From: Saprospiraceae bacterium
GTDB taxonomy: Bacteria > Bacteroidota > Bacteroidia > Chitinophagales > Saprospiraceae
DNA length: 64,000 nucleotides
Assembly: GCA_029263015.1 (NCBI GenBank)
Contig: JAJCYI010000198.1
Location: forward strand, 1 to 64,000
Direction of reading: 5' to 3'
Part shown: one piece after another, positions 1 through 64,000 of the stretch
Position numbering within the stretch: position 1 is the stretch's first letter
How the letters are laid out: every line of letters begins with the position of its first letter
Translations under genes and position numbers: made by a program
Notes under the pieces: model-generated
Seen by the model: only the letters and a program-made list of their open reading frames with translations
What the model was told of the DNA's origin: nothing
Database searches by the model: none

Positions 1-142
1 TGTTACCTACCTACGGCACGAAAAATACCGTTGGTTTGGCATTGCTACCCATGTTCCGTCCCTAACGGGTCAATCAAAGGACAGAAACCGCCATAAGCTC
101 TTGATTGTCAAGGATTATTATCCAGAACTCACGTTAAAATAG
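1..142 (+). CDS. C-terminal end of an unrecognised protein (cut by window edge)
   Basis: A frame open from base 2 to a TAG at 140-142 gives 46 residues with normal codon use, rich in Arg, Lys and aromatics (KYRWFGIATHVP near the start, KDYYPELTLK at the end). It has no stop before the edge and is the only plausible coding frame here, so it is probably the tail of a plus-strand gene convergent with the M1 peptidase. The family cannot be named from this piece. Confidence 0.55.
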   Translation, partial: VTYLRHEKYRWFGIATHVPSLTGQSKDRNRHKLLIVKDYYPELTLK

Positions 143-145
143 CTG

Positions 146-185
146 CCGCCTCATTCTGACTCCTGACTCCTCAACTCTGATCCCT
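146..185. repeat. Short tandem repeat, single arm (CTGACTCC word)
   Basis: About 40 bp between two convergent gene ends, with near-copies of the word TGACTCC followed by related CT-rich words. No complementary arm is visible nearby. It resembles one arm of the tandem-repeat hairpins found at other gene ends in this window. Confidence 0.4.
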
Positions 186-193
186 CAAAAACC

Positions 194-2182
194 TCACACC
201 AAAAAAGAGACTGCCTGCATGGCATTTTGTATCCAGAATACGGCCTTGGCGGCGAATTTAATTAATGGTGATTTTTGAGGCTCGATGGTCAGGCTATTAT
301 TATTCAGATCAAGGTCAATCCATATTTTTTGTTCAGGATCAATGTGTACAGAAATTACTTTTTTATTTCCGTAATATTTATATGCTTTTCGGCGGTCAAC
401 TCCATCCCAATTTTCAATTACTTTCGTTCCATCGTCAAAAACTACTTCGACATCCAAAGAGAAAATCATTTCACCCAGTCGGTACAATACGATTTCCGAA
501 TTATATCCATCTTTCAACTCTCCCCTTTCATGGATATTGGCCACGCTTTCTCCATCAAATAACCCATGGGGGGAAATTGATTTATTATTAAAAATCCGTC
601 CAACAGAATAATCGCACACATCAGTGGTATAAATCCATTGATAAAATATGGACATGATTTCTTGGGCTGTTTCTTCTCCGAGTTCATTACCCACTACATT
701 TTCCAATACTTTAAAAAAATCAGTTCCGGTCGGGTGTTTAAATTTCCACTGGTCAAAATAAGTCATGATTATTTTGTCCATGACCTCATCGCCCACCAAA
801 TTCTGCAGCGTCTGGAGCGAGGTTGCCGTTTTACTGTAAATCAGTCCCTTCCTGCCTTCCACAAATTCCCAACTTGGCCGGGCAATGATGCCTACTTTCG
901 GGTTCGGCATCTTAGTATATTCCCCCCGTGTTTTTTCACGGTTGTCATAATGGAAACCGTACATATTTACCATTGACTTTTTTTTGCCATAAGCATGATC
1001 AATGATGCGATCCTCCAAATAAGTAACAAAGCCTTCATCAAGCCAAGCTTCCTCTTTTTCATTGGAAGCGACCATACTCATAAAATATTGATGCGAAAAT
1101 TCATGGGCGGCCAGGGCCTCTGAGTTTTTCACACCGAGTGGCATATTGTAAAAAGTGCCCGCCGTGATCAATGTTGGGTATTCCATCAAGCCCGAACGCA
1201 GAGCGTGCAAAGGTGGGTCAACTATGGTAATGGTCGGATAAGGATATGGGCCAACATGCGCTGTCAAATAACTCAATGAATGTTTGACGGCCTCGATATA
1301 CCGATCAGCCATCATGCAATGTTCTTTAGGAATGAGCAGGCGAATCCGGACATGCTCCCACATTTCCACATGTTCCTCGAAATAAGGGTAGGCCGTCCAG
1401 GCAAAATCAATCACATCCTCCACGTGATATCGGCGGGTAACCGAACCATCAACATTGGTTTTCTCCTCAACTAGGCACCCCGAGGCGCCCAACACAAGGT
1501 GAGGGGAAGAAGTAATCGAGACATCATAAGTCCCAAAATCTGCATAGAATTCCGTCATACGGTGAAACTGATGGCAGTTCCAACCCCACTTTCCATCCAT
1601 GTTCACTTGATAGACCCCAGCCTGTGGAAACCAGTGGACAAAAAGGAAATAATCATCTTTGCTGTATCCTGCCCTGGCAATTATTTTCGGCATTTTGGCC
1701 GTAAATTTCATATTCAACACCAACGTATCTCCTGGCATAAGTGACTGACCAAGTGGTACTTGCAGCACAGATTGATCCATTTCATTATCATCATCAGGAT
1801 GAATATACTTTAATCCACCTGTTAAATCCGCACCTCCCTGCCGGCCAATACTGTCCACATTGATCCATCCCCATTCCTTTGCTTTCCGGTCAGAAAAACG
1901 CTGGTTAAAAATGGTATTTGCACCTTTCAGGAAAGTCGATTCACTATTTTTAAATGCGTTGAGGTACATATAGAACCGCATTTCATTCAGCGTATCTGGA
2001 GAGGTATTTACCCATGTAAGCGTTTGGTGGGCGGATATTTTTTTGGCAACATGGTCGAGGGTAAGTGAAATATTGTAGTTGGCATTGCGGCTGCTCAGAG
2101 GTTGATCAAAATAGGGATCGCACTGACCAATGACAAAAAGGTAGGTATTCAAAAAAACAATGCAGATCCAAAATCGCTTCAT
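194..2182 (-). CDS. M1 family zinc metallopeptidase, secreted
   Basis: A 662-residue protein with a signal peptide (MKRFWICIVF start, cleavage near residues 20-21). It carries the gluzincin zinc site HEFSH at residues 360-364 and the third ligand Glu383 in WLDEG, which is the HExxH-X18-E spacing of M1 aminopeptidases. A GLMEYP stretch (331-336) takes the place of the family's GxMEN exopeptidase motif. Residues 30-260 form the beta-rich N-terminal domain. It is probably an aminopeptidase in the periplasm or on the cell surface; the substrate is unknown. The gene is monocistronic, divergent from nothing nearby and separated from rpiB by about 130 bp. Confidence 0.9.
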   Translation of the reverse strand: MKRFWICIVFLNTYLFVIGQCDPYFDQPLSSRNANYNISLTLDHVAKKISAHQTLTWVNTSPDTLNEMRFYMYLNAFKNSESTFLKGANTIFNQRFSDRKAKEWGWINVDSIGRQGGADLTGGLKYIHPDDDNEMDQSVLQVPLGQSLMPGDTLVLNMKFTAKMPKIIARAGYSKDDYFLFVHWFPQAGVYQVNMDGKWGWNCHQFHRMTEFYADFGTYDVSITSSPHLVLGASGCLVEEKTNVDGSVTRRYHVEDVIDFAWTAYPYFEEHVEMWEHVRIRLLIPKEHCMMADRYIEAVKHSLSYLTAHVGPYPYPTITIVDPPLHALRSGLMEYPTLITAGTFYNMPLGVKNSEALAAHEFSHQYFMSMVASNEKEEAWLDEGFVTYLEDRIIDHAYGKKKSMVNMYGFHYDNREKTRGEYTKMPNPKVGIIARPSWEFVEGRKGLIYSKTATSLQTLQNLVGDEVMDKIIMTYFDQWKFKHPTGTDFFKVLENVVGNELGEETAQEIMSIFYQWIYTTDVCDYSVGRIFNNKSISPHGLFDGESVANIHERGELKDGYNSEIVLYRLGEMIFSLDVEVVFDDGTKVIENWDGVDRRKAYKYYGNKKVISVHIDPEQKIWIDLDLNNNSLTIEPQKSPLIKFAAKAVFWIQNAMQAVSFLV

Positions 2183-2314
2183 CTCAATTTAAGTATGTTA
2201 TCCGGATGTAAAATTGGAAAGCGTGCAAAGTAAGGAAGTTGAATTGAATTCAAAAGAACCTCTCGTTATTGGGGATAAAATTTACAAAATCATTACCTCC
2301 CGCGCCAATCAATA

Positions 2315-2764
2315 CTACTTGAAAAGCCGCTCCTCGGCCTCTTTCAGAAAAACAAGGCAATCCAAATCTTCTTTATCCTCACTGGGATTATTACTGAACC
2401 AAGCTTGAAGTATCTCTTTTGCCACCGTTTCAGAAGTAGCACGAAGGCTCATGCACAAGATGTTTGCATCATTCCATTTGCGAGCGCCGGCAGCAGTTTC
2501 GGCATCGTGGCAGAGTGCTGCATGGATGCCTTTCACCTTGTTGGCAGCGATTGAAATGCCCGTACCGGTCCAGCAAAAAAGAACGGCTTGGTCAAATTCC
2601 CCTGAGGCTACTTTCTCCGCAACTTCCAATGCTACCCTTGGCCAAGGTGCCACATCGGCAACGAGTGCTCCATAGGTTTGAACCTTATGTCCCATTTTTT
2701 TCAATTCATCCACCACTACTTGCACAACGTGCATTTTCATATCTGTTCCGACTGCTAATTTCAT
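2315..2764 (-). CDS. RpiB/LacA/LacB family sugar-phosphate isomerase
   Basis: A 149-residue protein, the usual length of RpiB. The fold signature is clear: FCWTGTGISIAANK at 63-76 with the catalytic-type Cys64, then NDANIL at 98-103. RpiB converts ribose-5-phosphate and ribulose-5-phosphate; relatives act on allose-6-phosphate or galactose-6-phosphate. Typical RpiB has HN before DANVL, with the His opening the sugar ring. Here that position is Trp97 (KWNDAN). The substrate may therefore differ from ribose-5-phosphate, so no gene symbol is given. It stands alone, divergent from the VOC gene at 3034. Confidence 0.8.
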   Translation of the reverse strand: MKLAVGTDMKMHVVQVVVDELKKMGHKVQTYGALVADVAPWPRVALEVAEKVASGEFDQAVLFCWTGTGISIAANKVKGIHAALCHDAETAAGARKWNDANILCMSLRATSETVAKEILQAWFSNNPSEDKEDLDCLVFLKEAEERLFK

Positions 2765-2877
2765 AAGGAAATAGTTTGAGATTTTAAAGGCTCAATTGAA
2801 AATGCCCAAAATATCCACATTTATTTAGAGATCGTTCTTTAGTTGCCTGAAATTTATGGATTTTTGTGCGCTTTTTG

Positions 2878-3017
2878 GTAAGGAGGGGTCAGGCATTAGG
2901 AGTCAGGGGCCAGGTTCAAGGAATCAGATTTTAGAAATTACCCTGAAAAAGATAATGAAGAGGTTATTGAAGAGATTGAACCAGTTTTTTTTGAAACCTG
3001 ACCCCTGACCCCTTAAA
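2878..3017. repeat. Tandem-repeat hairpin (CAGGGGT word)
   Basis: The left arm (about 2878-2918) repeats GTCAGG/GTCAGGGG words. The right arm (2993-3017) reads AACCTGACCCCTGACCCC, its complement. About 75 bp lie between them. It occupies the divergent intergenic space between the RpiB-like gene and the VOC gene. Confidence 0.65.
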
Positions 3018-3033
3018 CCACTAACTACTTAAA

Positions 3034-4107
3034 ATGAATATGATAAACGGAAATCCCCTCATCGCAGGCATCCAACAAATAGGCATTGGCAACGCACACG
3101 TCCATGACACCTGGCGCTGGTACCGGGAACATTTCAATTTCGACGTCCCAATTTTTGAAGAAGCTGCCGAGGCCAGACTCATGTTGCCTTATACAGGGGG
3201 CGAGCCACGGAAACGCCACGCCATTCTCGCTCTCAATATGCGTGGTGGCGGTGGTTTGGAAATCTGGCAATACACCGAACGGAAGCCACAAGCCCCTGAC
3301 TTTCAGACCCAACTGGGCGACCTCGGCATTTATATTTTAAAAATAAAATCCTCCGATGTAGAAGCCACCTACCGTTTCCTCAAAGAAAAAGGTGCAAATA
3401 TCCTGAACGGGGTAACGCTCAACCCAGCTGGGCAATCCCATTTTTTCATGAGCGACCCTTTTGGAAATTTGGTGGAAATTGTGGAAAGCAAAGAATGGTT
3501 TTCCAAAGGCAAGTGTTCAATGGGAGGTGTTTTTGGTTGTACAATCGGGGTCTCAGACATTGAAAAGTCACTGTTGTTTTACCAAGACGTGCTGGGCTAC
3601 GACCAAGTTGTTTTTGATGAAACAGCTTCCTTCAATGACTTTGATTGCCTGCCCGGTGGACAGGAAAGCTGCCGACGTGTCCTGCTCCGCCATAGTGAAC
3701 CCCGACAGGGTGCATTCTCTAAACTGTTGGGTAGCAATGAAATAGAACTCGTTCAGGTAACTACTCGGAAGCCACGCCAACTATTTGAAAACCGCTTTTG
3801 GGGCGACCTCGGCTACATTCATTTGTGTTTTGAAATAGCTGGCATGGATGCAATGCGGAACAAGTGCAAAAAACTCGGCTACCCTTTTACAGTCGATAGT
3901 GGCGACAGCTTCGACATGGGCGAGGCCGCCGGCCATTTCAGCTACATCGAAGACCCAGACGGCACGCTGATCGAATTTGTGGAAACACATAAAATCCCGC
4001 TGCTGAAAAAATTGGGCTGGTACCTCGACTTACGCAAACGCCCTTTTGGAAAATCCCTGCCGAATTGGATGGTTAGTGCCTTGAGCTTTGGGAGGGTGAA
4101 GGATTGA
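3034..4107 (+). CDS. VOC superfamily protein with two glyoxalase-like modules
   Basis: A 357-residue protein with two vicinal-oxygen-chelate modules, roughly residues 8-152 and 163-325. Each module ends in a metal-ligand-type Glu strand: DPFGNLVEIVES in the first and DPDGTLIEFVET in the second. Paired VOC modules occur in glyoxalases, extradiol dioxygenases and epimerases. Nothing in the sequence or the neighbours fixes the substrate. It has no signal peptide, so it is cytoplasmic. The start ATG lies just after a tandem-repeat hairpin, and a GAATTGAGAATTAAG repeat begins at its stop codon. Confidence 0.8.
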   Translation: MNMINGNPLIAGIQQIGIGNAHVHDTWRWYREHFNFDVPIFEEAAEARLMLPYTGGEPRKRHAILALNMRGGGGLEIWQYTERKPQAPDFQTQLGDLGIYILKIKSSDVEATYRFLKEKGANILNGVTLNPAGQSHFFMSDPFGNLVEIVESKEWFSKGKCSMGGVFGCTIGVSDIEKSLLFYQDVLGYDQVVFDETASFNDFDCLPGGQESCRRVLLRHSEPRQGAFSKLLGSNEIELVQVTTRKPRQLFENRFWGDLGYIHLCFEIAGMDAMRNKCKKLGYPFTVDSGDSFDMGEAAGHFSYIEDPDGTLIEFVETHKIPLLKKLGWYLDLRKRPFGKSLPNWMVSALSFGRVKD

Positions 4108-4141
4108 TTGAGAATTGAGAATTAAGAATTGAGAATTAAGT
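4108..4141. repeat. GAATT/GAGAATTAAG tandem repeat at the VOC stop codon
   Basis: The words GAGAATTGAGAATTAAGAA repeat twice directly after the stop codon at 4105-4107. It is a single arm of the class that forms hairpins at 13.5 and 32.6 kb. Confidence 0.5.
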
Positions 4142-4216
4142 CCCGGATTGGGCTTTCGATAGCCATCGGAATTTAGCCATCCGATTGAGAAAAGGAATCA
4201 CCAAAAAGCACCTACC

Positions 4217-4849
4217 ATGAAAAATTTGTTGTGCAAAAGTAAGTATGCCGTCCTGGCAATATTTCTGATGGCGCTATCCTGCCAAAAAGAAGAGTGCCCA
4301 ATAATAGAGCCACCGGAAGACAATAAGCTGGTCATCGAAGTGAACGTGAACAAGATGTACTGGGGAGAGTCCGGGGCAAGCGGGGAAGTGAATGGTGAAA
4401 ATAAAGAGTACGGGATGGCGGAATTTTTTATAGCTCCCAACAATGGCCTATTTCGCATTGCGATCAGCAAATTCGTTTGGTACGAAAATTCGGTCTGGGC
4501 AACTCGTGAACACTTCTCATTGGGCAATTTAAAAACCGAAGATTTTACCAATGGGGATACTGTTTTTATCAAAAGGGAAGATTTTATCAACATGACCGAT
4601 CCGAGCTGCAGTATCCACCATTTATACTTGGATGGAGACGCAGCAGCCGAATGCTACGAAATAGACGACGAAGCGGAGACCCCGTCGTGGTTGTTGATAA
4701 CTGAATACAACCCTGCAAATAGAGTGGTCGTTGGGGAACTCCACCTCTCCCTTGAAATATCAGATGAATGCCCCCCGAAATACGACCCAAACGCACCGGA
4801 TTATATTACTGTACGCAATTTCCATTTCAGGGCGAAATTGAGGGAGTAA
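4217..4849 (+). CDS. Lipoprotein of unknown function, first of a tandem pair
   Basis: A 210-residue protein. The N-terminus has a basic leader, a hydrophobic run and the lipobox LMALSC, so it should be acylated on that Cys and anchored in an outer or inner membrane. The mature part is acidic. It contains a YLDGDAAAECYEIDD segment near 135-150 and ends with CPPKYDPNAPDYITVRNF. It is closely related along its whole length to the next gene, 11 bp downstream, so the pair is a recent tandem duplication and probably one transcript. No known family was recognised. Confidence 0.75.
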   Translation: MKNLLCKSKYAVLAIFLMALSCQKEECPIIEPPEDNKLVIEVNVNKMYWGESGASGEVNGENKEYGMAEFFIAPNNGLFRIAISKFVWYENSVWATREHFSLGNLKTEDFTNGDTVFIKREDFINMTDPSCSIHHLYLDGDAAAECYEIDDEAETPSWLLITEYNPANRVVVGELHLSLEISDECPPKYDPNAPDYITVRNFHFRAKLRE

Positions 4850-4860
4850 AATCAATAGAC

Positions 4861-5484
4861 ATGAAAAATCTACTTTCCAAAATCAAATATGCAATCCTGG
4901 CAATATTCCTTATGGCACTATCCTGCCAAAAAGAAGATTGTCTCATAATAGACCCGCCGGAAGAAAATAAGCTGGTCATCGAGCTAAGCGTAAACAAACT
5001 TTATTGGGGAGAAACAGGCGCAAGTGGGGAATTGAACGGCGAATACAAAGAGTACGGGACAGCGGAATATGCAGTGGATTCCAATGGCGTTTATGGGATG
5101 GCCATCAGCGAATTCGTCTGGTATGAAAATTCCACCTGGGCAGCAAGGGAAGTGATCGCTCTTGACAATATCGTGGAACTGACCACAGTCGGGGATACCA
5201 TAGAACTTGTGGGGCAAGAAATATCCAGTACAGAACCATTAATACGCCTTTTTCACATGTACCTTGACGGCGACGCCGGAGCGGAGTGCTATAACATAGA
5301 TGACAGTGCGGGATCCAAATCGTGGTTGTTGATAAATTATTATAACAGTACCAACAATGTGATCGTGGGGGAGCTTAACCTCTCCCTTGAAATATCCGAT
5401 GACTGCCCCCCGAAGTACGACCCGGACGCACCGGATTACATTACTGTACGCAACTTCCGGTTCAGGGCGAAATTGAGGGAGTAG
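4861..5484 (+). CDS. Lipoprotein of unknown function, second of a tandem pair
   Basis: A 207-residue paralogue of the gene at 4217. The frame is open from 4768, but the start is set at ATG 4861 because MKNLL, the basic leader and the lipobox LMALSC then line up with the paralogue. Leader and C-terminal 30 residues are almost identical in the two copies; the middle (about 70-130) has diverged most. Function is unknown. Both are probably surface or periplasmic lipoproteins. Confidence 0.75.
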   Translation: MKNLLSKIKYAILAIFLMALSCQKEDCLIIDPPEENKLVIELSVNKLYWGETGASGELNGEYKEYGTAEYAVDSNGVYGMAISEFVWYENSTWAAREVIALDNIVELTTVGDTIELVGQEISSTEPLIRLFHMYLDGDAGAECYNIDDSAGSKSWLLINYYNSTNNVIVGELNLSLEISDDCPPKYDPDAPDYITVRNFRFRAKLRE

Positions 5485-5602
5485 GGGCGCTGAGTTGGGA
5501 GGCATTTTAAACATGCCTCCCAACTTGACAAGAACCGGATAGCTTTTTTTGGCAAGTCAATCGGATCGGCTAAATGCCAGTCCAATTGAAAATAGGGATT
5601 CT

Positions 5603-7909
5603 TCATTGCCCTTCCCTCCCCACTTCCTTTTTGGGTTTCTCCCTTTTTGAATCCACCTTTTCGTTTGAACCCTGCAAAGCAGCAGGAATAGGCACAGATG
5701 CTCTCCTCTTATTTATCTTTATCAAATCTTCAACAGTAATTGGTCGGCGGTCTATCTGCCAACTAAACCCTTCTAAACGCAGGGCGTCGTGGTCTGCTTC
5801 CTTCATAGGGATTAAATTGGAATTCGGCTGGGCGTAAAACACGATGCCTTCTACTTCATTGTTCCCGAACAGGATTTTCATCTCACTGCACGCCGTTTTG
5901 TTCACGCCGATGTATGCCTGTTCATCATCGAGGGCATAATAAACCGCCTCAGCATTCCCCGATACCATCACCCGGCGGAGTTCGCTGCTATCGAAATGGG
6001 CAATGCTGTTCCTTCCTTGTATTTGATTGTAAAACACCTCGTCCGGGGTGTTTATTATGAATGATTCTTCGACCAAATAAATGCGGTCAATAGCTCCGTT
6101 GGCCAATTGGATGCGCATGTGTTTCGCCGTGAACTGAGACGTGTCAGACCAGATTATCGGCTCTTTGAACAGCCTGAACATGGAATCAACTGAACTGTAC
6201 GAGAGGGAATCGCACAAGGCTTGGAGGTTGTTTTTATATATACGTACATCATTGAAAGCCAAAATGATGCGCTCGTCATCTGATCCTTGTTTTTGGTCAG
6301 CGGCCTGAATTGTGTCTTGGATCAAATCCTCCCCAAGTTCGGCAGACGGTGCGGAAATTGAATCCACGATGTTGGTCAATGTATCAGTTTCTGGAATTGA
6401 TATTAATTTAGAAACCCCATTTTTCCCATTTACAAATTGTTCAAATACCTCTTCGGGAATTTCATCGAGAGGCTTTTCCAGAGGTTCAACTATCTCGACC
6501 GAATCTTGGCTGACCAAACTTCTGGCACCAGCAATACTATCACCAGATTCCTGTAATAATGTGTCAACTACCGATTGTAAACTGGAGACGGAGGACTGCA
6601 AACTGTCCAATCCAGGTTGCCGTTCCTCTTTTGAAACCTGCAAGCTATCAAACTCCGAACCTGGCTCGTATGAAAGCAAGGTATCCGCACTGATGAACAT
6701 TGAATCGCCATCTATAACCTTTATCATCAAAGGCCGCGCTGGCCTGCCCAGTGAATCCCTACCACCAATCGCTTTTAGGAAATTGCGCTTTTGGGAATGT
6801 TCAGCATATTCGCAGATGACGGTCATTTTTTCAGTCGTATCTTGGAAAACCACCTTGCCCGTTGCAATTCCTACCTCCCGGTCTTTGAGGTAATCCACTT
6901 GGTCGGCATCTAAGATCTGAGCCCCATCAACAATGTGCGAGCGTCCGCGGGTCGAATAAGTTTCATTTTTAGAATCGTAATAAATCGTATCTCCAGAAAG
7001 TGTTCGTTCTTCATCCTGAAAAAAGGCATTGCCCTCCAAAACAGTCACCCCAGTAGTTTCATTACGCCGTATGACATCTGCGTTGGCGACACTGGTTGAA
7101 TCCTCAAAGTGGGCATCCCCGATTAAGACCACTTCCTTGATATTGCCATCGTAGGTCATTTTATCGGCCCATGCTTTTTGGTCATTTTTTACGTATTGGG
7201 GGTTCTTGTTAAATTCGGCAAATTTTCTATTTATGTTATAAAACCCTGATTCCGTGTATATTCTGGCCGTATCCTGATCAATTAAAGTCGGGGCGAGGAA
7301 AGTAACGATCTTCGTCCTTGCGTTGAATTTCAAAGTGTCCGAACGCAACGTGAAATCCGGACTGACCACCACCACGCTGTCCCGGAAAAAGATGTCATCC
7401 GTCTTCGCATGAAAATAACCTCTTGTGCTTTTCAGGAATGTGGTGTCATCGGTCAGCGTGGCCCCGGTTAAGTAAACGGCTATTTTAGTGTTGACATCGT
7501 AAGTTAGGTGTTCGGTAAACAGTTTTTGCCTGCCCTTCAGCATGGCAACATTACTGTATAGGTCTGCAATTTTAGTATCGCTCGAATACTCCGATGAATC
7601 TGCAAAGATGGTGGTGGAGTCACCCTGCTGGAGGATAAAATTGCCCTGTGCCACCATGTCCGTGCTATTGACGATGGTCGAGCTATCGCAGAAAATAAAA
7701 ACCGTATCCTGGTTGAGTTCCACATGCCCGATCAGTTTTTGTACCGTATCGAGGCCAACGATCTGGTATTGCAATTCATCGGCATAACGGATGTGGATGA
7801 AACTGCTCGCTAAAGTGTCGGCAGAGGGAAGTGAATCGCGGGAAGTAGTTTGGGAGAAAGCATCGTTCGTGGAAAGAAGAGCCAATGTCAGTATCAAAAA
7901 TACTTTCAT
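5603..7909 (-). CDS. OstA/LptA-like protein (organic solvent tolerance family)
   Basis: A large secreted protein of 768 residues when started at ATG 7909. That start gives a signal peptide (MKVFLILTLALLS) and has GAGGGGGTG just upstream. The frame is open back to 8044, but the extra 45 residues do not look like a leader. Residues 30-380 are a chain of beta-strand repeats with DT, GDT and VVFQD motifs typical of the OstA-like domain of LptA/LptD jellyroll proteins. The C-terminal ~150 residues form a second such block (IRIYKNNLQALCDSL onward). A Ser/Leu-rich linker (about 420-560) separates them. It likely takes part in lipopolysaccharide transport to the outer membrane; the exact role in Bacteroidota is inferred. 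Confidence 0.8.
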   Translation of the reverse strand: MKVFLILTLALLSTNDAFSQTTSRDSLPSADTLASSFIHIRYADELQYQIVGLDTVQKLIGHVELNQDTVFIFCDSSTIVNSTDMVAQGNFILQQGDSTTIFADSSEYSSDTKIADLYSNVAMLKGRQKLFTEHLTYDVNTKIAVYLTGATLTDDTTFLKSTRGYFHAKTDDIFFRDSVVVVSPDFTLRSDTLKFNARTKIVTFLAPTLIDQDTARIYTESGFYNINRKFAEFNKNPQYVKNDQKAWADKMTYDGNIKEVVLIGDAHFEDSTSVANADVIRRNETTGVTVLEGNAFFQDEERTLSGDTIYYDSKNETYSTRGRSHIVDGAQILDADQVDYLKDREVGIATGKVVFQDTTEKMTVICEYAEHSQKRNFLKAIGGRDSLGRPARPLMIKVIDGDSMFISADTLLSYEPGSEFDSLQVSKEERQPGLDSLQSSVSSLQSVVDTLLQESGDSIAGARSLVSQDSVEIVEPLEKPLDEIPEEVFEQFVNGKNGVSKLISIPETDTLTNIVDSISAPSAELGEDLIQDTIQAADQKQGSDDERIILAFNDVRIYKNNLQALCDSLSYSSVDSMFRLFKEPIIWSDTSQFTAKHMRIQLANGAIDRIYLVEESFIINTPDEVFYNQIQGRNSIAHFDSSELRRVMVSGNAEAVYYALDDEQAYIGVNKTACSEMKILFGNNEVEGIVFYAQPNSNLIPMKEADHDALRLEGFSWQIDRRPITVEDLIKINKRRASVPIPAALQGSNEKVDSKREKPKKEVGREGQ

Positions 7910-8104
7910 CACCCCCTCATTTGCCAAAAGGGTGCGGATCAATCCACACCCTTTTGGAATCTGGGCCAAGTTTCCCTGACCGTCTCGATATGTTGCAATC
8001 AACTCGTTCATTCTGCTATTAAAACGAAACACGGCATTCGGCACATAGGCATTGACTTTTCTTTAACTTGGGGTTGGCGATTAGTGATTAGTTGAACGGA
8101 TCGA

Positions 8105-9661
8105 CTAAATGCCGTATGGGCGAATTTTCCCTATCAATGTTGTGCCTTCGTGTTTTTTCTTTTCTACATTTCCATAGATTTCTTTACCGAAAATTCCAGT
8201 TGAAATAATTGCCTTTATTAGTACATCAATTACTGGTACAGAAACACTATTTCCAATTAACTTCATCCACCTTGCTCGGGAGTAAGGTAAAATAAAATCT
8301 TTAGGAAATCCTTGGATAATACAGGCTTCTTCTTTTGTTATTTTCCTATATTCTTTTCCAAAATAGATTTCTTTTAAAAATTTTCTTTTGTATTCTTCAT
8401 GATTTTTAGGTATAATATTTTTGAGGGATATATAATCGTTTGTATCACTTGCTACTAAGGTGGGAAAGACATCAGATGTAGGCATAAATACTCTATTAAC
8501 TCCATTCAACCCACTACTTATCTTGGTATTCTTGAAGTCGTATCGTTGCTCAACACATTTAATTATTTTTTTTTCGAGGAGAGAATTGATTGTGTCCGTT
8601 ATTGAAATCCGTTTTATTTTAAGTGCTCGCTTATTTTTTAATTCGTCAATTATCAAGAAATTATTGGTAGTAAAACCTAAAAGTTCTAATTCGGATTCGG
8701 ACAACTCAGATTCTTGAAAATTGAAGATTTCAAATTTGTAATCGATTTGTTTAAGAATTCCAGATTCTTTTAATCCGTCAATTTCTTTTTGTGATATAGT
8801 GGAATCTAAAAGTTTAAATTGATTTAATGACAATGGGTTTCCGTCAAGTGGTCCAAACTGACTTTTCCGTCTGTTTTTCAGCAGGAGTAAGCATATTTCC
8901 TTTTGCCTTTCAGTTGTATCTAATATATCCCAAGAATGAACAGTTGTATGTCCATTTCTTAAGTCATTAAATAAGAAATAGTCGTTGAACCCATTCTTAC
9001 TTGAGAGGCTCATTTGCTTAGATTGAACAGCATTACCGAAAAGGTCTTTTTGAAAGGTTTGTGGCTCTGTAGGGATATTGATTTCCCAGCCCAAAATATC
9101 CGCTAAGGTTACTTTTTTGCCAAACCAATCAGGCAATGAAAATTCGTCGAAATATTTCTTTTCTCCAAACCCAACTATATAAATTCTGATTCTATTTTGA
9201 GCTACGCCATAATCATGGGAGTTAATCACAAAATGTTTAGCATAATATCCTGCTTGTCTAATTCTATCTAAAATATAGGATAAAGCTTCTTTATTTCTTG
9301 GGTCAACTAATCCCTTTACATTCTCAAAAATGAAAGCTTTTGGTTTAGATTGATTGAGTAGAAAAATTGTATCATTCCAAAGTTGTCCTCTATCATCATC
9401 GAAGCCTAAGTTTTTTCCAGCTATAGACCAACTTTGACAAGGCACACCGCCTGTTAAAATATCATGTTTGGGTAATTTCTCTATTTTAGTAATATCTCCA
9501 AAATTCATGTAGGGTTCAATCCCATAATTTTCGCAATAGGCATTTATTGCGTCTTTATTTACTTCGCTAAACCCAATGCAAGAACCACCATTTGCACTAA
9601 GAGCCATTTTAAAGCCCCCAATTCCAGCAAACAAATCAATGAATGTGAATTTTTTCGTCAT
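8105..9661 (-). CDS. DNA (cytosine-5) methyltransferase of a type II R-M system
   Basis: A 518-residue C5 methyltransferase with the motifs in normal order: FIDLFAGIGGF (motif I, 7-17), GGVPCQSWS with catalytic Cys75 (motif IV), ENV at 113-115 (motif VI), QNRIRIYIVGF (motif VIII, 155-165) and GNSVSVPVI near 468 (motif X). The long stretch 180-420 holds the target recognition region. It lies 6 bp after the endonuclease gene, so the pair is probably co-transcribed. Both genes are clearly more AT-rich than their flanks, a sign of transfer. It should protect host DNA by methylating the endonuclease site. Confidence 0.93.
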   Translation of the reverse strand: MTKKFTFIDLFAGIGGFKMALSANGGSCIGFSEVNKDAINAYCENYGIEPYMNFGDITKIEKLPKHDILTGGVPCQSWSIAGKNLGFDDDRGQLWNDTIFLLNQSKPKAFIFENVKGLVDPRNKEALSYILDRIRQAGYYAKHFVINSHDYGVAQNRIRIYIVGFGEKKYFDEFSLPDWFGKKVTLADILGWEINIPTEPQTFQKDLFGNAVQSKQMSLSSKNGFNDYFLFNDLRNGHTTVHSWDILDTTERQKEICLLLLKNRRKSQFGPLDGNPLSLNQFKLLDSTISQKEIDGLKESGILKQIDYKFEIFNFQESELSESELELLGFTTNNFLIIDELKNKRALKIKRISITDTINSLLEKKIIKCVEQRYDFKNTKISSGLNGVNRVFMPTSDVFPTLVASDTNDYISLKNIIPKNHEEYKRKFLKEIYFGKEYRKITKEEACIIQGFPKDFILPYSRARWMKLIGNSVSVPVIDVLIKAIISTGIFGKEIYGNVEKKKHEGTTLIGKIRPYGI

Positions 9662-9667
9662 AGTAGT

Positions 9668-10501
9668 TTATTGCAATATTGATTCGTCAAATCCTTCTGG
9701 AGGTTCAATTCCTAAAAATTCTCTGTATATTCTTTCCCGATATTCTTTGCCCAATGAGTTAATTTCAGAGATGAAATTTTTGTAAGTTCCTTTTCCTCCA
9801 ATCAGTTCCCAAAATTCATTGCCGATAAGGACTGATTCATCGTTGTGCATATCAAACCACCTCATTGGGAAACTCCAATTGTAATCCTCTTTCTTGCCAT
9901 ACGGATTATAAGCTAAAGCATAGAATGCTGAATCAACTTTTTTAGGATTCATTGCCAAAATCTTGAACATTTTTTCTTTACTAACTTTAGTTTGGTCGCT
10001 ATTAGGAAGTGGAGCTTTTACTTCGAATGCATATATTTTTTTTGTCTTTTTGCTATCAATGAAAATATCAGAAATGACACTTGTTGGAATTGGTTTTCCT
10101 TTGCCTTCCAAGATATATTTTAATTCAACATCCCACTCTGGGCTTACTCTGTCTTTACCTTTCTTTTTGTGTTCAAGTTTATTAAGTACTTCTTGAATTC
10201 TTCTAAGACGTTCCGCCCCCACTTCTCCAGTAATGGTTTTACCCATTTCACAATGTCCATGATATTCTTGGGCAACGACATGCGCTAATTTCTCCCAAAC
10301 TCCTCCAAATGGGGTTACAAATCTCCTTTCAAAGTGCGAACCTTTAAAGATTTCATCAGGCACTAATGCCGCATACAACGGTTTACTCGAATGATGCTTT
10401 TCTTTTATGAAAGGGTCTTTAATCAGAACTTTATCCATAACCCTGTCCATAAGTTCAGATACAACCCTTTTTATACCAATATTTATTTTTGTCTTACTCA
10501 A
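9668..10501 (-). CDS. Putative type II restriction endonuclease, TdeIII-like
   Basis: A 277-residue protein just before a C5 methyltransferase. The stretch PLYAALVPDEIFKGS plus FERRFVT (41-63) resembles the TdeIII/MjaII group, whose characterised members cut GGNCC; this assignment is from memory. A PD-(D/E)xK-like core is visible: Asp145 in SDIFID, then Glu160 and Lys162 in AFEVKAP. The family call fits the gene order, but the recognition site is inferred and untested. Confidence 0.75.
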   Translation of the reverse strand: MSKTKINIGIKRVVSELMDRVMDKVLIKDPFIKEKHHSSKPLYAALVPDEIFKGSHFERRFVTPFGGVWEKLAHVVAQEYHGHCEMGKTITGEVGAERLRRIQEVLNKLEHKKKGKDRVSPEWDVELKYILEGKGKPIPTSVISDIFIDSKKTKKIYAFEVKAPLPNSDQTKVSKEKMFKILAMNPKKVDSAFYALAYNPYGKKEDYNWSFPMRWFDMHNDESVLIGNEFWELIGGKGTYKNFISEINSLGKEYRERIYREFLGIEPPEGFDESILQ

Positions 10502-10699
10502 ATCTCACTAATTTTTTAAACTTGAAAGTTATAAATTTTTGTCTGCACCTTTCTGCTTTTTGTTCTTATTCTACATGGGGCATAACAACTGTATTAACGT
10601 AAGCCTTACACAAAACTACTTCCTAAATACATGATTGCCAATATTTTATACTCAAAAAAACATTCGACATTCACTAATCAACTATCCAAACCCCCAACC

Positions 10700-11371
10700 T
10701 CAAACAAACCTCTCCAAGTCCCCAATCGCTTTTAGTTTGGAAATCATATCAACTGGTTCGTCTGCCCGAAATACGCTGCTGCCGGCCACGAGGACATCTG
10801 CTCCGGCCTGCAAGAGTTTTTCTGCATTTTGCAACCCTACCCCACCATCAATTTCGATGTGAGCATGAATGTTTCGTTCTATCATCATCTGCCTTAGTTT
10901 CTGTACCCTGGGAATTGTTTGATAAATAAATTTCTGGCCACCAAACCCTGGGTTAACAGACATGAGCAATACCAAATCAACATCTTCCAAAATATCTTCC
11001 AACAATCCAACGGGTGTGTGCGGATTGAGGGCAACCCCAGCTTTTGCACCAGTTGCTTTTATTTGTTGGATGGTTCGATGAAGGTGAGGACAGGCTTCGT
11101 AATGCACCGTGATCACATCGGCCCCAGCTTCCCTGAATTCCTCAATATAATTTTCCGGTTCCAAAATCATCAAATGGACATCCAATGGTTTCTCGGCCAT
11201 TTGTTTCATGAATTTTATAATGAACTGTCCGAACGAAATATTTGGAACAAACCTCCCGTCCATGACATCCACATGAAACCAATCGGCCTCGCTCCCATTC
11301 ACCATATCAAAGTCCCGTTGTAAATTGGAGAAATCTGCTGCCAAGACAGATGGCGCAATAAGATGTTTCAT
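10700..11371 (-). CDS. rpe: Ribulose-phosphate 3-epimerase
   Basis: A 223-residue TIM-barrel enzyme that interconverts ribulose-5-phosphate and xylulose-5-phosphate in the pentose phosphate pathway. The family metal ligands are all present: His33 and Asp35 in HVDVMDG, His66 in DVHLM and Asp175 in EIDGGV. The phosphate-binding MSVNPGFGGQ loop lies at 137-146. It is cytoplasmic and of standard length. The 198 bp beyond its stop (10502-10699) show no recognisable feature. Confidence 0.97.
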   Translation of the reverse strand: MKHLIAPSVLAADFSNLQRDFDMVNGSEADWFHVDVMDGRFVPNISFGQFIIKFMKQMAEKPLDVHLMILEPENYIEEFREAGADVITVHYEACPHLHRTIQQIKATGAKAGVALNPHTPVGLLEDILEDVDLVLLMSVNPGFGGQKFIYQTIPRVQKLRQMMIERNIHAHIEIDGGVGLQNAEKLLQAGADVLVAGSSVFRADEPVDMISKLKAIGDLERFV

Positions 11372-11393
11372 AATTATTATCTTGAAAAATTAA

Positions 11394-11555
11394 TAAGTAG
11401 TCGAGATAAAATAATTTCCGAATTTTAGCGAGTTGATTTTTTCGTACAGCAAGGCAAAAAAAGTGAGCATAGCCTGGCTACGTGAACTTTTTATTAACGC
11501 AGCTATACGGAAAAGCAGCCGATAAAAACGGAAAGTATTTAGGCTCGACTACTTA
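11394..11555. repeat. ~158-bp palindromic element, copy P1
   Basis: The ends TAAGTAGTCGAG and CTCGACTACTTA are perfect inverted repeats, and imperfect complementarity continues inward. The core GCATAGCCTGGCTACGTGA begins 73 bp from the left end. Internal words GCAAGGCAA, AACGCAGC and GGAAAAG recur in copy P3. It lies between the anti-sigma stop and the rpe start. No flanking target duplication was seen. Confidence 0.75.
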
Positions 11556-11580
11556 GTTGACACTGCAAACTGCCTGCTGC

Positions 11581-12423
11581 TCAAAAATCTCCCGTCATCA
11601 AAATCCGATTTCTGCTCGGTCGGGAAACATCAGAATTGGATTCTTCTGTCAAGAAAAAAGACCTTGGATCGTCGAGGTAGGTAATGGAAGTTCTTTCACC
11701 GGGGGCATTTGTATTCAACACGCCAATTTTGCTCGACTTCCCGTTTGAGGAGACCCAAAGGACAAGTGAATTCCCTCTAATAAATTTGGGAAGGCTTTCC
11801 ACATCAATGAAAGCAGTCTTGGTGGAAGCATTCCAATAAATGGTAGCTTTTGTACCCAAGGCCCGCCTTGTTCCTTTCAACAGGATGATCTCATTTTTAC
11901 GGTCGGTGTAAAAAGCCAATTGATCTCGGATGCCCTGTTCTCCTTGTTGTTGGATTTCTTGCTGTTCTTTTAATTGGTCCATTTCATTCAGAGCAGAAAC
12001 AGTCTCTGATTTTGCCAATTCAACGTCGCCATACAAATTATACACTGCAAAACAGGCTGCCAACAAGGCAACTGCAAGTACGATTATGCCTACTAACAGT
12101 CCAGTCTTATTTTCACTTTTCGCTTGTCCTTTCGAGGCTTCTCGATTGGAGTAGGAGTTTGAACTGGTCTGTTTTTTTTGATAGGAACGAGCAGAAGGTT
12201 GTCTGCTCGTAATTTCAAGTACTTTTTCTTTAAGTCCCTCAGGGGGAGCTACTTGATGTGATAAGATGTAGTTCTTGAAGGTGTTTCGGATGGAAGCGAT
12301 TTCCTCTTTAATTTCAATATGCTGTGATGCCTTTTCCAGCACTTCTTGGACTTCCTCTTCTGAGACCATTCCCAAAACATATTTTTCCAAGATTCCAGAG
12401 GTGATGAATGCCTGTACTTTCAT
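11581..12423 (-). CDS. Anti-sigma factor, RskA-like, single-pass membrane protein
   Basis: A 280-residue protein with a cytoplasmic N-terminal anti-sigma-type region (1-75: YVLGMVSEEEVQEVLEKA), a Ser/Lys-rich linker, one membrane segment at about 107-128 (TGLLVGIIVLAVALLAACFA) and a periplasmic C-terminal domain of the anti-sigma-K type. It follows the ECF sigma gene on the same strand, the standard sigma/anti-sigma layout, and should hold that sigma factor at the membrane until an envelope signal arrives. The signal is unknown. Confidence 0.85.
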   Translation of the reverse strand: MKVQAFITSGILEKYVLGMVSEEEVQEVLEKASQHIEIKEEIASIRNTFKNYILSHQVAPPEGLKEKVLEITSRQPSARSYQKKQTSSNSYSNREASKGQAKSENKTGLLVGIIVLAVALLAACFAVYNLYGDVELAKSETVSALNEMDQLKEQQEIQQQGEQGIRDQLAFYTDRKNEIILLKGTRRALGTKATIYWNASTKTAFIDVESLPKFIRGNSLVLWVSSNGKSSKIGVLNTNAPGERTSITYLDDPRSFFLTEESNSDVSRPSRNRILMTGDF

Positions 12424-12468
12424 ATTCTGCTAACTGTGTTTGGAGTTTTGTAAAATGGAAAACTGATT

Positions 12469-12555
12469 GGTTTGGGGTTTGGGGTTTGGGGTTATTGGTT
12501 TGGAGTTCTTGGTTTTTGGTTTTTGAAGGCCACCAAGAACCAAGAACCAAGAACC
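12469..12555. repeat. Tandem-repeat hairpin (GGTTTGG / CCAAGAA words)
   Basis: A run of GGTTTGG words (12469-12494) leads into a stem whose left arm is GAGTTCTTGGTTTTTGG and whose right arm is CCAAGAACCAAGAACCAAGA. The loop is about 5 nt. It fills the gap between the sigma stop and the anti-sigma start, so it lies inside a likely operon and could modulate read-through. Confidence 0.65.
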
Positions 12556-12559
12556 GTCC

Positions 12560-13045
12560 TTAACCTATCGATTTCCTCATTGCTTTGATGGCCAGCCGCA
12601 AACGGGTTGCTACCGTGCCGACCGGAATATTCATTTCTTCTTCTATCTGATCCTCGCCAAGCCTTCGGAAAAAAGCAAGTTCAAGGACCTGCCTATGTTT
12701 ATTATCAATTTTTGAAAACAAATCTTCTAGGCTGTAACCCTTAGAATTAGAATTTTGATAGGCAAAAAAATCGAATTGATCGCTGCGGGACTCTTGCTCA
12801 AATGCTGCTTTTTTCAAAATTTCCAATACCCAGATAAATGAGTCTTTTTGTGATGGATCAAACGATGATGCAGACTGCCAAACCTGCGTAAAAGTTTCCT
12901 GCACCACTTGAGCTGCCCGATCTCTTGATTCGGTAATCCTGAGTGCGAGGCCAAAGGCCGTTGGAGCAAATGAATCGTACAATTTCGCAAATGCCTCCTT
13001 ATTTCCTTGCGAAATAGCCTTCAGTGTTTCGGAATCGTTATACAT
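12560..13045 (-). CDS. RNA polymerase ECF-type sigma factor
   Basis: A 161-residue sigma-70 family protein. Region 2 covers about 10-75 (FAKLYDSFAPTAFGLALRI, then QVVQETFTQVW). Region 4 covers about 108-158, with the helix-turn-helix EEEMNIPVGTVATRLRLA. It pairs with the anti-sigma gene just downstream on the same strand. The set resembles SigK/RskA-type envelope-stress modules. Its target promoters are not evident from the window. Confidence 0.92.
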   Translation of the reverse strand: MYNDSETLKAISQGNKEAFAKLYDSFAPTAFGLALRITESRDRAAQVVQETFTQVWQSASSFDPSQKDSFIWVLEILKKAAFEQESRSDQFDFFAYQNSNSKGYSLEDLFSKIDNKHRQVLELAFFRRLGEDQIEEEMNIPVGTVATRLRLAIKAMRKSIG

Positions 13046-13210
13046 TTGAATGAATATTGAATATTGAAAAAACGCTGGGGTAAAACTATGAAAGTAAGGT
13101 TAGAGAATAGAGTTGGCTATCATATTTTTTTATGAAATGTTTGGCCTACTTCATGATTTTCCAAAGGCTATTCATTAGGGCTTTTACAAAAAAAACAATT
13201 CCCTTAAATA

Positions 13211-13531
13211 ATGACAACCGAAAATAAATTTAACCAAATAACAGAAAAGCTGACTAACCAGAACAGCAATGTCCACCTTGGCAAAATGATGAGTTCGCCA
13301 GGACTTAAGGTAAACAATAATGTATTTGCATTCTACCACAAAGAGGCCATGTGCTTCCGACTGGGAAAGGATTTTGATGCTAAAAAATTTGGATTAATGA
13401 CCGCCCATTACCTAAGCCCGTTCAAGACAAAACCACCTTTGAAAGCTTGGTTTATTATTGAAAAAGAAGAAATTGAATTCTGGGAAGAATTGGCAGATAT
13501 GGCATTGGTCTTCACGAGAGGAGGGGGCTGA
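13211..13531 (+). CDS. Small conserved-looking protein, possibly TfoX/YjbR-like fold
   Basis: A 106-residue soluble protein, divergent from the sigma gene. The MSSPGLKVNNNVFAFY stretch (27-42), a MCFRLGKDFD strand and a final aromatic helix recall the TfoX N-terminal/YjbR alpha-beta fold, but the match is weak and by eye. There is no signal peptide or membrane segment. Codon use is normal and the frame is unshadowed, so it is probably real. Function is unknown. Confidence 0.6.
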   Translation: MTTENKFNQITEKLTNQNSNVHLGKMMSSPGLKVNNNVFAFYHKEAMCFRLGKDFDAKKFGLMTAHYLSPFKTKPPLKAWFIIEKEEIEFWEELADMALVFTRGGG

Positions 13532-13610
13532 ATGGAGAATGGAGAATTGAAAATTGAGAATTATTCCCATTCAATGTTTTGAACAAAATTCTCAATTCTC
13601 AATTCAAAAG
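13531..13610. repeat. Tandem-repeat hairpin (GAGAATTG / CAATTCTC words)
   Basis: The left arm (13531-13562) is GGAGAATTGAAAATTGAGAA; the right arm (13586-13610) is TTCTCAATTCTCAATTC. The loop is about 24 nt. It lies between two convergent genes, where a bidirectional terminator would be expected. Confidence 0.65.
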
Positions 13611-13614
13611 ATTT

Positions 13615-14628
13615 TCAATTAAACAGGTTATCGTATGAGCCTCCCCCACTACGGGATTGTTTTTCAGGCTTGGCGGCGGGTCTATTCAAGTCAAGTGAAT
13701 CCATCGATGATGATTCAGGCTCCAACAACATCAAGGTGCTCTGCTTTTCCCATTTTTCCAGCATCGCCATGCCTTCTTCCTGGAAAACCCCGTTTTGCAG
13801 GTCAATGGAATCCATCACATTGGCAGACATTTCCATGAACCTTTCCATTTCACCGACCTTATTGGCCACATCGTCAGCGATATTTTCCAAAGCTTGATCG
13901 AACATAGCCCGCTTATCGGGATCACCAGAGATGACGCTCATGGCTGATTTCATAGCATTGTGGGAAGTACGAATAATTTTGCGTTCCTGTTCTTTGAGTT
14001 TCACCTGGTCTTTGGTATCCTCTAAAAGGATTTCAGAATTTTTGTACATCTTATCCAAAATGCGATAAAGGACCTGCATTTTTTTGTTCAGCTGTGCATA
14101 GTTGGCATTTGTCTCTTTTAAACGTGCTGCCTTCCGAGTGGCCAAAATAACCTGACTTTCCTTGTTTTGGCGTTTTGCCACACTGGCCAATTTCAAGTTT
14201 TTATTAACCTCCTTTTCATTTTCCTCAATCAAGGTGGTCATCTTGCGCATCTGCCCTTTGAGAATCCCAATCTGTTTGCCCATTTTGCCCAGATTGCCTT
14301 GTAAATCCTCAACATAACTTTTCAGGATACCGATCGGGTCAATCCTTACAAACATTCCTGTGACGGAACGCATCACACTTTTGTACATATACCAGATCAG
14401 GTTGCGCATCTTTGGGTCGAGAATGACATAAATAAGCGCAGCCAAGGCCGCCAACATGGCCACTAAATATATGGTATTGGCTGCCAAAGCAATCAATGCT
14501 GGCAAAAATGTGAACAGCAAAAAACCGCCACCTGCCAGCAAAGCTATCAGGAAAATGGCGCCAGTAACGCCCTCTGGCCGCTTCCAGAAAGGTTTCTTTT
14601 CAAAACTCGGAGGTGCAATATCAGACAT
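13615..14628 (-). CDS. Two-TM membrane protein with PspA-like coiled coil
   Basis: A 337-residue protein. Two hydrophobic segments (about 21-42 and 44-68) are followed by a long charged helical region (about 95-300) with heptad character, and a Ser/Gly-rich tail. The helix resembles PspA/Vipp1 in length and in its Lys/Glu/Gln-rich composition, but PspA itself has no membrane segments. It may be a membrane-anchored scaffold or stress protein. It is monocistronic, and its neighbours give no further clue. The PspA link is an architectural analogy, not a confirmed homology. Confidence 0.6.
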   Translation of the reverse strand: MSDIAPPSFEKKPFWKRPEGVTGAIFLIALLAGGGFLLFTFLPALIALAANTIYLVAMLAALAALIYVILDPKMRNLIWYMYKSVMRSVTGMFVRIDPIGILKSYVEDLQGNLGKMGKQIGILKGQMRKMTTLIEENEKEVNKNLKLASVAKRQNKESQVILATRKAARLKETNANYAQLNKKMQVLYRILDKMYKNSEILLEDTKDQVKLKEQERKIIRTSHNAMKSAMSVISGDPDKRAMFDQALENIADDVANKVGEMERFMEMSANVMDSIDLQNGVFQEEGMAMLEKWEKQSTLMLLEPESSSMDSLDLNRPAAKPEKQSRSGGGSYDNLFN

Positions 14629-14637
14629 GATTTAGTT

Positions 14638-14745
14638 TGTTAGTGATTGGTGATTAGTTGATTAGTGATTGGTTGATTGGCGAGAAAATAAGACTCATTT
14701 CTGAATGCCTCCTAGTCACTTATTAACTAATCACTAATTAACTGA
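14638..14745. repeat. Tandem-repeat hairpin (GATTAGTGATTG word)
   Basis: The left arm (14638-14680) repeats TTAGTGATTGG/TGATTAGTTG. The right arm (14713-14745) reads ATTAACTAATCACTAATTAA, its complement. It lies directly upstream of the membrane coiled-coil gene and before palindromic element P2. Confidence 0.65.
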
Positions 14746-14803
14746 CCACAAAGTAGGGAAAATTGAATTTAGAAAACCACTATTGCTCCGAAAATTCAGA
14801 CCA

Positions 14804-14963
14804 AGGAACGATAATATAATAAGTTGGCAAGTTTGGGTAGGTTATTTAGGTTTTTATGAGTTTTAAAAAATAGAAACATAGTGGGGCTACGTGACTATTT
14901 TTTAAAACTCAGAAGAAGCAAAAAAATCAGCCAAAGTTGATAAGTTATTATTTTATCGTTCCT
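14804..14963. repeat. ~158-bp palindromic element, copy P2
   Basis: The ends AGGAACGAT and ATCGTTCCT are perfect inverted repeats; next to them, ATATAATAA pairs imperfectly with TTATTATTTT. The core ACATAGTGGGGCTACGTGA starts 73 bp from the left end, the same offset as in P1. Around the core, GAGTTTTAAAAAATAG pairs with CTATTTTTTAAAACTC. The arms differ in sequence from those of P1, P3 and P4. Confidence 0.75.
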
Positions 14964-14972
14964 CAACAAGTG

Positions 14973-15857
14973 TTATTCTCCATAAATCTCTTTTCTGCTG
15001 GCTTTCAACGTGTTGAGCATCAGAGAAGTTACGGTCATCGGCCCAACGCCGCCAGGTACAGGGGTGATGAAACTACACTTTTCTGAGACGCCCTGATAAT
15101 CTACATCCCCGACCAAGCGATACCCCCTTTTTGCAGTATCATCATCAACTCTGTTGATACCCACATCAATAACAACTGCACCTTCTTTTACCATATCCGC
15201 TTTTACAAAATTTGGAATTCCGATAGCCGCAATTATAATATCTGCCTGACGGACAACACTTGGCAAATCTTTCGTTCGGCTGTGGGTGATGGTGACGGTA
15301 CAATTGCCAATTTTGGCTTTCCTCGACAGCAAAATACTCATCGGGGTACCTACAATATTGCTGCGACCTATCACCACAGCATGCTTCCCAGAAGTTTCGA
15401 TATTGTAACGGTCAAGCATGGTCACGATTCCAAAAGGGGTTGCTGGCAAATAACAGGGCAACCCCAATGCCATCCTCCCAAAATTTACTGGATGAAACCC
15501 ATCCACGTCTTTTTTTGGATCAATGGCCAACGTTACCAGTTCTTCGTTGATGTGCTTTGGGAGCGGCAATTGGACAATAAAACCATCAATATCAGGGTCA
15601 TTGTTCAGAAAATGTACCGTTTCCAAAAGTTCTTCTTCTGTGATGTCGATGTCCTTCTGAACAAGGCTAGATTTGAAACCAACCTGTTCGCAGGAGCGAA
15701 CTTTGTTTCTAACATACACTTTACTAGCAGGGTTTTCACCCACCAAAACAGCAGCAAGATGAGGCGTTTTGCCACCAGCACTTTTTATCTTCTCTACTTC
15801 AATCGCAATTTCTGATTTGATTTTTTGAGAGAGATCTTTTCCGTCAATGATTGTCAT
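14973..15857 (-). CDS. folD: Bifunctional methylenetetrahydrofolate dehydrogenase/cyclohydrolase
   Basis: A cytoplasmic FolD of 294 residues when started at ATG 15857 (MTIIDGKDLSQ), the usual FolD N-terminus. A longer frame starts at 15926, overlapping the stop of the upstream gene, but its 23 extra basic residues are not FolD-like. The YVRNKVRSCEQVG region with catalytic Lys, the VGRSNIVGTP nucleotide-binding loop and TPVPGGVGPMT near the C-terminus are all present. FolD interconverts methylene-, methenyl- and formyl-tetrahydrofolate. It sits 65 bp after the serA-like gene, so serine-derived one-carbon flow links the two. Confidence 0.96.
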   Translation of the reverse strand: MTIIDGKDLSQKIKSEIAIEVEKIKSAGGKTPHLAAVLVGENPASKVYVRNKVRSCEQVGFKSSLVQKDIDITEEELLETVHFLNNDPDIDGFIVQLPLPKHINEELVTLAIDPKKDVDGFHPVNFGRMALGLPCYLPATPFGIVTMLDRYNIETSGKHAVVIGRSNIVGTPMSILLSRKAKIGNCTVTITHSRTKDLPSVVRQADIIIAAIGIPNFVKADMVKEGAVVIDVGINRVDDDTAKRGYRLVGDVDYQGVSEKCSFITPVPGGVGPMTVTSLMLNTLKASRKEIYGE

Positions 15858-15922
15858 GTTTAAAGTTTTGAGTACAGAATTCCTTAGTTTTGAGTTCCTT
15901 CGAGGCCTGTTTGGCCCTTTCC

Positions 15923-16870
15923 TCATTCCGCATAAAATTCAATGATCTGCTCGGCCAATTCCATTCCTATGGCAGATTGAGCCTCAGCCGTTTGGCCGCC
16001 GATATGAGCAGAAAGAGAAATTTTTGGATGGTTGAGCAGTTCTTTCCGTGGAGTAGGTTCCCCCACAAATACATCAAGGCCAGCACCCGCAAGTTTTCCG
16101 CTTTCAAGTGCTTCCAATAGTGCATCCTCCTCAATTGTACCACCGCGGGCGGAATTGATGATGACGGCCCCGTCTTTCATTTTGGTAAATTCTTCTTTGC
16201 CAAACAATGGCTTGGCGCCGCCAGGTACATGTAAAGTGATAAAATCCGATTTAGCCAAAACGTCATCCCATTTTGAAGTTTCCAAACGGACAGTCAAATT
16301 TGAGTCCTGGCTCTTAAAAACATCAATTACGGCTTCGTTGATGACCAAGTCACAAGGCATAATTTTCATGCCCATCCCAATTCCGATTTTAGCAACTTCT
16401 TGTCCGATGCGCCCAAAACCAATGATACCGAGGGTTTTACCATTCAACTGAAATCCTGATGTGGCTTTTTTGATGGATTTGAATTCGGTATCACCTTTCC
16501 CAGGCATTACCCTGTTGGACCAATGCAAGTGCCTTGCAATTGATAACATATGTCCAAAAGCCAATTCAGCAACTGCTCTTGACGACGCTTTTGGTGTGTT
16601 ATAAACCTCGACACCCTTAGACCTTGCATATTTGACATCGATATTGTCGAGGCCAACTCCTCCCCGTGCAATGATTTTCAGGTTTGGGCAAGCATCAATC
16701 AATTCCTGGCGCACCTTCGTTGCACTACGGACGCAAATCGCCTCATAATCTTTCAGCGCATTAACAAGGTCTTCTTGGGCAATTTTCTCTGTATCAACCT
16801 GAAAACCAGCTTCTTCGAGTAGTAATTGGCCATCAGGATGGATACCGTCGTTAGCGAGAATCTTTATCAT
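15923..16870 (-). CDS. Phosphoglycerate/2-hydroxyacid dehydrogenase, short form
   Basis: A 315-residue D-isomer-specific 2-hydroxyacid dehydrogenase. The NAD-binding GFGRIGQ loop follows the IIARGGVGLDNID motif. INSARGG and the catalytic His in SAHIGGQT near residue 292 are present. It lacks the C-terminal ACT domain of long SerA, so serine feedback through that domain is not expected. It lies directly before folD, which fits a role in serine/one-carbon metabolism. Glyoxylate or hydroxypyruvate reductase activity cannot be excluded. Confidence 0.85.
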   Translation of the reverse strand: MIKILANDGIHPDGQLLLEEAGFQVDTEKIAQEDLVNALKDYEAICVRSATKVRQELIDACPNLKIIARGGVGLDNIDVKYARSKGVEVYNTPKASSRAVAELAFGHMLSIARHLHWSNRVMPGKGDTEFKSIKKATSGFQLNGKTLGIIGFGRIGQEVAKIGIGMGMKIMPCDLVINEAVIDVFKSQDSNLTVRLETSKWDDVLAKSDFITLHVPGGAKPLFGKEEFTKMKDGAVIINSARGGTIEEDALLEALESGKLAGAGLDVFVGEPTPRKELLNHPKISLSAHIGGQTAEAQSAIGMELAEQIIEFYAE

Positions 16871-16994
16871 GTTTATCTATTTATGATTTTGAGAAATTTA
16901 AGTCGTTTGGGATTTTTGAAGGAGCGAAAGTAAAGCAATTTTTCAAAATACATCATTTAGAAACTCCGCAACAAAATGCTGTCCAACAAAAATA

Positions 16995-17083
16995 CCTGAA
17001 CCACAAAAGGCACAAAAGGGATCATAAGGAACACTTCACTAAGTATCACTTTTGTACCTCTTTTATGCCTTATGTGGTTCAGG
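16995..17083. repeat. Hairpin with repeated CACAAAAGG-type words
   Basis: The left arm begins CCTGAACCACAAAAGGCACA and the right arm ends GCCTTATGTGGTTCAGG; they pair imperfectly over about 33 bp around a 20-nt loop. It lies in the 411-bp space between the serA-like start and the GH26 stop, which otherwise holds only the inserted element at 17166. Confidence 0.6.
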
Positions 17084-17165
17084 AGAATCGAATCTTCACC
17101 TAATTTTAGTCAAACAAGTTTTAAGGGAAAATCCTACCAACCGATAAAACCCTTTCCGTTTATTC

Positions 17166-17279
17166 GGGTGTATTTCAAAATGTCAGTAAGAAGGTAGGCC
17201 GGATTTCCCAATCCGGCTGATAAACAGGGCGGGTTGGGAAATCCAGCCTACGTTTCCACCGACATTTTGAGATACACCC
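17166..17279. mobile_element. Palindromic MITE-like element, copy 1, with 8-bp target duplication
   Basis: A 114-bp element with inverted ends GGGTGTATTTCAAAATGTC and GACATTTTGAGATACACCC, and an inner palindrome around GCCGGATTTCCCAATCCGGC. It is flanked by a perfect direct repeat GTTTATTC (17158-17165 and 17280-17287). The right copy covers the stop codon of the GH26 gene, so the element landed exactly at that gene's 3' end without changing the protein. It is too short to encode a transposase. Confidence 0.85.
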
Positions 17280-17281
17280 GT

Positions 17282-18436
17282 TTATTCCACCGCCCAATTA
17301 TTTATACAATCCACAATTGAATTCGTAATCAGCGTGTCGCCGACGAAATACCAGTCAAGTGTTTTATAAGTCAATGTATTATCGTTGTTAAAATGAAAAA
17401 ACAACATTGATTTTAATTCCGGATATTTTTCGGGAAACTCACAAAAAGCGTCTTTATACCACTTTACCCTATCGCCACCTACTGCAAGACTCCCAAACTC
17501 TGTTGCCATGATTGGTTTATTAAATTGATTTAATTCTTCATAATGAATTCCGAATATTTCATCGAATGTCCACCACTGCGACCAGGTGGCGACTGTGCCA
17601 TAATTCAACGTACCAACTCCGATCCAATCCACATATTCATCGCCGGGATAATATTGCTCGAAAAGACCATATGCAATATGGGGCGACCAGACCCATATTA
17701 CATTGTCAATTCCAGCATTTCGAAAATAATCAACTATATGTTTCCAAGCTGCAATAAAATGGGCAGGCTCATTATTATGTGGCCCCCAAGGATAACGATA
17801 AGGATCATTCATTTCATGACCCATTCTGATAAACAATGGTTGCTCAAATAACTTTAAATCGTGCACCCACTTTTCCAGATAAAAATCATATGAACCTTCC
17901 GAAATATCTTTTAAGCCATTTTTCGATCTGGATTCTTTTTCTTTTAAATGGGAATGTAAATCATCATCAAAATCAGTTAACCAAGGCTCCCAGGTTATAA
18001 TCGGCACTGAGCCTAATTCATTAATTGCATTTACTCGCGTCAGTGGAAACCGCTGTTCTGATTTGTCGCCCCAAGCAGCATAAATATGGATGATCGAAAA
18101 TTGGGTATTTAAAGAATTTTCTAACTGAATAACTGGTTGAAAATTTTCTTTGCTTTGATTGTCATATGCACCGAGCAATATCCTATCAGGGTTTTTCAGT
18201 TGGGAAATATCCTTTTTATATACGTTCAGCCAGCGCATACTTTTTGAACGTTTTTTCTTATTTGATTTATTTATAAAATACCCTTCGATGGAAGTAATAT
18301 ATGAGCCAGTCTGGACAAACAGATCTTCTATTGGTCCTTTTGATTTATTGCCAAGTAATGTAAATGCATTTATCAGAAAAACCCCTAAGGCGATAGCGGC
18401 GATTGTACTTGTAAGGCGAATTAATTTAGTGTTCAT
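17282..18436 (-). CDS. Glycoside hydrolase family 26-like protein (beta-mannanase type)
   Basis: A 384-residue protein with an N-terminal hydrophobic anchor or signal (about 8-28). The GH26 catalytic pair is visible: acid/base Glu208 in MGHEMN and nucleophile Glu313 in MATEFGS. PIITWEPW (145-152) and WVWSPH also fit this family, whose members mostly cut beta-1,4-mannan or mixed-linkage beta-glucans. It is last of three genes with a GT2 synthase and a TPR/beta-barrel protein, so it more likely trims or edits the polymer made by that synthase than degrades food. Confidence 0.82.
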   Translation of the reverse strand: MNTKLIRLTSTIAAIALGVFLINAFTLLGNKSKGPIEDLFVQTGSYITSIEGYFINKSNKKKRSKSMRWLNVYKKDISQLKNPDRILLGAYDNQSKENFQPVIQLENSLNTQFSIIHIYAAWGDKSEQRFPLTRVNAINELGSVPIITWEPWLTDFDDDLHSHLKEKESRSKNGLKDISEGSYDFYLEKWVHDLKLFEQPLFIRMGHEMNDPYRYPWGPHNNEPAHFIAAWKHIVDYFRNAGIDNVIWVWSPHIAYGLFEQYYPGDEYVDWIGVGTLNYGTVATWSQWWTFDEIFGIHYEELNQFNKPIMATEFGSLAVGGDRVKWYKDAFCEFPEKYPELKSMLFFHFNNDNTLTYKTLDWYFVGDTLITNSIVDCINNWAVE

Positions 18437-18446
18437 GATTGCCTAT

Positions 18447-18474
18447 TTAATTAGAAATTAGAAATTAGAAATTT
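18447..18474. repeat. AAATTAGAAATTAG tandem repeat, single arm
   Basis: Short repeat of the word AATTAGA between the GT2 stop and the GH26 start; no clear partner arm. Confidence 0.35.
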
Positions 18475-18503
18475 ATTTAAGACATTTTATTTTTCAAATT
18501 ATA

Positions 18504-20141
18504 TTAACCCAATAATACTTTTTTGTCGAATATATATTCGGTTTTATTTTCTTTATTTATGTTTTCCAGATCCACTGTTTCCCACGCTTCTTCAGACGTC
18601 AATTTTATAGATTCCCTTGCTGCCAAAATCCCTCCAATTGTCATAATCACAGCAACCAACGCAAAAAACATCATGCCCCAGGTTTGTTCGGAAGAAAGGA
18701 ATAATTCACTTTCGGGCGTGATGTACCTTCTTTTAAAAATAACATATCCAAAAGTTATTAAAAAAATAAATAATTGAATAATCAACGGTCTGGCAAAAGG
18801 GGACATTTTTCCAGTTTCTGCTTTTTTAGCGGTGGGGATATAGGGTATTTCGGCATTGACGACCGACAATAAAAACCCAAGAAAAAAAACAGGCCATGAC
18901 GCAAATTTTAAAACCATCCCACGCCAATGCACACCTCTTTCCGTGGCAGGATGGCTAAGCCAGTTTTGCACAAATAAATAAATAGCAAGCGCAAATACGC
19001 CAACGGGAAACACATTTAAAATAAAATCAGCAAAATGCATTTTCGCTGGTAAAAACCCCATCCAAAAAAACAAATATGGAATTAAGAAATAGAAAAAGGA
19101 AGTCGCCCCAACGAGGTAATAAGAGCCAATCGCCGAATAAGAAAGTTTTTGCCAAAAAGTCAATTTTTTAAAAAGCTTCGGCACTTCCGAAAATAAAACT
19201 TCGTGTACACCACGCGCCCATTTTAATTGTTGCTTGCAAAAAGACCCAAAATCTTCTGGCACAAGTCCACGGCTGACAACCACAGGATTAAAAACCGATT
19301 TCCACCCAGCCCCATGAAGTCGTATGGAAGTGATTAAATCTTCTGCTAATCCGATGCCGTGCCCGCCGATTGATTCTAAAGCTTTACGTCGGAACGTGCA
19401 GTTGGCACCAATCGCAACGGCATTGCCATAGCCGTACATGCCCATCATCGTTGGGCCATAAAAATGGTAGGTTTGCTCGGCGGCAGCAGCAGCAGTGAAA
19501 GAACGATATTGATTGTAGTACGCTTGCGAGACTTGCACAAACCCCGTTTTTTCATTTTTAAAATATCCCAATGTATTGTCCAAAAAGTTGGGAAAAGGAA
19601 TATGGTCAGGATCAAGGATGAGGATGAATTCCTCGTCGGTCAGTTCAAGTGCTTTGTTAACTTTTCCTGCTTTAGCCCCAGGCAGACCAACCAGTTCCAG
19701 CCACACGGCTCCGTGTTTTTCAGCCACCTCTTTGAAACGTGGGTCTTGTGTGTCGTCCAACAAATAAGTGGTGTGCGGGTAAGTGATATTGGCACATGCT
19801 TCCAGCGTTTTATCAAACATGGACAAAGGTTCTCCGGGCGAACTGGTGGTAAAAATGGCTACTGATTTGTCAGGTTCTGGAGCGGGAATATCCGGTCGTT
19901 TTATCCCCAAATAATTGATCCAATAAAGGATGACCCGCAACATCCCGTACCAAAAAATAAAAGACAGCATAATGTACAGCGCCAATGACCCGATGTGTTC
20001 CTCCCGAAACCACCAATCCGCCAACTGAAAAATGCTGACAACCCCAGCCACCACCAGCGCTAACAAAACAAACCGCGCCGTCTGACTGAACGGACGGGCA
20101 CGGCGGTATTGCCAAAGGTTTTGTTTATTTTTTTTGGTCAT
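18504..20141 (-). CDS. Processive family 2 glycosyltransferase (cellulose synthase-like)
   Basis: A 545-residue inner-membrane synthase. Membrane segments lie near 23-42 and 53-75, and several more follow residue 320. The cytoplasmic GT-A domain has LLDD (127-130), the metal-binding DPD at 177-179, AED (266-268) and QQLKW (304-308). The last corresponds to the QxxRW motif of processive beta-synthases with Lys for Arg. No PilZ domain is seen, so c-di-GMP control is not evident. It is expected to polymerise and extrude a beta-linked glycan, with the TPR/beta-barrel protein upstream as exit route and the GH26 downstream. Confidence 0.88.
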   Translation of the reverse strand: MTKKNKQNLWQYRRARPFSQTARFVLLALVVAGVVSIFQLADWWFREEHIGSLALYIMLSFIFWYGMLRVILYWINYLGIKRPDIPAPEPDKSVAIFTTSSPGEPLSMFDKTLEACANITYPHTTYLLDDTQDPRFKEVAEKHGAVWLELVGLPGAKAGKVNKALELTDEEFILILDPDHIPFPNFLDNTLGYFKNEKTGFVQVSQAYYNQYRSFTAAAAAEQTYHFYGPTMMGMYGYGNAVAIGANCTFRRKALESIGGHGIGLAEDLITSIRLHGAGWKSVFNPVVVSRGLVPEDFGSFCKQQLKWARGVHEVLFSEVPKLFKKLTFWQKLSYSAIGSYYLVGATSFFYFLIPYLFFWMGFLPAKMHFADFILNVFPVGVFALAIYLFVQNWLSHPATERGVHWRGMVLKFASWPVFFLGFLLSVVNAEIPYIPTAKKAETGKMSPFARPLIIQLFIFLITFGYVIFKRRYITPESELFLSSEQTWGMMFFALVAVIMTIGGILAARESIKLTSEEAWETVDLENINKENKTEYIFDKKVLLG

Positions 20142-20281
20142 GGATGTAAATGCGTATTGGTTATTGGGGAATTGGGATTTTTTTTAGATACAAAATAGTA
20201 GGAGGCCGACCTTAGACAAGTTCACTTAAAAATCTCCATAAATATTTGTTAATCAGTAATTTCCAACATCTTGCTCAGTAC

Positions 20282-21811
20282 CTAATTCCTATCAAAGTTT
20301 GTTTTCAAGCCAATCGTCACCGAGTGGGCGTCGTAAAAGAAAGTGTTCTCATAGCGGTAACTACTAATGAGCCAGGTATTCCTCAAAATCTCAAATTCAA
20401 ACTTGCTGCTCAGGTCAATTGTATTTTCCTTTTGAGTAAAAAAATCCGTTTTCACTTCAAGCTCGTTGCCTGTCTGGTCGAGATAAAGAAAAGGAAGGTC
20501 AGCCTGGGCAAATAGGCCCACATTTGCATTCAGTTCCAAGTTTATTTTTTTTGAAATATTTATTTTCAAATAAGCTAAGGCAGCATGTATCTGTTGGCTT
20601 TCTGGCGTAAAATATGGGTCGTAAATTCCTTTTACTTCTGTGCCTTCTTGCCATTCGGCAATGATTTCGCTCAACGGCAACTCATTGCGAAAACGGCTTT
20701 CTTTTGAATCTGATAAATTGAAAGCATACCCTGCCCTGAACTGGAAAACGGATATTTTAAAGGCTGGTGACATAGCCCATGCATAAGCTGACAGAATAGG
20801 GTTTTGGTCGCCATGATTTTTCTGCCCCACAGCAGCTTGCCCCATCCATGAATCGCCATTTGACAGATCAAACTGGAAGGCATATTCATTTTGAAATACC
20901 GACTGGTCAAGAGATGCGAGGGTCGTCAGGTTAGGAGTACGGGAAGCATTAGCAGAAATTGACAACCCTTTTGTCAACTGCTTTTTTAATACAGCTTCAC
21001 CGGTAAAATCTATTTGTCCATCAATTTGGTTTCGATAAAATCCACTATTGATAGTTAGCGTGGTTTTTACTTTTTTAAAATAAAAATGGTTGCCCAACTC
21101 GATGAGTTGCGCCTGTTTGCCGCCACTGTCTACATCAAAAAAATAAGCTGACCCATTAATAAAAGGGTGAAGCCATTTATTCCAATACTTTGACACCGAA
21201 ACCGTTGGCTTATAGAATGTAAAGGGCTGGGAATCAGTATTGTAATTCCCAAATAAATCTATATATACCGATTGGATTGCCTGAATTTTTTCCATCATCA
21301 CTACCGCTTCTGCCTGTCCAGGAAACAGCACCAAGAGTTTTTTAAAATAGCCCTCCGCAGTTTTGTATTCCTCATTCCAAAAATGGATATACCCAAGATT
21401 GAGTAGCGCCTCCGCATTGGACGGGTCAGAATTTAAGTAAGCTAAAAGGTGGGTTTTGGCATCTTCATATTTTTTGATTTCAAATAGCATCCGACCATAA
21501 TCCAAGTGCAGGGCCTTTTGTTCTGGATGCGCTGCTATCGTCTTTTCAAAAATCAATTCTGCCATCTTCAAATTGCCGCTCCAATAGTAGGAATGGGCCA
21601 AAAGTTGCTGCACATTGACATCATGGGGATGCTGTTTTTCTTCTTTCTGCAATAGCTCAATTGCTTTAGCAAATCCACCTTCTGATGCTGCTTGTCTTGC
21701 CAGTTCCAATACGCCAATATTGTTGTATTCCTGCGCATTTAATTCTGAAAATGTCAGGCATACAATCACCAAGAAGCCGATAGAAAATGCTCTGTTTATT
21801 GTTCCAATCAT
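20282..21811 (-). CDS. TPR protein with C-terminal outer-membrane beta-barrel
   Basis: A 509-residue protein with a signal peptide (ends near ELNAQ, residue 27). Tetratricopeptide repeats span about 30-170. A region rich in alternating beta strands with aromatic ends spans about 180-509 and finishes in VTIGLKTNF, as an outer-membrane barrel does. The architecture recalls PgaA, BcsC and YaiO. It is first of three co-oriented genes with the GT2 synthase and the GH26 hydrolase, so it probably forms the periplasmic scaffold and outer-membrane pore for the exported glycan. Confidence 0.8.
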   Translation of the reverse strand: MIGTINRAFSIGFLVIVCLTFSELNAQEYNNIGVLELARQAASEGGFAKAIELLQKEEKQHPHDVNVQQLLAHSYYWSGNLKMAELIFEKTIAAHPEQKALHLDYGRMLFEIKKYEDAKTHLLAYLNSDPSNAEALLNLGYIHFWNEEYKTAEGYFKKLLVLFPGQAEAVVMMEKIQAIQSVYIDLFGNYNTDSQPFTFYKPTVSVSKYWNKWLHPFINGSAYFFDVDSGGKQAQLIELGNHFYFKKVKTTLTINSGFYRNQIDGQIDFTGEAVLKKQLTKGLSISANASRTPNLTTLASLDQSVFQNEYAFQFDLSNGDSWMGQAAVGQKNHGDQNPILSAYAWAMSPAFKISVFQFRAGYAFNLSDSKESRFRNELPLSEIIAEWQEGTEVKGIYDPYFTPESQQIHAALAYLKINISKKINLELNANVGLFAQADLPFLYLDQTGNELEVKTDFFTQKENTIDLSSKFEFEILRNTWLISSYRYENTFFYDAHSVTIGLKTNFDRN

Positions 21812-21984
21812 GTATAAATTAAAAATCTAACGAGAGGTAGGCATAAAATTATAACCATATCTGTGCCCAAACAGTGATCTTTATTACAAAGGGATAGGTA
21901 ATTAATCAGTGGAAAAGGTTGCATGGTTGCGGATGCATTGCCGCTTATTACACTATGCAATAAATAAGCTGTGCTTTTGATTTC

Positions 21985-22048
21985 TCCTCCAAGGGGTTTC
22001 AACCCTTTGTTTTTATACAACCACAAAGGGTTGAAACCCCTTGGAGGA
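21985..22048. repeat. Perfect 25-bp inverted repeat
   Basis: The arms begin TCCTCCAAGGGGTTTCAACC (21985-22009) and end GGTTGAAACCCCTTGGAGGA (22024-22048), and are perfectly complementary, with a 14-nt loop. It lies between the S37 peptidase stop and the TPR gene start, both on the minus strand. It could end peptidase transcripts, but there is no U-tract. The rest of 21812-22189 shows no feature. Confidence 0.8.
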
Positions 22049-22189
22049 AGCCTAAATTTTACACCGTATGCTTGGGTCAGGCCACTTAGGAACAGTACAT
22101 ATTTAAAGATACGAGGCAAAGGAACGAAATCAGGCATTGCACTTCTGGGGTTTGGAGCAACCGGAAGTACAACTTCCGGTGTACGGAAG

Positions 22190-23473
22190 CTAAAACTCTT
22201 CGCCCAACCATTCACTCAATGTTTTTACCAATTTGGCTTTGCTTGCCTCCGTCATATTCTTGATCCTGGCCTTTCGATGATCGGTGCCAGGCATGAAAAA
22301 AAATACAGCGTTCGTTTTACCAGAAGGCCGAACAGCGGTGGACGACCAGGTATCTGAATCGCCGTTGATGTAAAGCATATTGTCGCCGTTCAAATCTACC
22401 CATTGTTTGACTTTGGTGGGGAGTTTTCCATCAAAATTCATCGCCTCACCTTCCTCTGGCATAAAGATGGCCGTTGGGTTGGGCTTCATTGGGAGTGCCT
22501 TTAATAAGCCCTTGAAATCGTCGGTGCGGTAGCTGTAATAACCCATCTGATCTCCAGCTTGCCAATAGTGCGAGGCATAATCTGTCATGCTTTTATCAGC
22601 AAAAAAATCCATGCCCGAGATGCCCAGAAAGTGTATCAATATTTCATCAAGCGGGGCATTTTTAGCTGGAATTTCCGCGCAGTCATGCCCCCATTGCCAA
22701 AAGGAAAACGGGTATTCTAAAATTGCATATTCGAATGCTTCCGCTTCCGTCAAATAGGAAAATTCAAGCCCCGCACCCTTGCCGTACCATGCCAGTTTGG
22801 ATAGCGATTCTTCGTGATTTGTGAGGATGCGTTTTTGAATATCGTAGATCTTTTGCCGGCATTCTTTTGTGCCCACTGTATCCAAGAATTCATAAATCCT
22901 TTTTTCTTCCAGAGCCATGTTCATTGGAGCGACATATGGCACGCTCACATCCACATCATTAGGGTAAAAATACCGATAATAAATAGTGGTCTGCCCACCC
23001 TTGCTGATGCCAGTACTGATCCATTTCCCATCGTAAATTTGGCGAAACAACTGGTTTATGTGGTGCAGGTCAGCAGTGGCTTGTTCGAGGTTAAGGTATT
23101 CATAATCAGCATTTTCCGGAATACTCTCCCCAAAATAACGATGCTCCACATCTATCTGGTTGGCGCTGAGCAATTCCGTTAATTCGTACATCCTGTTGGC
23201 AGGACGCTGGTAGCCTTCCGTGCAAATAATCGTCGGGCGATCGAAACCTTTATGGGTGAGGTAAGCCCGTTGGTAGAAATGCCCTTTTTCAGGTGCTGTG
23301 TGGTCGATTGGTTGGCGGATTTTCAGTTCATATGCAGCACCAAATCCTTCCGGTGTTTTGATCTTTTTGAAACTGACATCAGGCAGGTTGAAAAGCTGGG
23401 CTTCGATGTTGGCTGACTGGGCAATCACATTGAATGCCATTAAAATGATAATAAAAGTCAGTATGTTTTTCAT
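22190..23473 (-). CDS. S37 family serine peptidase (prolyl tri/tetrapeptidyl aminopeptidase type)
   Basis: A 427-residue secreted protein when started at ATG 23473, which gives a signal peptide ending near NVIAQ. An upstream ATG at 23533 would add 20 residues encoded by repeat DNA and is rejected. The nucleophile is Ser157 in GISKGG, after FYQRAYLTH and DVEHRYFGES, which are typical of the S37 (PS-10) family. A C-terminal GTDHRKARI supplies the probable catalytic His. It is an exported alpha/beta hydrolase that probably removes short peptides after proline. Confidence 0.85.
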   Translation of the reverse strand: MKNILTFIIILMAFNVIAQSANIEAQLFNLPDVSFKKIKTPEGFGAAYELKIRQPIDHTAPEKGHFYQRAYLTHKGFDRPTIICTEGYQRPANRMYELTELLSANQIDVEHRYFGESIPENADYEYLNLEQATADLHHINQLFRQIYDGKWISTGISKGGQTTIYYRYFYPNDVDVSVPYVAPMNMALEEKRIYEFLDTVGTKECRQKIYDIQKRILTNHEESLSKLAWYGKGAGLEFSYLTEAEAFEYAILEYPFSFWQWGHDCAEIPAKNAPLDEILIHFLGISGMDFFADKSMTDYASHYWQAGDQMGYYSYRTDDFKGLLKALPMKPNPTAIFMPEEGEAMNFDGKLPTKVKQWVDLNGDNMLYINGDSDTWSSTAVRPSGKTNAVFFFMPGTDHRKARIKNMTEASKAKLVKTLSEWLGEEF

Positions 23474-23483
23474 GTTTAGATTT

Positions 23484-23556
23484 TTGAAATTTGAAATTGA
23501 GAAATTTGAAATTATGGGGAAATAGCTAATCAAGCAATTTCCAATTTCTCAATTTT
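23484..23556. repeat. Tandem-repeat hairpin (GAAATTTGAAATT word)
   Basis: The left arm (23484-23513) is TGAAATTTGAAATTGAGAAA; the right arm (23534-23556) is GCAATTTCCAATTTCTCAA, complementary with a few gaps. It lies between the dipeptidase stop and the S37 peptidase start. Confidence 0.6.
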
Positions 23557-24790
23557 ATTTATTTTGCATTTCAGAAGCGACACGCTCGACTTCCCGCCAT
23601 ACACGAAATAAGTTTTTGTAACAGATTTTTTCAATATCTTCTTCAGAATAACCACGTTTCAATAATTCAAAAATAAGGTTAGGATAGGCCGACACATCTT
23701 TTAGCCCGACAGGCAGTGAATCCCCTACCCCATCGAAATCGGAGCCGATACCAACGTGGTTGATGCCCGCCAGTTCCACGATATGGTCAATGTGGTTGGC
23801 GACCATTTCAACATCGGAAAAAAGTGGTTTCTCAAACAATGCCTTGAATGCTTCGATGTAAGGTTCAGCGGCTTCATCCTTTTCGGTTAAGCCTTTTTCC
23901 TCCAGCATGATGCGCATTTTATCTCGTAGCTCATCCCTGTTTTTTGAAACAGTGCCATCAAGAAAACTGGAACCAAAATTTACCATGATGACCCCACTGT
24001 TTTTCCCCAACGCTTCGATCATAAAATCATCCATATTCCGCTGGAAGCCAGGCGTGAATTTTCTGCAAGACGAGTGCGATGCAATGACCGGTGCTTTCAC
24101 CAATCCAATTGTCTGGTAAAAAGCTGCATCTGATACATGGGAAATATCCACCATAATGCCTTGTTTGTTCATTTCATTAATAACATCCCGACCAAATGGA
24201 CTGAGCCCGTTCCAGGTCCTGGTGGTGTCATACGACGAATCGCAAATTTGATTGTCCTTGGCATGGGTGAGCGTGATATAGCGGATTCCCCGTTTCTGGA
24301 AATAAGCCACATCGCTGAGCTCCAAAACAGGTGCACCGTTTTCCATACCCATTGGCAGTGAAATTTTTCCTGCTTTGAAATTTTGTTCCACGAGGTCAGG
24401 AGAAAGGCCAGCACCAAATTTGGAAGGATGCGCCTCGATGATTCCGTTCACCATGTCGATCAACGAATCAGCAACCCCTTTTGCACCACCTTCTTCTTGA
24501 TACCGGGAGGGAATGTAAATGGACATAAAAGGAGCGGAAAGGCCACCTTTTTTTGCTCGAACATAATCAAAGTCTCCATCTTCCGTTTCAATCGGAATGC
24601 CAATGAACTCTTTGGTGAGTTGGAAGTTCCTTACCCGAAGGCGGTAAGGCAGATCAACGTGGCCATCGGCAATAATAAACTTATGGGCGAGTTCGTCTGA
24701 CTTTTGACGGAGTGCATCATCGTTCATTTCATTTTGAGCTAATAGGCTGACATTTAACAACATAGCGATGATTGGTAAGTAAAATTTCAT
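23555..24790 (-). CDS. Membrane dipeptidase (M19 family), secreted
   Basis: A 411-residue protein with a signal peptide (to about residue 20). Zinc ligands His44 and Asp46 lie in DGHVDLPYR. The family landmarks TLTHAKDN, DISHVSD and SHSSCRKFTPGFQRNMDD, and GIGSDFDGVG near the C-terminus, are all present. Family members hydrolyse dipeptides, often with broad stereospecificity. It is upstream of the S37 peptidase on the same strand, so the two may act in sequence on extracellular peptides. Confidence 0.93.
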   Translation of the reverse strand: MKFYLPIIAMLLNVSLLAQNEMNDDALRQKSDELAHKFIIADGHVDLPYRLRVRNFQLTKEFIGIPIETEDGDFDYVRAKKGGLSAPFMSIYIPSRYQEEGGAKGVADSLIDMVNGIIEAHPSKFGAGLSPDLVEQNFKAGKISLPMGMENGAPVLELSDVAYFQKRGIRYITLTHAKDNQICDSSYDTTRTWNGLSPFGRDVINEMNKQGIMVDISHVSDAAFYQTIGLVKAPVIASHSSCRKFTPGFQRNMDDFMIEALGKNSGVIMVNFGSSFLDGTVSKNRDELRDKMRIMLEEKGLTEKDEAAEPYIEAFKALFEKPLFSDVEMVANHIDHIVELAGINHVGIGSDFDGVGDSLPVGLKDVSAYPNLIFELLKRGYSEEDIEKICYKNLFRVWREVERVASEMQNK

Positions 24791-24899
24791 ATTTTATTTT
24801 TTATGCAGGCGGGAAAATAGGGAGATTTGTATAAAAACCTGCTAATGAAATTGACACTCTCCTTAATTTTTTACCAGAAATAGCGTTTATTTTTGCTCT

Positions 24900-24998
24900 G
24901 GTCTAGTGGTTTATTGGTTTAGCGGTTTTTTAGCATAAAGGCAAAACCTATAAACCAACAAACCTATAAACCTATAAACCTATAAACCGCCCGACTAG
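24900..24998. repeat. Tandem-repeat hairpin (AACCTATA word)
   Basis: The left arm GGTCTAGTGGTTTATTGG (from 24900) pairs with a right arm (24944-24998) of five AACCTATA words ending CCGACTAGC. It fills the divergent promoter space between the dipeptidase and the PKD/OmpA gene and ends 8 bp before the latter's ATG. Confidence 0.65.
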
Positions 24999-25005
24999 CA
25001 ATCAT

Positions 25006-26853
25006 ATGAACTTCAAACTGCCCGGCATATTATTTTCCTTTTTAGTGACCGCCCAAACGGTTTTCGCGTTAGCTCCCGCCAATGACCATTGTTCAAAAGC
25101 CTATACTTTAAGAAATATTTCCAACTATTGTAGTTCACCCCGCGCCTTTACCACAGATGGAGCTACACCATCACGACTGGAGAACCCTGGTTGTTTTCCA
25201 AGCTATTCATCAGAACCTGACAACGATGTATGGTTCAAGTTTACGGCCATCGCAAATACCGTGAGCATATCTGTAATCGGAGCTATTGAAGGAACTCCAA
25301 AAGGAACGTTGCAATTTCCACAATTTGCTTTGTACCAGGGTAGTTGTTCGAATGGGCTATTGCCAGTAGGTTGCATGAGCGATGGACAGGGGTACAACAT
25401 TGCAGAAACATTTATTAATGACTTGGCCATCGGTGGTACCTATTACATAAGAGTGGATGGCCGCAGAGGAAAAACAGGAAGTTTCCAACTGTGCGTCAAC
25501 AATTTTAACCCTGTACCTTCCCCTTCTTCAGATTGCGCAACAGCTGTGGTGCTTTGTGACAAATCCCCCTTCACCGTACCGAGCATAAGTGGAGTAGGCT
25601 ACGATGACCGTGAAGTCCCTCCAGGCCTTTGCCTCAGGGAAGAAAGCAGCTCTGCTTGGTATAAATGGACTTGCGACAAACCTGGGACTTTGACATTTAT
25701 CTTAAAACCAGTCAATCCAGCTGACGATATTGATTTTGCACTTTTTTTATTGCCATTCGGAGTAGATGATTGTTCTGCAAAAATACCGGTTAGGTGCATG
25801 GCATCAGGAGAACAAGTAAATGCATCCTATTCAGGGTGGGCCAGGTGCTCCGGAAAGACAGGGCTGAGGTCATCTTCTGCTGATTTATACGAAAATGCAG
25901 GCTGCGATGAAGGGGACGACAATTTTATCGCAACACTACGGATGGAACAAGGAGAGAGTTTTGCACTATTGGTCAACAACTACCACAATACCGGCAACGG
26001 CTTTTCGATTACGTTTGGAGGATCAGGCACATTCAAAGGCCCAGTTGCGCATTTTGTGGTCAACAAATTGAAAATCAATCAAAAACAAGAATTGTGGGTG
26101 CGGAACAAATCAAGTTTTGTGGGTGGTATTAATAATTGGGAATGGAACTTTGGGGTGGATGCCAAGCCTGCAACAGCGAAAGGAAAAGGGCCACACAAAG
26201 TAAAGTATAGTTCTATTGGCAAAAAATCCATTTCACTTGTCGTCGAAACCAACAACGGCTGCAAGGTTACCAAAGTAAGACAGGTAACCGTTACCGACCC
26301 TCCTCCTTCTGAACTTGAAATTATAGAGGAATCAGTTGGGGTAAAAGAAACCCTGGAAGCACCTGAATCTCCAAAAGGCCCTGTCTCTACTTCTATTAAT
26401 AATGAGGAAATTGCAAATGTACTACCGACCGAATTCCAAGAAAAAGAACCTAAGCCACTGGAAATCGCACCCAAGTCAGACATAGTTTTAGATTCGGTCA
26501 CATACGACGTTAAATATACTGCCACCATTTATTTTGCTTCCGATTCTTTTTCCCTCGATGGCGACGACCTTGAGGTTCTAAAAGAAGTATTGATTCATCT
26601 TCGACAAAATCCTGATTACAAAGCCATTGTGGAAGGCCATACCAATAACATCCCTGACAATAAATATTGCAACAAGCTTGCATCTGAACGTGCTGGCTCT
26701 GTCATTTCCTGGTTGAACAACAATGACATTCACGACGAGCGCATTATTCGGAAGATATTTGGGAAAGACAAAGTATTTGTCAGAAAGGACAGTAGGTACC
26801 ACAATCCAAAAGTGTATCAAAAAGCTGTGGTAAAGGTGGTGCAGCGAGAGTGA
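25006..26853 (+). CDS. PKD-domain protein with C-terminal OmpA domain, outer membrane
   Basis: A 615-residue protein with a signal peptide (to about residue 23). Two Cys-containing beta domains (about 25-165 and 175-345) recall the pre-peptidase C-terminal type. A PKD domain (about 350-430, WEWNFG) follows, then a Pro/Glu-rich linker. The OmpA/MotB peptidoglycan-binding domain covers about 505-615 (IYFASDSFSLDGDD, VEGHTNN, SERAGSVISWL). It should tether the outer membrane to peptidoglycan and present adhesive domains. It is monocistronic. Confidence 0.85.
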   Translation: MNFKLPGILFSFLVTAQTVFALAPANDHCSKAYTLRNISNYCSSPRAFTTDGATPSRLENPGCFPSYSSEPDNDVWFKFTAIANTVSISVIGAIEGTPKGTLQFPQFALYQGSCSNGLLPVGCMSDGQGYNIAETFINDLAIGGTYYIRVDGRRGKTGSFQLCVNNFNPVPSPSSDCATAVVLCDKSPFTVPSISGVGYDDREVPPGLCLREESSSAWYKWTCDKPGTLTFILKPVNPADDIDFALFLLPFGVDDCSAKIPVRCMASGEQVNASYSGWARCSGKTGLRSSSADLYENAGCDEGDDNFIATLRMEQGESFALLVNNYHNTGNGFSITFGGSGTFKGPVAHFVVNKLKINQKQELWVRNKSSFVGGINNWEWNFGVDAKPATAKGKGPHKVKYSSIGKKSISLVVETNNGCKVTKVRQVTVTDPPPSELEIIEESVGVKETLEAPESPKGPVSTSINNEEIANVLPTEFQEKEPKPLEIAPKSDIVLDSVTYDVKYTATIYFASDSFSLDGDDLEVLKEVLIHLRQNPDYKAIVEGHTNNIPDNKYCNKLASERAGSVISWLNNNDIHDERIIRKIFGKDKVFVRKDSRYHNPKVYQKAVVKVVQRE

Positions 26854-26902
26854 TTGTTGGTTGCAATTTAGGGTGTAGCTTGAAGTTACGCCCTAAATTC
26901 AA

Positions 26903-26933
26903 CGAATGGCAATCTCAATTCTCAATTCTCTTA
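26903..26933. repeat. CAATTCTC repeat overlapping the ligase stop codon
   Basis: The words CTCAATTCTCAATTCTC run across the end of the O-antigen ligase gene. They supply its last residues (RIEN) and its TGA stop. This is a clear case of a gene-end repeat merging with coding sequence. Confidence 0.55.
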
Positions 26934-28390
26934 AAATTTTCATCAAAATCCTTTAGCCTGACAATCATGGCCAGCATGACGTAGAAGATAATACTTGTTG
27001 GCAACAAGGTGATGGCTTCCTGTGGGTAACATGCCACTGCAAGTAGGAATACATTCAAGGCCAAGCACAGGTACAATAATTTAATGGTTGGATCTTTTAC
27101 CCTGAAATAGTAATAAATACTCGTTCGCAGAGCGGTAAACAAGAGTCCCATATAAATGAGCAGACCTATCCATCCAGTTTCTACTGCCAATCTCACAAAA
27201 AGGCTATCGTGGGCAAAACTGGCCAACCAGGAATCTGGTGTAAAACGATTCCCCCAATATCCTGTACTGCCCAGGCCAGCACCAATCGGATGGGACTGAA
27301 TATAAGGTTGTACCAGTTTTTGATTTTTCATCCGCACATCCACGGTATCGTTGCTCTGCCCTTTGAATGTAGATTGGATGCGCCAAATCACGGCGCTATG
27401 GGTTGATTTCATTACAAGCACTCCTCCCACCATGAAGAAGATAGTGGTTGCCAGGATCGTCTCTTTTTTCAAAGTCAAGATCACATAAAAAATGATGCCC
27501 ATTGGTATCATGACAAACGGGGTTCTTGAACCGGCATACGCCATCCCCATCAGCATGGCAATACCTGCAATTACCAAAGTGATTTTTTTCCAAGTTTTAA
27601 ACGGGCCCGTAGCTAACAATAAAGCAAAGAGGCCTAGATAACCCATCAAAATACCGAAAGTAGTCGGATCCGAAAAAAAAGAAAACACTCTCATCCGACT
27701 CCATTGGAAAATGAGCATGAACCGCTCTTCGTCTGCATTCAACCATGCTATTTCTGCATTGCTAAAGCCAATAAATTCTTGTTTGAGGGAATAAAGTGCT
27801 GAAATGAAAGCAAGGAACAAGATGACCTTGACCGTGGTCATTATTTTTTTCAAACTGCTGAAAGCAAAGCAGGCAATGTAATATAGTGCAAGCATGAGTG
27901 CAACAGTCCTGACGGTGTAAAGCCAGGCCACTTTGGAGGCCGACCACGGGTTGAGTACCTGCAACAAGTTGTAATAGATCCAAGCTGCAATGAACAGGCT
28001 GATTGGGCTTTTTGCGAAGCTAAAATCCTTTTCTTTTATAAGCCGTGCAAGTAGGCCGACCAACATGAGGACCAGCAGGCCGTCCATGGCTGTGCCGATT
28101 GGGCCACTGGTATATTTGGCTGCCAGCCCTAACAAAAAACCTGCAACCAGCATGACGTTGATCCCAAAATGGAGATTCAGAAAACAGGCTGCCACGATCG
28201 GAATGGCCACGAGGCCTCCAACTGTCAATATGGCCAATTTTAGTGGCAACAAAGACAACACATAAGCCAATGCAAAAGCCCCCAACAATGCGGCAACATA
28301 CCCTATTGGATTATTGAGTTTTTGGTAAACAACTTTGTGCCTCAACCAAGCGCCCAAGTCAAAAAAACCTTGTGTACGAAGGAAGTTCAT
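26915..28390 (-). CDS. O-antigen ligase/polymerase family membrane protein (Wzy-like)
   Basis: A 491-residue polytopic protein with about 11-12 membrane segments. A large periplasmic loop near 330-410 contains SHPIGAGLGSTGYWGNR and FAHDSLFVRLAVETGWIG, the hallmark of the WaaL/Wzy O-antigen ligase superfamily. It is the last gene of the minus-strand polysaccharide locus that runs from 34981, so it probably polymerises the repeat units that the flippase delivers. Ligase activity onto a lipid or protein is the alternative. Confidence 0.88.
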   Translation of the reverse strand: MNFLRTQGFFDLGAWLRHKVVYQKLNNPIGYVAALLGAFALAYVLSLLPLKLAILTVGGLVAIPIVAACFLNLHFGINVMLVAGFLLGLAAKYTSGPIGTAMDGLLVLMLVGLLARLIKEKDFSFAKSPISLFIAAWIYYNLLQVLNPWSASKVAWLYTVRTVALMLALYYIACFAFSSLKKIMTTVKVILFLAFISALYSLKQEFIGFSNAEIAWLNADEERFMLIFQWSRMRVFSFFSDPTTFGILMGYLGLFALLLATGPFKTWKKITLVIAGIAMLMGMAYAGSRTPFVMIPMGIIFYVILTLKKETILATTIFFMVGGVLVMKSTHSAVIWRIQSTFKGQSNDTVDVRMKNQKLVQPYIQSHPIGAGLGSTGYWGNRFTPDSWLASFAHDSLFVRLAVETGWIGLLIYMGLLFTALRTSIYYYFRVKDPTIKLLYLCLALNVFLLAVACYPQEAITLLPTSIIFYVMLAMIVRLKDFDENFKRIEN

Positions 28391-28412
28391 TTTCTCATAG
28401 TTGACGTGAAAT

Positions 28413-28518
28413 TCTGAGAATTTGAGAGTTTGAGTTTCTAAGTTTCTGAGAGTTTGAGTCTCAAAAACTCAAAAACTTAGAAACTCAAAAACTTAGAAAC
28501 TCAGAAACTCAGAAACTC
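28413..28518. repeat. Tandem-repeat hairpin (GAGTTTCTAAG word)
   Basis: The left arm (28413-28459) repeats GAGTTTGAGTTTCTAAGTTT; the right arm (28460-28518) repeats CTCAAAAACTTAGAAACTCA. The arms meet with almost no loop. It lies just upstream of the ligase gene. Confidence 0.7.
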
Positions 28519-28655
28519 ACATCAGTCAGGTCAAAAAGAATGGGATTCGGATTGCCAAAAGGTAACCCGAATTCCCCATTCCTAACCCATTCAAATATAT
28601 CTTTAGTGGAGGGAATTATCAGAGTTGAAGAATAAAGGTAGTGAAGGATTTCAAA

Positions 28656-28781
28656 TCAAAAAAATACTACCTTCAAAAAACACCCTAACAACCACAAGAA
28701 CCCCATAGCTACTGCTGCTATTTCCAGTAACCGCTCCTTTTGGGAGAGTTCTATTTTGTTATTTTCTTTGTTTAGTTTCAT
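28656..28781 (-). CDS. Small membrane protein, 41 residues
   Basis: ATG at 28781 to TGA at 28656-28658. The N-terminal ~20 residues are charged (KLNKENNK, then SQKERLLE); the rest is one hydrophobic segment (IAAVAMGFLWLLGCFLKVVF). This is the pattern of a genuine single-pass small protein and not of a random frame. It lies inside the polysaccharide locus, same strand, between the glycosyltransferase and the ligase. An AAGGTAGT/ACTACCTT inverted repeat (28635-28642 and 28666-28673) overlaps its 3' end. Function is unknown; it may be an accessory subunit of the export machinery. Confidence 0.55.
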   Translation of the reverse strand: MKLNKENNKIELSQKERLLEIAAVAMGFLWLLGCFLKVVFF

Positions 28782-28806
28782 TAGTGGATTAGTGATTCGT
28801 TGAATC

Positions 28807-28944
28807 ATACTACATAGACATTAGATGATAGATTTTTAGACATTAGACTATTTCAAACGTATAAATTAATAAAGATCAATGACTTATGGATTTAATGGCG
28901 TCTAATGTCTATCGTCTAATTGTCTAATGTCCAGTAGTATGTAG
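28807..28944. repeat. Tandem-repeat hairpin (GACATTAGA word)
   Basis: The left arm (28807-28848) starts ATACTACATAGACATTAGAT; the right arm (28900-28944) ends TCTAATGTCCAGTAGTATG. The arms are complementary over about 40 bp, with a 50-nt centre. TAGTGATTCGTT also occurs directly outside both arms (about 28790 and 28950) as a direct repeat. Confidence 0.7.
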
Positions 28945-29005
28945 TTGAATAGTGATTCGTTCCTAATGCCATGATTATCGATGATTTATAACCACAATGC
29001 ACCAC

Positions 29006-30250
29006 TCAATAACTCATAACTGTTTTACTTCCAATCCCTTTCCCCAGTTGATTTTCCACCACTTCCCAAAACTCGTTGACTCTTTCTTTCCAGGTATTAG
29101 CCTTAGCCGTTGCTACCCGTTGGGCTACCAATCCAGAGCTATCTTCGGCAATGGCCCGGTCGATTAATTTTACAAAATGGTCACTATTCTGGGCGATGTA
29201 AACATCAGCAGCAAAGCCCCTTATGTCTTCTGAAAAATCCGTTGCCACCACCGGTTTGCCTGCGGCAAGGTACTCATTGATTTTTAGAGGGTAAATGCTC
29301 GCCGTCAATTTATTGAGCAAAAACGGGATAACCGTCACATCAAAATGTTGCAAAAATGCTGGGAGTTTGGTAATGTGTTTGCCCCCGGTAAAAATAACAT
29401 TGGGCATTTTATCCAAATCATGTTCGATGTAATCATTGCTGTTGAGCGGCCCTACCATCACCAATGTTTTGTCAGGGTGTTCCAGCGCAATTTTTTTAAA
29501 AAGCGGGTAATCCAGCCGCACTTCATTGATATTGCCAGTGAAACCAATAATCTTACCCTTTACTCCCTCCAGTTCCTTTGGTTTTGGCAGTGGCCCTTGC
29601 ACTGCTTTTTCGAATATCGAAATATCCACCGCATTGTGCAGGATATGGGTATTGGGATTAAGGTGATTTTTCATCCGAAACAAATTCCGTGAAGTCACGA
29701 ATGCAATATCAGCCTCAGCCATAATGCCTTCCTCCAACCTTGCACCATGTTTGGCCGTATATTTATCCTCGTTCATATCATCAATACAGGTATAAACATT
29801 CAGCACCGGATTGAACTCATTTTTTGGTAAAACGCCTGCAAAATAAGGATTGAAACAGTTCAAGTATATGTAATTGCTTAGATTGTAATCTTTAATGACC
29901 TGTTTGACCGTATTCAAAATGATGCGGTTATTAAATTCATAAAATCGCTGGTAATTCTTTCCTTCTTTCAGCCAATTGATCGGTAAGGTAAGCGGCGGCT
30001 GCACCCCCACCACATTCGGGAGGTTCGGTACCGTTTCATATCTCATCCTGTTCAGCAGTAAGTCAGTCCGCCGTTCTTTCACCATCGGGTCGTTCCAATT
30101 GGTCACAAAATCCTTTACCGAATAAGGATGGTTGATGTAAAAAACACGGTTGTTTTTTGCAAACTCCTTGGTAAAGGACAGCGATACCGAGGAATAAGCA
30201 TTGTCCCACGGAAACAAACTGAAATAGATTATGTCGAGGCCTGATCGCAT
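29006..30250 (-). CDS. Glycosyltransferase, GT-B fold (family 1/4 type)
   Basis: A 414-residue cytoplasmic protein. The C-terminal half has the GT-B nucleotide-sugar signature: GFTGNINEVRLDY near 236, the VMVGPLN strand, then PLKINEYLAAGKPVVATDF near 322-340 with the donor-binding Glu. The N-terminal half begins with IIYFSLFPWD, a usual acceptor-domain strand. It lies 32 bp downstream of the methyltransferase and adds a sugar to the lipid-linked repeat unit of the polysaccharide locus. Donor and linkage are not predictable. Confidence 0.85.
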   Translation of the reverse strand: MRSGLDIIYFSLFPWDNAYSSVSLSFTKEFAKNNRVFYINHPYSVKDFVTNWNDPMVKERRTDLLLNRMRYETVPNLPNVVGVQPPLTLPINWLKEGKNYQRFYEFNNRIILNTVKQVIKDYNLSNYIYLNCFNPYFAGVLPKNEFNPVLNVYTCIDDMNEDKYTAKHGARLEEGIMAEADIAFVTSRNLFRMKNHLNPNTHILHNAVDISIFEKAVQGPLPKPKELEGVKGKIIGFTGNINEVRLDYPLFKKIALEHPDKTLVMVGPLNSNDYIEHDLDKMPNVIFTGGKHITKLPAFLQHFDVTVIPFLLNKLTASIYPLKINEYLAAGKPVVATDFSEDIRGFAADVYIAQNSDHFVKLIDRAIAEDSSGLVAQRVATAKANTWKERVNEFWEVVENQLGKGIGSKTVMSY

Positions 30251-30282
30251 TGGTTGACTTGTTTTTGGTTCTAGGTTTGGGG

Positions 30283-31053
30283 TTAGTTTTTTAGCAAGAC
30301 AAACTCTTTTGTGATTAAATAATCGAGCGGGAAAACCCGCAGGTTAATATTGGAAAGTCCTGGCATCCGGTTAATGATGCTGTGGCTTTTCCGGAATACA
30401 GCTTTCAGGCAACTTGGCTCAATAGCTTCCATCAGCTTTTCATGGGTCAAGTGGTTCAGCCCTTTGTATGCTTCCAACAGGTCGCTTTCTTCCTCTCCGA
30501 CAATTGCACGGTTGTTTTTTTCAATCAGTTTTAAGAGAGTTCGCTCAGGCAGGTACTGGCACCATGGAATGCCAACGACATGGCTGACATGTGATGCATA
30601 AGGGCTTTTCCAGGGCGGATAGGAAACAAATATGCCACCGTCCACAGCGAGCGATTTTTTCAACTCAACAAATATTTTTTTCAAAATAGGTAATTGGATA
30701 TGTTCTGCCACATCGTTCAAAACGATGAAATCAAACTTGCCTTCAAATGGCCTATCCAGCACATTTCGGACTTCAAATCCCACATTGGGGAGATGGTGCC
30801 GGCTTTTCAGGTCAGTAGCGATCCTGATATGGTGGCTATCGATATCCACGCCATGAACTTCACAATCAAAATTTTGGGCATACCAAAGACTCATACCACC
30901 CATGCCGCACCCAAAATCGAGGATCTTTTTTCCGTCCAGGTTGAATTTAGTACGAATCAGTTCCTTATCAACTTTAAGGTGGTTGGCCGTTTCGTCCATG
31001 AAATTCTGCTCGGCATAAGTTATCCCTTCATCATATAAAGCTTGTGTTATCAT
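30283..31053 (-). CDS. Class I SAM-dependent methyltransferase
   Basis: A 256-residue protein with motif I LDFGCGMGG (45-53), the acidic VDID after strand 2 and FIVLNDVAEHI, the motif IV region. The C-terminal ~90 residues are family-specific. In a polysaccharide locus it probably methylates a sugar or a lipid-linked intermediate, possibly as a chain-end cap. It is followed closely by the glycosyltransferase gene. Confidence 0.85.
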   Translation of the reverse strand: MITQALYDEGITYAEQNFMDETANHLKVDKELIRTKFNLDGKKILDFGCGMGGMSLWYAQNFDCEVHGVDIDSHHIRIATDLKSRHHLPNVGFEVRNVLDRPFEGKFDFIVLNDVAEHIQLPILKKIFVELKKSLAVDGGIFVSYPPWKSPYASHVSHVVGIPWCQYLPERTLLKLIEKNNRAIVGEEESDLLEAYKGLNHLTHEKLMEAIEPSCLKAVFRKSHSIINRMPGLSNINLRVFPLDYLITKEFVLLKN

Positions 31054-31088
31054 AATTGTCTGTCAATTGTTTGTTTCAATAAATGTTA

Positions 31089-31161
31089 GCGCAGGACTGT
31101 GTCGCTGGCGCAGGACTGTGTCCTGTGCTGAACATGTCACAGGACACAGTCCTGCGCCAGC
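31089..31161. repeat. 24-bp perfect inverted repeat with adjacent direct copy
   Basis: The stem arms lie at 31104-31127 and 31138-31161 (left starts GCTGGCGCAGGACTGTGTCC), perfectly complementary, with a 10-nt loop. The word GCGCAGGACTGTGTC also occurs directly before the left arm (31089-31103). It lies between the flippase stop and the methyltransferase start. Confidence 0.75.
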
Positions 31162-31179
31162 AGAGTATGATTTGCACCT

Positions 31180-31215
31180 CATCATTCATCATTCATCATT
31201 CATCATTCATCACTC
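31180..31215. repeat. 7-bp tandem repeat ATCATTC x5 at the flippase stop
   Basis: Five consecutive ATCATTC units, the last one altered to ATCACTC, running into the flippase stop codon (31214-31216). Copy number could vary by slippage without affecting the protein. Confidence 0.7.
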
Positions 31216-32590
31216 AAACTTCTCCCCGCACAGCTTCCTTTGTAGCAGCAGCCAAATTACCGTTACGGAGGCCTTTCATTCCAAATAAAAACAGTTGTTT
31301 GTAAAAACCCATCATATAACCAATTGGCCTTAAAGTATTCACATTGAAATGTTTATGTAAATAAATTTGCATTAATACAAAGGTGGCGATGTATGCTGTA
31401 AGCGTTCCGACCGCCGCCCCATAAACGCCCCACAAGTTGATAAATACCAAGTTGGAGACAATCGTAAATGCCAGGCTCATCAAGGTATAAATAAAATTCA
31501 CCCTCGGTTTCCCAATGCTGTCGAGCACCGTCCCAAACTGCACAATATATGGCAGCACCAGACCAAAAAATATAGTGATCCGCAACACATTGCCCCACCC
31601 TCCATATTCGTCACCTGCCACCAGAACGATGATCCAATCAGCAAATAGCAATACAAATAAAACTGCTGGAACCATGAATGCAAGGATTGCTCCCACTGCT
31701 TTTTCATATAGGGTTTTTACAGCTTCTTTCCCCTCTTTTGAGCGACGAGCGCTTTGCGGGAACAATATGTTGGCCATGCTGGCTGTGGGGACATCGGTCA
31801 AATTAGTTACCTTGATGGCTGCCTCATAAATCGCCACTGCTATGATCCCTCCGGCTGGTAATGCGCCCAACAATAGTTTATCAACACTTTTGTAAAGCTG
31901 GGCACTGAAGTTGGTACCAAATACATATTTACCAAAACGGAATAATTCCCTGATCCAATGCCAATCAACGCTGTTGCTGAAGCGGGTATATTTTTTTGCA
32001 AAAAATACTGAGACCATAGAAGCTGCAAATGCTGCTGCTAATTGACAGAGCGCCAAATTGACCAACTTTATTTCTGTATTACTGAAATACATTAAGGCAA
32101 TATATGCGAAAATGACCCCACCTTTTACTGCATTTCCCCAAAAAATACCCTTAAAATCAAGGTTGGCTTGCTGGATGTAATTGCCCTGGAAAAAGGGGAT
32201 CAACAGGACTGTTGTAAAACAATATATTCTTAGAAGATCAGCTATCAGGGGGGATTCCAACCAAATGCTGACCGGATTTGAAATGAGCAGCAAGACTACA
32301 ATAATGACCCCTGTCAGAATCAGGTTGAGCACCAAGGAAGCAGTCGTTATTTGTCCTATTTCCTCGTCATCTTTACTGGTTGTCAGGTATTTAACAAGTG
32401 CATTTTGCAATAAACCAATCCGACCTACTTCCAAAATGGAAGTAATGGTCAGGAACAAAACCCAAACCCCGAACACCTCCTGGCTCAATGCTCGGAACAG
32501 TATCACCCCTGCCCCAAATCCAAAAACCAGGGCGGTTGCCTTTTCCAACAATGTATAGAACCCCGAACGGAGCCAGTATGCATTTTTCAC
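31214..32590 (-). CDS. Polysaccharide flippase (Wzx/MATE-like)
   Basis: A membrane protein of about 458 residues with around 12-14 segments, of the oligosaccharide flippase family (GFYTLLEKATALVFGFGAG at the start). The frame is open to an ATG at 32725, but the first 45 residues would be encoded by the CAATTCTC repeat hairpin. The first sensible start is GTG 32590 (VKNAYWLRSG). It should flip lipid-linked repeat units across the inner membrane for the Wzy-like protein at 26915. It follows the Wzz/kinase-like gene. Confidence 0.87.
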   Translation of the reverse strand: MKNAYWLRSGFYTLLEKATALVFGFGAGVILFRALSQEVFGVWVLFLTITSILEVGRIGLLQNALVKYLTTSKDDEEIGQITTASLVLNLILTGVIIVVLLLISNPVSIWLESPLIADLLRIYCFTTVLLIPFFQGNYIQQANLDFKGIFWGNAVKGGVIFAYIALMYFSNTEIKLVNLALCQLAAAFAASMVSVFFAKKYTRFSNSVDWHWIRELFRFGKYVFGTNFSAQLYKSVDKLLLGALPAGGIIAVAIYEAAIKVTNLTDVPTASMANILFPQSARRSKEGKEAVKTLYEKAVGAILAFMVPAVLFVLLFADWIIVLVAGDEYGGWGNVLRITIFFGLVLPYIVQFGTVLDSIGKPRVNFIYTLMSLAFTIVSNLVFINLWGVYGAAVGTLTAYIATFVLMQIYLHKHFNVNTLRPIGYMMGFYKQLFLFGMKGLRNGNLAAATKEAVRGEV

Positions 32591-32604
32591 AGAATGGGTT
32601 TGGT

Positions 32605-32736
32605 GGAATTGAAAATGGAGAATTGAGAATGACCCAAAAAATGGACAGGCCAAAATTGATTGCAAACTCTGATGTGTTAAATGTACATCCCGTCCATCCC
32701 CCAATATCTGGTTCTCAATTCTCAATTCTCAATTCC
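32605..32736. repeat. Tandem-repeat hairpin (GAGAATTG / CAATTCTC words)
   Basis: The left arm (32605-32633) is GGAATTGAAAATGGAGAATT; the right arm (32710-32736) is GTTCTCAATTCTCAATTCTC, about 76 nt apart. It occupies the whole space between the Wzz/kinase-like stop and the GTG start of the flippase. It uses the same words as the hairpin at 13531. Confidence 0.65.
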
Positions 32737-32740
32737 CTTC

Positions 32741-34981
32741 TTATATATTCTTCAAATCAATATTGTTCAAAATCCCTCCAAACATCTTTCCATTCATGGT
32801 ATTTAGATATCCGAGGGTACTCTTATCTACATTGCCAACAGGGGATTCGGCGGAAAAAACGACTGCAAGTTTTTCGACATATGGAAGGAGTTCCCGGGCA
32901 TCAGAGAATTTGTTCATGGCCGCTGCTTCCATAAATATGAAGTCGTATTTAGTGCTATAACTAACCATTATTTTATGGAAATCCTTGCCTGCCATTACCT
33001 CGGAAGGGCTTTGGCTTCCGCCCTTATTGGCCACTATGTCAATGTTTTTCAGATTGGGGTCATTTCTATTCGAGCCAGCTGGCCAAGCCAATCTTTTCTT
33101 ATTTGAGCTAAATGCCAAACCTTGTTTTGGTGTAATGGTCGTGATCTCAAAAAACGACTTTCCCTGGTGGTCAGAAAGTGTGTTGTTTTTAAAATTGGTA
33201 TCAATAATCAGGATCTTTTTATCATTAAGGCTCAGTGCATAGGCCAGCAAAGTGATGAGGAAAGACTTTCCCTCTTGCTCCTTGGGGCTTACAAACAAAA
33301 AGGATTTGGCCCCTGACGTTTCGATTGCAGTCCGGATTTTTCGGATATTTTCTTTGAAATATTCCAGCTCATTATCCTTTTGAACATTTGAGAACAGGGC
33401 TTGGAGATCCACTTTTTTAGCCGCCACTTTGTTCACGTATCCGACCAAAGGGATTCGGGTTATCTGCTGAAATTGACCTGGGGTGGAAATACTGGTATCC
33501 ACAAATGCCAATAAAAACAAGAAGATACTGGCGAGCGAACCTCCAGCGACCCCAGCAAATGCTGCAAAAACGGCTCTGTTTTTAGACTCTGGCTCTGTTG
33601 GCAATTCAACAGGTTCTGTTATCATCAACGGACTTTCAGTACCATCTGCATGGAGCTTCGCTTCTTCATATTCCGTTCTTATTTTCCGGTACTCCCGATC
33701 AAGTCGGTCTTTTTCTGTCTCAAGGTTATAGAGGTAGTTGTCATTCACAAGGAGGTTATAGGCCCGGTCTTTAAGTACCACAATTTTTTTGCTATATGAC
33801 TTTTGCGCTTCTTGCGCTAAATCCAATTCCAATTTGAGGTCAAGATGTCTTTTGACCAAATCTTTCAACTTATCATCTATGGTCTGCCTTTCACTTTTAG
33901 GGGTAGCAGCTAACGATTTTTCCATTATCCTGGACCATTTCTCTTTCAAAACCTCCAACTGTTGCTCAAACCCTTTATTGTTCTTTTGTCCAGCCACACG
34001 TCGTTCTACCAGTTGGGATTGCAATTTTGAAATCTGGGCCTTCAAGTTTATGTATTCCTCATTGAAAACAACTTGGTTGTATGCTTGATTGGCAGTGATC
34101 TTGTTGTATTCAAATATCTGTTTCTCAAGGAATTGGATGTTCCGCTGCAAACTTGGAATGGATTGGTTGGTCTCCTGCAACCTCAACTCCAGTTCCCTTT
34201 GCTGTGAAATGACCGTTTCACTCTGAGTGGATACATCCACGAGACCGTTCTGTGTTTTATAATTATTAAGCTCAATAATGATTGAATCAAGGTCTCGTTT
34301 CCTTTCCCTTAGCTTGTTTTGATTGAACTCTAGGGTTGCTTTTTCATCACTTGAAAGATCATCTTCGTGTTGTTTCAAGAACTCTATGATAAAAGTATTG
34401 ATCGCAAAGAATGAGAGTTCGGGGTTTTCTGATTCAAAACCCACACTGAGGTAGTCTGTCTCCCCTATCCTGTTTACTTCCAATTTTTTGATGATGCTTT
34501 GATAATCATAGCCAAATGCTTCGGCAAGACGAGGATCAGGTTTCGGTGGTTTTGGCTTGGAATTCAGGCTGGAATCGGTCAGGTTAGCTTTGAGCTTGAG
34601 CGCGATATTATTTAGCTCGGTTTGTGAAAGATCGGAATCCCCGTATTCAGGTCGGCGGAATGGCTTTTCAGATATACCATCCACCAATAAGTCGTGAGCA
34701 AGCAGCCTTTCAGTCAGGGTTTTGATATGACCCCTTGATTTCATTTTTTCGATCAAGCCGCTGAAACTACTTTCTATTTGGAATTGCTGGATAAACGGAT
34801 TGTCCCGCTGGAGGCTGACGCCTTTGTAGTCTATGATACCAGTTGAAATGACAGATTCTGCCTTATAGGTATCGGGAAGTTTGCCAATGAAGAACCAAGT
34901 TGCTACCGCAGAAACCAACGCGACCGCTAGTAACAACCATTTCCTCCTTAATAGGATGTTTAGCAAATAACTTAAATCCAT
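32741..34981 (-). CDS. Wzz/GumC-type chain-length protein with degenerate BY-kinase domain
   Basis: A 746-residue protein. It has membrane segments near 14-32 and 478-498, a periplasmic Wzz domain with long coiled coil between them (about 200-460) and a cytoplasmic P-loop domain (about 535-746). The Walker A-like SPKEQEGKS is intact. Walker A' reads IIDTNF where active tyrosine kinases have IDxD, and Walker B reads FIFMEAA where they have a catalytic Asp. There is no C-terminal tyrosine cluster. It therefore probably controls chain length without autophosphorylation. It is first in the minus-strand polysaccharide locus. Confidence 0.88.
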   Translation of the reverse strand: MDLSYLLNILLRRKWLLLAVALVSAVATWFFIGKLPDTYKAESVISTGIIDYKGVSLQRDNPFIQQFQIESSFSGLIEKMKSRGHIKTLTERLLAHDLLVDGISEKPFRRPEYGDSDLSQTELNNIALKLKANLTDSSLNSKPKPPKPDPRLAEAFGYDYQSIIKKLEVNRIGETDYLSVGFESENPELSFFAINTFIIEFLKQHEDDLSSDEKATLEFNQNKLRERKRDLDSIIIELNNYKTQNGLVDVSTQSETVISQQRELELRLQETNQSIPSLQRNIQFLEKQIFEYNKITANQAYNQVVFNEEYINLKAQISKLQSQLVERRVAGQKNNKGFEQQLEVLKEKWSRIMEKSLAATPKSERQTIDDKLKDLVKRHLDLKLELDLAQEAQKSYSKKIVVLKDRAYNLLVNDNYLYNLETEKDRLDREYRKIRTEYEEAKLHADGTESPLMITEPVELPTEPESKNRAVFAAFAGVAGGSLASIFLFLLAFVDTSISTPGQFQQITRIPLVGYVNKVAAKKVDLQALFSNVQKDNELEYFKENIRKIRTAIETSGAKSFLFVSPKEQEGKSFLITLLAYALSLNDKKILIIDTNFKNNTLSDHQGKSFFEITTITPKQGLAFSSNKKRLAWPAGSNRNDPNLKNIDIVANKGGSQSPSEVMAGKDFHKIMVSYSTKYDFIFMEAAAMNKFSDARELLPYVEKLAVVFSAESPVGNVDKSTLGYLNTMNGKMFGGILNNIDLKNI

Positions 34982-35219
34982 AGTGATTGTGTAAGTTTTC
35001 TCAAAAAAATAGTGCCCTAATAAAATGTGTGTAGTTGTGTAGTATCGAATGATCTAAGCCATAGGGCTTGCAATAATATTAGCCAGGAAAATTTACAAAG
35101 GGAATTTTGACGAACTAAGAAGGGGAATTAGATTTTGCTTATTCAGCGCTGCAAAGTTAAGTAAAAAAACAATGCAAAGAAAGGGGGTGGAGAAATTTAC
35201 GCAAGGATAATCTACTGGA

Positions 35220-35262
35220 CATTAGACATTTAGACAATAGACATTAGACATTAGATAATACA
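35220..35262. repeat. GACATTAGA tandem repeat, single arm
   Basis: The words GACATTAGACA and GACAATAG repeat over about 40 bp, using the same vocabulary as the hairpin at 28807. The surrounding region 34982-35761, upstream of the polysaccharide locus, holds this repeat and the two hairpins below. No further gene was recognised there. Confidence 0.5.
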
Positions 35263-35408
35263 GCATTCATAAGTAGCTGATTTTTAAAAATTTATTCTTT
35301 TGAAATAGTCTAAGCAGCATGGCTTTGTGTTACTAAGGTTGCACCAGCCATCGGCTATACTTCCCCCTAATTGCAATAGCCGCAGAGCGGCGCAACATTA
35401 GTAGGTAT

Positions 35409-35437
35409 TAAAAAAAGCGGCACCAAAGGGTGCCGCC
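35409..35437 (-). terminator. Rho-independent terminator, minus strand
   Basis: The stem GCGGCACC/GGTGCCGC (35417-35424 and 35429-35436) has a 4-nt loop. Read on the minus strand it is followed by a run of seven T. It would stop transcripts leaving the T9SS-protein gene at 35762, before the polysaccharide locus. Confidence 0.75.
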
Positions 35438-35698
35438 TAAAATAGACAGAGATTCTTTTTAGCCAAGGCTAAATGCCTTCTCTGTTCTCCCTCTCATTTT
35501 TCTTGCGGTATTGGGATAAGTTATTGATTTCTTATTGGGGTTCAGGAGTTATTTCCACTGGTTGAATTAGGGCAAACCGATCACTACGTACTGGGATGGC
35601 CTGGCACGGATTATTTGTTCAAGTGGTAGATTATGCCAGAGACAACAGACCTGCTGCCTCCGACATAGATCATTCCTTATTTGTGAATGTTATGATTT

Positions 35699-35757
35699 TA
35701 GGATCGTTTAAAAAATAACTTAGACAATAGAACGAAGTGATTTTTTAAACGATCCTA
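35699..35757 (-). terminator. Long hairpin directly after the 35762 gene
   Basis: The ends TAGGATCGTTTAAAAAAT and ATTTTTTAAACGATCCTA are inverted repeats, and the 59-bp palindrome begins 4 bp after the stop codon of the T9SS-protein gene. The A/T-rich stem makes a bidirectional terminator or an mRNA-end stabiliser likely. It may also be a short relative of the ~158-bp palindromic elements. Confidence 0.6.
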
Positions 35758-35761
35758 GCTT

Positions 35762-36595
35762 CTACTGCTTGGTCACCTTATCAAGGTTGATTTCCCAATC
35801 TTCACTGACTAGGTAAAGGAAATAACTGGCAGCAGGATAGCTGTCGATTACCAGCCTTTTAGTGTTTTTGCCATTGATGATGGAAAATGGCTCAGCCAGA
35901 ATCAATTTCCCAGTGGCATCTACCATTTGGATCATGGCTTCCTGAGAGTCACCTTCCCAATCCACTTCCACGTTTACAAAATCCACTGCTGGATTTGGGA
36001 AAACCCGGAATTCTGAAAAACCAAACTCTTCAGCAGTTGAAGTTGGGTTCTCAGGGTCGCAGCTGACGAGACCCCCATTGTAAAGGCCGTTGTATGCCTC
36101 GCCACCAGCACCCAGTATGGTCAGTGAGTTACCGATATTGGCATTTTCACTGTTTGGTGGCATGAATGGATCTTCTTCATTGTTGACCAAGTAGATTTTT
36201 CCAGTGCAGCCGTAAGCATTTTGGAAGCTGAACAAAGGCAGTTCCTTGCCTTCCTCATAGTCTGGGTAACCCAGCCCGTCCATCTGCAAAGCGAATGAAA
36301 TGTAGTCATACTCGGGCGCCTCTTGTGGCGCTTCGTTTTTGGAATTGGCCTCCCATTTCATCCCAACCAAAAGGTTTTCAATGTCAACCGCGATAAACTC
36401 GTTGGCTGGCACTCTGATTGTCACTTGGCCGGTGCCGGTGATGTTTTGTGGTTCGGTGTAAGTTGCCTGCGGAACTACGGATACAATGTAACGCTCTGTA
36501 TCGAAATCAAAACCAATTTTGAATTTGACTTGAGCATTCACGTTGTAACCTGTAAAAAGGAAGGCTAATAGTAGAAGCTGATTTAATCTTTTCAT
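35762..36595 (-). CDS. Secreted protein with T9SS type A sorting domain
   Basis: A 277-residue protein with a signal peptide (to about residue 21). A beta domain (about 22-175) is followed by a C-terminal T9SS sorting domain (about 195-277) that starts at FRVFPNPAVDFVNVEV. The beta domain is related to the N-terminal domain of the giant protein next door: both have YDYIS-A-L, then LF, a Cys-Gly segment and DPF-PNS. It is exported by the type IX system and probably anchored on the cell surface. Co-orientation with the 2858-residue gene suggests a shared assembly. Confidence 0.88.
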   Translation of the reverse strand: MKRLNQLLLLAFLFTGYNVNAQVKFKIGFDFDTERYIVSVVPQATYTEPQNITGTGQVTIRVPANEFIAVDIENLLVGMKWEANSKNEAPQEAPEYDYISFALQMDGLGYPDYEEGKELPLFSFQNAYGCTGKIYLVNNEEDPFMPPNSENANIGNSLTILGAGGEAYNGLYNGGLVSCDPENPTSTAEEFGFSEFRVFPNPAVDFVNVEVDWEGDSQEAMIQMVDATGKLILAEPFSIINGKNTKRLVIDSYPAASYFLYLVSEDWEINLDKVTKQ

Positions 36596-36688
36596 TGTGC
36601 TAAATTTTTTGTTTTATTTTTCAAAATTGATATTGGGCAGCTGGTTTGGCAGCGTAAGCCTCTGCCAAACCAGCTTGCGATTAACTTT

Positions 36689-39600
36689 TTAAGGTGTTCT
36701 CACCAAATCCGTCATGTAGAAGTTGGTGAATACCTGCGGGTTATCTGGGTGCAATAGGATATTGAAGAAGATCATCAAATCAATATCGTTATTGAAACCA
36801 AGATAAATAGTGTTGCCATCCATATTGGTATCGCCCATTCGATAGCCTGTGGTAATATGGTTCAATGCACCTGTTTCATTTTCCGGATCGAGGAAGATTT
36901 CAAAGAAAATGAAATCCCTGTCGGAGTTGGCACCTTGGTAAATGATAAACTCATTTCCGTCAGCATTGCCACCCCACATCATGGTTTTTGCACCGTCATC
37001 TGACAGTTTTTGCATTTGGTCTGCAAACACAGGTGTTGTCGGATCAGTAAAATCAATATCCACAGGATTCGCTTTATCCCTGTTCAGGAGGAAAGTTCCT
37101 TCAGTCATCACACCGAAATGGTTACGGTGGCGCAAGGCAATGTAATATTCGTCTGCTTTCGCAAAGAAGACTACTGGGCTGACACCATCGAGGTCAACAA
37201 CATCACCATCTCTTTGGAGAAGTGCAGACCTTGTAATAATGCTGAAATATGGATCCGTTTTACTGCGCAGTTCGATGAACACCCAATCCACAATTGCATT
37301 TGCACCTTCCACATCCAGGATATTGGCTTCGATGGTCTCGCCGCCACCTCCAAGGTGTGTAAATGGTTTGTTGCCTAGCGTTGGTTCAAGAAGCGTGAAT
37401 GGCTCTGTCAACGGAATATACCTGTTGCCATCATCGTCGAGCGCTACACGTAAGTAATCGTGCATCAAGCCAGCCGCTTGGTCAAGTGGCCCTTGCAAAT
37501 ATGCATGAAGCTGCAAGAATACAAACGGATCTGGATCGAGGTAATCTGGTATGCCGTCTAAGTCAGTATCATCGTTGGTCAAGTCACCATCGCTATCGGT
37601 GTCTTCATTGGCAGTGAGTACGCCATCCGAATCATCATCAGGATCATTTGGATCAGACTCCCCAGTATCAATCGTACCATTCAAGTTGGCATCTTCAAAG
37701 TTATCTGGTAGGGTATCATCATCAGTGTCGGTATCAAGTGGATCCGATTCACCGTCATCCAATATTCCATCATGGTTGTCATCTTCAACGCCGTCAGGAA
37801 TACCATCTTCATCAGAGTCAGTATTCAATGGATTGGTATCGATATCTGGATTGTATTCACAATCGCCACCCGTTTCTACATTATCGGTGATGCCATCTCC
37901 ATCGCTGTCGCTATTTACATCGAAATCATCGACGTCATCATTGTCAGCGACACCATCACAATCATCGTCATCGTCCTCACTGTTGATTAAGCCATCGTTA
38001 TCGAAGTCACAAACACCAACTGTAAAGACTGGTACACATGGGTCAGCATCGTCAAGGTCGAAAAGTGGATCGCCAGGAAGAACATTTCCAATGTAACCAT
38101 CGCCATCAAAATCCTGACCGTTACAAGCAGCACTCATGTTATCGGGATCACAAGGGTCAAGTGGATCTGAGCCACCAGTTGTTTCATCAAGATCGGTGAT
38201 GCCATCAAGATCGCTATCAGAGTTTGGATCGCAATCGTCTGCATCGTCATTATCAGCAACGCCGTCATTGTCGTCGTCCAAATCCTGGTTGTTCATTTCA
38301 CCGTCTTGATCGCAATCACAGGTTCCGAATGTGGAGATCGGGTCGCACTGGTTGAGTGCGTCAGATCCACCAGCACATTCCTCAGCATCGGTCAAGCCGT
38401 CGCTATCGGAATCGCTATCAGGATCGAATGGGTTCACATCGTCCAGGTCAGCCAAACAATCACCGTCGTCATCTTCATCCACTTCGTTTACTTGTCCATC
38501 TTGGTCAAGATCACATGCACCCACTGTATTGTCTGGCACACATGCATCATTGTCGTCAGGATCAAAAAACGGATCGCTAGGAGCTAAATTGGAGGAGTAG
38601 CCATCACCGTCGTTATCGGAATTCACGCATGCGTCTGAATTTTCGTTCGGATCGCAAGGATCAAGTGGGTCACTACCATTTGTTGTTTCATCAAGATCAG
38701 AAATTTCATCATTGTCGGAGTCGCTGTTAGGGTCACAAGGATCAGCATCAAAGCCATCCACTACCCCATCGTTGTCATCATCATCTTCCTCACCGTTGAG
38801 TGTGCCGTCGCCGTCGCAATCACAGAAGTCAGCTCCCGTATTCGGATCACATTGATCCAACGGATCTGAACCAAGGTCACATTCTTCGGCATCGGTAAGG
38901 CCATCTTCATCAGAGTCGCTATCTGGATTGAAATTTTCCAAATCGTTGCCGTCAGCCACACAGTCACCATCGTCATCATCGTCAACAGCATTCGATAAAC
39001 CATCCCCATCCCAATCGCAATCGCCCAATGTATTATCAGGATCACAAGTATTCAAAGGATCGGAACCTTGATCTGTTTCAACCATGTCGAGGATTCCATC
39101 ACCATCAGTGTCAGTATTTGGATCACATTCGTCAATATCTGATTCATCAGCAACGCCATCTCCGTCGTTGTCAGCATCGAAGTTGTTGTTGACACCATCC
39201 TGATCCATATCACATGGACCAACACAGACATCAGGATTACATGGGTCAGCACCATCAGGATCGTAGTTGTTTTCACCTGGTTCTACATCTTCAAAGTAAC
39301 CATCGCCATCTGCGTCAAGAATACCCGTGCATCCGAATATTGGCTGTGCCACAGGGTCACATGGGTCGAGTGGGCCACTACCTCCATTTGTTTCATCAAT
39401 ATCGGTAAAACCGTCATTGTCTGAATCAGAATTCGGATTATATGGACCACTGTCATCTGTGTCGTTTACACCATCACCATCGTCATCAGCGTCTTCATCA
39501 TTTATGCTGCCATCTTGATCGAAGTCACAGGTGCCGACAGTAGGTTCAGGAACACACGCATCATTATCATCAGGATCATAAGCTGGACTGGTCAGATCAA

Positions 39601-42600
39601 CATCTGCGAAATAACCATCATTGTCATCATCCACGTCACCACTAATACATGCTGGATTTCCAACATCAGGGTCACATGGGTTGAGCGGATTAGAACCGTT
39701 CGTTGTTTCATCAATATCTGAAATGCCATCTTCATCAGAATCGCTGTCAGGGTTGAATTGATCTGAATCAGGGCCATCGTTCACGCCGTCATTGTCATCA
39801 TCTTCATCCACTTCATTTGCAGCGCCATCACTATCGAAATCGCATTGGCCATCAGTTGCATTTGGATCACACTCGTCCAATGGATCGCTTTCGCCATCGT
39901 CGAGCGTCCCATTTTGGTTGGCATCTTCAACGCCATCTTCAAATCCATCGCCATCCGTATCTACTTTAAGTGGGTCGGTTTCACCGTCATTGATAGAACC
40001 ATTATGGTTGGCATCTTCAATGCCATCTTCGATTCCATCATCATCAGTATCAACATCCAATGGATCGGTATCAAGACCAACTTCGTATACTCCATTCTGT
40101 CCAGTTTCTACATCGTCGGTAATTCCATCGCTATCGCTATCGCTGTTTTTGTCAAATGGATCAACATCATCAACGTCTTTCACACCGTCGTTGTCATCAT
40201 CCAAATCATCTCCATTTGGAATTCCATCTTCATCGAAATCACACGCATCAACCGTATGTGAAGGCACACATGGATTAGCATCATCTTCATCAAAATCAGG
40301 ATGTAAATCAGGATAGTTTGATACAAATCCATCACCATCTTCATCCATTGGGACACAAAGAGCAGCGTCCACATTAGGATCGCAAGGGTTCAATGGATCG
40401 GAGCCATTGTCTTTTTCGTCAATGTCCGAAACTGCATCGCCGTCCGAATCACTATTTGGATCACAAACATCGGCATCGAGCTCATCTGGCACGCCATCGT
40501 TGTCATCATCGGTGTCTATGTCGTTGGCCAAGAAGTCGCCATCGCAATCGCAACTAGGCAGGGTGTTGATCGGGTCGCAAAGGTCGAGCGGATCACTTTC
40601 GCCAGCGTCCACCATACCATTGTGGTTGGCATCTTCAACCCCGTCTTCAATGCCATCGCCATCTGTATCAACGACAAGCGGATTGGTTTCGGTCGGGTCT
40701 TGCTGCCCATTGTGGTTGGCATCTTCAACTCCATCTTCTATACCATCGCCATCGGTATCTGCCAACAACGGGTTGGTGTCTTCATCTTGGTTGTATTGTT
40801 GGTCGCCGTTGGTTTCCACAATATCCAATATTCCGTCACCGTCCGTATCCGTTTGATTGTCAAAAGGATCAATGTCGTCACCATCCACCACGCCATCGCC
40901 ATCATCGTCTGCGTCCTCAGAGTTTACCTTTCCATCACTGTCGAAATCACACGCACCTACCGTATTATCTGGGATACAAGGATCTTCATCATCTGGATCA
41001 TAAGCAATGTCATTTACAGGAATGTTGGTTGCGAAACCGTCATCGTCAAGGTCAATAAGTGTACAATTTGGCGAAGCCGGATTCGGATCACAAGCGTTCA
41101 AAGGATTTGAACCATTATTGGTTTCACTAATATCCGTTAAGCCATCATTGTCGCTATCACTATTTGGATTGAATGGGTTTGCATCGTTGTTGTCTTCCAC
41201 GCCATCGGCGTCGTCATCCAGGTCTGCATCATTTATTTCACCATCATTGTCAAAATCGCAAGATCCAAAAGTTGCATCTGGATCACATAAGTCCAGGGGA
41301 TTGCTTTCGTTGCCGTCCACAACACCATTCTGATTGGCATCCTCTACGCCATCGCCAATATTATCATCATCAGAATCGGAATCAAGTGGATCTGTCTCTC
41401 CTCCATCCATGCCGCCATTTTGGTTGGCATCCTCCACACCATCATTGATGCCATCGTTGTCGCTGTCCTCATCCAAAGGATTTGTATCAACGCCAGCAGT
41501 AAAAGCACCATCACCACCAGTTTCTACAATGTCGGTAATGCCATCATTGTCGCTGTCACTATTTGGATCGAATGGATCAACATCGTTCACATCTTTCACC
41601 CCGTCGCCATCGTCATCATTGTCAACACTGTTAATCGTTCCATCACTATCAAAATCGCAGACACCCACAGTAAAATCAGGAATACATGGAATGGTATCGT
41701 TCGGATCGAATTCAGGAGCATCGGGTGAGAAGTTAGCATAATAGCCATCTCCATCCAGATCGGTTCCACTACAAGCAACGGTATTGGAATTAGGATCACA
41801 TGGGTCAAGCGGATCACTATCCACTCCTTCGTCGTAAATGCCATCGCCACCCGTCTCATCGGTGTCTGTTATACCATCGTTATCCGAATCACTGTTTGGA
41901 TCGTAAGGGTTCACATCATCAACATCGGCCACACCATCTCCATCATCATCAAAGTCACTGCCGTTGACCGGGCCGTCCCCATCAAAATCACAGTTGTCAG
42001 ATGTATTGTCAGGAATACACGCATTAAAATCATCTGAATCAAATGATGGGTCACTTGGTGGGTAATCTGCAAAATACCCATCATTATCAATATCCGTTGG
42101 GAAACATTCCCCTGGGAAATTTGTGTATGGATCACATTTATCAGTTGGATCAGACTCGGTCGGGTCCTCCACACCGTTGTGGTTGGCATCTTCGATACCA
42201 TCATTGATACTATCGTCATCTGTGTCCACATCGAGTGGGTTCATTTCGCCAATATCGTAATCACCATCTTTATCGGTATCTTCATCTCCATCTGATACAC
42301 CGTCATTGTCCGTATCAGGATCAAGCGGATGTGTATCGATTCCGTTATTGTATTCTCCGTCCCCACCAGTTTCATTATTATCGGTCAGGCCATCGCCATC
42401 ACTGTCACTGTCAACATTATAGTCATCTACGTCCTGGTTGTCGTTTACCCCATCGTCATCGTCATCGAGGTCGTCCTGGTTGATGATGCCGTCACCATCG
42501 AAATCGCAGGTCGGTGCAGAAATGGAAGGGATGCAAGGCTTGTCATCATCTGGGTCGAAAAGCGGATCGTCCGGCAATAAATCCAAATAATAGCCATCGT

Positions 42601-45265
42601 TGTCATTATCCGTATTTTCACATTGAACGCCATTTGAAAATGGGTTACAAGGATCAAGTGGGTCAGATTCACCAAAATCTATGACGCCATTATGGTTGGC
42701 ATCTTCTTCACCATCAGTTAACAAGTCACCATCCGTGTTCGGATTTACAGGATCCGTTTCATCACTGTCGTGGTTGCCATCGAAGTCCTTGTCTTCTACC
42801 CCGTCTTTTATTCCATCATCATCAGTATCGTTGTCCAAAGGATTTGTATCAATGCCGGCGTTGTACTCGCTGTCACCGCCAGTTTCCACATTATCAACAA
42901 TGCCATCTTCATCAGAGTCGGACTCAGGGTCGAACGGGTCAATGTCACTGTTATCATCCACGCCATCATTATCATCATCATCATCCACTTCGTTCAATAT
43001 GCCATCGCCATCAAAATCGCAGAAACCAAGTGAAACGTTAGGGTCGCATTTATCCAAAGGATCACTTTCCCCTACATTTACTTGCCCATTGTGGTTGGCA
43101 TCTTCACTTCCGTCAGATATTCCATCACCATCTGTATCAGCCGACAATGCATTGGTTTCACCATTATCGAGATCACCGTTGTGATTGGCATCTTCGATAC
43201 CGTCAGGCAAGAGATCGCCATCTGTATCATCGTTCACAGGGTTCGTGTCAGTACCTGGATTATAGGTTCCATCACCTCCTGTTTCCACAAAATCAGAAAT
43301 GCCATCGCCATCGCTATCGCTATCTGGATTGAAATTTTCTGCATCGTATAAATCTGACACCCCGTCGCCATCGTCATCAGAGTCCAGTCCGTTAACTAAC
43401 CCATCCATATCAAAATCACATGTGTTGGACGAAACAGTCGGAATACATGGATCATCGTCGTCAGGATCAAATTTTGCATGGCTCTCAGGGTAGTTCCCGA
43501 AAAACAAATCGCCATCATTATCTACTTCGATACATGCCGCAACATTTGGATTTGGATCACAAGCATTCAATGGATCGCTATCTACGTTTGGATCGTAGTT
43601 GCCATCATTGCCTGTTTCATTATCATCGGAAACCAAATCACCATCACTATCGCTTTCTAGGTTGAAGTCGTTCACATCATCATCATCAGCGACCCCATCA
43701 TTGTCATCATCATCATCATTGGCATTCAACTGGCCATCGCCGTCGAAATCGCAGGAACCAAAGACTGCGTTAGGGCTGCAAATATCCAGTGGGTCACTTT
43801 CACCGTTATCCTGCATACCGTTTTGGTTTGCATCTTCTTCCCCATCAGGAATACCATCTCCATCAGTGTCCGCCATCAATGGGTTCATTTCCGTTAGGCC
43901 CAATTCACCATCTTGGTCAAGGTCTTCTACGCCATCAGGAATATTATCATTGTCAGTATCCGCATCCAAAGGATTAGTATCTACACCATTATTATAGATG
44001 CCGTCTCCTCCAGTTTCTATCATATCTGAAATCCCATCTTCATCAGAATCACTATCTGGATTACAGCTATCGATGTCCTGTAAATCAGGTACACCATCGC
44101 CATCATCGTCAAAATCATCTTTATTGGGAAACAAATCACCGTCAAAATCGCAGAGCTGCGAACAATCGTCTGGGTTGCAGGGATCGCTGTCATCAGGATC
44201 GAATTCAGCGCCTGGTGCATCTGGATAGTACCCATCACCATCATCATCCGTAGCGCCACAAGCAGTGGTAGCTACACTAGGGTCACAAGGGTCAAGGGGA
44301 TCACTATCGCTACCAGGGTTGTACTCGCCGTCATTGCCGTTTTCATCATCATCACTAACTCCGTCATTGTCAGAATCACTGTCTTTATTGAAATCATCAA
44401 CATCATCGGCATCGGCCACACCATCGGCATCATCGTCATCATCTTGGTCGTTTATGATGCCATCTCCATCAAAATCACAATCTCCAAAAGTTGCCACAGG
44501 GTCACAAAGTTCGGTAGGGTCAGATTCACCTAAGTCAACTGCTCCATTCTGATTGGCGTCTTCTACACCATCTTCCAAACCATCACCGTCCGTGTCAGCA
44601 TTTCCTGGATCAGTTTCACCAGGATCGACTTCTCCGTTTACATTACTGTCCTCAATGATGTCAATCAGGCCATCACCATCGCTATCTTCACAACCAGAAG
44701 CAGTAGTACCATAGGTTTCAGAAAAGAAATAAAACCCCAATGGAAAAACCCCAATGTCAATGACGCTTACATCATTGCCGGGGTTAGACCCCATAGAGTT
44801 TGGCAACTGAGCAAAAGGATCGTTGAAGTTATCAATCAGCATAACTTCTCCATCACAATCTGAAGTCCGTTTGAGTGTGAACAACTTGGTTTCCTGACCT
44901 GCAACATATGGAATACCATTATCCAGAACCAAGGCTATGGATATATAATCGTAATCAGGGTTTTCAATTGGTGCAACGACAATATCTGCCGCTTGGGGAG
45001 AACCTCCCCAAACACCATTCACATCGGTAAAATTGGAATAAGTAAAACCAGTTTTGACAACCAGGGTCACTTGTGCAGTCCCTGTCAATGCCAGCGGACT
45101 TGGATCGATTGTCTCATCAGGTTGTACATAAACAGCATAGGTCACCCCGTCCTGTTCAAGTGCAATCCGTAACTGCATTTGTGCATGTAACTTGTGGCCT
45201 CCTGTTGCGAACAACAAAAGCGCCAAACAAGCAGCTTTCAATAGATAGAAGATGTTGAGCTTCAT
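36689..45265 (-). CDS. Giant Asp-rich surface protein with thrombospondin type 3-like repeats
   Basis: A 2858-residue protein with a signal peptide (to about residue 29). Residues 30-190 match the beta domain of the adjacent 277-residue protein. Residues 190-2560 are about 20 modules, each with a CDxDxDG start (CDFDGDG is commonest), several DxDxDG calcium-type loops, an ETGGDG or EDANQNG segment and DPCDPN. Each module thus has a pair of Cys that could form a disulfide. The last ~290 residues are a globular domain (VDWVFIELR, YYIALRHRNHFGVMT, DTNMDGN) often seen at the end of Saprospiria-type surface proteins. No T9SS domain is obvious. It is probably a calcium-stiffened stalk or adhesin. 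Confidence 0.88.
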   Translation of the reverse strand: MKLNIFYLLKAACLALLLFATGGHKLHAQMQLRIALEQDGVTYAVYVQPDETIDPSPLALTGTAQVTLVVKTGFTYSNFTDVNGVWGGSPQAADIVVAPIENPDYDYISIALVLDNGIPYVAGQETKLFTLKRTSDCDGEVMLIDNFNDPFAQLPNSMGSNPGNDVSVIDIGVFPLGFYFFSETYGTTASGCEDSDGDGLIDIIEDSNVNGEVDPGETDPGNADTDGDGLEDGVEDANQNGAVDLGESDPTELCDPVATFGDCDFDGDGIINDQDDDDDADGVADADDVDDFNKDSDSDNDGVSDDDENGNDGEYNPGSDSDPLDPCDPSVATTACGATDDDGDGYYPDAPGAEFDPDDSDPCNPDDCSQLCDFDGDLFPNKDDFDDDGDGVPDLQDIDSCNPDSDSDEDGISDMIETGGDGIYNNGVDTNPLDADTDNDNIPDGVEDLDQDGELGLTEMNPLMADTDGDGIPDGEEDANQNGMQDNGESDPLDICSPNAVFGSCDFDGDGQLNANDDDDDNDGVADDDDVNDFNLESDSDGDLVSDDNETGNDGNYDPNVDSDPLNACDPNPNVAACIEVDNDGDLFFGNYPESHAKFDPDDDDPCIPTVSSNTCDFDMDGLVNGLDSDDDGDGVSDLYDAENFNPDSDSDGDGISDFVETGGDGTYNPGTDTNPVNDDTDGDLLPDGIEDANHNGDLDNGETNALSADTDGDGISDGSEDANHNGQVNVGESDPLDKCDPNVSLGFCDFDGDGILNEVDDDDDNDGVDDNSDIDPFDPESDSDEDGIVDNVETGGDSEYNAGIDTNPLDNDTDDDGIKDGVEDKDFDGNHDSDETDPVNPNTDGDLLTDGEEDANHNGVIDFGESDPLDPCNPFSNGVQCENTDNDNDGYYLDLLPDDPLFDPDDDKPCIPSISAPTCDFDGDGIINQDDLDDDDDGVNDNQDVDDYNVDSDSDGDGLTDNNETGGDGEYNNGIDTHPLDPDTDNDGVSDGDEDTDKDGDYDIGEMNPLDVDTDDDSINDGIEDANHNGVEDPTESDPTDKCDPYTNFPGECFPTDIDNDGYFADYPPSDPSFDSDDFNACIPDNTSDNCDFDGDGPVNGSDFDDDGDGVADVDDVNPYDPNSDSDNDGITDTDETGGDGIYDEGVDSDPLDPCDPNSNTVACSGTDLDGDGYYANFSPDAPEFDPNDTIPCIPDFTVGVCDFDSDGTINSVDNDDDGDGVKDVNDVDPFDPNSDSDNDGITDIVETGGDGAFTAGVDTNPLDEDSDNDGINDGVEDANQNGGMDGGETDPLDSDSDDDNIGDGVEDANQNGVVDGNESNPLDLCDPDATFGSCDFDNDGEINDADLDDDADGVEDNNDANPFNPNSDSDNDGLTDISETNNGSNPLNACDPNPASPNCTLIDLDDDGFATNIPVNDIAYDPDDEDPCIPDNTVGACDFDSDGKVNSEDADDDGDGVVDGDDIDPFDNQTDTDGDGILDIVETNGDQQYNQDEDTNPLLADTDGDGIEDGVEDANHNGQQDPTETNPLVVDTDGDGIEDGVEDANHNGMVDAGESDPLDLCDPINTLPSCDCDGDFLANDIDTDDDNDGVPDELDADVCDPNSDSDGDAVSDIDEKDNGSDPLNPCDPNVDAALCVPMDEDGDGFVSNYPDLHPDFDEDDANPCVPSHTVDACDFDEDGIPNGDDLDDDNDGVKDVDDVDPFDKNSDSDSDGITDDVETGQNGVYEVGLDTDPLDVDTDDDGIEDGIEDANHNGSINDGETDPLKVDTDGDGFEDGVEDANQNGTLDDGESDPLDECDPNATDGQCDFDSDGAANEVDEDDDNDGVNDGPDSDQFNPDSDSDEDGISDIDETTNGSNPLNPCDPDVGNPACISGDVDDDNDGYFADVDLTSPAYDPDDNDACVPEPTVGTCDFDQDGSINDEDADDDGDGVNDTDDSGPYNPNSDSDNDGFTDIDETNGGSGPLDPCDPVAQPIFGCTGILDADGDGYFEDVEPGENNYDPDGADPCNPDVCVGPCDMDQDGVNNNFDADNDGDGVADESDIDECDPNTDTDGDGILDMVETDQGSDPLNTCDPDNTLGDCDWDGDGLSNAVDDDDDGDCVADGNDLENFNPDSDSDEDGLTDAEECDLGSDPLDQCDPNTGADFCDCDGDGTLNGEEDDDDNDGVVDGFDADPCDPNSDSDNDEISDLDETTNGSDPLDPCDPNENSDACVNSDNDGDGYSSNLAPSDPFFDPDDNDACVPDNTVGACDLDQDGQVNEVDEDDDGDCLADLDDVNPFDPDSDSDSDGLTDAEECAGGSDALNQCDPISTFGTCDCDQDGEMNNQDLDDDNDGVADNDDADDCDPNSDSDLDGITDLDETTGGSDPLDPCDPDNMSAACNGQDFDGDGYIGNVLPGDPLFDLDDADPCVPVFTVGVCDFDNDGLINSEDDDDDCDGVADNDDVDDFDVNSDSDGDGITDNVETGGDCEYNPDIDTNPLNTDSDEDGIPDGVEDDNHDGILDDGESDPLDTDTDDDTLPDNFEDANLNGTIDTGESDPNDPDDDSDGVLTANEDTDSDGDLTNDDTDLDGIPDYLDPDPFVFLQLHAYLQGPLDQAAGLMHDYLRVALDDDGNRYIPLTEPFTLLEPTLGNKPFTHLGGGGETIEANILDVEGANAIVDWVFIELRSKTDPYFSIITRSALLQRDGDVVDLDGVSPVVFFAKADEYYIALRHRNHFGVMTEGTFLLNRDKANPVDIDFTDPTTPVFADQMQKLSDDGAKTMMWGGNADGNEFIIYQGANSDRDFIFFEIFLDPENETGALNHITTGYRMGDTNMDGNTIYLGFNNDIDLMIFFNILLHPDNPQVFTNFYMTDLVRTP

Positions 45266-45318
45266 AGTTAATGTAATTTAAATGAAAGGGTCCTTAAGAC
45301 ATTTTGAGGATCATTCAA

Positions 45319-45388
45319 ACAAGCCTTAATGGCTTGTTCAAGTCAATGGCGAACTTGGACAGGAGCTCAGTCCTGCAAGGCCATTGAC
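45319..45388. repeat. Two nested hairpins upstream of the giant gene
   Basis: CAAGCC/GGCTTG (45320-45336) forms a short hairpin. GTCAATGGC (45342-45350) and GCCATTGAC (45380-45388) enclose an inner AGGA/TCCT stem. A T7 run follows on the plus strand. The location, 55-125 bp before the giant gene's ATG, suits a leader structure or a terminator. Apart from this and the dyads at 45782, region 45266-45925 shows no feature. Confidence 0.55.
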
Positions 45389-45781
45389 GTATTTTTTTGT
45401 GTACAAAAAACTGACTGGTAGGAAATTTTTACCGGAAGGTGACGATGGTATCCAGACATGCGGGATACGCGGGATGGTGTTTGCCAATAAGTGTAAAATA
45501 ATTCCATGTTCATCAAGTTTTTGCTCTATGTTTCAATAAAAACGCTAATCGAATTAAAAGGAAGAGTGAGACCTGTTTCAGGTCGGGGAGGGTAACATCA
45601 ATAAATAATGAGGGGGAATCTAAAGAGGGATATTCTGGAGAACAAAATCAAATACCATACCAAAGGCCTAAAAAAGTTGGTCAGGTGAATTGAAAACCAA
45701 AAACACTTAGAGGCGATGGAATAACCATTAGACAAGAACAGTGTTTCCGGATCTCTTACACTTTGACGCTGACTTTGAAAA

Positions 45782-45816
45782 TGACAAAAGTCACCAAGCG
45801 TGATTGATTTTTGTCA
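45782..45816 (+). promoter_or_regulatory. Pair of FNR-like dyads before the Crp/Fnr gene
   Basis: TGACAAAAGTCA (45782-45793) and TGATTTTTGTCA (45805-45816) both fit TGAY-N4-RTCA, close to the FNR box TTGAT-N4-ATCAA. Their centres are 23 bp apart. They lie 110-145 bp before the regulator's ATG, so autoregulation is likely. Confidence 0.6.
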
Positions 45817-45925
45817 CCGTACCTAGATTTCCACTCTTCTATTTTTAGGAAATTTTTGACAACTATTTAGTTCCGTAAAGGATCAATTGAAAATTGAAAT
45901 TAGGCTATTCCCAACCATCACACTT

Positions 45926-46663
45926 ATGTCTGTTTTCCAAAATAATTGCGCTGCCTTTCTAAATCCAGAAAGCAATAGCTGTATGAATTGTCGCAAGAAA
46001 ACCCAATCCCTTTTAGCCGATTTGAGCAGGGATGAGCTGGCAGCTTTGGAAGAAAAGAGGTATGTGGTTGACTTCAAGGCAGGGGAAACCATTTGCAAAG
46101 AAGGAACTAAACCACTGGGGTTACTCTGTCTGAACAAAGGAAAAGTAAAAATCACCAGGATGGGGCTAAATGGCAATGAACAAATAATGGCATTGAAAAA
46201 GCCGGTAGATTTTCTTGGTTTCCGAGCATTGATGAGTGGAAAAAGGTATATGACTTCTGCCTTTGCGCTTGAAAATTCTTCCATCTGCGTCGTTGACAAA
46301 AATGATTTTTTTAAAGTAATCGGAGGCAACAGCCAATTTGCTTTTAAAATCATCCGCTTTTTTGCGGATGAATTGGTCGATGCTGAAAATCGGATGGCCA
46401 ACCTTACCCAAAAACATATCCGTGCCCGCCTGGCCGACGCCCTGCTGCTGACGCATGACATTTATGGCAACACGCCTGACGAAGGAATATTGAACGTTTC
46501 GTTAAAGCGGGCAGAACTGGCAGCCCTCGCCAATATGACGACTGCAAACGCCATACGTTTGCTCTCTGCTTTTTCTAAAGAAAACCTGATCGAAACCCAT
46601 CAACGAAAGATTAAAATAAATGACCTCGATGCTTTGAAGGAAATAAGTGTTTTGGGCAGGTGA
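45926..46663 (+). CDS. Crp/Fnr family transcription regulator
   Basis: A 245-residue protein from ATG 45926. An ATG at 45887 would add 13 residues; the chosen start puts the conserved part first, but either is possible. It has a cyclic-nucleotide-type beta-roll (about 30-150), a dimer helix and a C-terminal winged helix (LKRAELAALANMTTANAIRL). Cys8, Cys19, Cys22 and Cys121 resemble in number and spacing the four [4Fe-4S] ligands of FNR (20, 23, 29, 122). The recognition helix keeps the Arg but lacks the FNR Glu. It heads the nitrogen-oxide region and probably controls it. Confidence 0.88.
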   Translation: MSVFQNNCAAFLNPESNSCMNCRKKTQSLLADLSRDELAALEEKRYVVDFKAGETICKEGTKPLGLLCLNKGKVKITRMGLNGNEQIMALKKPVDFLGFRALMSGKRYMTSAFALENSSICVVDKNDFFKVIGGNSQFAFKIIRFFADELVDAENRMANLTQKHIRARLADALLLTHDIYGNTPDEGILNVSLKRAELAALANMTTANAIRLLSAFSKENLIETHQRKIKINDLDALKEISVLGR

Positions 46664-46716
46664 TGAATGCCTGGTGTGGGAGAGGGGCGGCTATAATTTA
46701 CATTTATGTTTTTGTG

Positions 46717-46827
46717 GGAAATTAGAAATTGGGGAATTGAAAAATCTCGGAAATCTGTTTTAATAATATTTCTGAAACTACCTGAGTAGTTACAAATTTT
46801 TCAATTTCTAATTTCAAAATTTCAAAA
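46717..46827. repeat. Tandem-repeat hairpin (GAAATTAGAAATTG word)
   Basis: The left arm (46717-46744) is GAAATTAGAAATTGGGGAAT; the right arm (46795-46827) is TTTTTCAATTTCTAATTTCA, complementary. It fills the space between the regulator and the SDR gene and ends at the SDR start codon (46829). Confidence 0.6.
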
Positions 46828-46828
46828 T

Positions 46829-47845
46829 ATGGAAGCATATCCCGATCGGTTCTGTCACGACTTACCAACCAAACCCTTAATTGCCAATAAAATCCTGGTC
46901 ACGGGAGCAACTGGCTATATAGGTGGGAAGCTTGTTCCTGAATTATTGGCACGAGGATACCAGGTAAGGGTAATGGTAAGAACGTTCACTCCCCAGCACC
47001 AAGAGCGTTGGCCTGGAGTCGAAATAGCTATTGCAGATGCGCTAGAATATGAAGATTTGAAAAAAGCTCTAAAGGGAATTCATTGCGCCTATTTCTTAAT
47101 GCATTCTTTACAATTAGGAAAAAAGAAATTCAAGAAAATAGATACTCAAGTAGCGATCAATTTCAGGAAAGCAGCAGCAGAAAATAATTTGAAAAGGATC
47201 ATCTATCTTGGAGGTCTGGGGGATCCAAAAAAATCTTTATCGGCCCATCTTAGAAGCCGGCTGATGGTTGCAGAAGAACTTCAAAAAGGAATAACTCCAG
47301 TAACCTTTCTCAGGGCCGCTGTGATAATTGGTTCAGGTAGCACTTCCTATAAAATCATTAAACACTTGATACAAAATTGTCCGGTATTTTTATTCCCTCT
47401 CCGGGCAAATTCAAAATGTCAGCCAATTGCAATTCGCGATGTTATTAAATACCTGGTGGGATGTTTGGAAAATGCCAAAACGACTGGAAATTCATATGAT
47501 ATCGGTGGCCAGAATATCCATACCTACCAAATGATGCTCAAAATACAAGCAACTGTACTGGGCAGGAAAAGAATTTTCATTCCTTCTTTTTTCTCTACCG
47601 TAAATATCTGTGCCCGCATTGCCAGCTTATTTACACCGGCATCATTCGAATTAATCAAATCATTAATGGAGAGTTGTGTCAATGATGTGGTTTGCCAAAA
47701 CAAGGACATTATAAAACTAATACCATTTCAACCACTCACATATAAAGAAGCCCTAATAAGCGCTTTATCCCGTGAATCCCAAAAAGATGTATCTTGCAAC
47801 AAGAATGAGGCTATAGTAATAGCCAATGGAGCCTTGGAAAAATAA
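46829..47845 (+). CDS. NAD(P)-binding SDR-family protein (atypical, NmrA-like)
   Basis: A 338-residue protein with a Rossmann start KILVTGATGYIGGKLV (about 22-37), then VRVMVR and IIYLGGLGDP. It resembles the atypical SDRs that often carry a fused C-terminal DUF2867 domain; here the protein stops at the SDR part. The next gene (SRPBCC-like) may supply the missing partner domain separately. It is probably a reductase or epimerase of a lipid-like substrate, but the substrate is unknown. It is cytoplasmic and co-oriented with the regulator. Confidence 0.78.
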   Translation: MEAYPDRFCHDLPTKPLIANKILVTGATGYIGGKLVPELLARGYQVRVMVRTFTPQHQERWPGVEIAIADALEYEDLKKALKGIHCAYFLMHSLQLGKKKFKKIDTQVAINFRKAAAENNLKRIIYLGGLGDPKKSLSAHLRSRLMVAEELQKGITPVTFLRAAVIIGSGSTSYKIIKHLIQNCPVFLFPLRANSKCQPIAIRDVIKYLVGCLENAKTTGNSYDIGGQNIHTYQMMLKIQATVLGRKRIFIPSFFSTVNICARIASLFTPASFELIKSLMESCVNDVVCQNKDIIKLIPFQPLTYKEALISALSRESQKDVSCNKNEAIVIANGALEK

Positions 47846-47926
47846 CCTTCCAATCTTAAACTGAACCATTATAGGATCGGCAGGTTGTTTTTAACTGACT
47901 TCTAATTAGCCAATTACACCTTTCAA

Positions 47927-48670
47927 ATGGGAATAAAAAAATCCAGTTCAAAACCCTTAAGCCCTCCAACTAAAAGTGTAAATTTTATTTCTGATATAAA
48001 GTATTTTTTATTTAACAAACCGAAAACACCAACTTTAATTAATTTTAAATCAAAATCGGAAAGGGAAAATTTCAGCTACCGTATTTTACAACGACTTGAT
48101 ATTGGCGTATCAAAATATCAAATATTAAACGTTCATAAAATAGGCATAAATGCACCCGCAAAATACGTATTTGAAGAATTACTAAAATGGGATGGAGACT
48201 CTACATGTTGGCCAAACCACATAGCCAAAGTATCGAGAAAAAACAATAGACTAGAAAACCTTTATATCTATTTATTTGGGTGGACAAGATACCCTCCGTG
48301 GTTAAATAAAGGTTTATTTGGACTGAACTTTATCCCTTTATTCAAGCTCAATGCCATAAACATTCAGAAAACCCCGGACCCAATGGGTGCTGACAATGCC
48401 CGGTTTTTATTATATGAAAGCAGTGGAGGCTACCCTATTGGTGTATTTAGTTTATACGTCAGGTCATCGATTATAAATCTACAAGAAAAGGAACAGGCAC
48501 AACTATTTCTTATGGTCGGGTTTAATTTCTATGGCAAAGAAAAATTGTCAAAAATAAAAATAGTAAATAGAGCTTGGGAATTGATCCATGACCGGGTGAC
48601 GTCAAATGTTATTACCAGAATAAAACAGTTAAGTGAGTGGCGGTTTGAAAAAATCCAGAATGGAGAATAG
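47927..48670 (+). CDS. Unknown protein, possible SRPBCC/START-like fold
   Basis: A 247-residue AT-rich gene. The middle part begins with HKIGINAPAKYVFEELLKWD (near 74-93), which resembles the first strand and helix of SRPBCC ligand-binding domains, and has WPNHIAKVSRKN and a YPIGVFSLYV strand later. A final helix (IKIVNRAWELIHDRV) would close such a cavity. No signal peptide. It follows the SDR gene by 81 bp and may work with it. The last codons and stop run into a GACATTAGA repeat. The family assignment is tentative. Confidence 0.55.
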   Translation: MGIKKSSSKPLSPPTKSVNFISDIKYFLFNKPKTPTLINFKSKSERENFSYRILQRLDIGVSKYQILNVHKIGINAPAKYVFEELLKWDGDSTCWPNHIAKVSRKNNRLENLYIYLFGWTRYPPWLNKGLFGLNFIPLFKLNAINIQKTPDPMGADNARFLLYESSGGYPIGVFSLYVRSSIINLQEKEQAQLFLMVGFNFYGKEKLSKIKIVNRAWELIHDRVTSNVITRIKQLSEWRFEKIQNGE

Positions 48671-48702
48671 ACATTAGACATTAGACATTAGACATTTAGA
48701 GT
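48661..48702. repeat. GACATTAGA tandem repeat at a stop codon
   Basis: Four ATTAGACATTAGACATTAG-type units start at the stop codon of the SRPBCC-like gene (48668-48670). Same words as at 28807 and 35220; single arm. Confidence 0.5.
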
Positions 48703-48766
48703 TTAGACTTTCGATTGACCACCCTTAAATCCTTCCCTTCCGATCCTCTTACCTCAGCCAAGGGAA

Positions 48767-48782
48767 CATGTTGCAAAACATG
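48767..48782. promoter_or_regulatory. CATGTT-N4-AACATG dyad before the radical SAM gene
   Basis: A perfect 16-bp dyad (CATGTTGCAAAACATG) 86 bp before the ATG of the radical SAM gene. It does not match the FNR-like boxes elsewhere, so a different regulator may bind here. Single occurrence in the window. Confidence 0.35.
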
Positions 48783-48867
48783 CCCCCCAGTGCTCTACAT
48801 CATCGCAGCCCTATAATTTTCTTTGTTCCTTTGGGTTTTCAATCAGGCTAATTTCCAATAGGTATTT

Positions 48868-50139
48868 ATGCTTTCAAAAAAACTCAATCCACGGGAATAT
48901 TTCCGCTTGCCCTGGTCACTTACCGACAACGGGATTTCATGGTTGGAGGTGACCACCAAATGCAACCTTGCCTGCAAAGGGTGCTACAGGGATCCACGGA
49001 AAGAAGGCCACAAATCTATGGTCGAGATCATGGACGACCTGTCGGTTTTTAAAGCTAAAAGGCAAAGCGATTGCATGAGCATTGCCGGTGGCGACCCGTT
49101 GGTCCACCCAAAGATTGTGGAAATTGTAAGGGCGGTCAAAGAGCAAGGCTGGAAGCCCATCGTCAACACCAATGGCCTGGCACTTACCCCCGAACTTTTA
49201 CGGGAATTAAAAGAGGCTGGGGTTGCCGGATTTACCTTCCACATTGACACTACCCAAAAAAGAAAGGATTCATTGGTATTTGAAGAAAAGGAACACAACG
49301 CCTTACGGCAAAAAATTGCGGATATGGTTTTTGAGCAAAGTGGTATCGCCTGCTCTTTCAACCTGACCATTTCTGAAAAAAACCTATCACAAGTCCCACA
49401 CGTTGTTGAATGGGTCCAAAAAAATCCACACAAGGTCCATACCGTTGTTTTCATTTTGTACCGGGAACCGGATATGGGATCTGACTTCGCCTATTTTGCG
49501 AACGGGCAGAAAATCAAGCCAGATGAGTTCTACAACGACACGGATTTCAGGGGGAAAATAATCTTGAAAACCCAAGACGTTGTAGATCAGATCCGCTGCA
49601 GCGACCCCCGATATGAGCCTTGCGGATACCTCAACGGCAGCATAGAACCTGAAAGCATGAAGTGGACCATGGCTTTGCGTTTTGCTACAAAAAAACAAAC
49701 ACTGGGATTTGCAGGTCCAAATTTCATGAAGATCGTCCAGCATTTTTCACACTTCTTCCGCAACCGCTGGTTGAGTTACTCCAGCCCACAATCTCTCCGC
49801 CTAGGCCGTTCTGCCATGTTCCTGTTTTCCTTTTTTGATCGTGGGTCCCGGAACACTTTGAAGGAGTATTTCAAAGCATTGGCCAAAAACCCCCTCCTGA
49901 TTTTCAAGAAGGTTTACATCCAAACCTATGCAATAATACAACCCATAGATTTTTTGAAAGATGGCCAAATGAATATGTGCGACGGATGCCCGGACATGAC
50001 CGTTTACAATGGCCAGCTTTATTGGAGCTGCCGACTGGAAGAAATCAAGGAATACGGGACGTTCATCACTGCTGTACCAAAAAGCAAATTGACATGCCCG
50101 GAAGAACATGCCGAACGACATACTTTCCCTATGTTGTAA
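48868..50139 (+). CDS. Radical SAM protein with C-terminal Cys cluster (SPASM-like)
   Basis: A 423-residue protein. The radical SAM cluster motif CNLACKGC gives Cys32, Cys36 and Cys39. The GGDPLVHP segment near 70 binds SAM. A C-terminal Cys set (371, 374, 388 and 410, in CDGCPD, SC and TC) plus two central Cys could hold one auxiliary iron-sulfur cluster. It is soluble and oxygen-sensitive in principle, which fits its location next to NO reductase in an anaerobic region. It could modify a peptide, cofactor or small molecule; no partner peptide was found nearby. Confidence 0.82.
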   Translation: MLSKKLNPREYFRLPWSLTDNGISWLEVTTKCNLACKGCYRDPRKEGHKSMVEIMDDLSVFKAKRQSDCMSIAGGDPLVHPKIVEIVRAVKEQGWKPIVNTNGLALTPELLRELKEAGVAGFTFHIDTTQKRKDSLVFEEKEHNALRQKIADMVFEQSGIACSFNLTISEKNLSQVPHVVEWVQKNPHKVHTVVFILYREPDMGSDFAYFANGQKIKPDEFYNDTDFRGKIILKTQDVVDQIRCSDPRYEPCGYLNGSIEPESMKWTMALRFATKKQTLGFAGPNFMKIVQHFSHFFRNRWLSYSSPQSLRLGRSAMFLFSFFDRGSRNTLKEYFKALAKNPLLIFKKVYIQTYAIIQPIDFLKDGQMNMCDGCPDMTVYNGQLYWSCRLEEIKEYGTFITAVPKSKLTCPEEHAERHTFPML

Positions 50140-50302
50140 AACATTGTTATTCGATCCTGCATTCTTTTATTTTGCGAAATTATAATTTATTCATATTTAA
50201 AATTTATATTTATTGGTTGTGAAATTCACGTACTCCATTTTGATTTGAATTGCACCATAAATTAAGGTAAGTACCTGAAGTCAAATAATAAAACCCATCA
50301 AC

Positions 50303-52696
50303 ATGAAAGAAGAATACAAGAACAGCCCAGTCAAAATGAGTATCAATTACTTTATGCAAACCAAAAACTGGTGGGCGCCTTTGACATTCATCCTCATCAT
50401 TAGTTTGGCAGGAGTGGGAATGATCGGTTATCAAACCTATAACGATGCCCCCCCCATGACGGGTTTTCAAACAAATTCGGGCGAAGATTTGATAACCAAA
50501 ACAACTATTGAAGATGGGCAGGAGGTTTTCCACAAGTATGCATTAATGGAATACGGCTCCTATTTTGGGGATGGTGCTCAAAGAGGGCCTGATTATACCG
50601 CCGAGGCTTTGCACCAGGTGGTGCTTTTAATGACCGAATACCGTGTAAATGAATTTAAGGAAGAAAATGGACGGGAGCTTTCAGATATGGAATTAAAAGT
50701 CATTGGCGAAAATATAAAGGAGGAAATTAAGGAAAACAGATATGACGAGAAAGAGAACATCGTCATACTATCGGAGGCACAGGCCTATGCATTAAGAGGG
50801 TTGAGAAAATATTATACCGACGTTTTTATCGATGCCAATACGGAAGATGCATTTCCCCCGCCAGGTTATATTTCAGACAGGCAAGAGATTGCAGACTTGA
50901 GCGATTTTTTCTTTTGGGGTGCATGGGTCTGTGGCGTATTGCGGCCTGGATCTGATTTCAGTTACACACACAATTGGCCATATGATCCTGCTGCTGGCAA
51001 CAATCCAACGTCACCTGTTATATTATGGAGTGTCCTCGGTCTGCTGGCATTTGTCCTGGCATGTGGCATTGTGCTTTATTTTATCGGACAGTATAATCAA
51101 CTGCCCAATAAATTTTTCAAGCAGGGCACCTCCGGCTTTTTGACTTTCAAACAGATAAATAATTATTCTCCGACAAAAACCCAACGGGCAGCTTTCAAAT
51201 TCTTTTTTGTGGCCATTATCCTTTTCCTGATCCAGGTATTAAGTGGCGTAGTCACCTTGAATGAGTTTATTGATTTCTTGGGCATTGTCGGAATAAACAT
51301 ATCAGCGGCAGTTCCTATTACAATCACCCGGAGCTACCACTTGATGCTTGCGCTTTATTGGATTACAGCATGTTGGATCGCTTCATCCATTTTCATTCTC
51401 CCAATCCTATCAAAAAAGGATGTGAAAGGGCAGTTGGGCTTAATCAACCTGTTGTTTGTACTTATTTTCATTTTGGTAGGCGGGTCCTTAGTTGGAATGT
51501 TCATGGGCCCAAAAGGCTTATTGGGAGACTGGTGGTATTGGCTCGGACATCAAGGCTGGGAATATGTTGACTTTGGAAAATTATTCCAGGGATTGTTAAT
51601 GGTTATTTTTGTCCTCTGGGGCATCATCGTTTACAGAGGGGTAAAACCAGCCTTTGTCAAAGGGCAACCCTGGAACCTGCCAAACTGGATTTTTTATTCG
51701 GTCATCGGCATCCCCCTTCTTTTCCTTTCTGGTTTTGTGGCAGGCCCAAAAACCAATTTTGTGATTGCAGACTTTTGGAGATGGATGGTCATTCACATGT
51801 GGGTGGAGGCCTTCTTCGAAGTTTTTATTACCGTAATCGTCAGTTATTTAATGGTGTTAATGGGATTGGTCAGCCGCCAAGCAGCCATCAGGGTAGTCTA
51901 TATTGCAGTTCTGTTATTTCTCGGAACGGGACTTCTAGGCATATCACATAATTTCTACTGGAATGCAAAACCGGTCGCAACCATGGCTTTGGGATCTGTA
52001 TTTTCCACTCTCCAGTTTGTGCCTCTGATTTTGTTGACAGTGGAAGCCTGGAGGTTTAAAAGTATGCCGCGGTTGTCGCTAAATGGAGGGAATGGAAATG
52101 GAGGAACAAAAAAGAACTTATCAGACTTCGCCTTTCCAGAAGTCTTTTTATTCCTCATTGCCGTGAATTTCTGGAACTTCTTTGGAGCAGGTGTGATGGG
52201 GATCATCGTGAACCTTCCTATCATGAATTTTTTTGAGCACGGCACCTATCTTACAGTCAACCACGCCCACGCAGCATTAATGGGCGTTTATGGCAATATT
52301 TCCCTTGCAGCCATGCTTTTCGCTTCCAAGCTTTTGTTCAAACCAGTCCGGTGGAATAGAAATGTAGTCAGGTTCTCATTTTGGTCCATAAATGCTGGTT
52401 TGATGCTCATGGTAATTTTGGATTTATTCCCGGCAGGAGCCATTCAGTTCAAAGCAGTCTTAGATCATGGGTTATGGTTTGCACGTTCAAATGATTTCAT
52501 CACTGGTTCTGCATTTGAAACCCTTACATGGCTACGAGGCATAGGCGCCAGTTTATTCATTTTTGGAGGCGTTGTTCCTTTGACCTGGTTTATTGTTTCC
52601 CGGGTCAATTCCCTGAAAAAAGGAATTGAAACATATGTGGATTTTGACAGAGAAGAACCAGCGGTATTGGAAGAGCAGGAATCTAGTACTGTATAG
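50303..52696 (+). CDS. norZ: Quinol-dependent nitric oxide reductase (qNOR)
   Basis: A 797-residue polytopic enzyme of the haem-copper oxidase superfamily that reduces two NO to N2O with quinol electrons. The N-terminal extension (GQEVFHKYALMEYGS, GPDYTAEALH) is the NorC-like periplasmic domain without a CxxCH, so no haem c. The haem/iron ligands are visible: His in RSYHLMLALYW, His and Glu in HMWVEAFFE, and two His in NHAHAALMG. About 14 membrane segments. No NirK or NirS lies in the window, so NO may come from elsewhere or from outside. Cells could use it for detoxification or respiration. Confidence 0.95.
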   Translation: MKEEYKNSPVKMSINYFMQTKNWWAPLTFILIISLAGVGMIGYQTYNDAPPMTGFQTNSGEDLITKTTIEDGQEVFHKYALMEYGSYFGDGAQRGPDYTAEALHQVVLLMTEYRVNEFKEENGRELSDMELKVIGENIKEEIKENRYDEKENIVILSEAQAYALRGLRKYYTDVFIDANTEDAFPPPGYISDRQEIADLSDFFFWGAWVCGVLRPGSDFSYTHNWPYDPAAGNNPTSPVILWSVLGLLAFVLACGIVLYFIGQYNQLPNKFFKQGTSGFLTFKQINNYSPTKTQRAAFKFFFVAIILFLIQVLSGVVTLNEFIDFLGIVGINISAAVPITITRSYHLMLALYWITACWIASSIFILPILSKKDVKGQLGLINLLFVLIFILVGGSLVGMFMGPKGLLGDWWYWLGHQGWEYVDFGKLFQGLLMVIFVLWGIIVYRGVKPAFVKGQPWNLPNWIFYSVIGIPLLFLSGFVAGPKTNFVIADFWRWMVIHMWVEAFFEVFITVIVSYLMVLMGLVSRQAAIRVVYIAVLLFLGTGLLGISHNFYWNAKPVATMALGSVFSTLQFVPLILLTVEAWRFKSMPRLSLNGGNGNGGTKKNLSDFAFPEVFLFLIAVNFWNFFGAGVMGIIVNLPIMNFFEHGTYLTVNHAHAALMGVYGNISLAAMLFASKLLFKPVRWNRNVVRFSFWSINAGLMLMVILDLFPAGAIQFKAVLDHGLWFARSNDFITGSAFETLTWLRGIGASLFIFGGVVPLTWFIVSRVNSLKKGIETYVDFDREEPAVLEEQESSTV

Positions 52697-52778
52697 TTTT
52701 TTATAAGAATGCCTTCGTTACTTAATAACATTTAAGGATGATAAAATAATAACCTGTCAAGGTTGGGTAAGTCATTTA

Positions 52779-52937
52779 GAGCATGTCTAGTTTTTATTTG
52801 AACTGAGTCCGCCAATAGGGCGGATAGGATGATGGCATAGAATTAATGAGAAAACTTATCGGGATAAATAACCGAGTTAATTCGAAGTCAACGCCTAAAG
52901 CGTTGGTTGTCAGGAAAAAAAAAAACTAGACATGCTC
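52779..52937. mobile_element. 159-bp MITE-like element with 17-bp inverted ends
   Basis: The ends GAGCATGTCTAGTTTTT and AAAAACTAGACATGCTC are perfect inverted repeats, flanked on both sides by TTA (52776-52778 and 52938-52940). Inside are two small stems, TCCGCC/GGGCGGA and AACGC/GCGTT. There is no coding capacity. The 3-bp TNA-type duplication recalls the IS5/IS1031 group, by inference only. It lies between norZ and the di-haem peroxidase-like gene and may separate their transcription. Confidence 0.72.
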
Positions 52938-52967
52938 TTAGTTATCGTCTCTAAACAATAAGATCTC

Positions 52968-54455
52968 ATGAAGAAAAAAATATTGCTTGTTGGATCAATT
53001 ATACTTTTAGTCGGCGTTGTAGGGTTTCAAATAATTGATAAAAACCTACATATGCTGCAAAGCCCTGGGGCAGTTGTTCCCAACTATGAGGAAAGTGATT
53101 ATGGACTAAGAAGTAACTATGTGGATAATCTCAAAAAGTTTCCCAGTTTAAATTTAGGGGAAAGGACACCTTTCGATTTATATAGATATGGTGGAAGGGA
53201 CAAAACATCTTATATGTCACTGGATTTAGGCATGAGTTGGAAGGAATGGGTGGTTTATCATGAAAAACAAAAGCCTGAATTGATGGCAGATGTTAAGGAA
53301 TATATGAACAGTCGATATGACTTTTCTAATAATCCGATAGAAGGGGTGTATATGTCCGGCAACAGGAAGCAAGTCATGAAGGGTCCCATTTCAAGATTGC
53401 CTGAAGGGGTAAATTCTTTTGAAGATTTAGCACAGCGCTCTGCCGAAGACATCAAAGCAAAGGATTTGTTCCCTTACAAGCCACTTGCACATCCCTTGCA
53501 TTCCACCGCACATATGGTTTTTCCGGAGGAATATTTAGAGTACCACCCTGAACATAGAAGAATAGATGTTGACCATGATATACCGGATAATTACTTGCCG
53601 GAATTTCCACCTCCTATGTTCCTGACAACACATAAAGAATATGGGGATATAACCAAGGGGAAAGAAGTCACGCTCGGCAACTATTTTGAAATATTTAATG
53701 GATTACTTACTCCCGAACAAATGGAAGGACTCAAGGAGTTATTAAAACCGACACCCAGTACTTTCTTTAATCACACTACGTTTCGGGTTACTATCCAACC
53801 AAGTGCAGGTGTTGCTTGCTTTTCCTGCCACGCAAACGGGCATACAAATGGAGCATTTGAGGTTGCTCCTGATACGCGTCCTCAGCTGGCACGATTGAGA
53901 GTAGGTACTCCTTCTATGCGAGGAAATTATAATCTAATGCAGCTTGCATCCAAACGTTCTATCAGGAGTATGGACCATTTTGCGGAAGTAGAAGAATATT
54001 TCGAAGGGGATCCTGGTATTCAGCAAGCCATTGGGCCTCGGTCCCAGCGAAGGGCAGTCACCAATAGGATGGGGGACTTTAATGCAATTTTGGATTTTCC
54101 GCCTGCACCTAAACTTGGGCCTCTTTATAAGCTTATTCCCAGTAAGGCCACAGAACAAGAGCTTTTGGGGGAAAAGGTTTTTAATGGGAAAGGACAATGC
54201 ATAACCTGTCACAGCGGACCAGCATTCGTTGATGATTACATGCACGATCTACAAGTAGAAAGATTTTACACAGGAAGGCCCGAAGGTCCCATAAAAACAT
54301 TTCCATTAAGGGGGATAAAGGATTCCCCACCATATCTCCATGATGGAAGGTGCATGACTTTAAATGATACAGTTGAGTTTTTTAATTTGATATTAGAACT
54401 GAAACTTTCAAAAGAAGAGAAAGATGCCTTGGTGGCTTATTTAATTTGTTTATAA
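52968..54455 (+). CDS. Di-haem cytochrome c peroxidase-like protein
   Basis: A 495-residue protein with an N-terminal membrane anchor or signal (about 4-24). Two haem c sites are CFSCH (284-288) and CITCH (411-415). The order and the PLRGIKDSPPYLHDGR region (about 446-461) match the MauG/bacterial cytochrome c peroxidase superfamily. The long N-terminal part (25-280) is unusual for plain peroxidases (about 330 residues) and has no recognised domain. Probably a periplasmic peroxidase or oxidase that takes electrons from a respiratory cytochrome. It is AT-rich like the ferredoxin gene after it. Confidence 0.83.
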   Translation: MKKKILLVGSIILLVGVVGFQIIDKNLHMLQSPGAVVPNYEESDYGLRSNYVDNLKKFPSLNLGERTPFDLYRYGGRDKTSYMSLDLGMSWKEWVVYHEKQKPELMADVKEYMNSRYDFSNNPIEGVYMSGNRKQVMKGPISRLPEGVNSFEDLAQRSAEDIKAKDLFPYKPLAHPLHSTAHMVFPEEYLEYHPEHRRIDVDHDIPDNYLPEFPPPMFLTTHKEYGDITKGKEVTLGNYFEIFNGLLTPEQMEGLKELLKPTPSTFFNHTTFRVTIQPSAGVACFSCHANGHTNGAFEVAPDTRPQLARLRVGTPSMRGNYNLMQLASKRSIRSMDHFAEVEEYFEGDPGIQQAIGPRSQRRAVTNRMGDFNAILDFPPAPKLGPLYKLIPSKATEQELLGEKVFNGKGQCITCHSGPAFVDDYMHDLQVERFYTGRPEGPIKTFPLRGIKDSPPYLHDGRCMTLNDTVEFFNLILELKLSKEEKDALVAYLICL

Positions 54456-54558
54456 AAAATCTTGGGTAATGCCTTTGACATTACGACCTATATTACACTA
54501 CGGCCTACATTAATTAATGCGAACCAGAGGTTAAATCTTTTTGACTATTGAAAATCAG

Positions 54559-54671
54559 GGGTGCATTTCAAAATGTCGGTAAGAAGGTAGGCCGGATTTC
54601 CCAATCCGGCTGTAAACAGGGCGGATTGGGAAATCCGCGCTACGTTTCCACCGACATTTTGAAATACACCC
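54559..54671. mobile_element. Palindromic MITE-like element, copy 2, with 8-bp target duplication
   Basis: A 113-bp copy of the element at 17166, with ends GGGTGCATTTCAAAATGTC and GACATTTTGAAATACACCC and the same inner GCCGGATTTCCCAATCCGGC. It is flanked by a perfect direct repeat AAAATCAG (54551-54558 and 54672-54679). The target is different from copy 1, which shows independent insertions. Confidence 0.88.
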
Positions 54672-54739
54672 AAAATCAGGAGCTTTTAACCAATGCAAGT
54701 TTCAGAATCTTGGAATGGCTGCACCTAAAATAAAACGAA

Positions 54740-55801
54740 ATGGTTAATTACAGTTTAAAATCAGGAGATCAATTATCATCACGATCAATTCTAATCTGGC
54801 GGATAGTTCAAACTTTGGTTTGGCTAGTTGGGGTTTTGATTCTCTTCAATCTGATATTTAACCCAACGATTGGCATCCACTTATTTTGGAACATATTGAT
54901 TCCTGTTGCTCCGGCACTTCTGGTCGTTGCGGTAGGTGTGTGGAGAAATGTTTGTCCCTTGGCATCAACTGTGTTGTTCCCTAGGCATCTAGGTCTTTCA
55001 AAAAGGAAAAAGTTAACCTTTGCACAAATAGGTAAATTGAACCTGGTTGCCGTAATTGCATTATTCGCAGTTGTGCCATTACGACATGCTATATTTGATA
55101 TGAATGGACCGGCTACAGCTTTATTGATAATGTCTCTGACGATAATTGCAGTTATTGTAGGATCACGTTATGAATGGAAAAGTGCATGGTGTTCAGGTCT
55201 TTGTCCAGTTCATGCGGTGGAAAAATTATATGGACTGAAGAATAAATTATCCTTACCAAATGCCCATTGCGATAAATGTTACCGTTGTGTAACTCCCTGT
55301 CCTGATACAACTCCAGCTATCAATCCTCTTTCTTCAAAAAAAACGACTTATCATAAAATAGCAGGAACTCTTATGGTAGGAGCATTCCCAGGTTTTATCT
55401 GGGGATGGTTTCAGGTACCCGATTATCCCGGAATAACAGGCATTGAGCAGCTTATTCTCATTTACAAAATGCCCATGATAGGCCTTTTTGTTACGAGCAT
55501 TTTATTCTTGGTATTGAAGAAAATTTTTCAAGAAAAAATATTAATTGCCATTTTTTCTGCCGCAGCGGTTTCCTGTTATTATTGGTTCAGGTTACCAGCT
55601 TTGTTCGGTTTTGGTGTTTTTCCGGGTGACGGAATGCTTATTGATTTATCGGCAACATTTCCGGAATGGTTAATAACAGTTACTGTTTTTGCGACCACCC
55701 TTTTCTTTTTTTGGTGGATCGTTTTCAGTAAGCAACATAAAATGAGCTGGGTGGTCAGACCTGATTATGCTGATAAAGAAGTTGAATTGATGGGGGTATG
55801 A
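54740..55801 (+). CDS. Membrane ferredoxin-type protein (NapH/NosR-like)
   Basis: A 353-residue membrane protein with about 7-8 segments. Two membrane-edge Cys-Pro motifs, VCPL (Cys72) and CSGLCPVHAVE (Cys151 and Cys155), are typical of the NapH/NosR/CcoG group. One [4Fe-4S] site is CDKCYRCVTPCP (Cys177, 180, 183, 187). Family members pass electrons from quinol to periplasmic reductases or maturation factors. Next to a di-haem peroxidase-like protein it may feed that enzyme. It begins 68 bp after the MITE copy at 54559. Confidence 0.82.
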   Translation: MVNYSLKSGDQLSSRSILIWRIVQTLVWLVGVLILFNLIFNPTIGIHLFWNILIPVAPALLVVAVGVWRNVCPLASTVLFPRHLGLSKRKKLTFAQIGKLNLVAVIALFAVVPLRHAIFDMNGPATALLIMSLTIIAVIVGSRYEWKSAWCSGLCPVHAVEKLYGLKNKLSLPNAHCDKCYRCVTPCPDTTPAINPLSSKKTTYHKIAGTLMVGAFPGFIWGWFQVPDYPGITGIEQLILIYKMPMIGLFVTSILFLVLKKIFQEKILIAIFSAAAVSCYYWFRLPALFGFGVFPGDGMLIDLSATFPEWLITVTVFATTLFFFWWIVFSKQHKMSWVVRPDYADKEVELMGV

Positions 55802-55816
55802 ATCAACTTAGTAAGT

Positions 55817-55971
55817 AACGGTCAAAAAATAAGTTGACGATTTCAGGTGAGCAATTTTTTGATCAGGCAAGGCAACAAAATGCTTGTATGGCGGGGCTAT
55901 TGGATCGTTTTGCCAACGCCGCAAGAGCGGAAAAGGGCCGGTTGAAATCGGTAAATTATTCTTTGACCATT
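55817..55971. repeat. ~158-bp palindromic element, copy P3
   Basis: The ends AACGGTC and GACCATT, then AAATAA/TTATTCTTT and CGATTTCA/TGAAATCG, pair inward. The core GTATGGCGGGGCTATTGGA starts 69 bp from the left end. GCAAGGCAACAAAA and GGAAAAGGGCCG align with P1. It follows the ferredoxin stop by 16 bp. The remainder of 55972-56272 has no recognised feature. Confidence 0.72.
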
Positions 55972-56272
55972 TCTAAATCATGCACAATTGTGCAGTGGAA
56001 ATGCCTAACAGAAAATATGCTGTACTGCATATTTCAAGGTGTCAAACATCATTGTCATTCATTTCGGTCTTCCTTCCTTTGTAAGGAAAATCGCGTTGTG
56101 CATTTTATTTGGCTCTAGTTCAATAAATCCACTCGCCAATAATTTATCCTATAATAATAGGTTTGTTTAAGCCTGAAAAACAGCCCCTAGTGTTTGATTT
56201 ATTCCTCCTCATCAAATGGAAGTTCAAATCATTTGCAAGGGTATCTTTTTTTAACATAAAAATTATTTCCCG

Positions 56273-58195
56273 ATGAAAAAAATCTTACAATTGAGTCTAA
56301 AAGCCCTTTTAGTTTCAGGGCTCTTCACCTTCAGCCTGAGTGTCACAGGACAGGAAAACCGCTCCTACGATGGTAGCGGAAACAACACTGTTCACCCCGA
56401 ATGGGGTGCAGTTGGCACCAACCAATTACAGGTAGCCACAAACGGGTTTGCCGATGGCATTTCAGAACCAACTGGTGCTGACCGCCCTAATCCACGATTC
56501 ATTAGCAATGCCGTGTTCAACCAGGACGGCCTCCTGCCCGACGCTCTTGAACTCTCCGACTACGCTTGGGTATGGGGACAATTCATTGACCATAATATCA
56601 CGCTTGTGGTGGATGACCCAAACGAACCTGTAGATATTGCCGTACCTAGTGGCGACCCTTGGTTCGATCCCGCTGGCACCGGCACAGTAATAATTGGTAT
56701 GCACAGGTCTGCTTATGACCCTGCTTCCGGAACCGACCCGTCGAATCCACGAGCATTTCCCAATGGAATTACTTCTTTCGTAGATGCTTCAGGAGTTTAC
56801 GGTTCCAGTGAGGAACGTGCAAATTGGTTGCGGACATTCACAGATGGAAAGTTGAAAATGTCATCGGGCAATCTGCTGCCTTACAATACCACTACCGGGG
56901 AATTGAACGACCCTTTGGATCCCAACGCCCCCGGAATGGCAATGCCATTTCCTTTTATCACAAAATGGTTTGTAGCTGGAGATGTCCGGGCAAATGAAAA
57001 CCCCCTCTTGACTTCTTTCCATACCCTTTTCGCCAGGGAACACAATCGGCTGTGCGACGGACTGGCGGCCGAAAACCCCAGCTGGGCGGATGAAGAACTC
57101 TACCAACACGCCCGGAAAATCGTTGGCGGATTAATGCAGTCTATTGCTTACGAAGAATGGCTGCCCACAATGGGTGTCCATCTCGACCCTTACACCGGTT
57201 ACGACCCTAGTGTTGAAACGGGTATTATGAATATCTTTTCTGCTTCTGCTTACAGGTATGGCCATACGGTCATCAACAGCAGCATCGTCAGGATGAACAA
57301 TAATGGGGACATCATTCCACAGGGAAATATTTTGTTGCGTGATGCCTTTTTCAACCCACCTGTACTTGTAGATGGTGGCGGACTTGACCCCTTGCTGATA
57401 GGGATGGCGACTCAGATGGAGCAGGATTTTGATTTGAAAATGGTGCATGACTTGCGAAACTTCTTATTTGGCCCTCCGGGTGCTGGTGGTTTGGACCTTG
57501 CTGCCCTGAACATTAACCGGGGTCGGGAAAGAGGCTTGCCAGATTACAACACTGCCCGGGTTGATTTCGGATTGCCGGCCGTAGAAAGTTTTGCTACGCT
57601 TACCAATAACCCCTGGCTGAACCAGATCCTGGAAGGCGTTTATGGCGACATCAATAACATGGACTCCTGGGTGGGTTTTCTCGGCGAAAACCACATGTCC
57701 GATGCGCTTTTCGGTGAATCGGTTATGACCATCATGGAAGTCCAGTTTACAAACCTCCGGGACGGTGACCGCTTTTATTATGAAAGCGACTCGGGACTTT
57801 CAGCTGAAGAAATAACGGAGATCAAGGATACCCGATTTATAGAGGTCATTTTAAGAAATAGTGGTGTCGCAGAACTTCAGGAAAATGTATTTCTTACCAG
57901 GAAGCATATCACTACCCCAGTGGCCTATTTAGAAGCGTCGCCTATTGAATTGGTAGTATATCCAAACCCAAGTTCTGGTAATTTTTTCATGAATGTAGCT
58001 GCACCACGTTCAGGTAAGGGAACCCTTCAAGTAACGGATTTGATGGGTCATCTCATTGAGTACAACATGTTGAACGTAGCAGAAGGCATGAACACTTTTG
58101 AATTTAACCTGGATGAAGGGCTGCCTGTGGGATTATACAATGTAACCTTGACGTTGGATAACCAAGTTGGCCACCAGAGGGTTTTGAAAAAATAA
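56273..58195 (+). CDS. Secreted animal-type haem peroxidase with T9SS sorting domain
   Basis: A 640-residue protein with a signal peptide (to about residue 27). The peroxidase domain (about 40-545) has Asp106 and distal His107 in WGQFIDHN, the ASGVYGSS region, Arg255-Glu256 in REHNRLC and proximal His331 in YRYGHTVI. NRGRERGLPDYN is a signature of the peroxinectin/myeloperoxidase superfamily. The C-terminal ~80 residues are a T9SS type A domain (VVYPNPSSGNFFM). It is exported to the cell surface or outside and oxidises halides, phenols or similar with H2O2. It is far more GC-rich than the two genes before it. Confidence 0.93.
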   Translation: MKKILQLSLKALLVSGLFTFSLSVTGQENRSYDGSGNNTVHPEWGAVGTNQLQVATNGFADGISEPTGADRPNPRFISNAVFNQDGLLPDALELSDYAWVWGQFIDHNITLVVDDPNEPVDIAVPSGDPWFDPAGTGTVIIGMHRSAYDPASGTDPSNPRAFPNGITSFVDASGVYGSSEERANWLRTFTDGKLKMSSGNLLPYNTTTGELNDPLDPNAPGMAMPFPFITKWFVAGDVRANENPLLTSFHTLFAREHNRLCDGLAAENPSWADEELYQHARKIVGGLMQSIAYEEWLPTMGVHLDPYTGYDPSVETGIMNIFSASAYRYGHTVINSSIVRMNNNGDIIPQGNILLRDAFFNPPVLVDGGGLDPLLIGMATQMEQDFDLKMVHDLRNFLFGPPGAGGLDLAALNINRGRERGLPDYNTARVDFGLPAVESFATLTNNPWLNQILEGVYGDINNMDSWVGFLGENHMSDALFGESVMTIMEVQFTNLRDGDRFYYESDSGLSAEEITEIKDTRFIEVILRNSGVAELQENVFLTRKHITTPVAYLEASPIELVVYPNPSSGNFFMNVAAPRSGKGTLQVTDLMGHLIEYNMLNVAEGMNTFEFNLDEGLPVGLYNVTLTLDNQVGHQRVLKK

Positions 58196-58201
58196 GATAA
58201 G

Positions 58202-58359
58202 GGAGTTGGAAATAAATAACCTACCCGTTATGGCGAAGCTATTTTTTCTTGTAAAGGTGTTTGAAAAATTAAGCATAGCTGGGTTACGGTTCATTTTTAA
58301 AGCATCTTTAGAAGGAAAAAGAGCGAGTCAGAATGGGTAGGTTATTTGTTTCCAACTTC
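58202..58359. repeat. ~158-bp palindromic element, copy P4
   Basis: The ends GGAGTTGGAAATAAATAACC and GGTTATTTGTTTCCAACTTC pair with two mismatches, and ACCTACCC pairs with GGGTAGGT. The core GCATAGCTGGGTTACGG starts 71 bp from the left end. GGAAAAAGAGCG aligns with GGAAAAG in P1. It lies between the animal-type peroxidase stop and a peroxidase remnant. Confidence 0.75.
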
Positions 58360-58370
58360 CTAATTTAAAT

Positions 58371-58630
58371 CACTACGTCTCAGGCCTGTCAGAAGAGCAG
58401 AAAAATGGGATCCTGTTGTTTTTCAGAAAGGCAAATTGCAATAATTGCCATTCAGGCCCCATGTTGTCAGATTTTAATTTTCACGCTTTGGGTGTCCCTG
58501 ACAACGCTACCGTTCCTGTGGACACAGATGATGGGAAAGATCACTTGTATCAGTTCCGAACTCCAACGCTCCGTAACGCAACGCTGACAGGCGTTGATGA
58601 ATTCGGACAGTCAAAAGAACGCGTAGATGA
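58371..58630 (+). pseudogene. Remnant of a di-haem cytochrome c peroxidase
   Basis: An open frame without a good start reads SGLSEEQKNGILLFFRKANC, then CNNCH with SGPMLSDFNFHALGV, DHLYQFRTPTLRNATLTG and a divergent tail. This is the C-terminal haem region of a MauG/CcpA-type peroxidase without its N-terminal half and without the last part after LRN. An ATG at 58416 would give only a fragment. A terminator hairpin ends it. The parent gene was probably deleted after the peroxidase/di-haem peroxidase pair was broken by element P4. Confidence 0.72.
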
Positions 58631-58631
58631 T

Positions 58632-58673
58632 AAAGAAAGACCGCCGCAGCAGAAACTACGGCGGTCTTTCTTT
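58632..58673. terminator. Rho-independent terminator with 15-bp perfect stem
   Basis: The arms AAAGAAAGACCGCCG (58632-58646) and CGGCGGTCTTTCTTT (58659-58673) are perfectly complementary around a 12-nt loop. The A-rich left edge and T-rich right edge make it usable on both strands. It isolates the peroxidase segment from the nar unit. Confidence 0.88.
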
Positions 58674-58786
58674 ATGCGCATGGGATTCTATTCCAATTGA
58701 AAATCCATTTCTAAAAAGCCCTTTCATGCATAAAGCAGCATAACAGCAGGCGGATTCCCCCCTTGTATTTGTATCAATTCCGAAGG

Positions 58787-58821
58787 TGATAATAATCACT
58801 CCAAAAAAATGATTTTCATCA
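58787..58821 (+). promoter_or_regulatory. Pair of FNR-like dyads before the cytochrome c-narG unit
   Basis: TGATAATAATCA (58787-58798) and TGATTTTCATCA (58810-58821) fit TGAY-N4-RTCA; the second extends to TGAT-N4-ATCAA, 9 of 10 positions of the FNR box. Their centres are 23 bp apart, as before the Crp/Fnr gene. They lie about 570-600 bp before the cytochrome c ATG, so a long leader is implied. Confidence 0.65.
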
Positions 58822-58825
58822 ACTT

Positions 58826-58841
58826 GTGTGACAATTCACAC
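58826..58841 (+). promoter_or_regulatory. GTGTGA-N4-TCACAC dyad beside the FNR-like pair
   Basis: A perfect 6-4-6 dyad, GTGTGACAATTCACAC. Its half-sites are 2 bp closer than in the neighbouring boxes, so it may bind a different Crp-type protein or be non-functional. Confidence 0.4.
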
Positions 58842-59389
58842 GCCTAATTTTAGCCATCGTTAAGAAAAATTATTACCTTAATTTGAACGATTAAGATGAA
58901 AAACCTCCTTATCAAGGCACACCATTATTTATTGTTTTTTTTGACCAGCCGATATAATCGGCTTTATTCATTTCACCCATCCTGGATTCTATTAGGCTTT
59001 TTTCCAAACTATCAATTACTCACCTTTGATAAGAAATTATCATCACTGCTAAATATTTGCAGAAAACCAGAAAACCAGAAATGCGGAAATTCACAAAACT
59101 GGAAACGCACCGTAATTTCAAAAATACCATACAAAATATGTCGAATTATTGGGTAATCCACCAAATACATTCTCAACCAAAAAAGGCCAACAGCTTTTAA
59201 ATGGGGCTATTCAAAAAAATTGAAAATTAATTGTCAAAAAATATCTATTGGAAATATGGTTCACTGAATTCTTTAAAGGTCTGGAAGCATTGAACAGACT
59301 ATACTTAACAATCTAATTTCATCTCACACACAAGATGAATTAAATTAATAAATTGAATTGACTTATTTAATTTTTTCAAGCTAAATATT
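58842..59389 (+). other. Long AT-rich leader of the cytochrome c-narG unit
   Basis: About 550 bp between the dyads and the cytochrome c start. One open frame (58896-59156) would give 86 residues rich in Leu, Tyr and Lys; it shows no family resemblance or convincing codon pattern and is not called as a gene. No hairpin or riboswitch fold was recognised by eye. Confidence 0.4.
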
Positions 59390-60220
59390 ATGAAAAAAAC
59401 AGTAATCTTTCTTGCTGTGTTCAGTGTGGTGTTAGCGAATCCATCATTCGCGCAAAGTGATAATGAGGTAGCGGATTTGTTTAAAATAAAATGTGGTATC
59501 TGCCACACTATAGGAGGTGGAAGATTAGTTGGTCCTGACCTAGCCAATGTCCACGACCGTCGCTCAGAAGACTGGCTTCTTGAATATGTCCGTTCTTCCC
59601 AAACCATGATTAAAAGTGGAGACCCTGATGCCGTTGCGCTCTTCGAAGAGTTCAACAAGATCCTCATGCCCGACCCCATGATTACCGACATTGAAATAAA
59701 TTCCATTCTAAATTACATCTCTGAAAATTCAGGTGGTGGAGTGGGTACAGCAGCAGCGGTTTCCATCATTGAAGAAGCAACACCGGAAGACCTGGAAAAC
59801 GGAAAAAACCTATTCGATGGAAGAGTCAGGTTTGTCAATGGTGGCCCATCATGTATTTCCTGCCACAATGATATAAGCGATGCCTTCTTTTCAGAAAACA
59901 GCTATTCCACCAAAGATATCAGCGCTTCCTTTACCAATCTGGGTGAAGCAGGTGTTAAAGCAATTTTGGATAGCCCGCCTTTTCCAGTGATGACCAAAGC
60001 ATTTGAGGGACACGACCTAACAGAAGAAGAAATTCACGATTTATTGGTTTTTCTGAAAGGGGCACATAAGCCTCAAAGCTCCATCGCATCAGGTTATTTG
60101 CTTTATGGCATTTTGGGTGCTTTTTCTTTAATGGTCTTGTATGCCGGACTTTGGTATGAAAGGAAAAATAAATCTGTCAACCACAACATTTACAAGAGGC
60201 AGATAAAATCTTTTAATTGA
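59390..60220 (+). CDS. Membrane-anchored di-haem cytochrome c
   Basis: A 276-residue protein with a signal peptide (MKKTVIFLAVFSVVLANPSFA). The first cytochrome domain has CGICH (35-39), then GPDLANV. The second site is CISCH (155-159), in a longer loop. A C-terminal membrane helix (about 235-255) is followed by a basic tail, so it sits on the periplasmic face with a cytoplasmic tail. It is 72 bp before narG on the same strand and probably part of the same respiratory complex as an electron relay to the Nar membrane subunit. E. coli-type nar operons lack such a gene. Confidence 0.85.
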   Translation: MKKTVIFLAVFSVVLANPSFAQSDNEVADLFKIKCGICHTIGGGRLVGPDLANVHDRRSEDWLLEYVRSSQTMIKSGDPDAVALFEEFNKILMPDPMITDIEINSILNYISENSGGGVGTAAAVSIIEEATPEDLENGKNLFDGRVRFVNGGPSCISCHNDISDAFFSENSYSTKDISASFTNLGEAGVKAILDSPPFPVMTKAFEGHDLTEEEIHDLLVFLKGAHKPQSSIASGYLLYGILGAFSLMVLYAGLWYERKNKSVNHNIYKRQIKSFN

Positions 60221-60292
60221 TTTCCAATTTTGGGAGGCGACTTCAAGTTGTCCCTCAATTATAGCCTTATAATTTTATAAAAAATCAAGAAT

Positions 60293-63200
60293 ATGAGTTG
60301 GATAGAAGACATTATTTCTCCGCAGACCCGACAATGGGAAGAATTTTACCGCAACCGTTTTCAGCATGATAGAATTGTGCGCAGTACGCATGGCGTTAAC
60401 TGTACAGGAGGTTGTTCCTGGCAGATCCATGTAAAAGATGGAATTGTGGTGTGGGAAACGCAACAACTGGACTATCCACTTTTGGAAAGCAGTTTACCAC
60501 CTTATGAACCGCGTGGTTGTCAGCGTGGCATCTCTTATTCTTGGTATTTGTACAGTCCACTTCGCATTAAGTACCCTTTAATTAGGAGTGCGTTGATCGA
60601 TGCTTACCAAAGGGAAAAAGTCAACGCAGGTGGTGACCCGATGAAAGCTTGGGAAAACCTACAAAATGACGATGAGGCACGCAAGAGGTACCAGAAAGCA
60701 AGGGGAAAAGGTGGATTTAGAAGGGCCAATTGGGATACCGTATTGGAAATGATGGCTGTCGCAAACCTTTACACTGCAAAAAAATATGGGCCTGACCGGG
60801 TCGTTGGCTTCTCCCCCATCCCAGCAATGTCCATGTTGAGCTACGCTGCCGGAGGCAGGTTTTTACAATTGTTCGGCGGCATCAATTTGAGTTTTTATGA
60901 TTGGTATTGTGACCTCCCCACCGCATTCCCAGAGATTTGGGGCGAGCAGACCGATGTGTGCGAGAGTGCGGATTGGTACAATTCCAAGATGATTGCCGAT
61001 ATGGGCGCCAACCTGAACATGACCCGTACTCCCGACTGTCACTTCTTCGCAGAAGCCCGGCACAATGGAACAAAAGCAGTTGTCTTTTCACCTGACTTCT
61101 CACAGGTCAGCAAATATGCCGATCAATGGGTGCCGCTTCATGCTGGCAGCGATGGCGCTTTTTGGATGGCAGTTACACACATTATATTAAAGGAGTGGCA
61201 CCACGAAAAGCAAACGCCTTATTTCCTGAAATATAGCAAGCAATATACAGACAGCCCTTACCTGGTTCATCTGGAAAAAGACGGTGACAACTATAAACAA
61301 GGTAGGCTGGTCAGGGCAAAGGAACTGGCTCAATATAAAGACATTGAAAATGGCGATTGGAAATTCCTCAATATTGACGAAGACAACGGCAAGTTTATCG
61401 TTCCGAAAGGTAGTTCAGGCTTCCGTTGGGACAAAGACGGTGGTAAGTGGAACATGAAATTGGAGGACGGTGTGACCGATGATTCTTACAATCCCTTGCT
61501 CACTTTGATGAACAACAGCGATGAAGTCTTACAAGTCGAATTCACCGAATTTGGTCTGGACAACAAGCGTCAACGAGGTGTTCCTGTAAAATACATTGAA
61601 ACCGAAAATGGCAGAATCCCCGTTACCACTGTTTACGATTTGGTCATGGCCCAATATGGCGTGGACAGAGGTTTGGGAGGTGATTATCCAACGGACTACA
61701 CCGACCAGGACGGCGCTTATACACCTGCATGGCAGGAGATTTTCACTGGCGTAGATTCCAAGACGGTCATTCAATTCGCTGGGGAATGGGCAAACACTGC
61801 CAACATTACAGGTGGCAAGTGCATGGTCATCGTCGGTGCGGGAATCAATCACTGGTACCACGCCAACCTGATGTACCGCTCTGCCATCATGGCTTTGATG
61901 TTGACGGGTTGTGTGGGCAAGAACGGAGGTGGCATGAACCATTATGTCGGTCAGGAAAAACTGGCCCCAGTAGATTCTTGGGGATCAATCGCCTTTGCAA
62001 AAGACTGGCAAAACGCTGTCCGGCTTCAGCAAGCTCCTATCTGGCATTACATCAATACCTGCCAATACCGTTACGACGGGCAGTTTTCAAAATACAATAC
62101 CGTACCCGATAACAAATGGACCCGCCAACATACGGCGGATACAATCTTTCAGGCAGTCCGCATGGGCTGGATGCCGTTCTATCCCCAGTTCAATGAAAAC
62201 ACACTGGAATTGAGCAAAGAGGCAACCAAAAATGGTGCATCGAACGACGGGGAAATCGAAGACTATGTTTTGGAAAAACTGAAGTCGAAAGAATTGAAAT
62301 ATGCAGTGAGTGATCCCGAAGCCCACGAAAACCACCCGAAAGTGTGGTACATCTGGCGGGGCAATGCCATCATGGGCAGTATGAAAGGGCACGAATACGC
62401 ATTGAAACATTATCTGGGCACCCACCACAATTCTATTGCCGAAGATTCGGAGGAACAACCCGAAGAAGTCAAATGGCACGAACATGCACCGCTCGGAAAA
62501 ATGGATCTGATCGTTGACCTAAACTTCCGGATGGACTCCTCAGCCCTGTACTCTGACATCGTTCTCCCGGCAGCCTCATGGTATGAAAAGGCCGACCTCA
62601 ACAGTACGGATATGCACTCTTTCATCCATCCGCTTGGACAAGCCATAGCACCTGTTTGGGAATCCAAAACTGACTGGGATATTTTCAAGCAAATTGCGAA
62701 AGTGACAAGTGAACTGGCTAAAAAATATTTGGCTGAACCGCAAAAGGATGTAGTTACTTCACCTATTGCGCATGACTCCGCAGGTGAAATTGCACAGCCC
62801 GAAATCAAAGACTGGTACAAAGGCGAATGTGAAGCCATTCCTGGGAAAACCATGCACAAGATTGCGGTAGTGGACAGGGATTACACGAAGATTTACGACA
62901 AGTACATCTCGCTTGGAGATAATATTCGGAAAAACGGATTGGGTGCTCATGGCAATCACTTTATGTGTGAAGATGCCTTTGATGAAATGCTCGATTCCAA
63001 CCACTTCCCCGTCGAAAAAATAGATGGTAAAATCCGTCCTTCCATTAAAGAGGACGAATGGGCAGCCAACGCAGTTTTGCATTTATCAACCCTGACAAAT
63101 GGGAAATTAAACGTGCGGGCATATGAAAATGCAGAAAAGAAAACGGGTTTAGTGCTTCGTGACCTCGGCGAAGGAAGTGCGGATGTCAAAATCCGATATG

Positions 63201-63910
63201 CCGACCTTTTAGCGCAGCCGAGAAGGTACAATTCTTCTCCGCTTTGGTCAGGCTTGATGCATGAAGGCAGGGCCTATTCAGCCTACACTTATAATGTGGA
63301 GCGGCTGGTGCCTTGGCGGACACTGACAGGACGGCAGCATTTTTACCTTGACCATGAGCTGTACCTCGCCTATGGCGAAAACCTACCCACATTCAAGCCG
63401 TCGCCCAAGCCCGAAGCATACGGTGATTTAAGGGATACTTTGAAAAATGGTGAAGCCAAAATACTCAACTGTCTGACTCCTCACGGGAAATGGCACATCC
63501 ACTCCACATACATGGAAAACCTGCGGATGCTGACACTTTCGAGGGGCTGCGAGCCTTGCTGGATAAATGAAAAGGATGCAGAAGAACTGGGCATCAAGGA
63601 CAACGACTGGGTGGAAGTTTACAACGACCACGGCGTTTACGCCACTCGTGCGGTAGTCAGTTCGAGAATACCGAAAGGAGTCTGCATTGTCTATCACGTG
63701 CCGGAACGAACCGTGGGTATTCCAAAGTCGCAAGTCCGAGGCAACAAGCGGGCAGGTGGTCACAACAGCTTTACCCGTATCCACTTGAAACCAAATTATC
63801 TGGCAGGTGGCTATGGTCAATTCTCTTATCACTTCAACTATTGGGGCCCCATTGCGCCTAACAGGGATACGCACGTGATTGTGAAGAAAATGGAGAAATT
63901 GGTTTGGTAA
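60293..63910 (+). CDS. narG: Respiratory nitrate reductase alpha subunit
   Basis: A 1205-residue molybdopterin oxidoreductase, close to the length of E. coli NarG (1247). The N-terminal [4Fe-4S] site has the NarG-type ligand set His33-X3-Cys37-X3-Cys41 plus Cys76. The Mo-binding region is YDWYCDLP (202-209) with the expected Asp. [16 protein letters not shown] follows. There is no twin-arginine leader, so the catalytic side should face the cytoplasm as in membrane NarGHI. The C-terminal molybdopterin domain (about 1060-1200) includes [11 protein letters not shown]. narH does not begin in the 90 bp that remain. Confidence 0.97.
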
Positions 63911-63948
63911 ATTATTAGCCTCTTTGACAAATCATGTGGCACTCTTGG

Positions 63949-63999
63949 ACAGAGTTTTTTTTAGAGAAAATAAATTTTTGAATTTCTCTCCCGCTCTGT
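63949..63999. repeat. Inverted repeat after narG
   Basis: ACAGAG/CTCTGT (63949-63954 and 63994-63999) encloses AGAGAAA/TTTCTCT (63963-63969 and 63983-63989). It begins about 40 bp after the narG stop and is cut by the window edge, so its full extent is unknown. Confidence 0.45.
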
Positions 64000-64000
64000 T

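Follow-up and report, generated by a model that had tools for sequence, protein, structure and literature searches.

A family of palindromic miniature transposable elements in a Saprospiraceae genome with a conserved hairpin fold that follows one strand

Four palindromic elements with a related core and divergent arms lie within a 64,000-nucleotide stretch of a Saprospiraceae genome (the window), raising the question of what they are and in which molecule, if any, their fold is selected. All four were found where the original prediction had placed them, with ends shifted by a few bases, and all lie on the plus strand. E1 (GTAG subfamily, AGTAGTCGAG...CTCGACTACT, 11396-11553, or 11394-11555 with flanks; core GCATAGCCTGGCTACG at 11467-11482; 149.5 bits against the covariance model described below) lies 25 bp past the stop codon of a minus-strand ORF (11581-12423) and between two TA dinucleotides (11394-11395 and 11554-11555). 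E2 (GGAAC subfamily, GGAACGATAA...CGTTCC, 14805-14962, or 14802-14965 with flanks; core ACATAGTGGGGCTACG at 14876-14891; 108.6 bits) lies 7 bp past the stop codon of a minus-strand ORF (14973-15926), with imperfectly matching flanks, CAA on the left and TCA on the right. E3 (GTAAC subfamily, GTAACGGTCAAAAAATAAG..., 55815-55973, or 55812-55976 with flanks; 106.9 bits) lies 10 bp 3' of the stop codon of an ORF at 54740-55801 and between two TAA trinucleotides (55812-55814 and 55974-55976). E4 (GGGAG subfamily, GGGAGTTGGAAATAAATAACCTACCC..., 58201-58360, or 58198-58363 with flanks; core GCATAGCTGGGTTACG at 58273-58288; 128.2 bits) begins 2 bp past the stop codon of an ORF at 56273-58195, also between TAA trinucleotides (58198-58200 and 58361-58363). 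Covariance-model matches, flanking bases included, span 11394-11555, 14802-14965, 55812-55976 and 58199-58362, and the predicted RNA fold of each element is better than that of 200/200 shuffles (z = -7.3, -9.6, -3.4 and -13.5 for E1 to E4). Other parts of the first description needed correction: of the words said to be shared by all four, GCAAGGC occurs only in E1 and E3 and GGAAAA only in E1, E3 and E4, and calling the outer arms nearly perfect was too strong, as ungapped DNA complementarity is 81% in E1, 77% in E2 and 86% in E4, and a list of the window's 25 longest inverted repeats does not include E3. The shared core pattern, itself near-palindromic, is weak inside the window alone (six matches at ≤3 mismatches; shuffle mean 1.67, with 2/100 shuffles reaching six) but strong genome-wide (93 matches at ≤2 mismatches versus 14 for a reversed control).

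With a covariance model trained on 17 copies from the same genome, E1 to E4 among them, at least 150 matches were found in the 6.95-Mb genome, the best reaching 160 bits; 150 is a floor, since all 150 scored candidates, of 4,388 first-pass candidates, matched. The search for further copies suggested originally succeeded, and it did so in relatives too: with scoring limited to 48 per genome, 28 of 59 other genomes carry matches (29/60 with the source genome), and genome G010 has at least 48; matches also occur in five genomes from a different family of the class. Matches are 161-166 bp long, or 182-183 bp with a 20-bp insert, and have complementary ends; seven other copies among the matches listed share 93-98% identity with the whole of E1. 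If near-identical copies interrupt assembly, copies at contig ends are expected, and at least 44 of the 150 matches lie within 60 bp of one (24 more are on contigs of unspecified length). The family accounts for no fewer than 44 sequences at the contig ends of this assembly. Chance palindromes were rejected by the shuffled folds, the genome-wide core count and the bit scores of E1 to E4 and of the other copies. In agreement with the claim that no named family has this layout, no Rfam family matched the window at the gathering threshold, and the three matches obtained on the four loci up to E = 1, all far under threshold, were to two microRNA hairpin models and one frameshift site, none of them a bacterial family. 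A search of viral contigs with one pattern gave no matches, and in one open-access library we did not find the hairpin family described. The covariance model is ready for use on related genomes.

Conserved structure with changing sequence had been read as selection on a fold, and comparison of the copies supports this. Changes on both sides were found in 42 of 66 pairs, and the covariation score was 0.430 versus 0.169 when shuffled and ≤0.103 when slid. The proposed check for compensatory changes was likewise positive, as, against a phylogenetic null obtained by simulation, ten column pairs reach significance at E < 0.05, 10/10 of them on the hairpin axis. The whole element, ends included, keeps its predicted base pairing along one fixed strand. 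The core, AAGGC / GCATAGC-NNN-GCTACG / AACG, is kept across families; the ends differ completely. An alternative interpretation is that these are ordinary palindromic MITEs without any RNA role, in which the ends fit one transposase, template switching between arms (quasipalindrome correction) keeps the palindrome and compensatory changes are a by-product. Ends that covary as with changing transposases would fit this, as would core-less elements in G010, G002 and G255 whose ends are of this type, but we consider it unlikely because correction between arms would erase internal mismatches and G-U pairs, yet both are conserved in the elements, because the inner arms covary too (two-sided changes in 24/32 pairs of helix 2 and 6/9 of helix 3) and because G-U pairs exceed A-C pairs on one fixed strand, as detailed below.

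The elements nevertheless bear the marks of DNA transposition, and the original statement that no target duplication was seen was wrong, while the contrast drawn with ordinary MITEs is not supported: E3 and E4 have equal 3-bp flanks, E1 equal 2-bp flanks and E2 an imperfect pair. Flanks and stop codons were counted for 72 of 88 full-length matches, leaving out 15 lower-scoring copies and L089 at a contig start; ends are misplaced in L110, L115, L116 and probably two more of the 72, which were kept in, and 20 copies at contig ends were inspected but stand outside the duplication counts. The left and right 3-mers are equal in 27/29 copies of the GGGAG group (TAA/TAA in 22, TTA/TTA in five; shuffle mean 17.7, with 0/10,000 shuffles reaching 27), and a target duplication is present in 6/10 copies of the GGA group. 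The GTA group has TAA..TTA in 26/30 copies, which we take as a TA duplication outside AGTAG..CTACT, a reading supported by the nested insertion L058, where the host core GCTACG is split as GCTA/AGTAG...CTACT/AACG, one substitution from TA/TA. In fetched stretches of the distant genome G255, flanks are equal at 33/52 places versus 20.3 when shuffled. A TAA stop codon served as target for 12/72 copies, compared with 3.8% of the available TWA sites in the window. Indirect signs of movement are that nested insertion and the spacing of the genes bordering E2, which is 126 bp in G008 versus 343 bp in the window; base-level empty sites were not obtained from relatives, the best relative match being only 74% identical over genes. 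Core-less elements with similar ends also occur (about 60 bp in G010, two-hairpin types in G002), and those of 39-40 bp in G255 have equal flanking 3-mers in 9/19 cases; since core-less elements carry duplications, the core seems dispensable for movement. Judged by their terminal inverted repeats, their target duplications of 3 or 2 bp and their many dispersed, near-identical copies, and with an insertion sequence that has matching ends, the elements are non-autonomous DNA transposons (MITEs).

That insertion sequence, at G000:C7 in the same genome, is 1,298 bp long and bounded by GGGAGCAGGTAAAAAATAACCTACCC... between two TTA trinucleotides, the left of which is simply the start of the contig (bases 1-3). 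It was the sole long pair of such ends with 19/19 identity and equal 3-mers among the loci then examined, and its protein matches PF07592 (4.6e-60) and NCBIfam ISAzo13 (8.7e-56; 189.6 bits, under the 200-bit cut-off). Over ~26-30 bp at either end it matches the GGGAG subfamily, E4 included, which suggests that it or a relative probably moves GGGAG-ended copies; like that subfamily, it has GGGAGCAGGTAAAAAATAACCTACCC ends, with TTA on both sides, but unlike the hairpin elements, ISAzo13 insertion sequences carry a transposase gene. Two ISAzo13 elements of G001 have the same style of end (GTAATGGTTAAAAAATAAC in one resembling the ends of E3) and TAA/TAA flanks, the right TAA of one falling in the final 4 bases of its contig. 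Not all ISAzo13 elements have equal flanks, given TAA/ATA in G002 and TTA/TAA in G016. The likeness of ends is strong in the GGGAG subfamily and suggestive in the GTAAC subfamily, with no match found for the remaining subfamilies; no insertion sequence with GTAG ends was found among the transposase loci examined in the source genome. When searched with the covariance model, four ISAzo13 loci (L233, L234, L238 and L241) showed no hairpin core. As to the suggested transposase gene that would track the copies, all seven PF07592-positive genomes among 60 carry the family (versus 29/60 overall), but 22 of the 29 element-bearing genomes, including copy-rich G010, have no PF07592 match, nor do 4/4 further element-bearing genomes searched with this profile (G220, G255, G161 and G283), for which a missing match is no proof that the gene is absent. 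Among the near-exact ends listed for G255 no pair had the spacing of an insertion sequence, and what looked like an 894-bp pair turned out to be an ordinary element beside an unrelated half. IS630, to which IS630-Spn1, the presumed partner of the pneumococcal element RUP, belongs, was rejected as a partner (DDE_3 matches in 4/14 genomes of the genus and none in G010); a sub-threshold match of that search was the ISAzo13 locus. None of the 20 Y1_Tnp and DDE_Tnp_1 loci examined in the source genome had such ends; at two DDE_Tnp_1 loci (L204 and L208) an element copy lies nearby, not at their ends.

The original prediction had left the choice between a DNA cruciform and a structured RNA, and here the two strands are informative. 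The set used for this comparison came from 200 matches over 96 sources, 150 of them aligned, from which the better strand at each place gave 101 elements (full-length copies L096, L099 and L100 lie outside the sources of this set). On the fixed strand of the 101 elements, G-U pairs outnumber A-C pairs by 438 to 117 (177 to 51 in 40 representatives at <80% identity), and the sense strand folds more stably in 99/101 elements and 38/40 representatives. We caution that the G-U excess depends on the pairs chosen, since the pair set of the antisense fold gives 55 G-U versus 61 A-C and pairs supported on both strands 66 versus 38. In other genomes (representatives >170 nt dropped from the wide alignment, L291 and L292 left out), sense was more stable in 16/16 copies from G161, G255, G283 and G111; in G220 the bias is absent (sense lower for 2/7 copies). 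The consensus of 14 intact G255 copies, drawn from 32 loci of which 21 had any match, folds to -48.1 in sense versus -17.4 on the other strand. Private mutations show a weak trend in the same direction (27 G-U-making versus 14 A-C-making, P = 0.06, in clusters of ≥4 covering 61/101 elements; 4 versus 2 in the G255 set). A cruciform, or a protein-binding palindrome selected as double-stranded DNA, would suit long inverted repeats that could extrude around a near-palindromic core, but with both strands in use G-T should equal A-C; the one-strand excess, though smaller with other pair sets, and the G255 consensus make this reading highly improbable. A single-stranded fold is favoured instead, and the selected molecule is probably a single-stranded hairpin, most likely RNA, although DNA folding parameters give the same strand bias, so single-stranded DNA is also compatible.

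Host read-through was considered as the cause of this bias. In the source genome, copies ≤60 bp from a stop codon are 26 sense versus 15 antisense (P = 0.12), those using a stop codon as target 11 versus 1, and those in tandem with a gene 22 versus 11 (P = 0.08), but among 20 copies of other genomes, in most of which the sense fold is much the better one, the counts are 6 versus 6 within 100 bp of a stop codon and 5 versus 8 in tandem, which weakens read-through as sole cause. That the bias follows the element's own strand and not the direction of the neighbouring gene would suit a sense single strand, DNA or RNA, acting as a mobility intermediate that would have to fold in order to move, as IS200/IS605 or REP elements do. 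We regard this as improbable, however, because equal 3-bp flanks are the signature of a staggered cut, not expected of HUH single-strand transposition, and because core-less 40-bp elements still have duplications; an HUH/REP (RAYT) system was rejected because none of the eight Y1_Tnp loci in the genome is flanked by these ends.

The reading we prefer, with a probability of roughly 0.7, is an old family of palindromic MITEs, active until recently, mobilised in trans by ISAzo13-type transposases and carrying a selected sense-strand RNA hairpin. ISAzo13-type transposases, or others in other lineages, would cut and paste the elements through their ends, and transcription from neighbouring genes or a promoter would yield the hairpin on which selection acts. 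Through the hairpin an insertion probably becomes harmless enough to be tolerated or even useful to the host, one example being a stable 3'-UTR structure next to stop codons; the core would be a putative recognition site for a protein or RNase, and G-U pairs may preserve the RNA fold while reducing the cruciform tendency of the DNA palindrome. More tentatively, the core and pairing arms might be the heritable unit of a selfish structured RNA, retained in no fewer than two families of one class because of a task at the RNA level, its ends swapped or re-evolved for whichever TWA-targeting transposase is available; if true, such a hairpin RNA gene would switch transposase partners. Bacterial MITEs are commonly seen as passive derivatives of insertion sequences. 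Here the fold of a MITE family is specific to one strand and has been maintained, through extensive compensatory change, in different genera and more distant lineages, its ends and arms nearly free to vary, and whether selection on transcripts, besides transposase binding, decides which miniature elements survive is now a testable question.

Among known systems, Correia/NEMIS elements of Neisseria are described as ~107-155 bp long, with terminal inverted repeats, TA ends, a target duplication and long stem-loop transcripts cleaved by RNase III in mRNA (PMC2229807, PMC10969869). By that description they share with the present family their size, terminal inverted repeats, terminal TA, target duplication and long stem-loop (predicted here), but differ in host, whereas in the present family the probable partner is ISAzo13-like, the duplications are of TWA, lineages with unrelated ends have a core in common and covariation was measured on one strand. 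RUP of Streptococcus pneumoniae, presented as a 107-bp intergenic MITE with ends thought to be served by an insertion sequence in trans (PMC2229807), is likewise short and putatively dependent on a partner, but its partner family is different and the sequence of its copies is said to be highly conserved, unlike the arms here, which diverge with pairing kept. The enterobacterial YPAL/RU-2 (168 bp) and ERIC/RU-1 (127 bp) are also mobile repeats of similar size with long stem-loops, suspected of affecting the stability of upstream transcripts (PMC2229807, PMC10969869); unlike the hairpin family, YPAL is described with duplications of 3 to 26 bp and ends without TA.

The four hairpin elements of the window (11394-11555, 14802-14965, 55812-55976 and 58198-58363) are members of a real, large and mobile family. 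Each folds better than 200 of 200 shuffles, and a covariance model (R1), built from an alignment of 17 copies from the same genome with these four included, recovered all four in the window and at least 150 matches in the genome as a whole (150 of 150 scored candidates matched; 4,388 first-look candidates). The elements have a related core around GCATAGC-NNN-GCTACG, and the proposed model search of the genome and its relatives did reveal more copies: R1 matches occur in 28 of 59 other relatives and, in a phylum-wide sample of 295 other genomes, in 7, of which two are from the same family and five from one other family (f24) of the same class, with three of those five (G161, G255 and G283) being single-contig genomes. 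An exact-pattern scan of named genomes added five stretches from three MAGs whose labels are Saprospiraceae, Chitinophagales and Bacteroidetes. In the window's genome, a contig end is no more than 60 bp away from at least 44 of the 150 matches, and 24 further matches are on contigs of unknown length; 20 contig-end sequences sort into near-identical subfamilies, as expected when an assembler meets recent copies.

Movement of the family is well supported by its ends and flanks. Ends are fixed across the 72 of 88 full-length copies of the window's genome that were aligned, and the earlier impression that target duplications are absent was mistaken. In the GGGAG subfamily (subfamilies are named by element ends), 27 of 29 copies carry identical left and right flanking triplets, either TAA/TAA or TTA/TTA; since the flank match differs among copies of one element, this is a true duplication. 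Flanks are equal in 6 of 10 copies of the GGA group, one being CAA/CAA, and in distant genome G255 at 33 of 52 places in fetched stretches, against 20.3 expected by shuffling. The GTA group has TAA..TTA in 26 of 30 copies, for which a duplicated TA outside AGTAG..CTACT is the best reading. Locus L058 supports it: there an AGTAG element is nested in the core of a GGGAG element and interrupts GCTACG, leaving TA at one junction and, one substitution away, TA at the other. All four copies in the window are found 2-25 bp past a stop codon, and the target is the TAA stop codon itself in 12 of the 72 copies; TAA stops make up 3.8% of the TAA/TTA sites open to insertion, a background taken from one window only with a simple ORF caller.

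When the fetched loci were scored with a weight matrix built from the element ends, a single long pair had both identical ends and equal flanks: L233, 1,298 bp on contig C7 of the window's genome, reading TTA, GGGAGCAGGTAAAAAATAA..., TTA, where the left TTA is the contig start and the duplication is fully seen on one side only. Pfam places its protein among the ISAzo13-family transposases, and the protein scores 189.6 bits against the NCBIfam ISAzo13 model, under the 200-bit cut-off; its first 26 bases show 4 differences, counted by eye, from the outer element of L058. Two ISAzo13 elements in G001, one well inside its contig, have like ends (G, a variable stretch, AAAATAA) and TAA/TAA flanks, and those in G002 and G016 have like ends and unequal flanks. 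R1 detected no hairpin core in the four ISAzo13 insertion-sequence loci searched. The transposase model PF07592 matched in 7 of 60 genomes, and the hairpin family occurs in all seven compared with 29 of the 60 overall, an overlap with a random-draw probability of about 0.004 when relatedness is ignored and the two of the seven that have fragments only are counted. PF07592 had no match in 22 element-bearing genomes, nor in 4 further ones tested, which counts against a single partner. None of the ISAzo13 papers listed in the open-access literature searched, PMC9208149 among them, is listed for such miniature elements.

Selection on the fold, for which compensatory changes had been proposed as the test, is supported. 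Of the cells in the 17-copy alignment, 87.7% pair, compared with 72.0% when shuffled. Both sides have changed in 42 of 66 pairs, and a shift of the partner by one to three columns takes the covariation score down from 0.430 to at most 0.103; further pair types were not beyond shuffles (88/500). A wider test drew 64 sequences from the window's genome and others and used a null in which the tree and the number of changes per column are preserved; it found 7 of 26 consensus pairs significant (E < 0.05), and the other three significant pairs likewise lie on the hairpin axis. On the GCATAGC..GCTACG (sense) strand, mismatches are G-U rather than A-C by 438 to 117 in 101 elements and by 177 to 51 in 40 representatives, compared with 55 to 61 for antisense-derived pairs and 66 to 38 for both-strand pairs, so that the count depends on the choice of pairs; private changes show a weak trend in the direction of the G-U excess. 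The sense strand is the more stable in 99 of 101 elements (mean -70.3 versus -55.5 kcal/mol), DNA folding parameters give a bias in the same direction, and in farther genomes it folds better in 19 of 24 copies (16 of 16 in G161, G255, G283 and G111 together, 1 of 1 in G019 and only 2 of 7 in G220). Covariation and strand bias support, at the level of sequence, a putative RNA-level role for the fold. Long DNA palindromes are badly tolerated by bacteria; G-U pairs may preserve the hairpin in RNA yet make the palindrome in DNA weaker, and could be favoured for that reason.

What stays conserved over the wide set is the apical GCATAGC-NNN-GCTACGG, together with an internal loop in which AGGC faces AACG and a stretch rich in A, while the ends vary (GGGAG, AGTAG, GGAAC, TACCAATT, GAGTCTG and others). 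Because core-less elements with like ends exist, both of about 60 bp and of a two-hairpin type, the core seems dispensable in cis for movement; its conservation would then require another cause, the simplest being a task of the RNA. Core-less palindromes of 39-40 bp occur at 19 places in fetched stretches of G255 (for example, L299, L300, L312 and L313), with equal flanks of TWA type (TAA or TTA) in 9; most of those listed have one common junction. They hold little beyond two ends and are unusually small as transposase substrates.

The hairpin family works like Correia/NEMIS, ERIC and RUP, and shows the MITE features that are open to testing. Bacterial MITEs are described as about 100-200 bp with transcripts forming long stem-loops, and Correia/NEMIS, ERIC and RUP have TA ends (PMC2229807); Correia-containing mRNA is cut by RNase III, and ERIC has effects at 3' ends (PMC10969869). 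Neither covariation on one strand nor a core that persists while the ends change was found described in the open-access literature searched, and both features are apparently undescribed.

The window holds other palindromes. One of about 160 bp at 52779-52937, with ends GAGCATGTCTAG and TTA flanks (52776-52778 and 52938-52940), shares the target class of the hairpin family, differs inside, where it has several small hairpins, and gave no R1 match at E ≤ 0.001. A 55-bp hairpin at 35701-35755 (GGATCGTTTAAAAAATAACTT...), with TTA before and TAG after, has ends resembling the ISAzo13 style and is probably a minimal element. Two similar hairpins of about 115 bp (17165-17280 and 54559-54671) end in CGGGTGTATTTCAAAATGTC; their CCGGATTTCC motif also flanks a weak Y1-transposase locus (L195) as an inverted repeat, which suggests a separate REP-like family. 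There are also two perfect 24-26-bp inverted repeats (21985-22048 and 31104-31161), and a 15-bp part of the former recurs as an inverted repeat in L204. Several subfamilies contain within their arms, at differing positions, a 20-bp hairpin, CCTGCCTGCCGGCAGGCAGG or a close variant (L129-L142, L015, L029, L208 and L213), which in one of them was amplified together with the element. At L222 (contig C219 of the window's genome, about 51300-51520), one hairpin element is split by another MITE with ends ACTGGACTTTTGACG, a close match of which forms an inverted repeat in L208; the DDE_Tnp_1 gene of L208 is a possible partner of that MITE. In G002, GTAACGGTTAAAAAATAAG-ended elements (L214-L217) carry strong tandem hairpins in place of the core, some with TAA on both sides.
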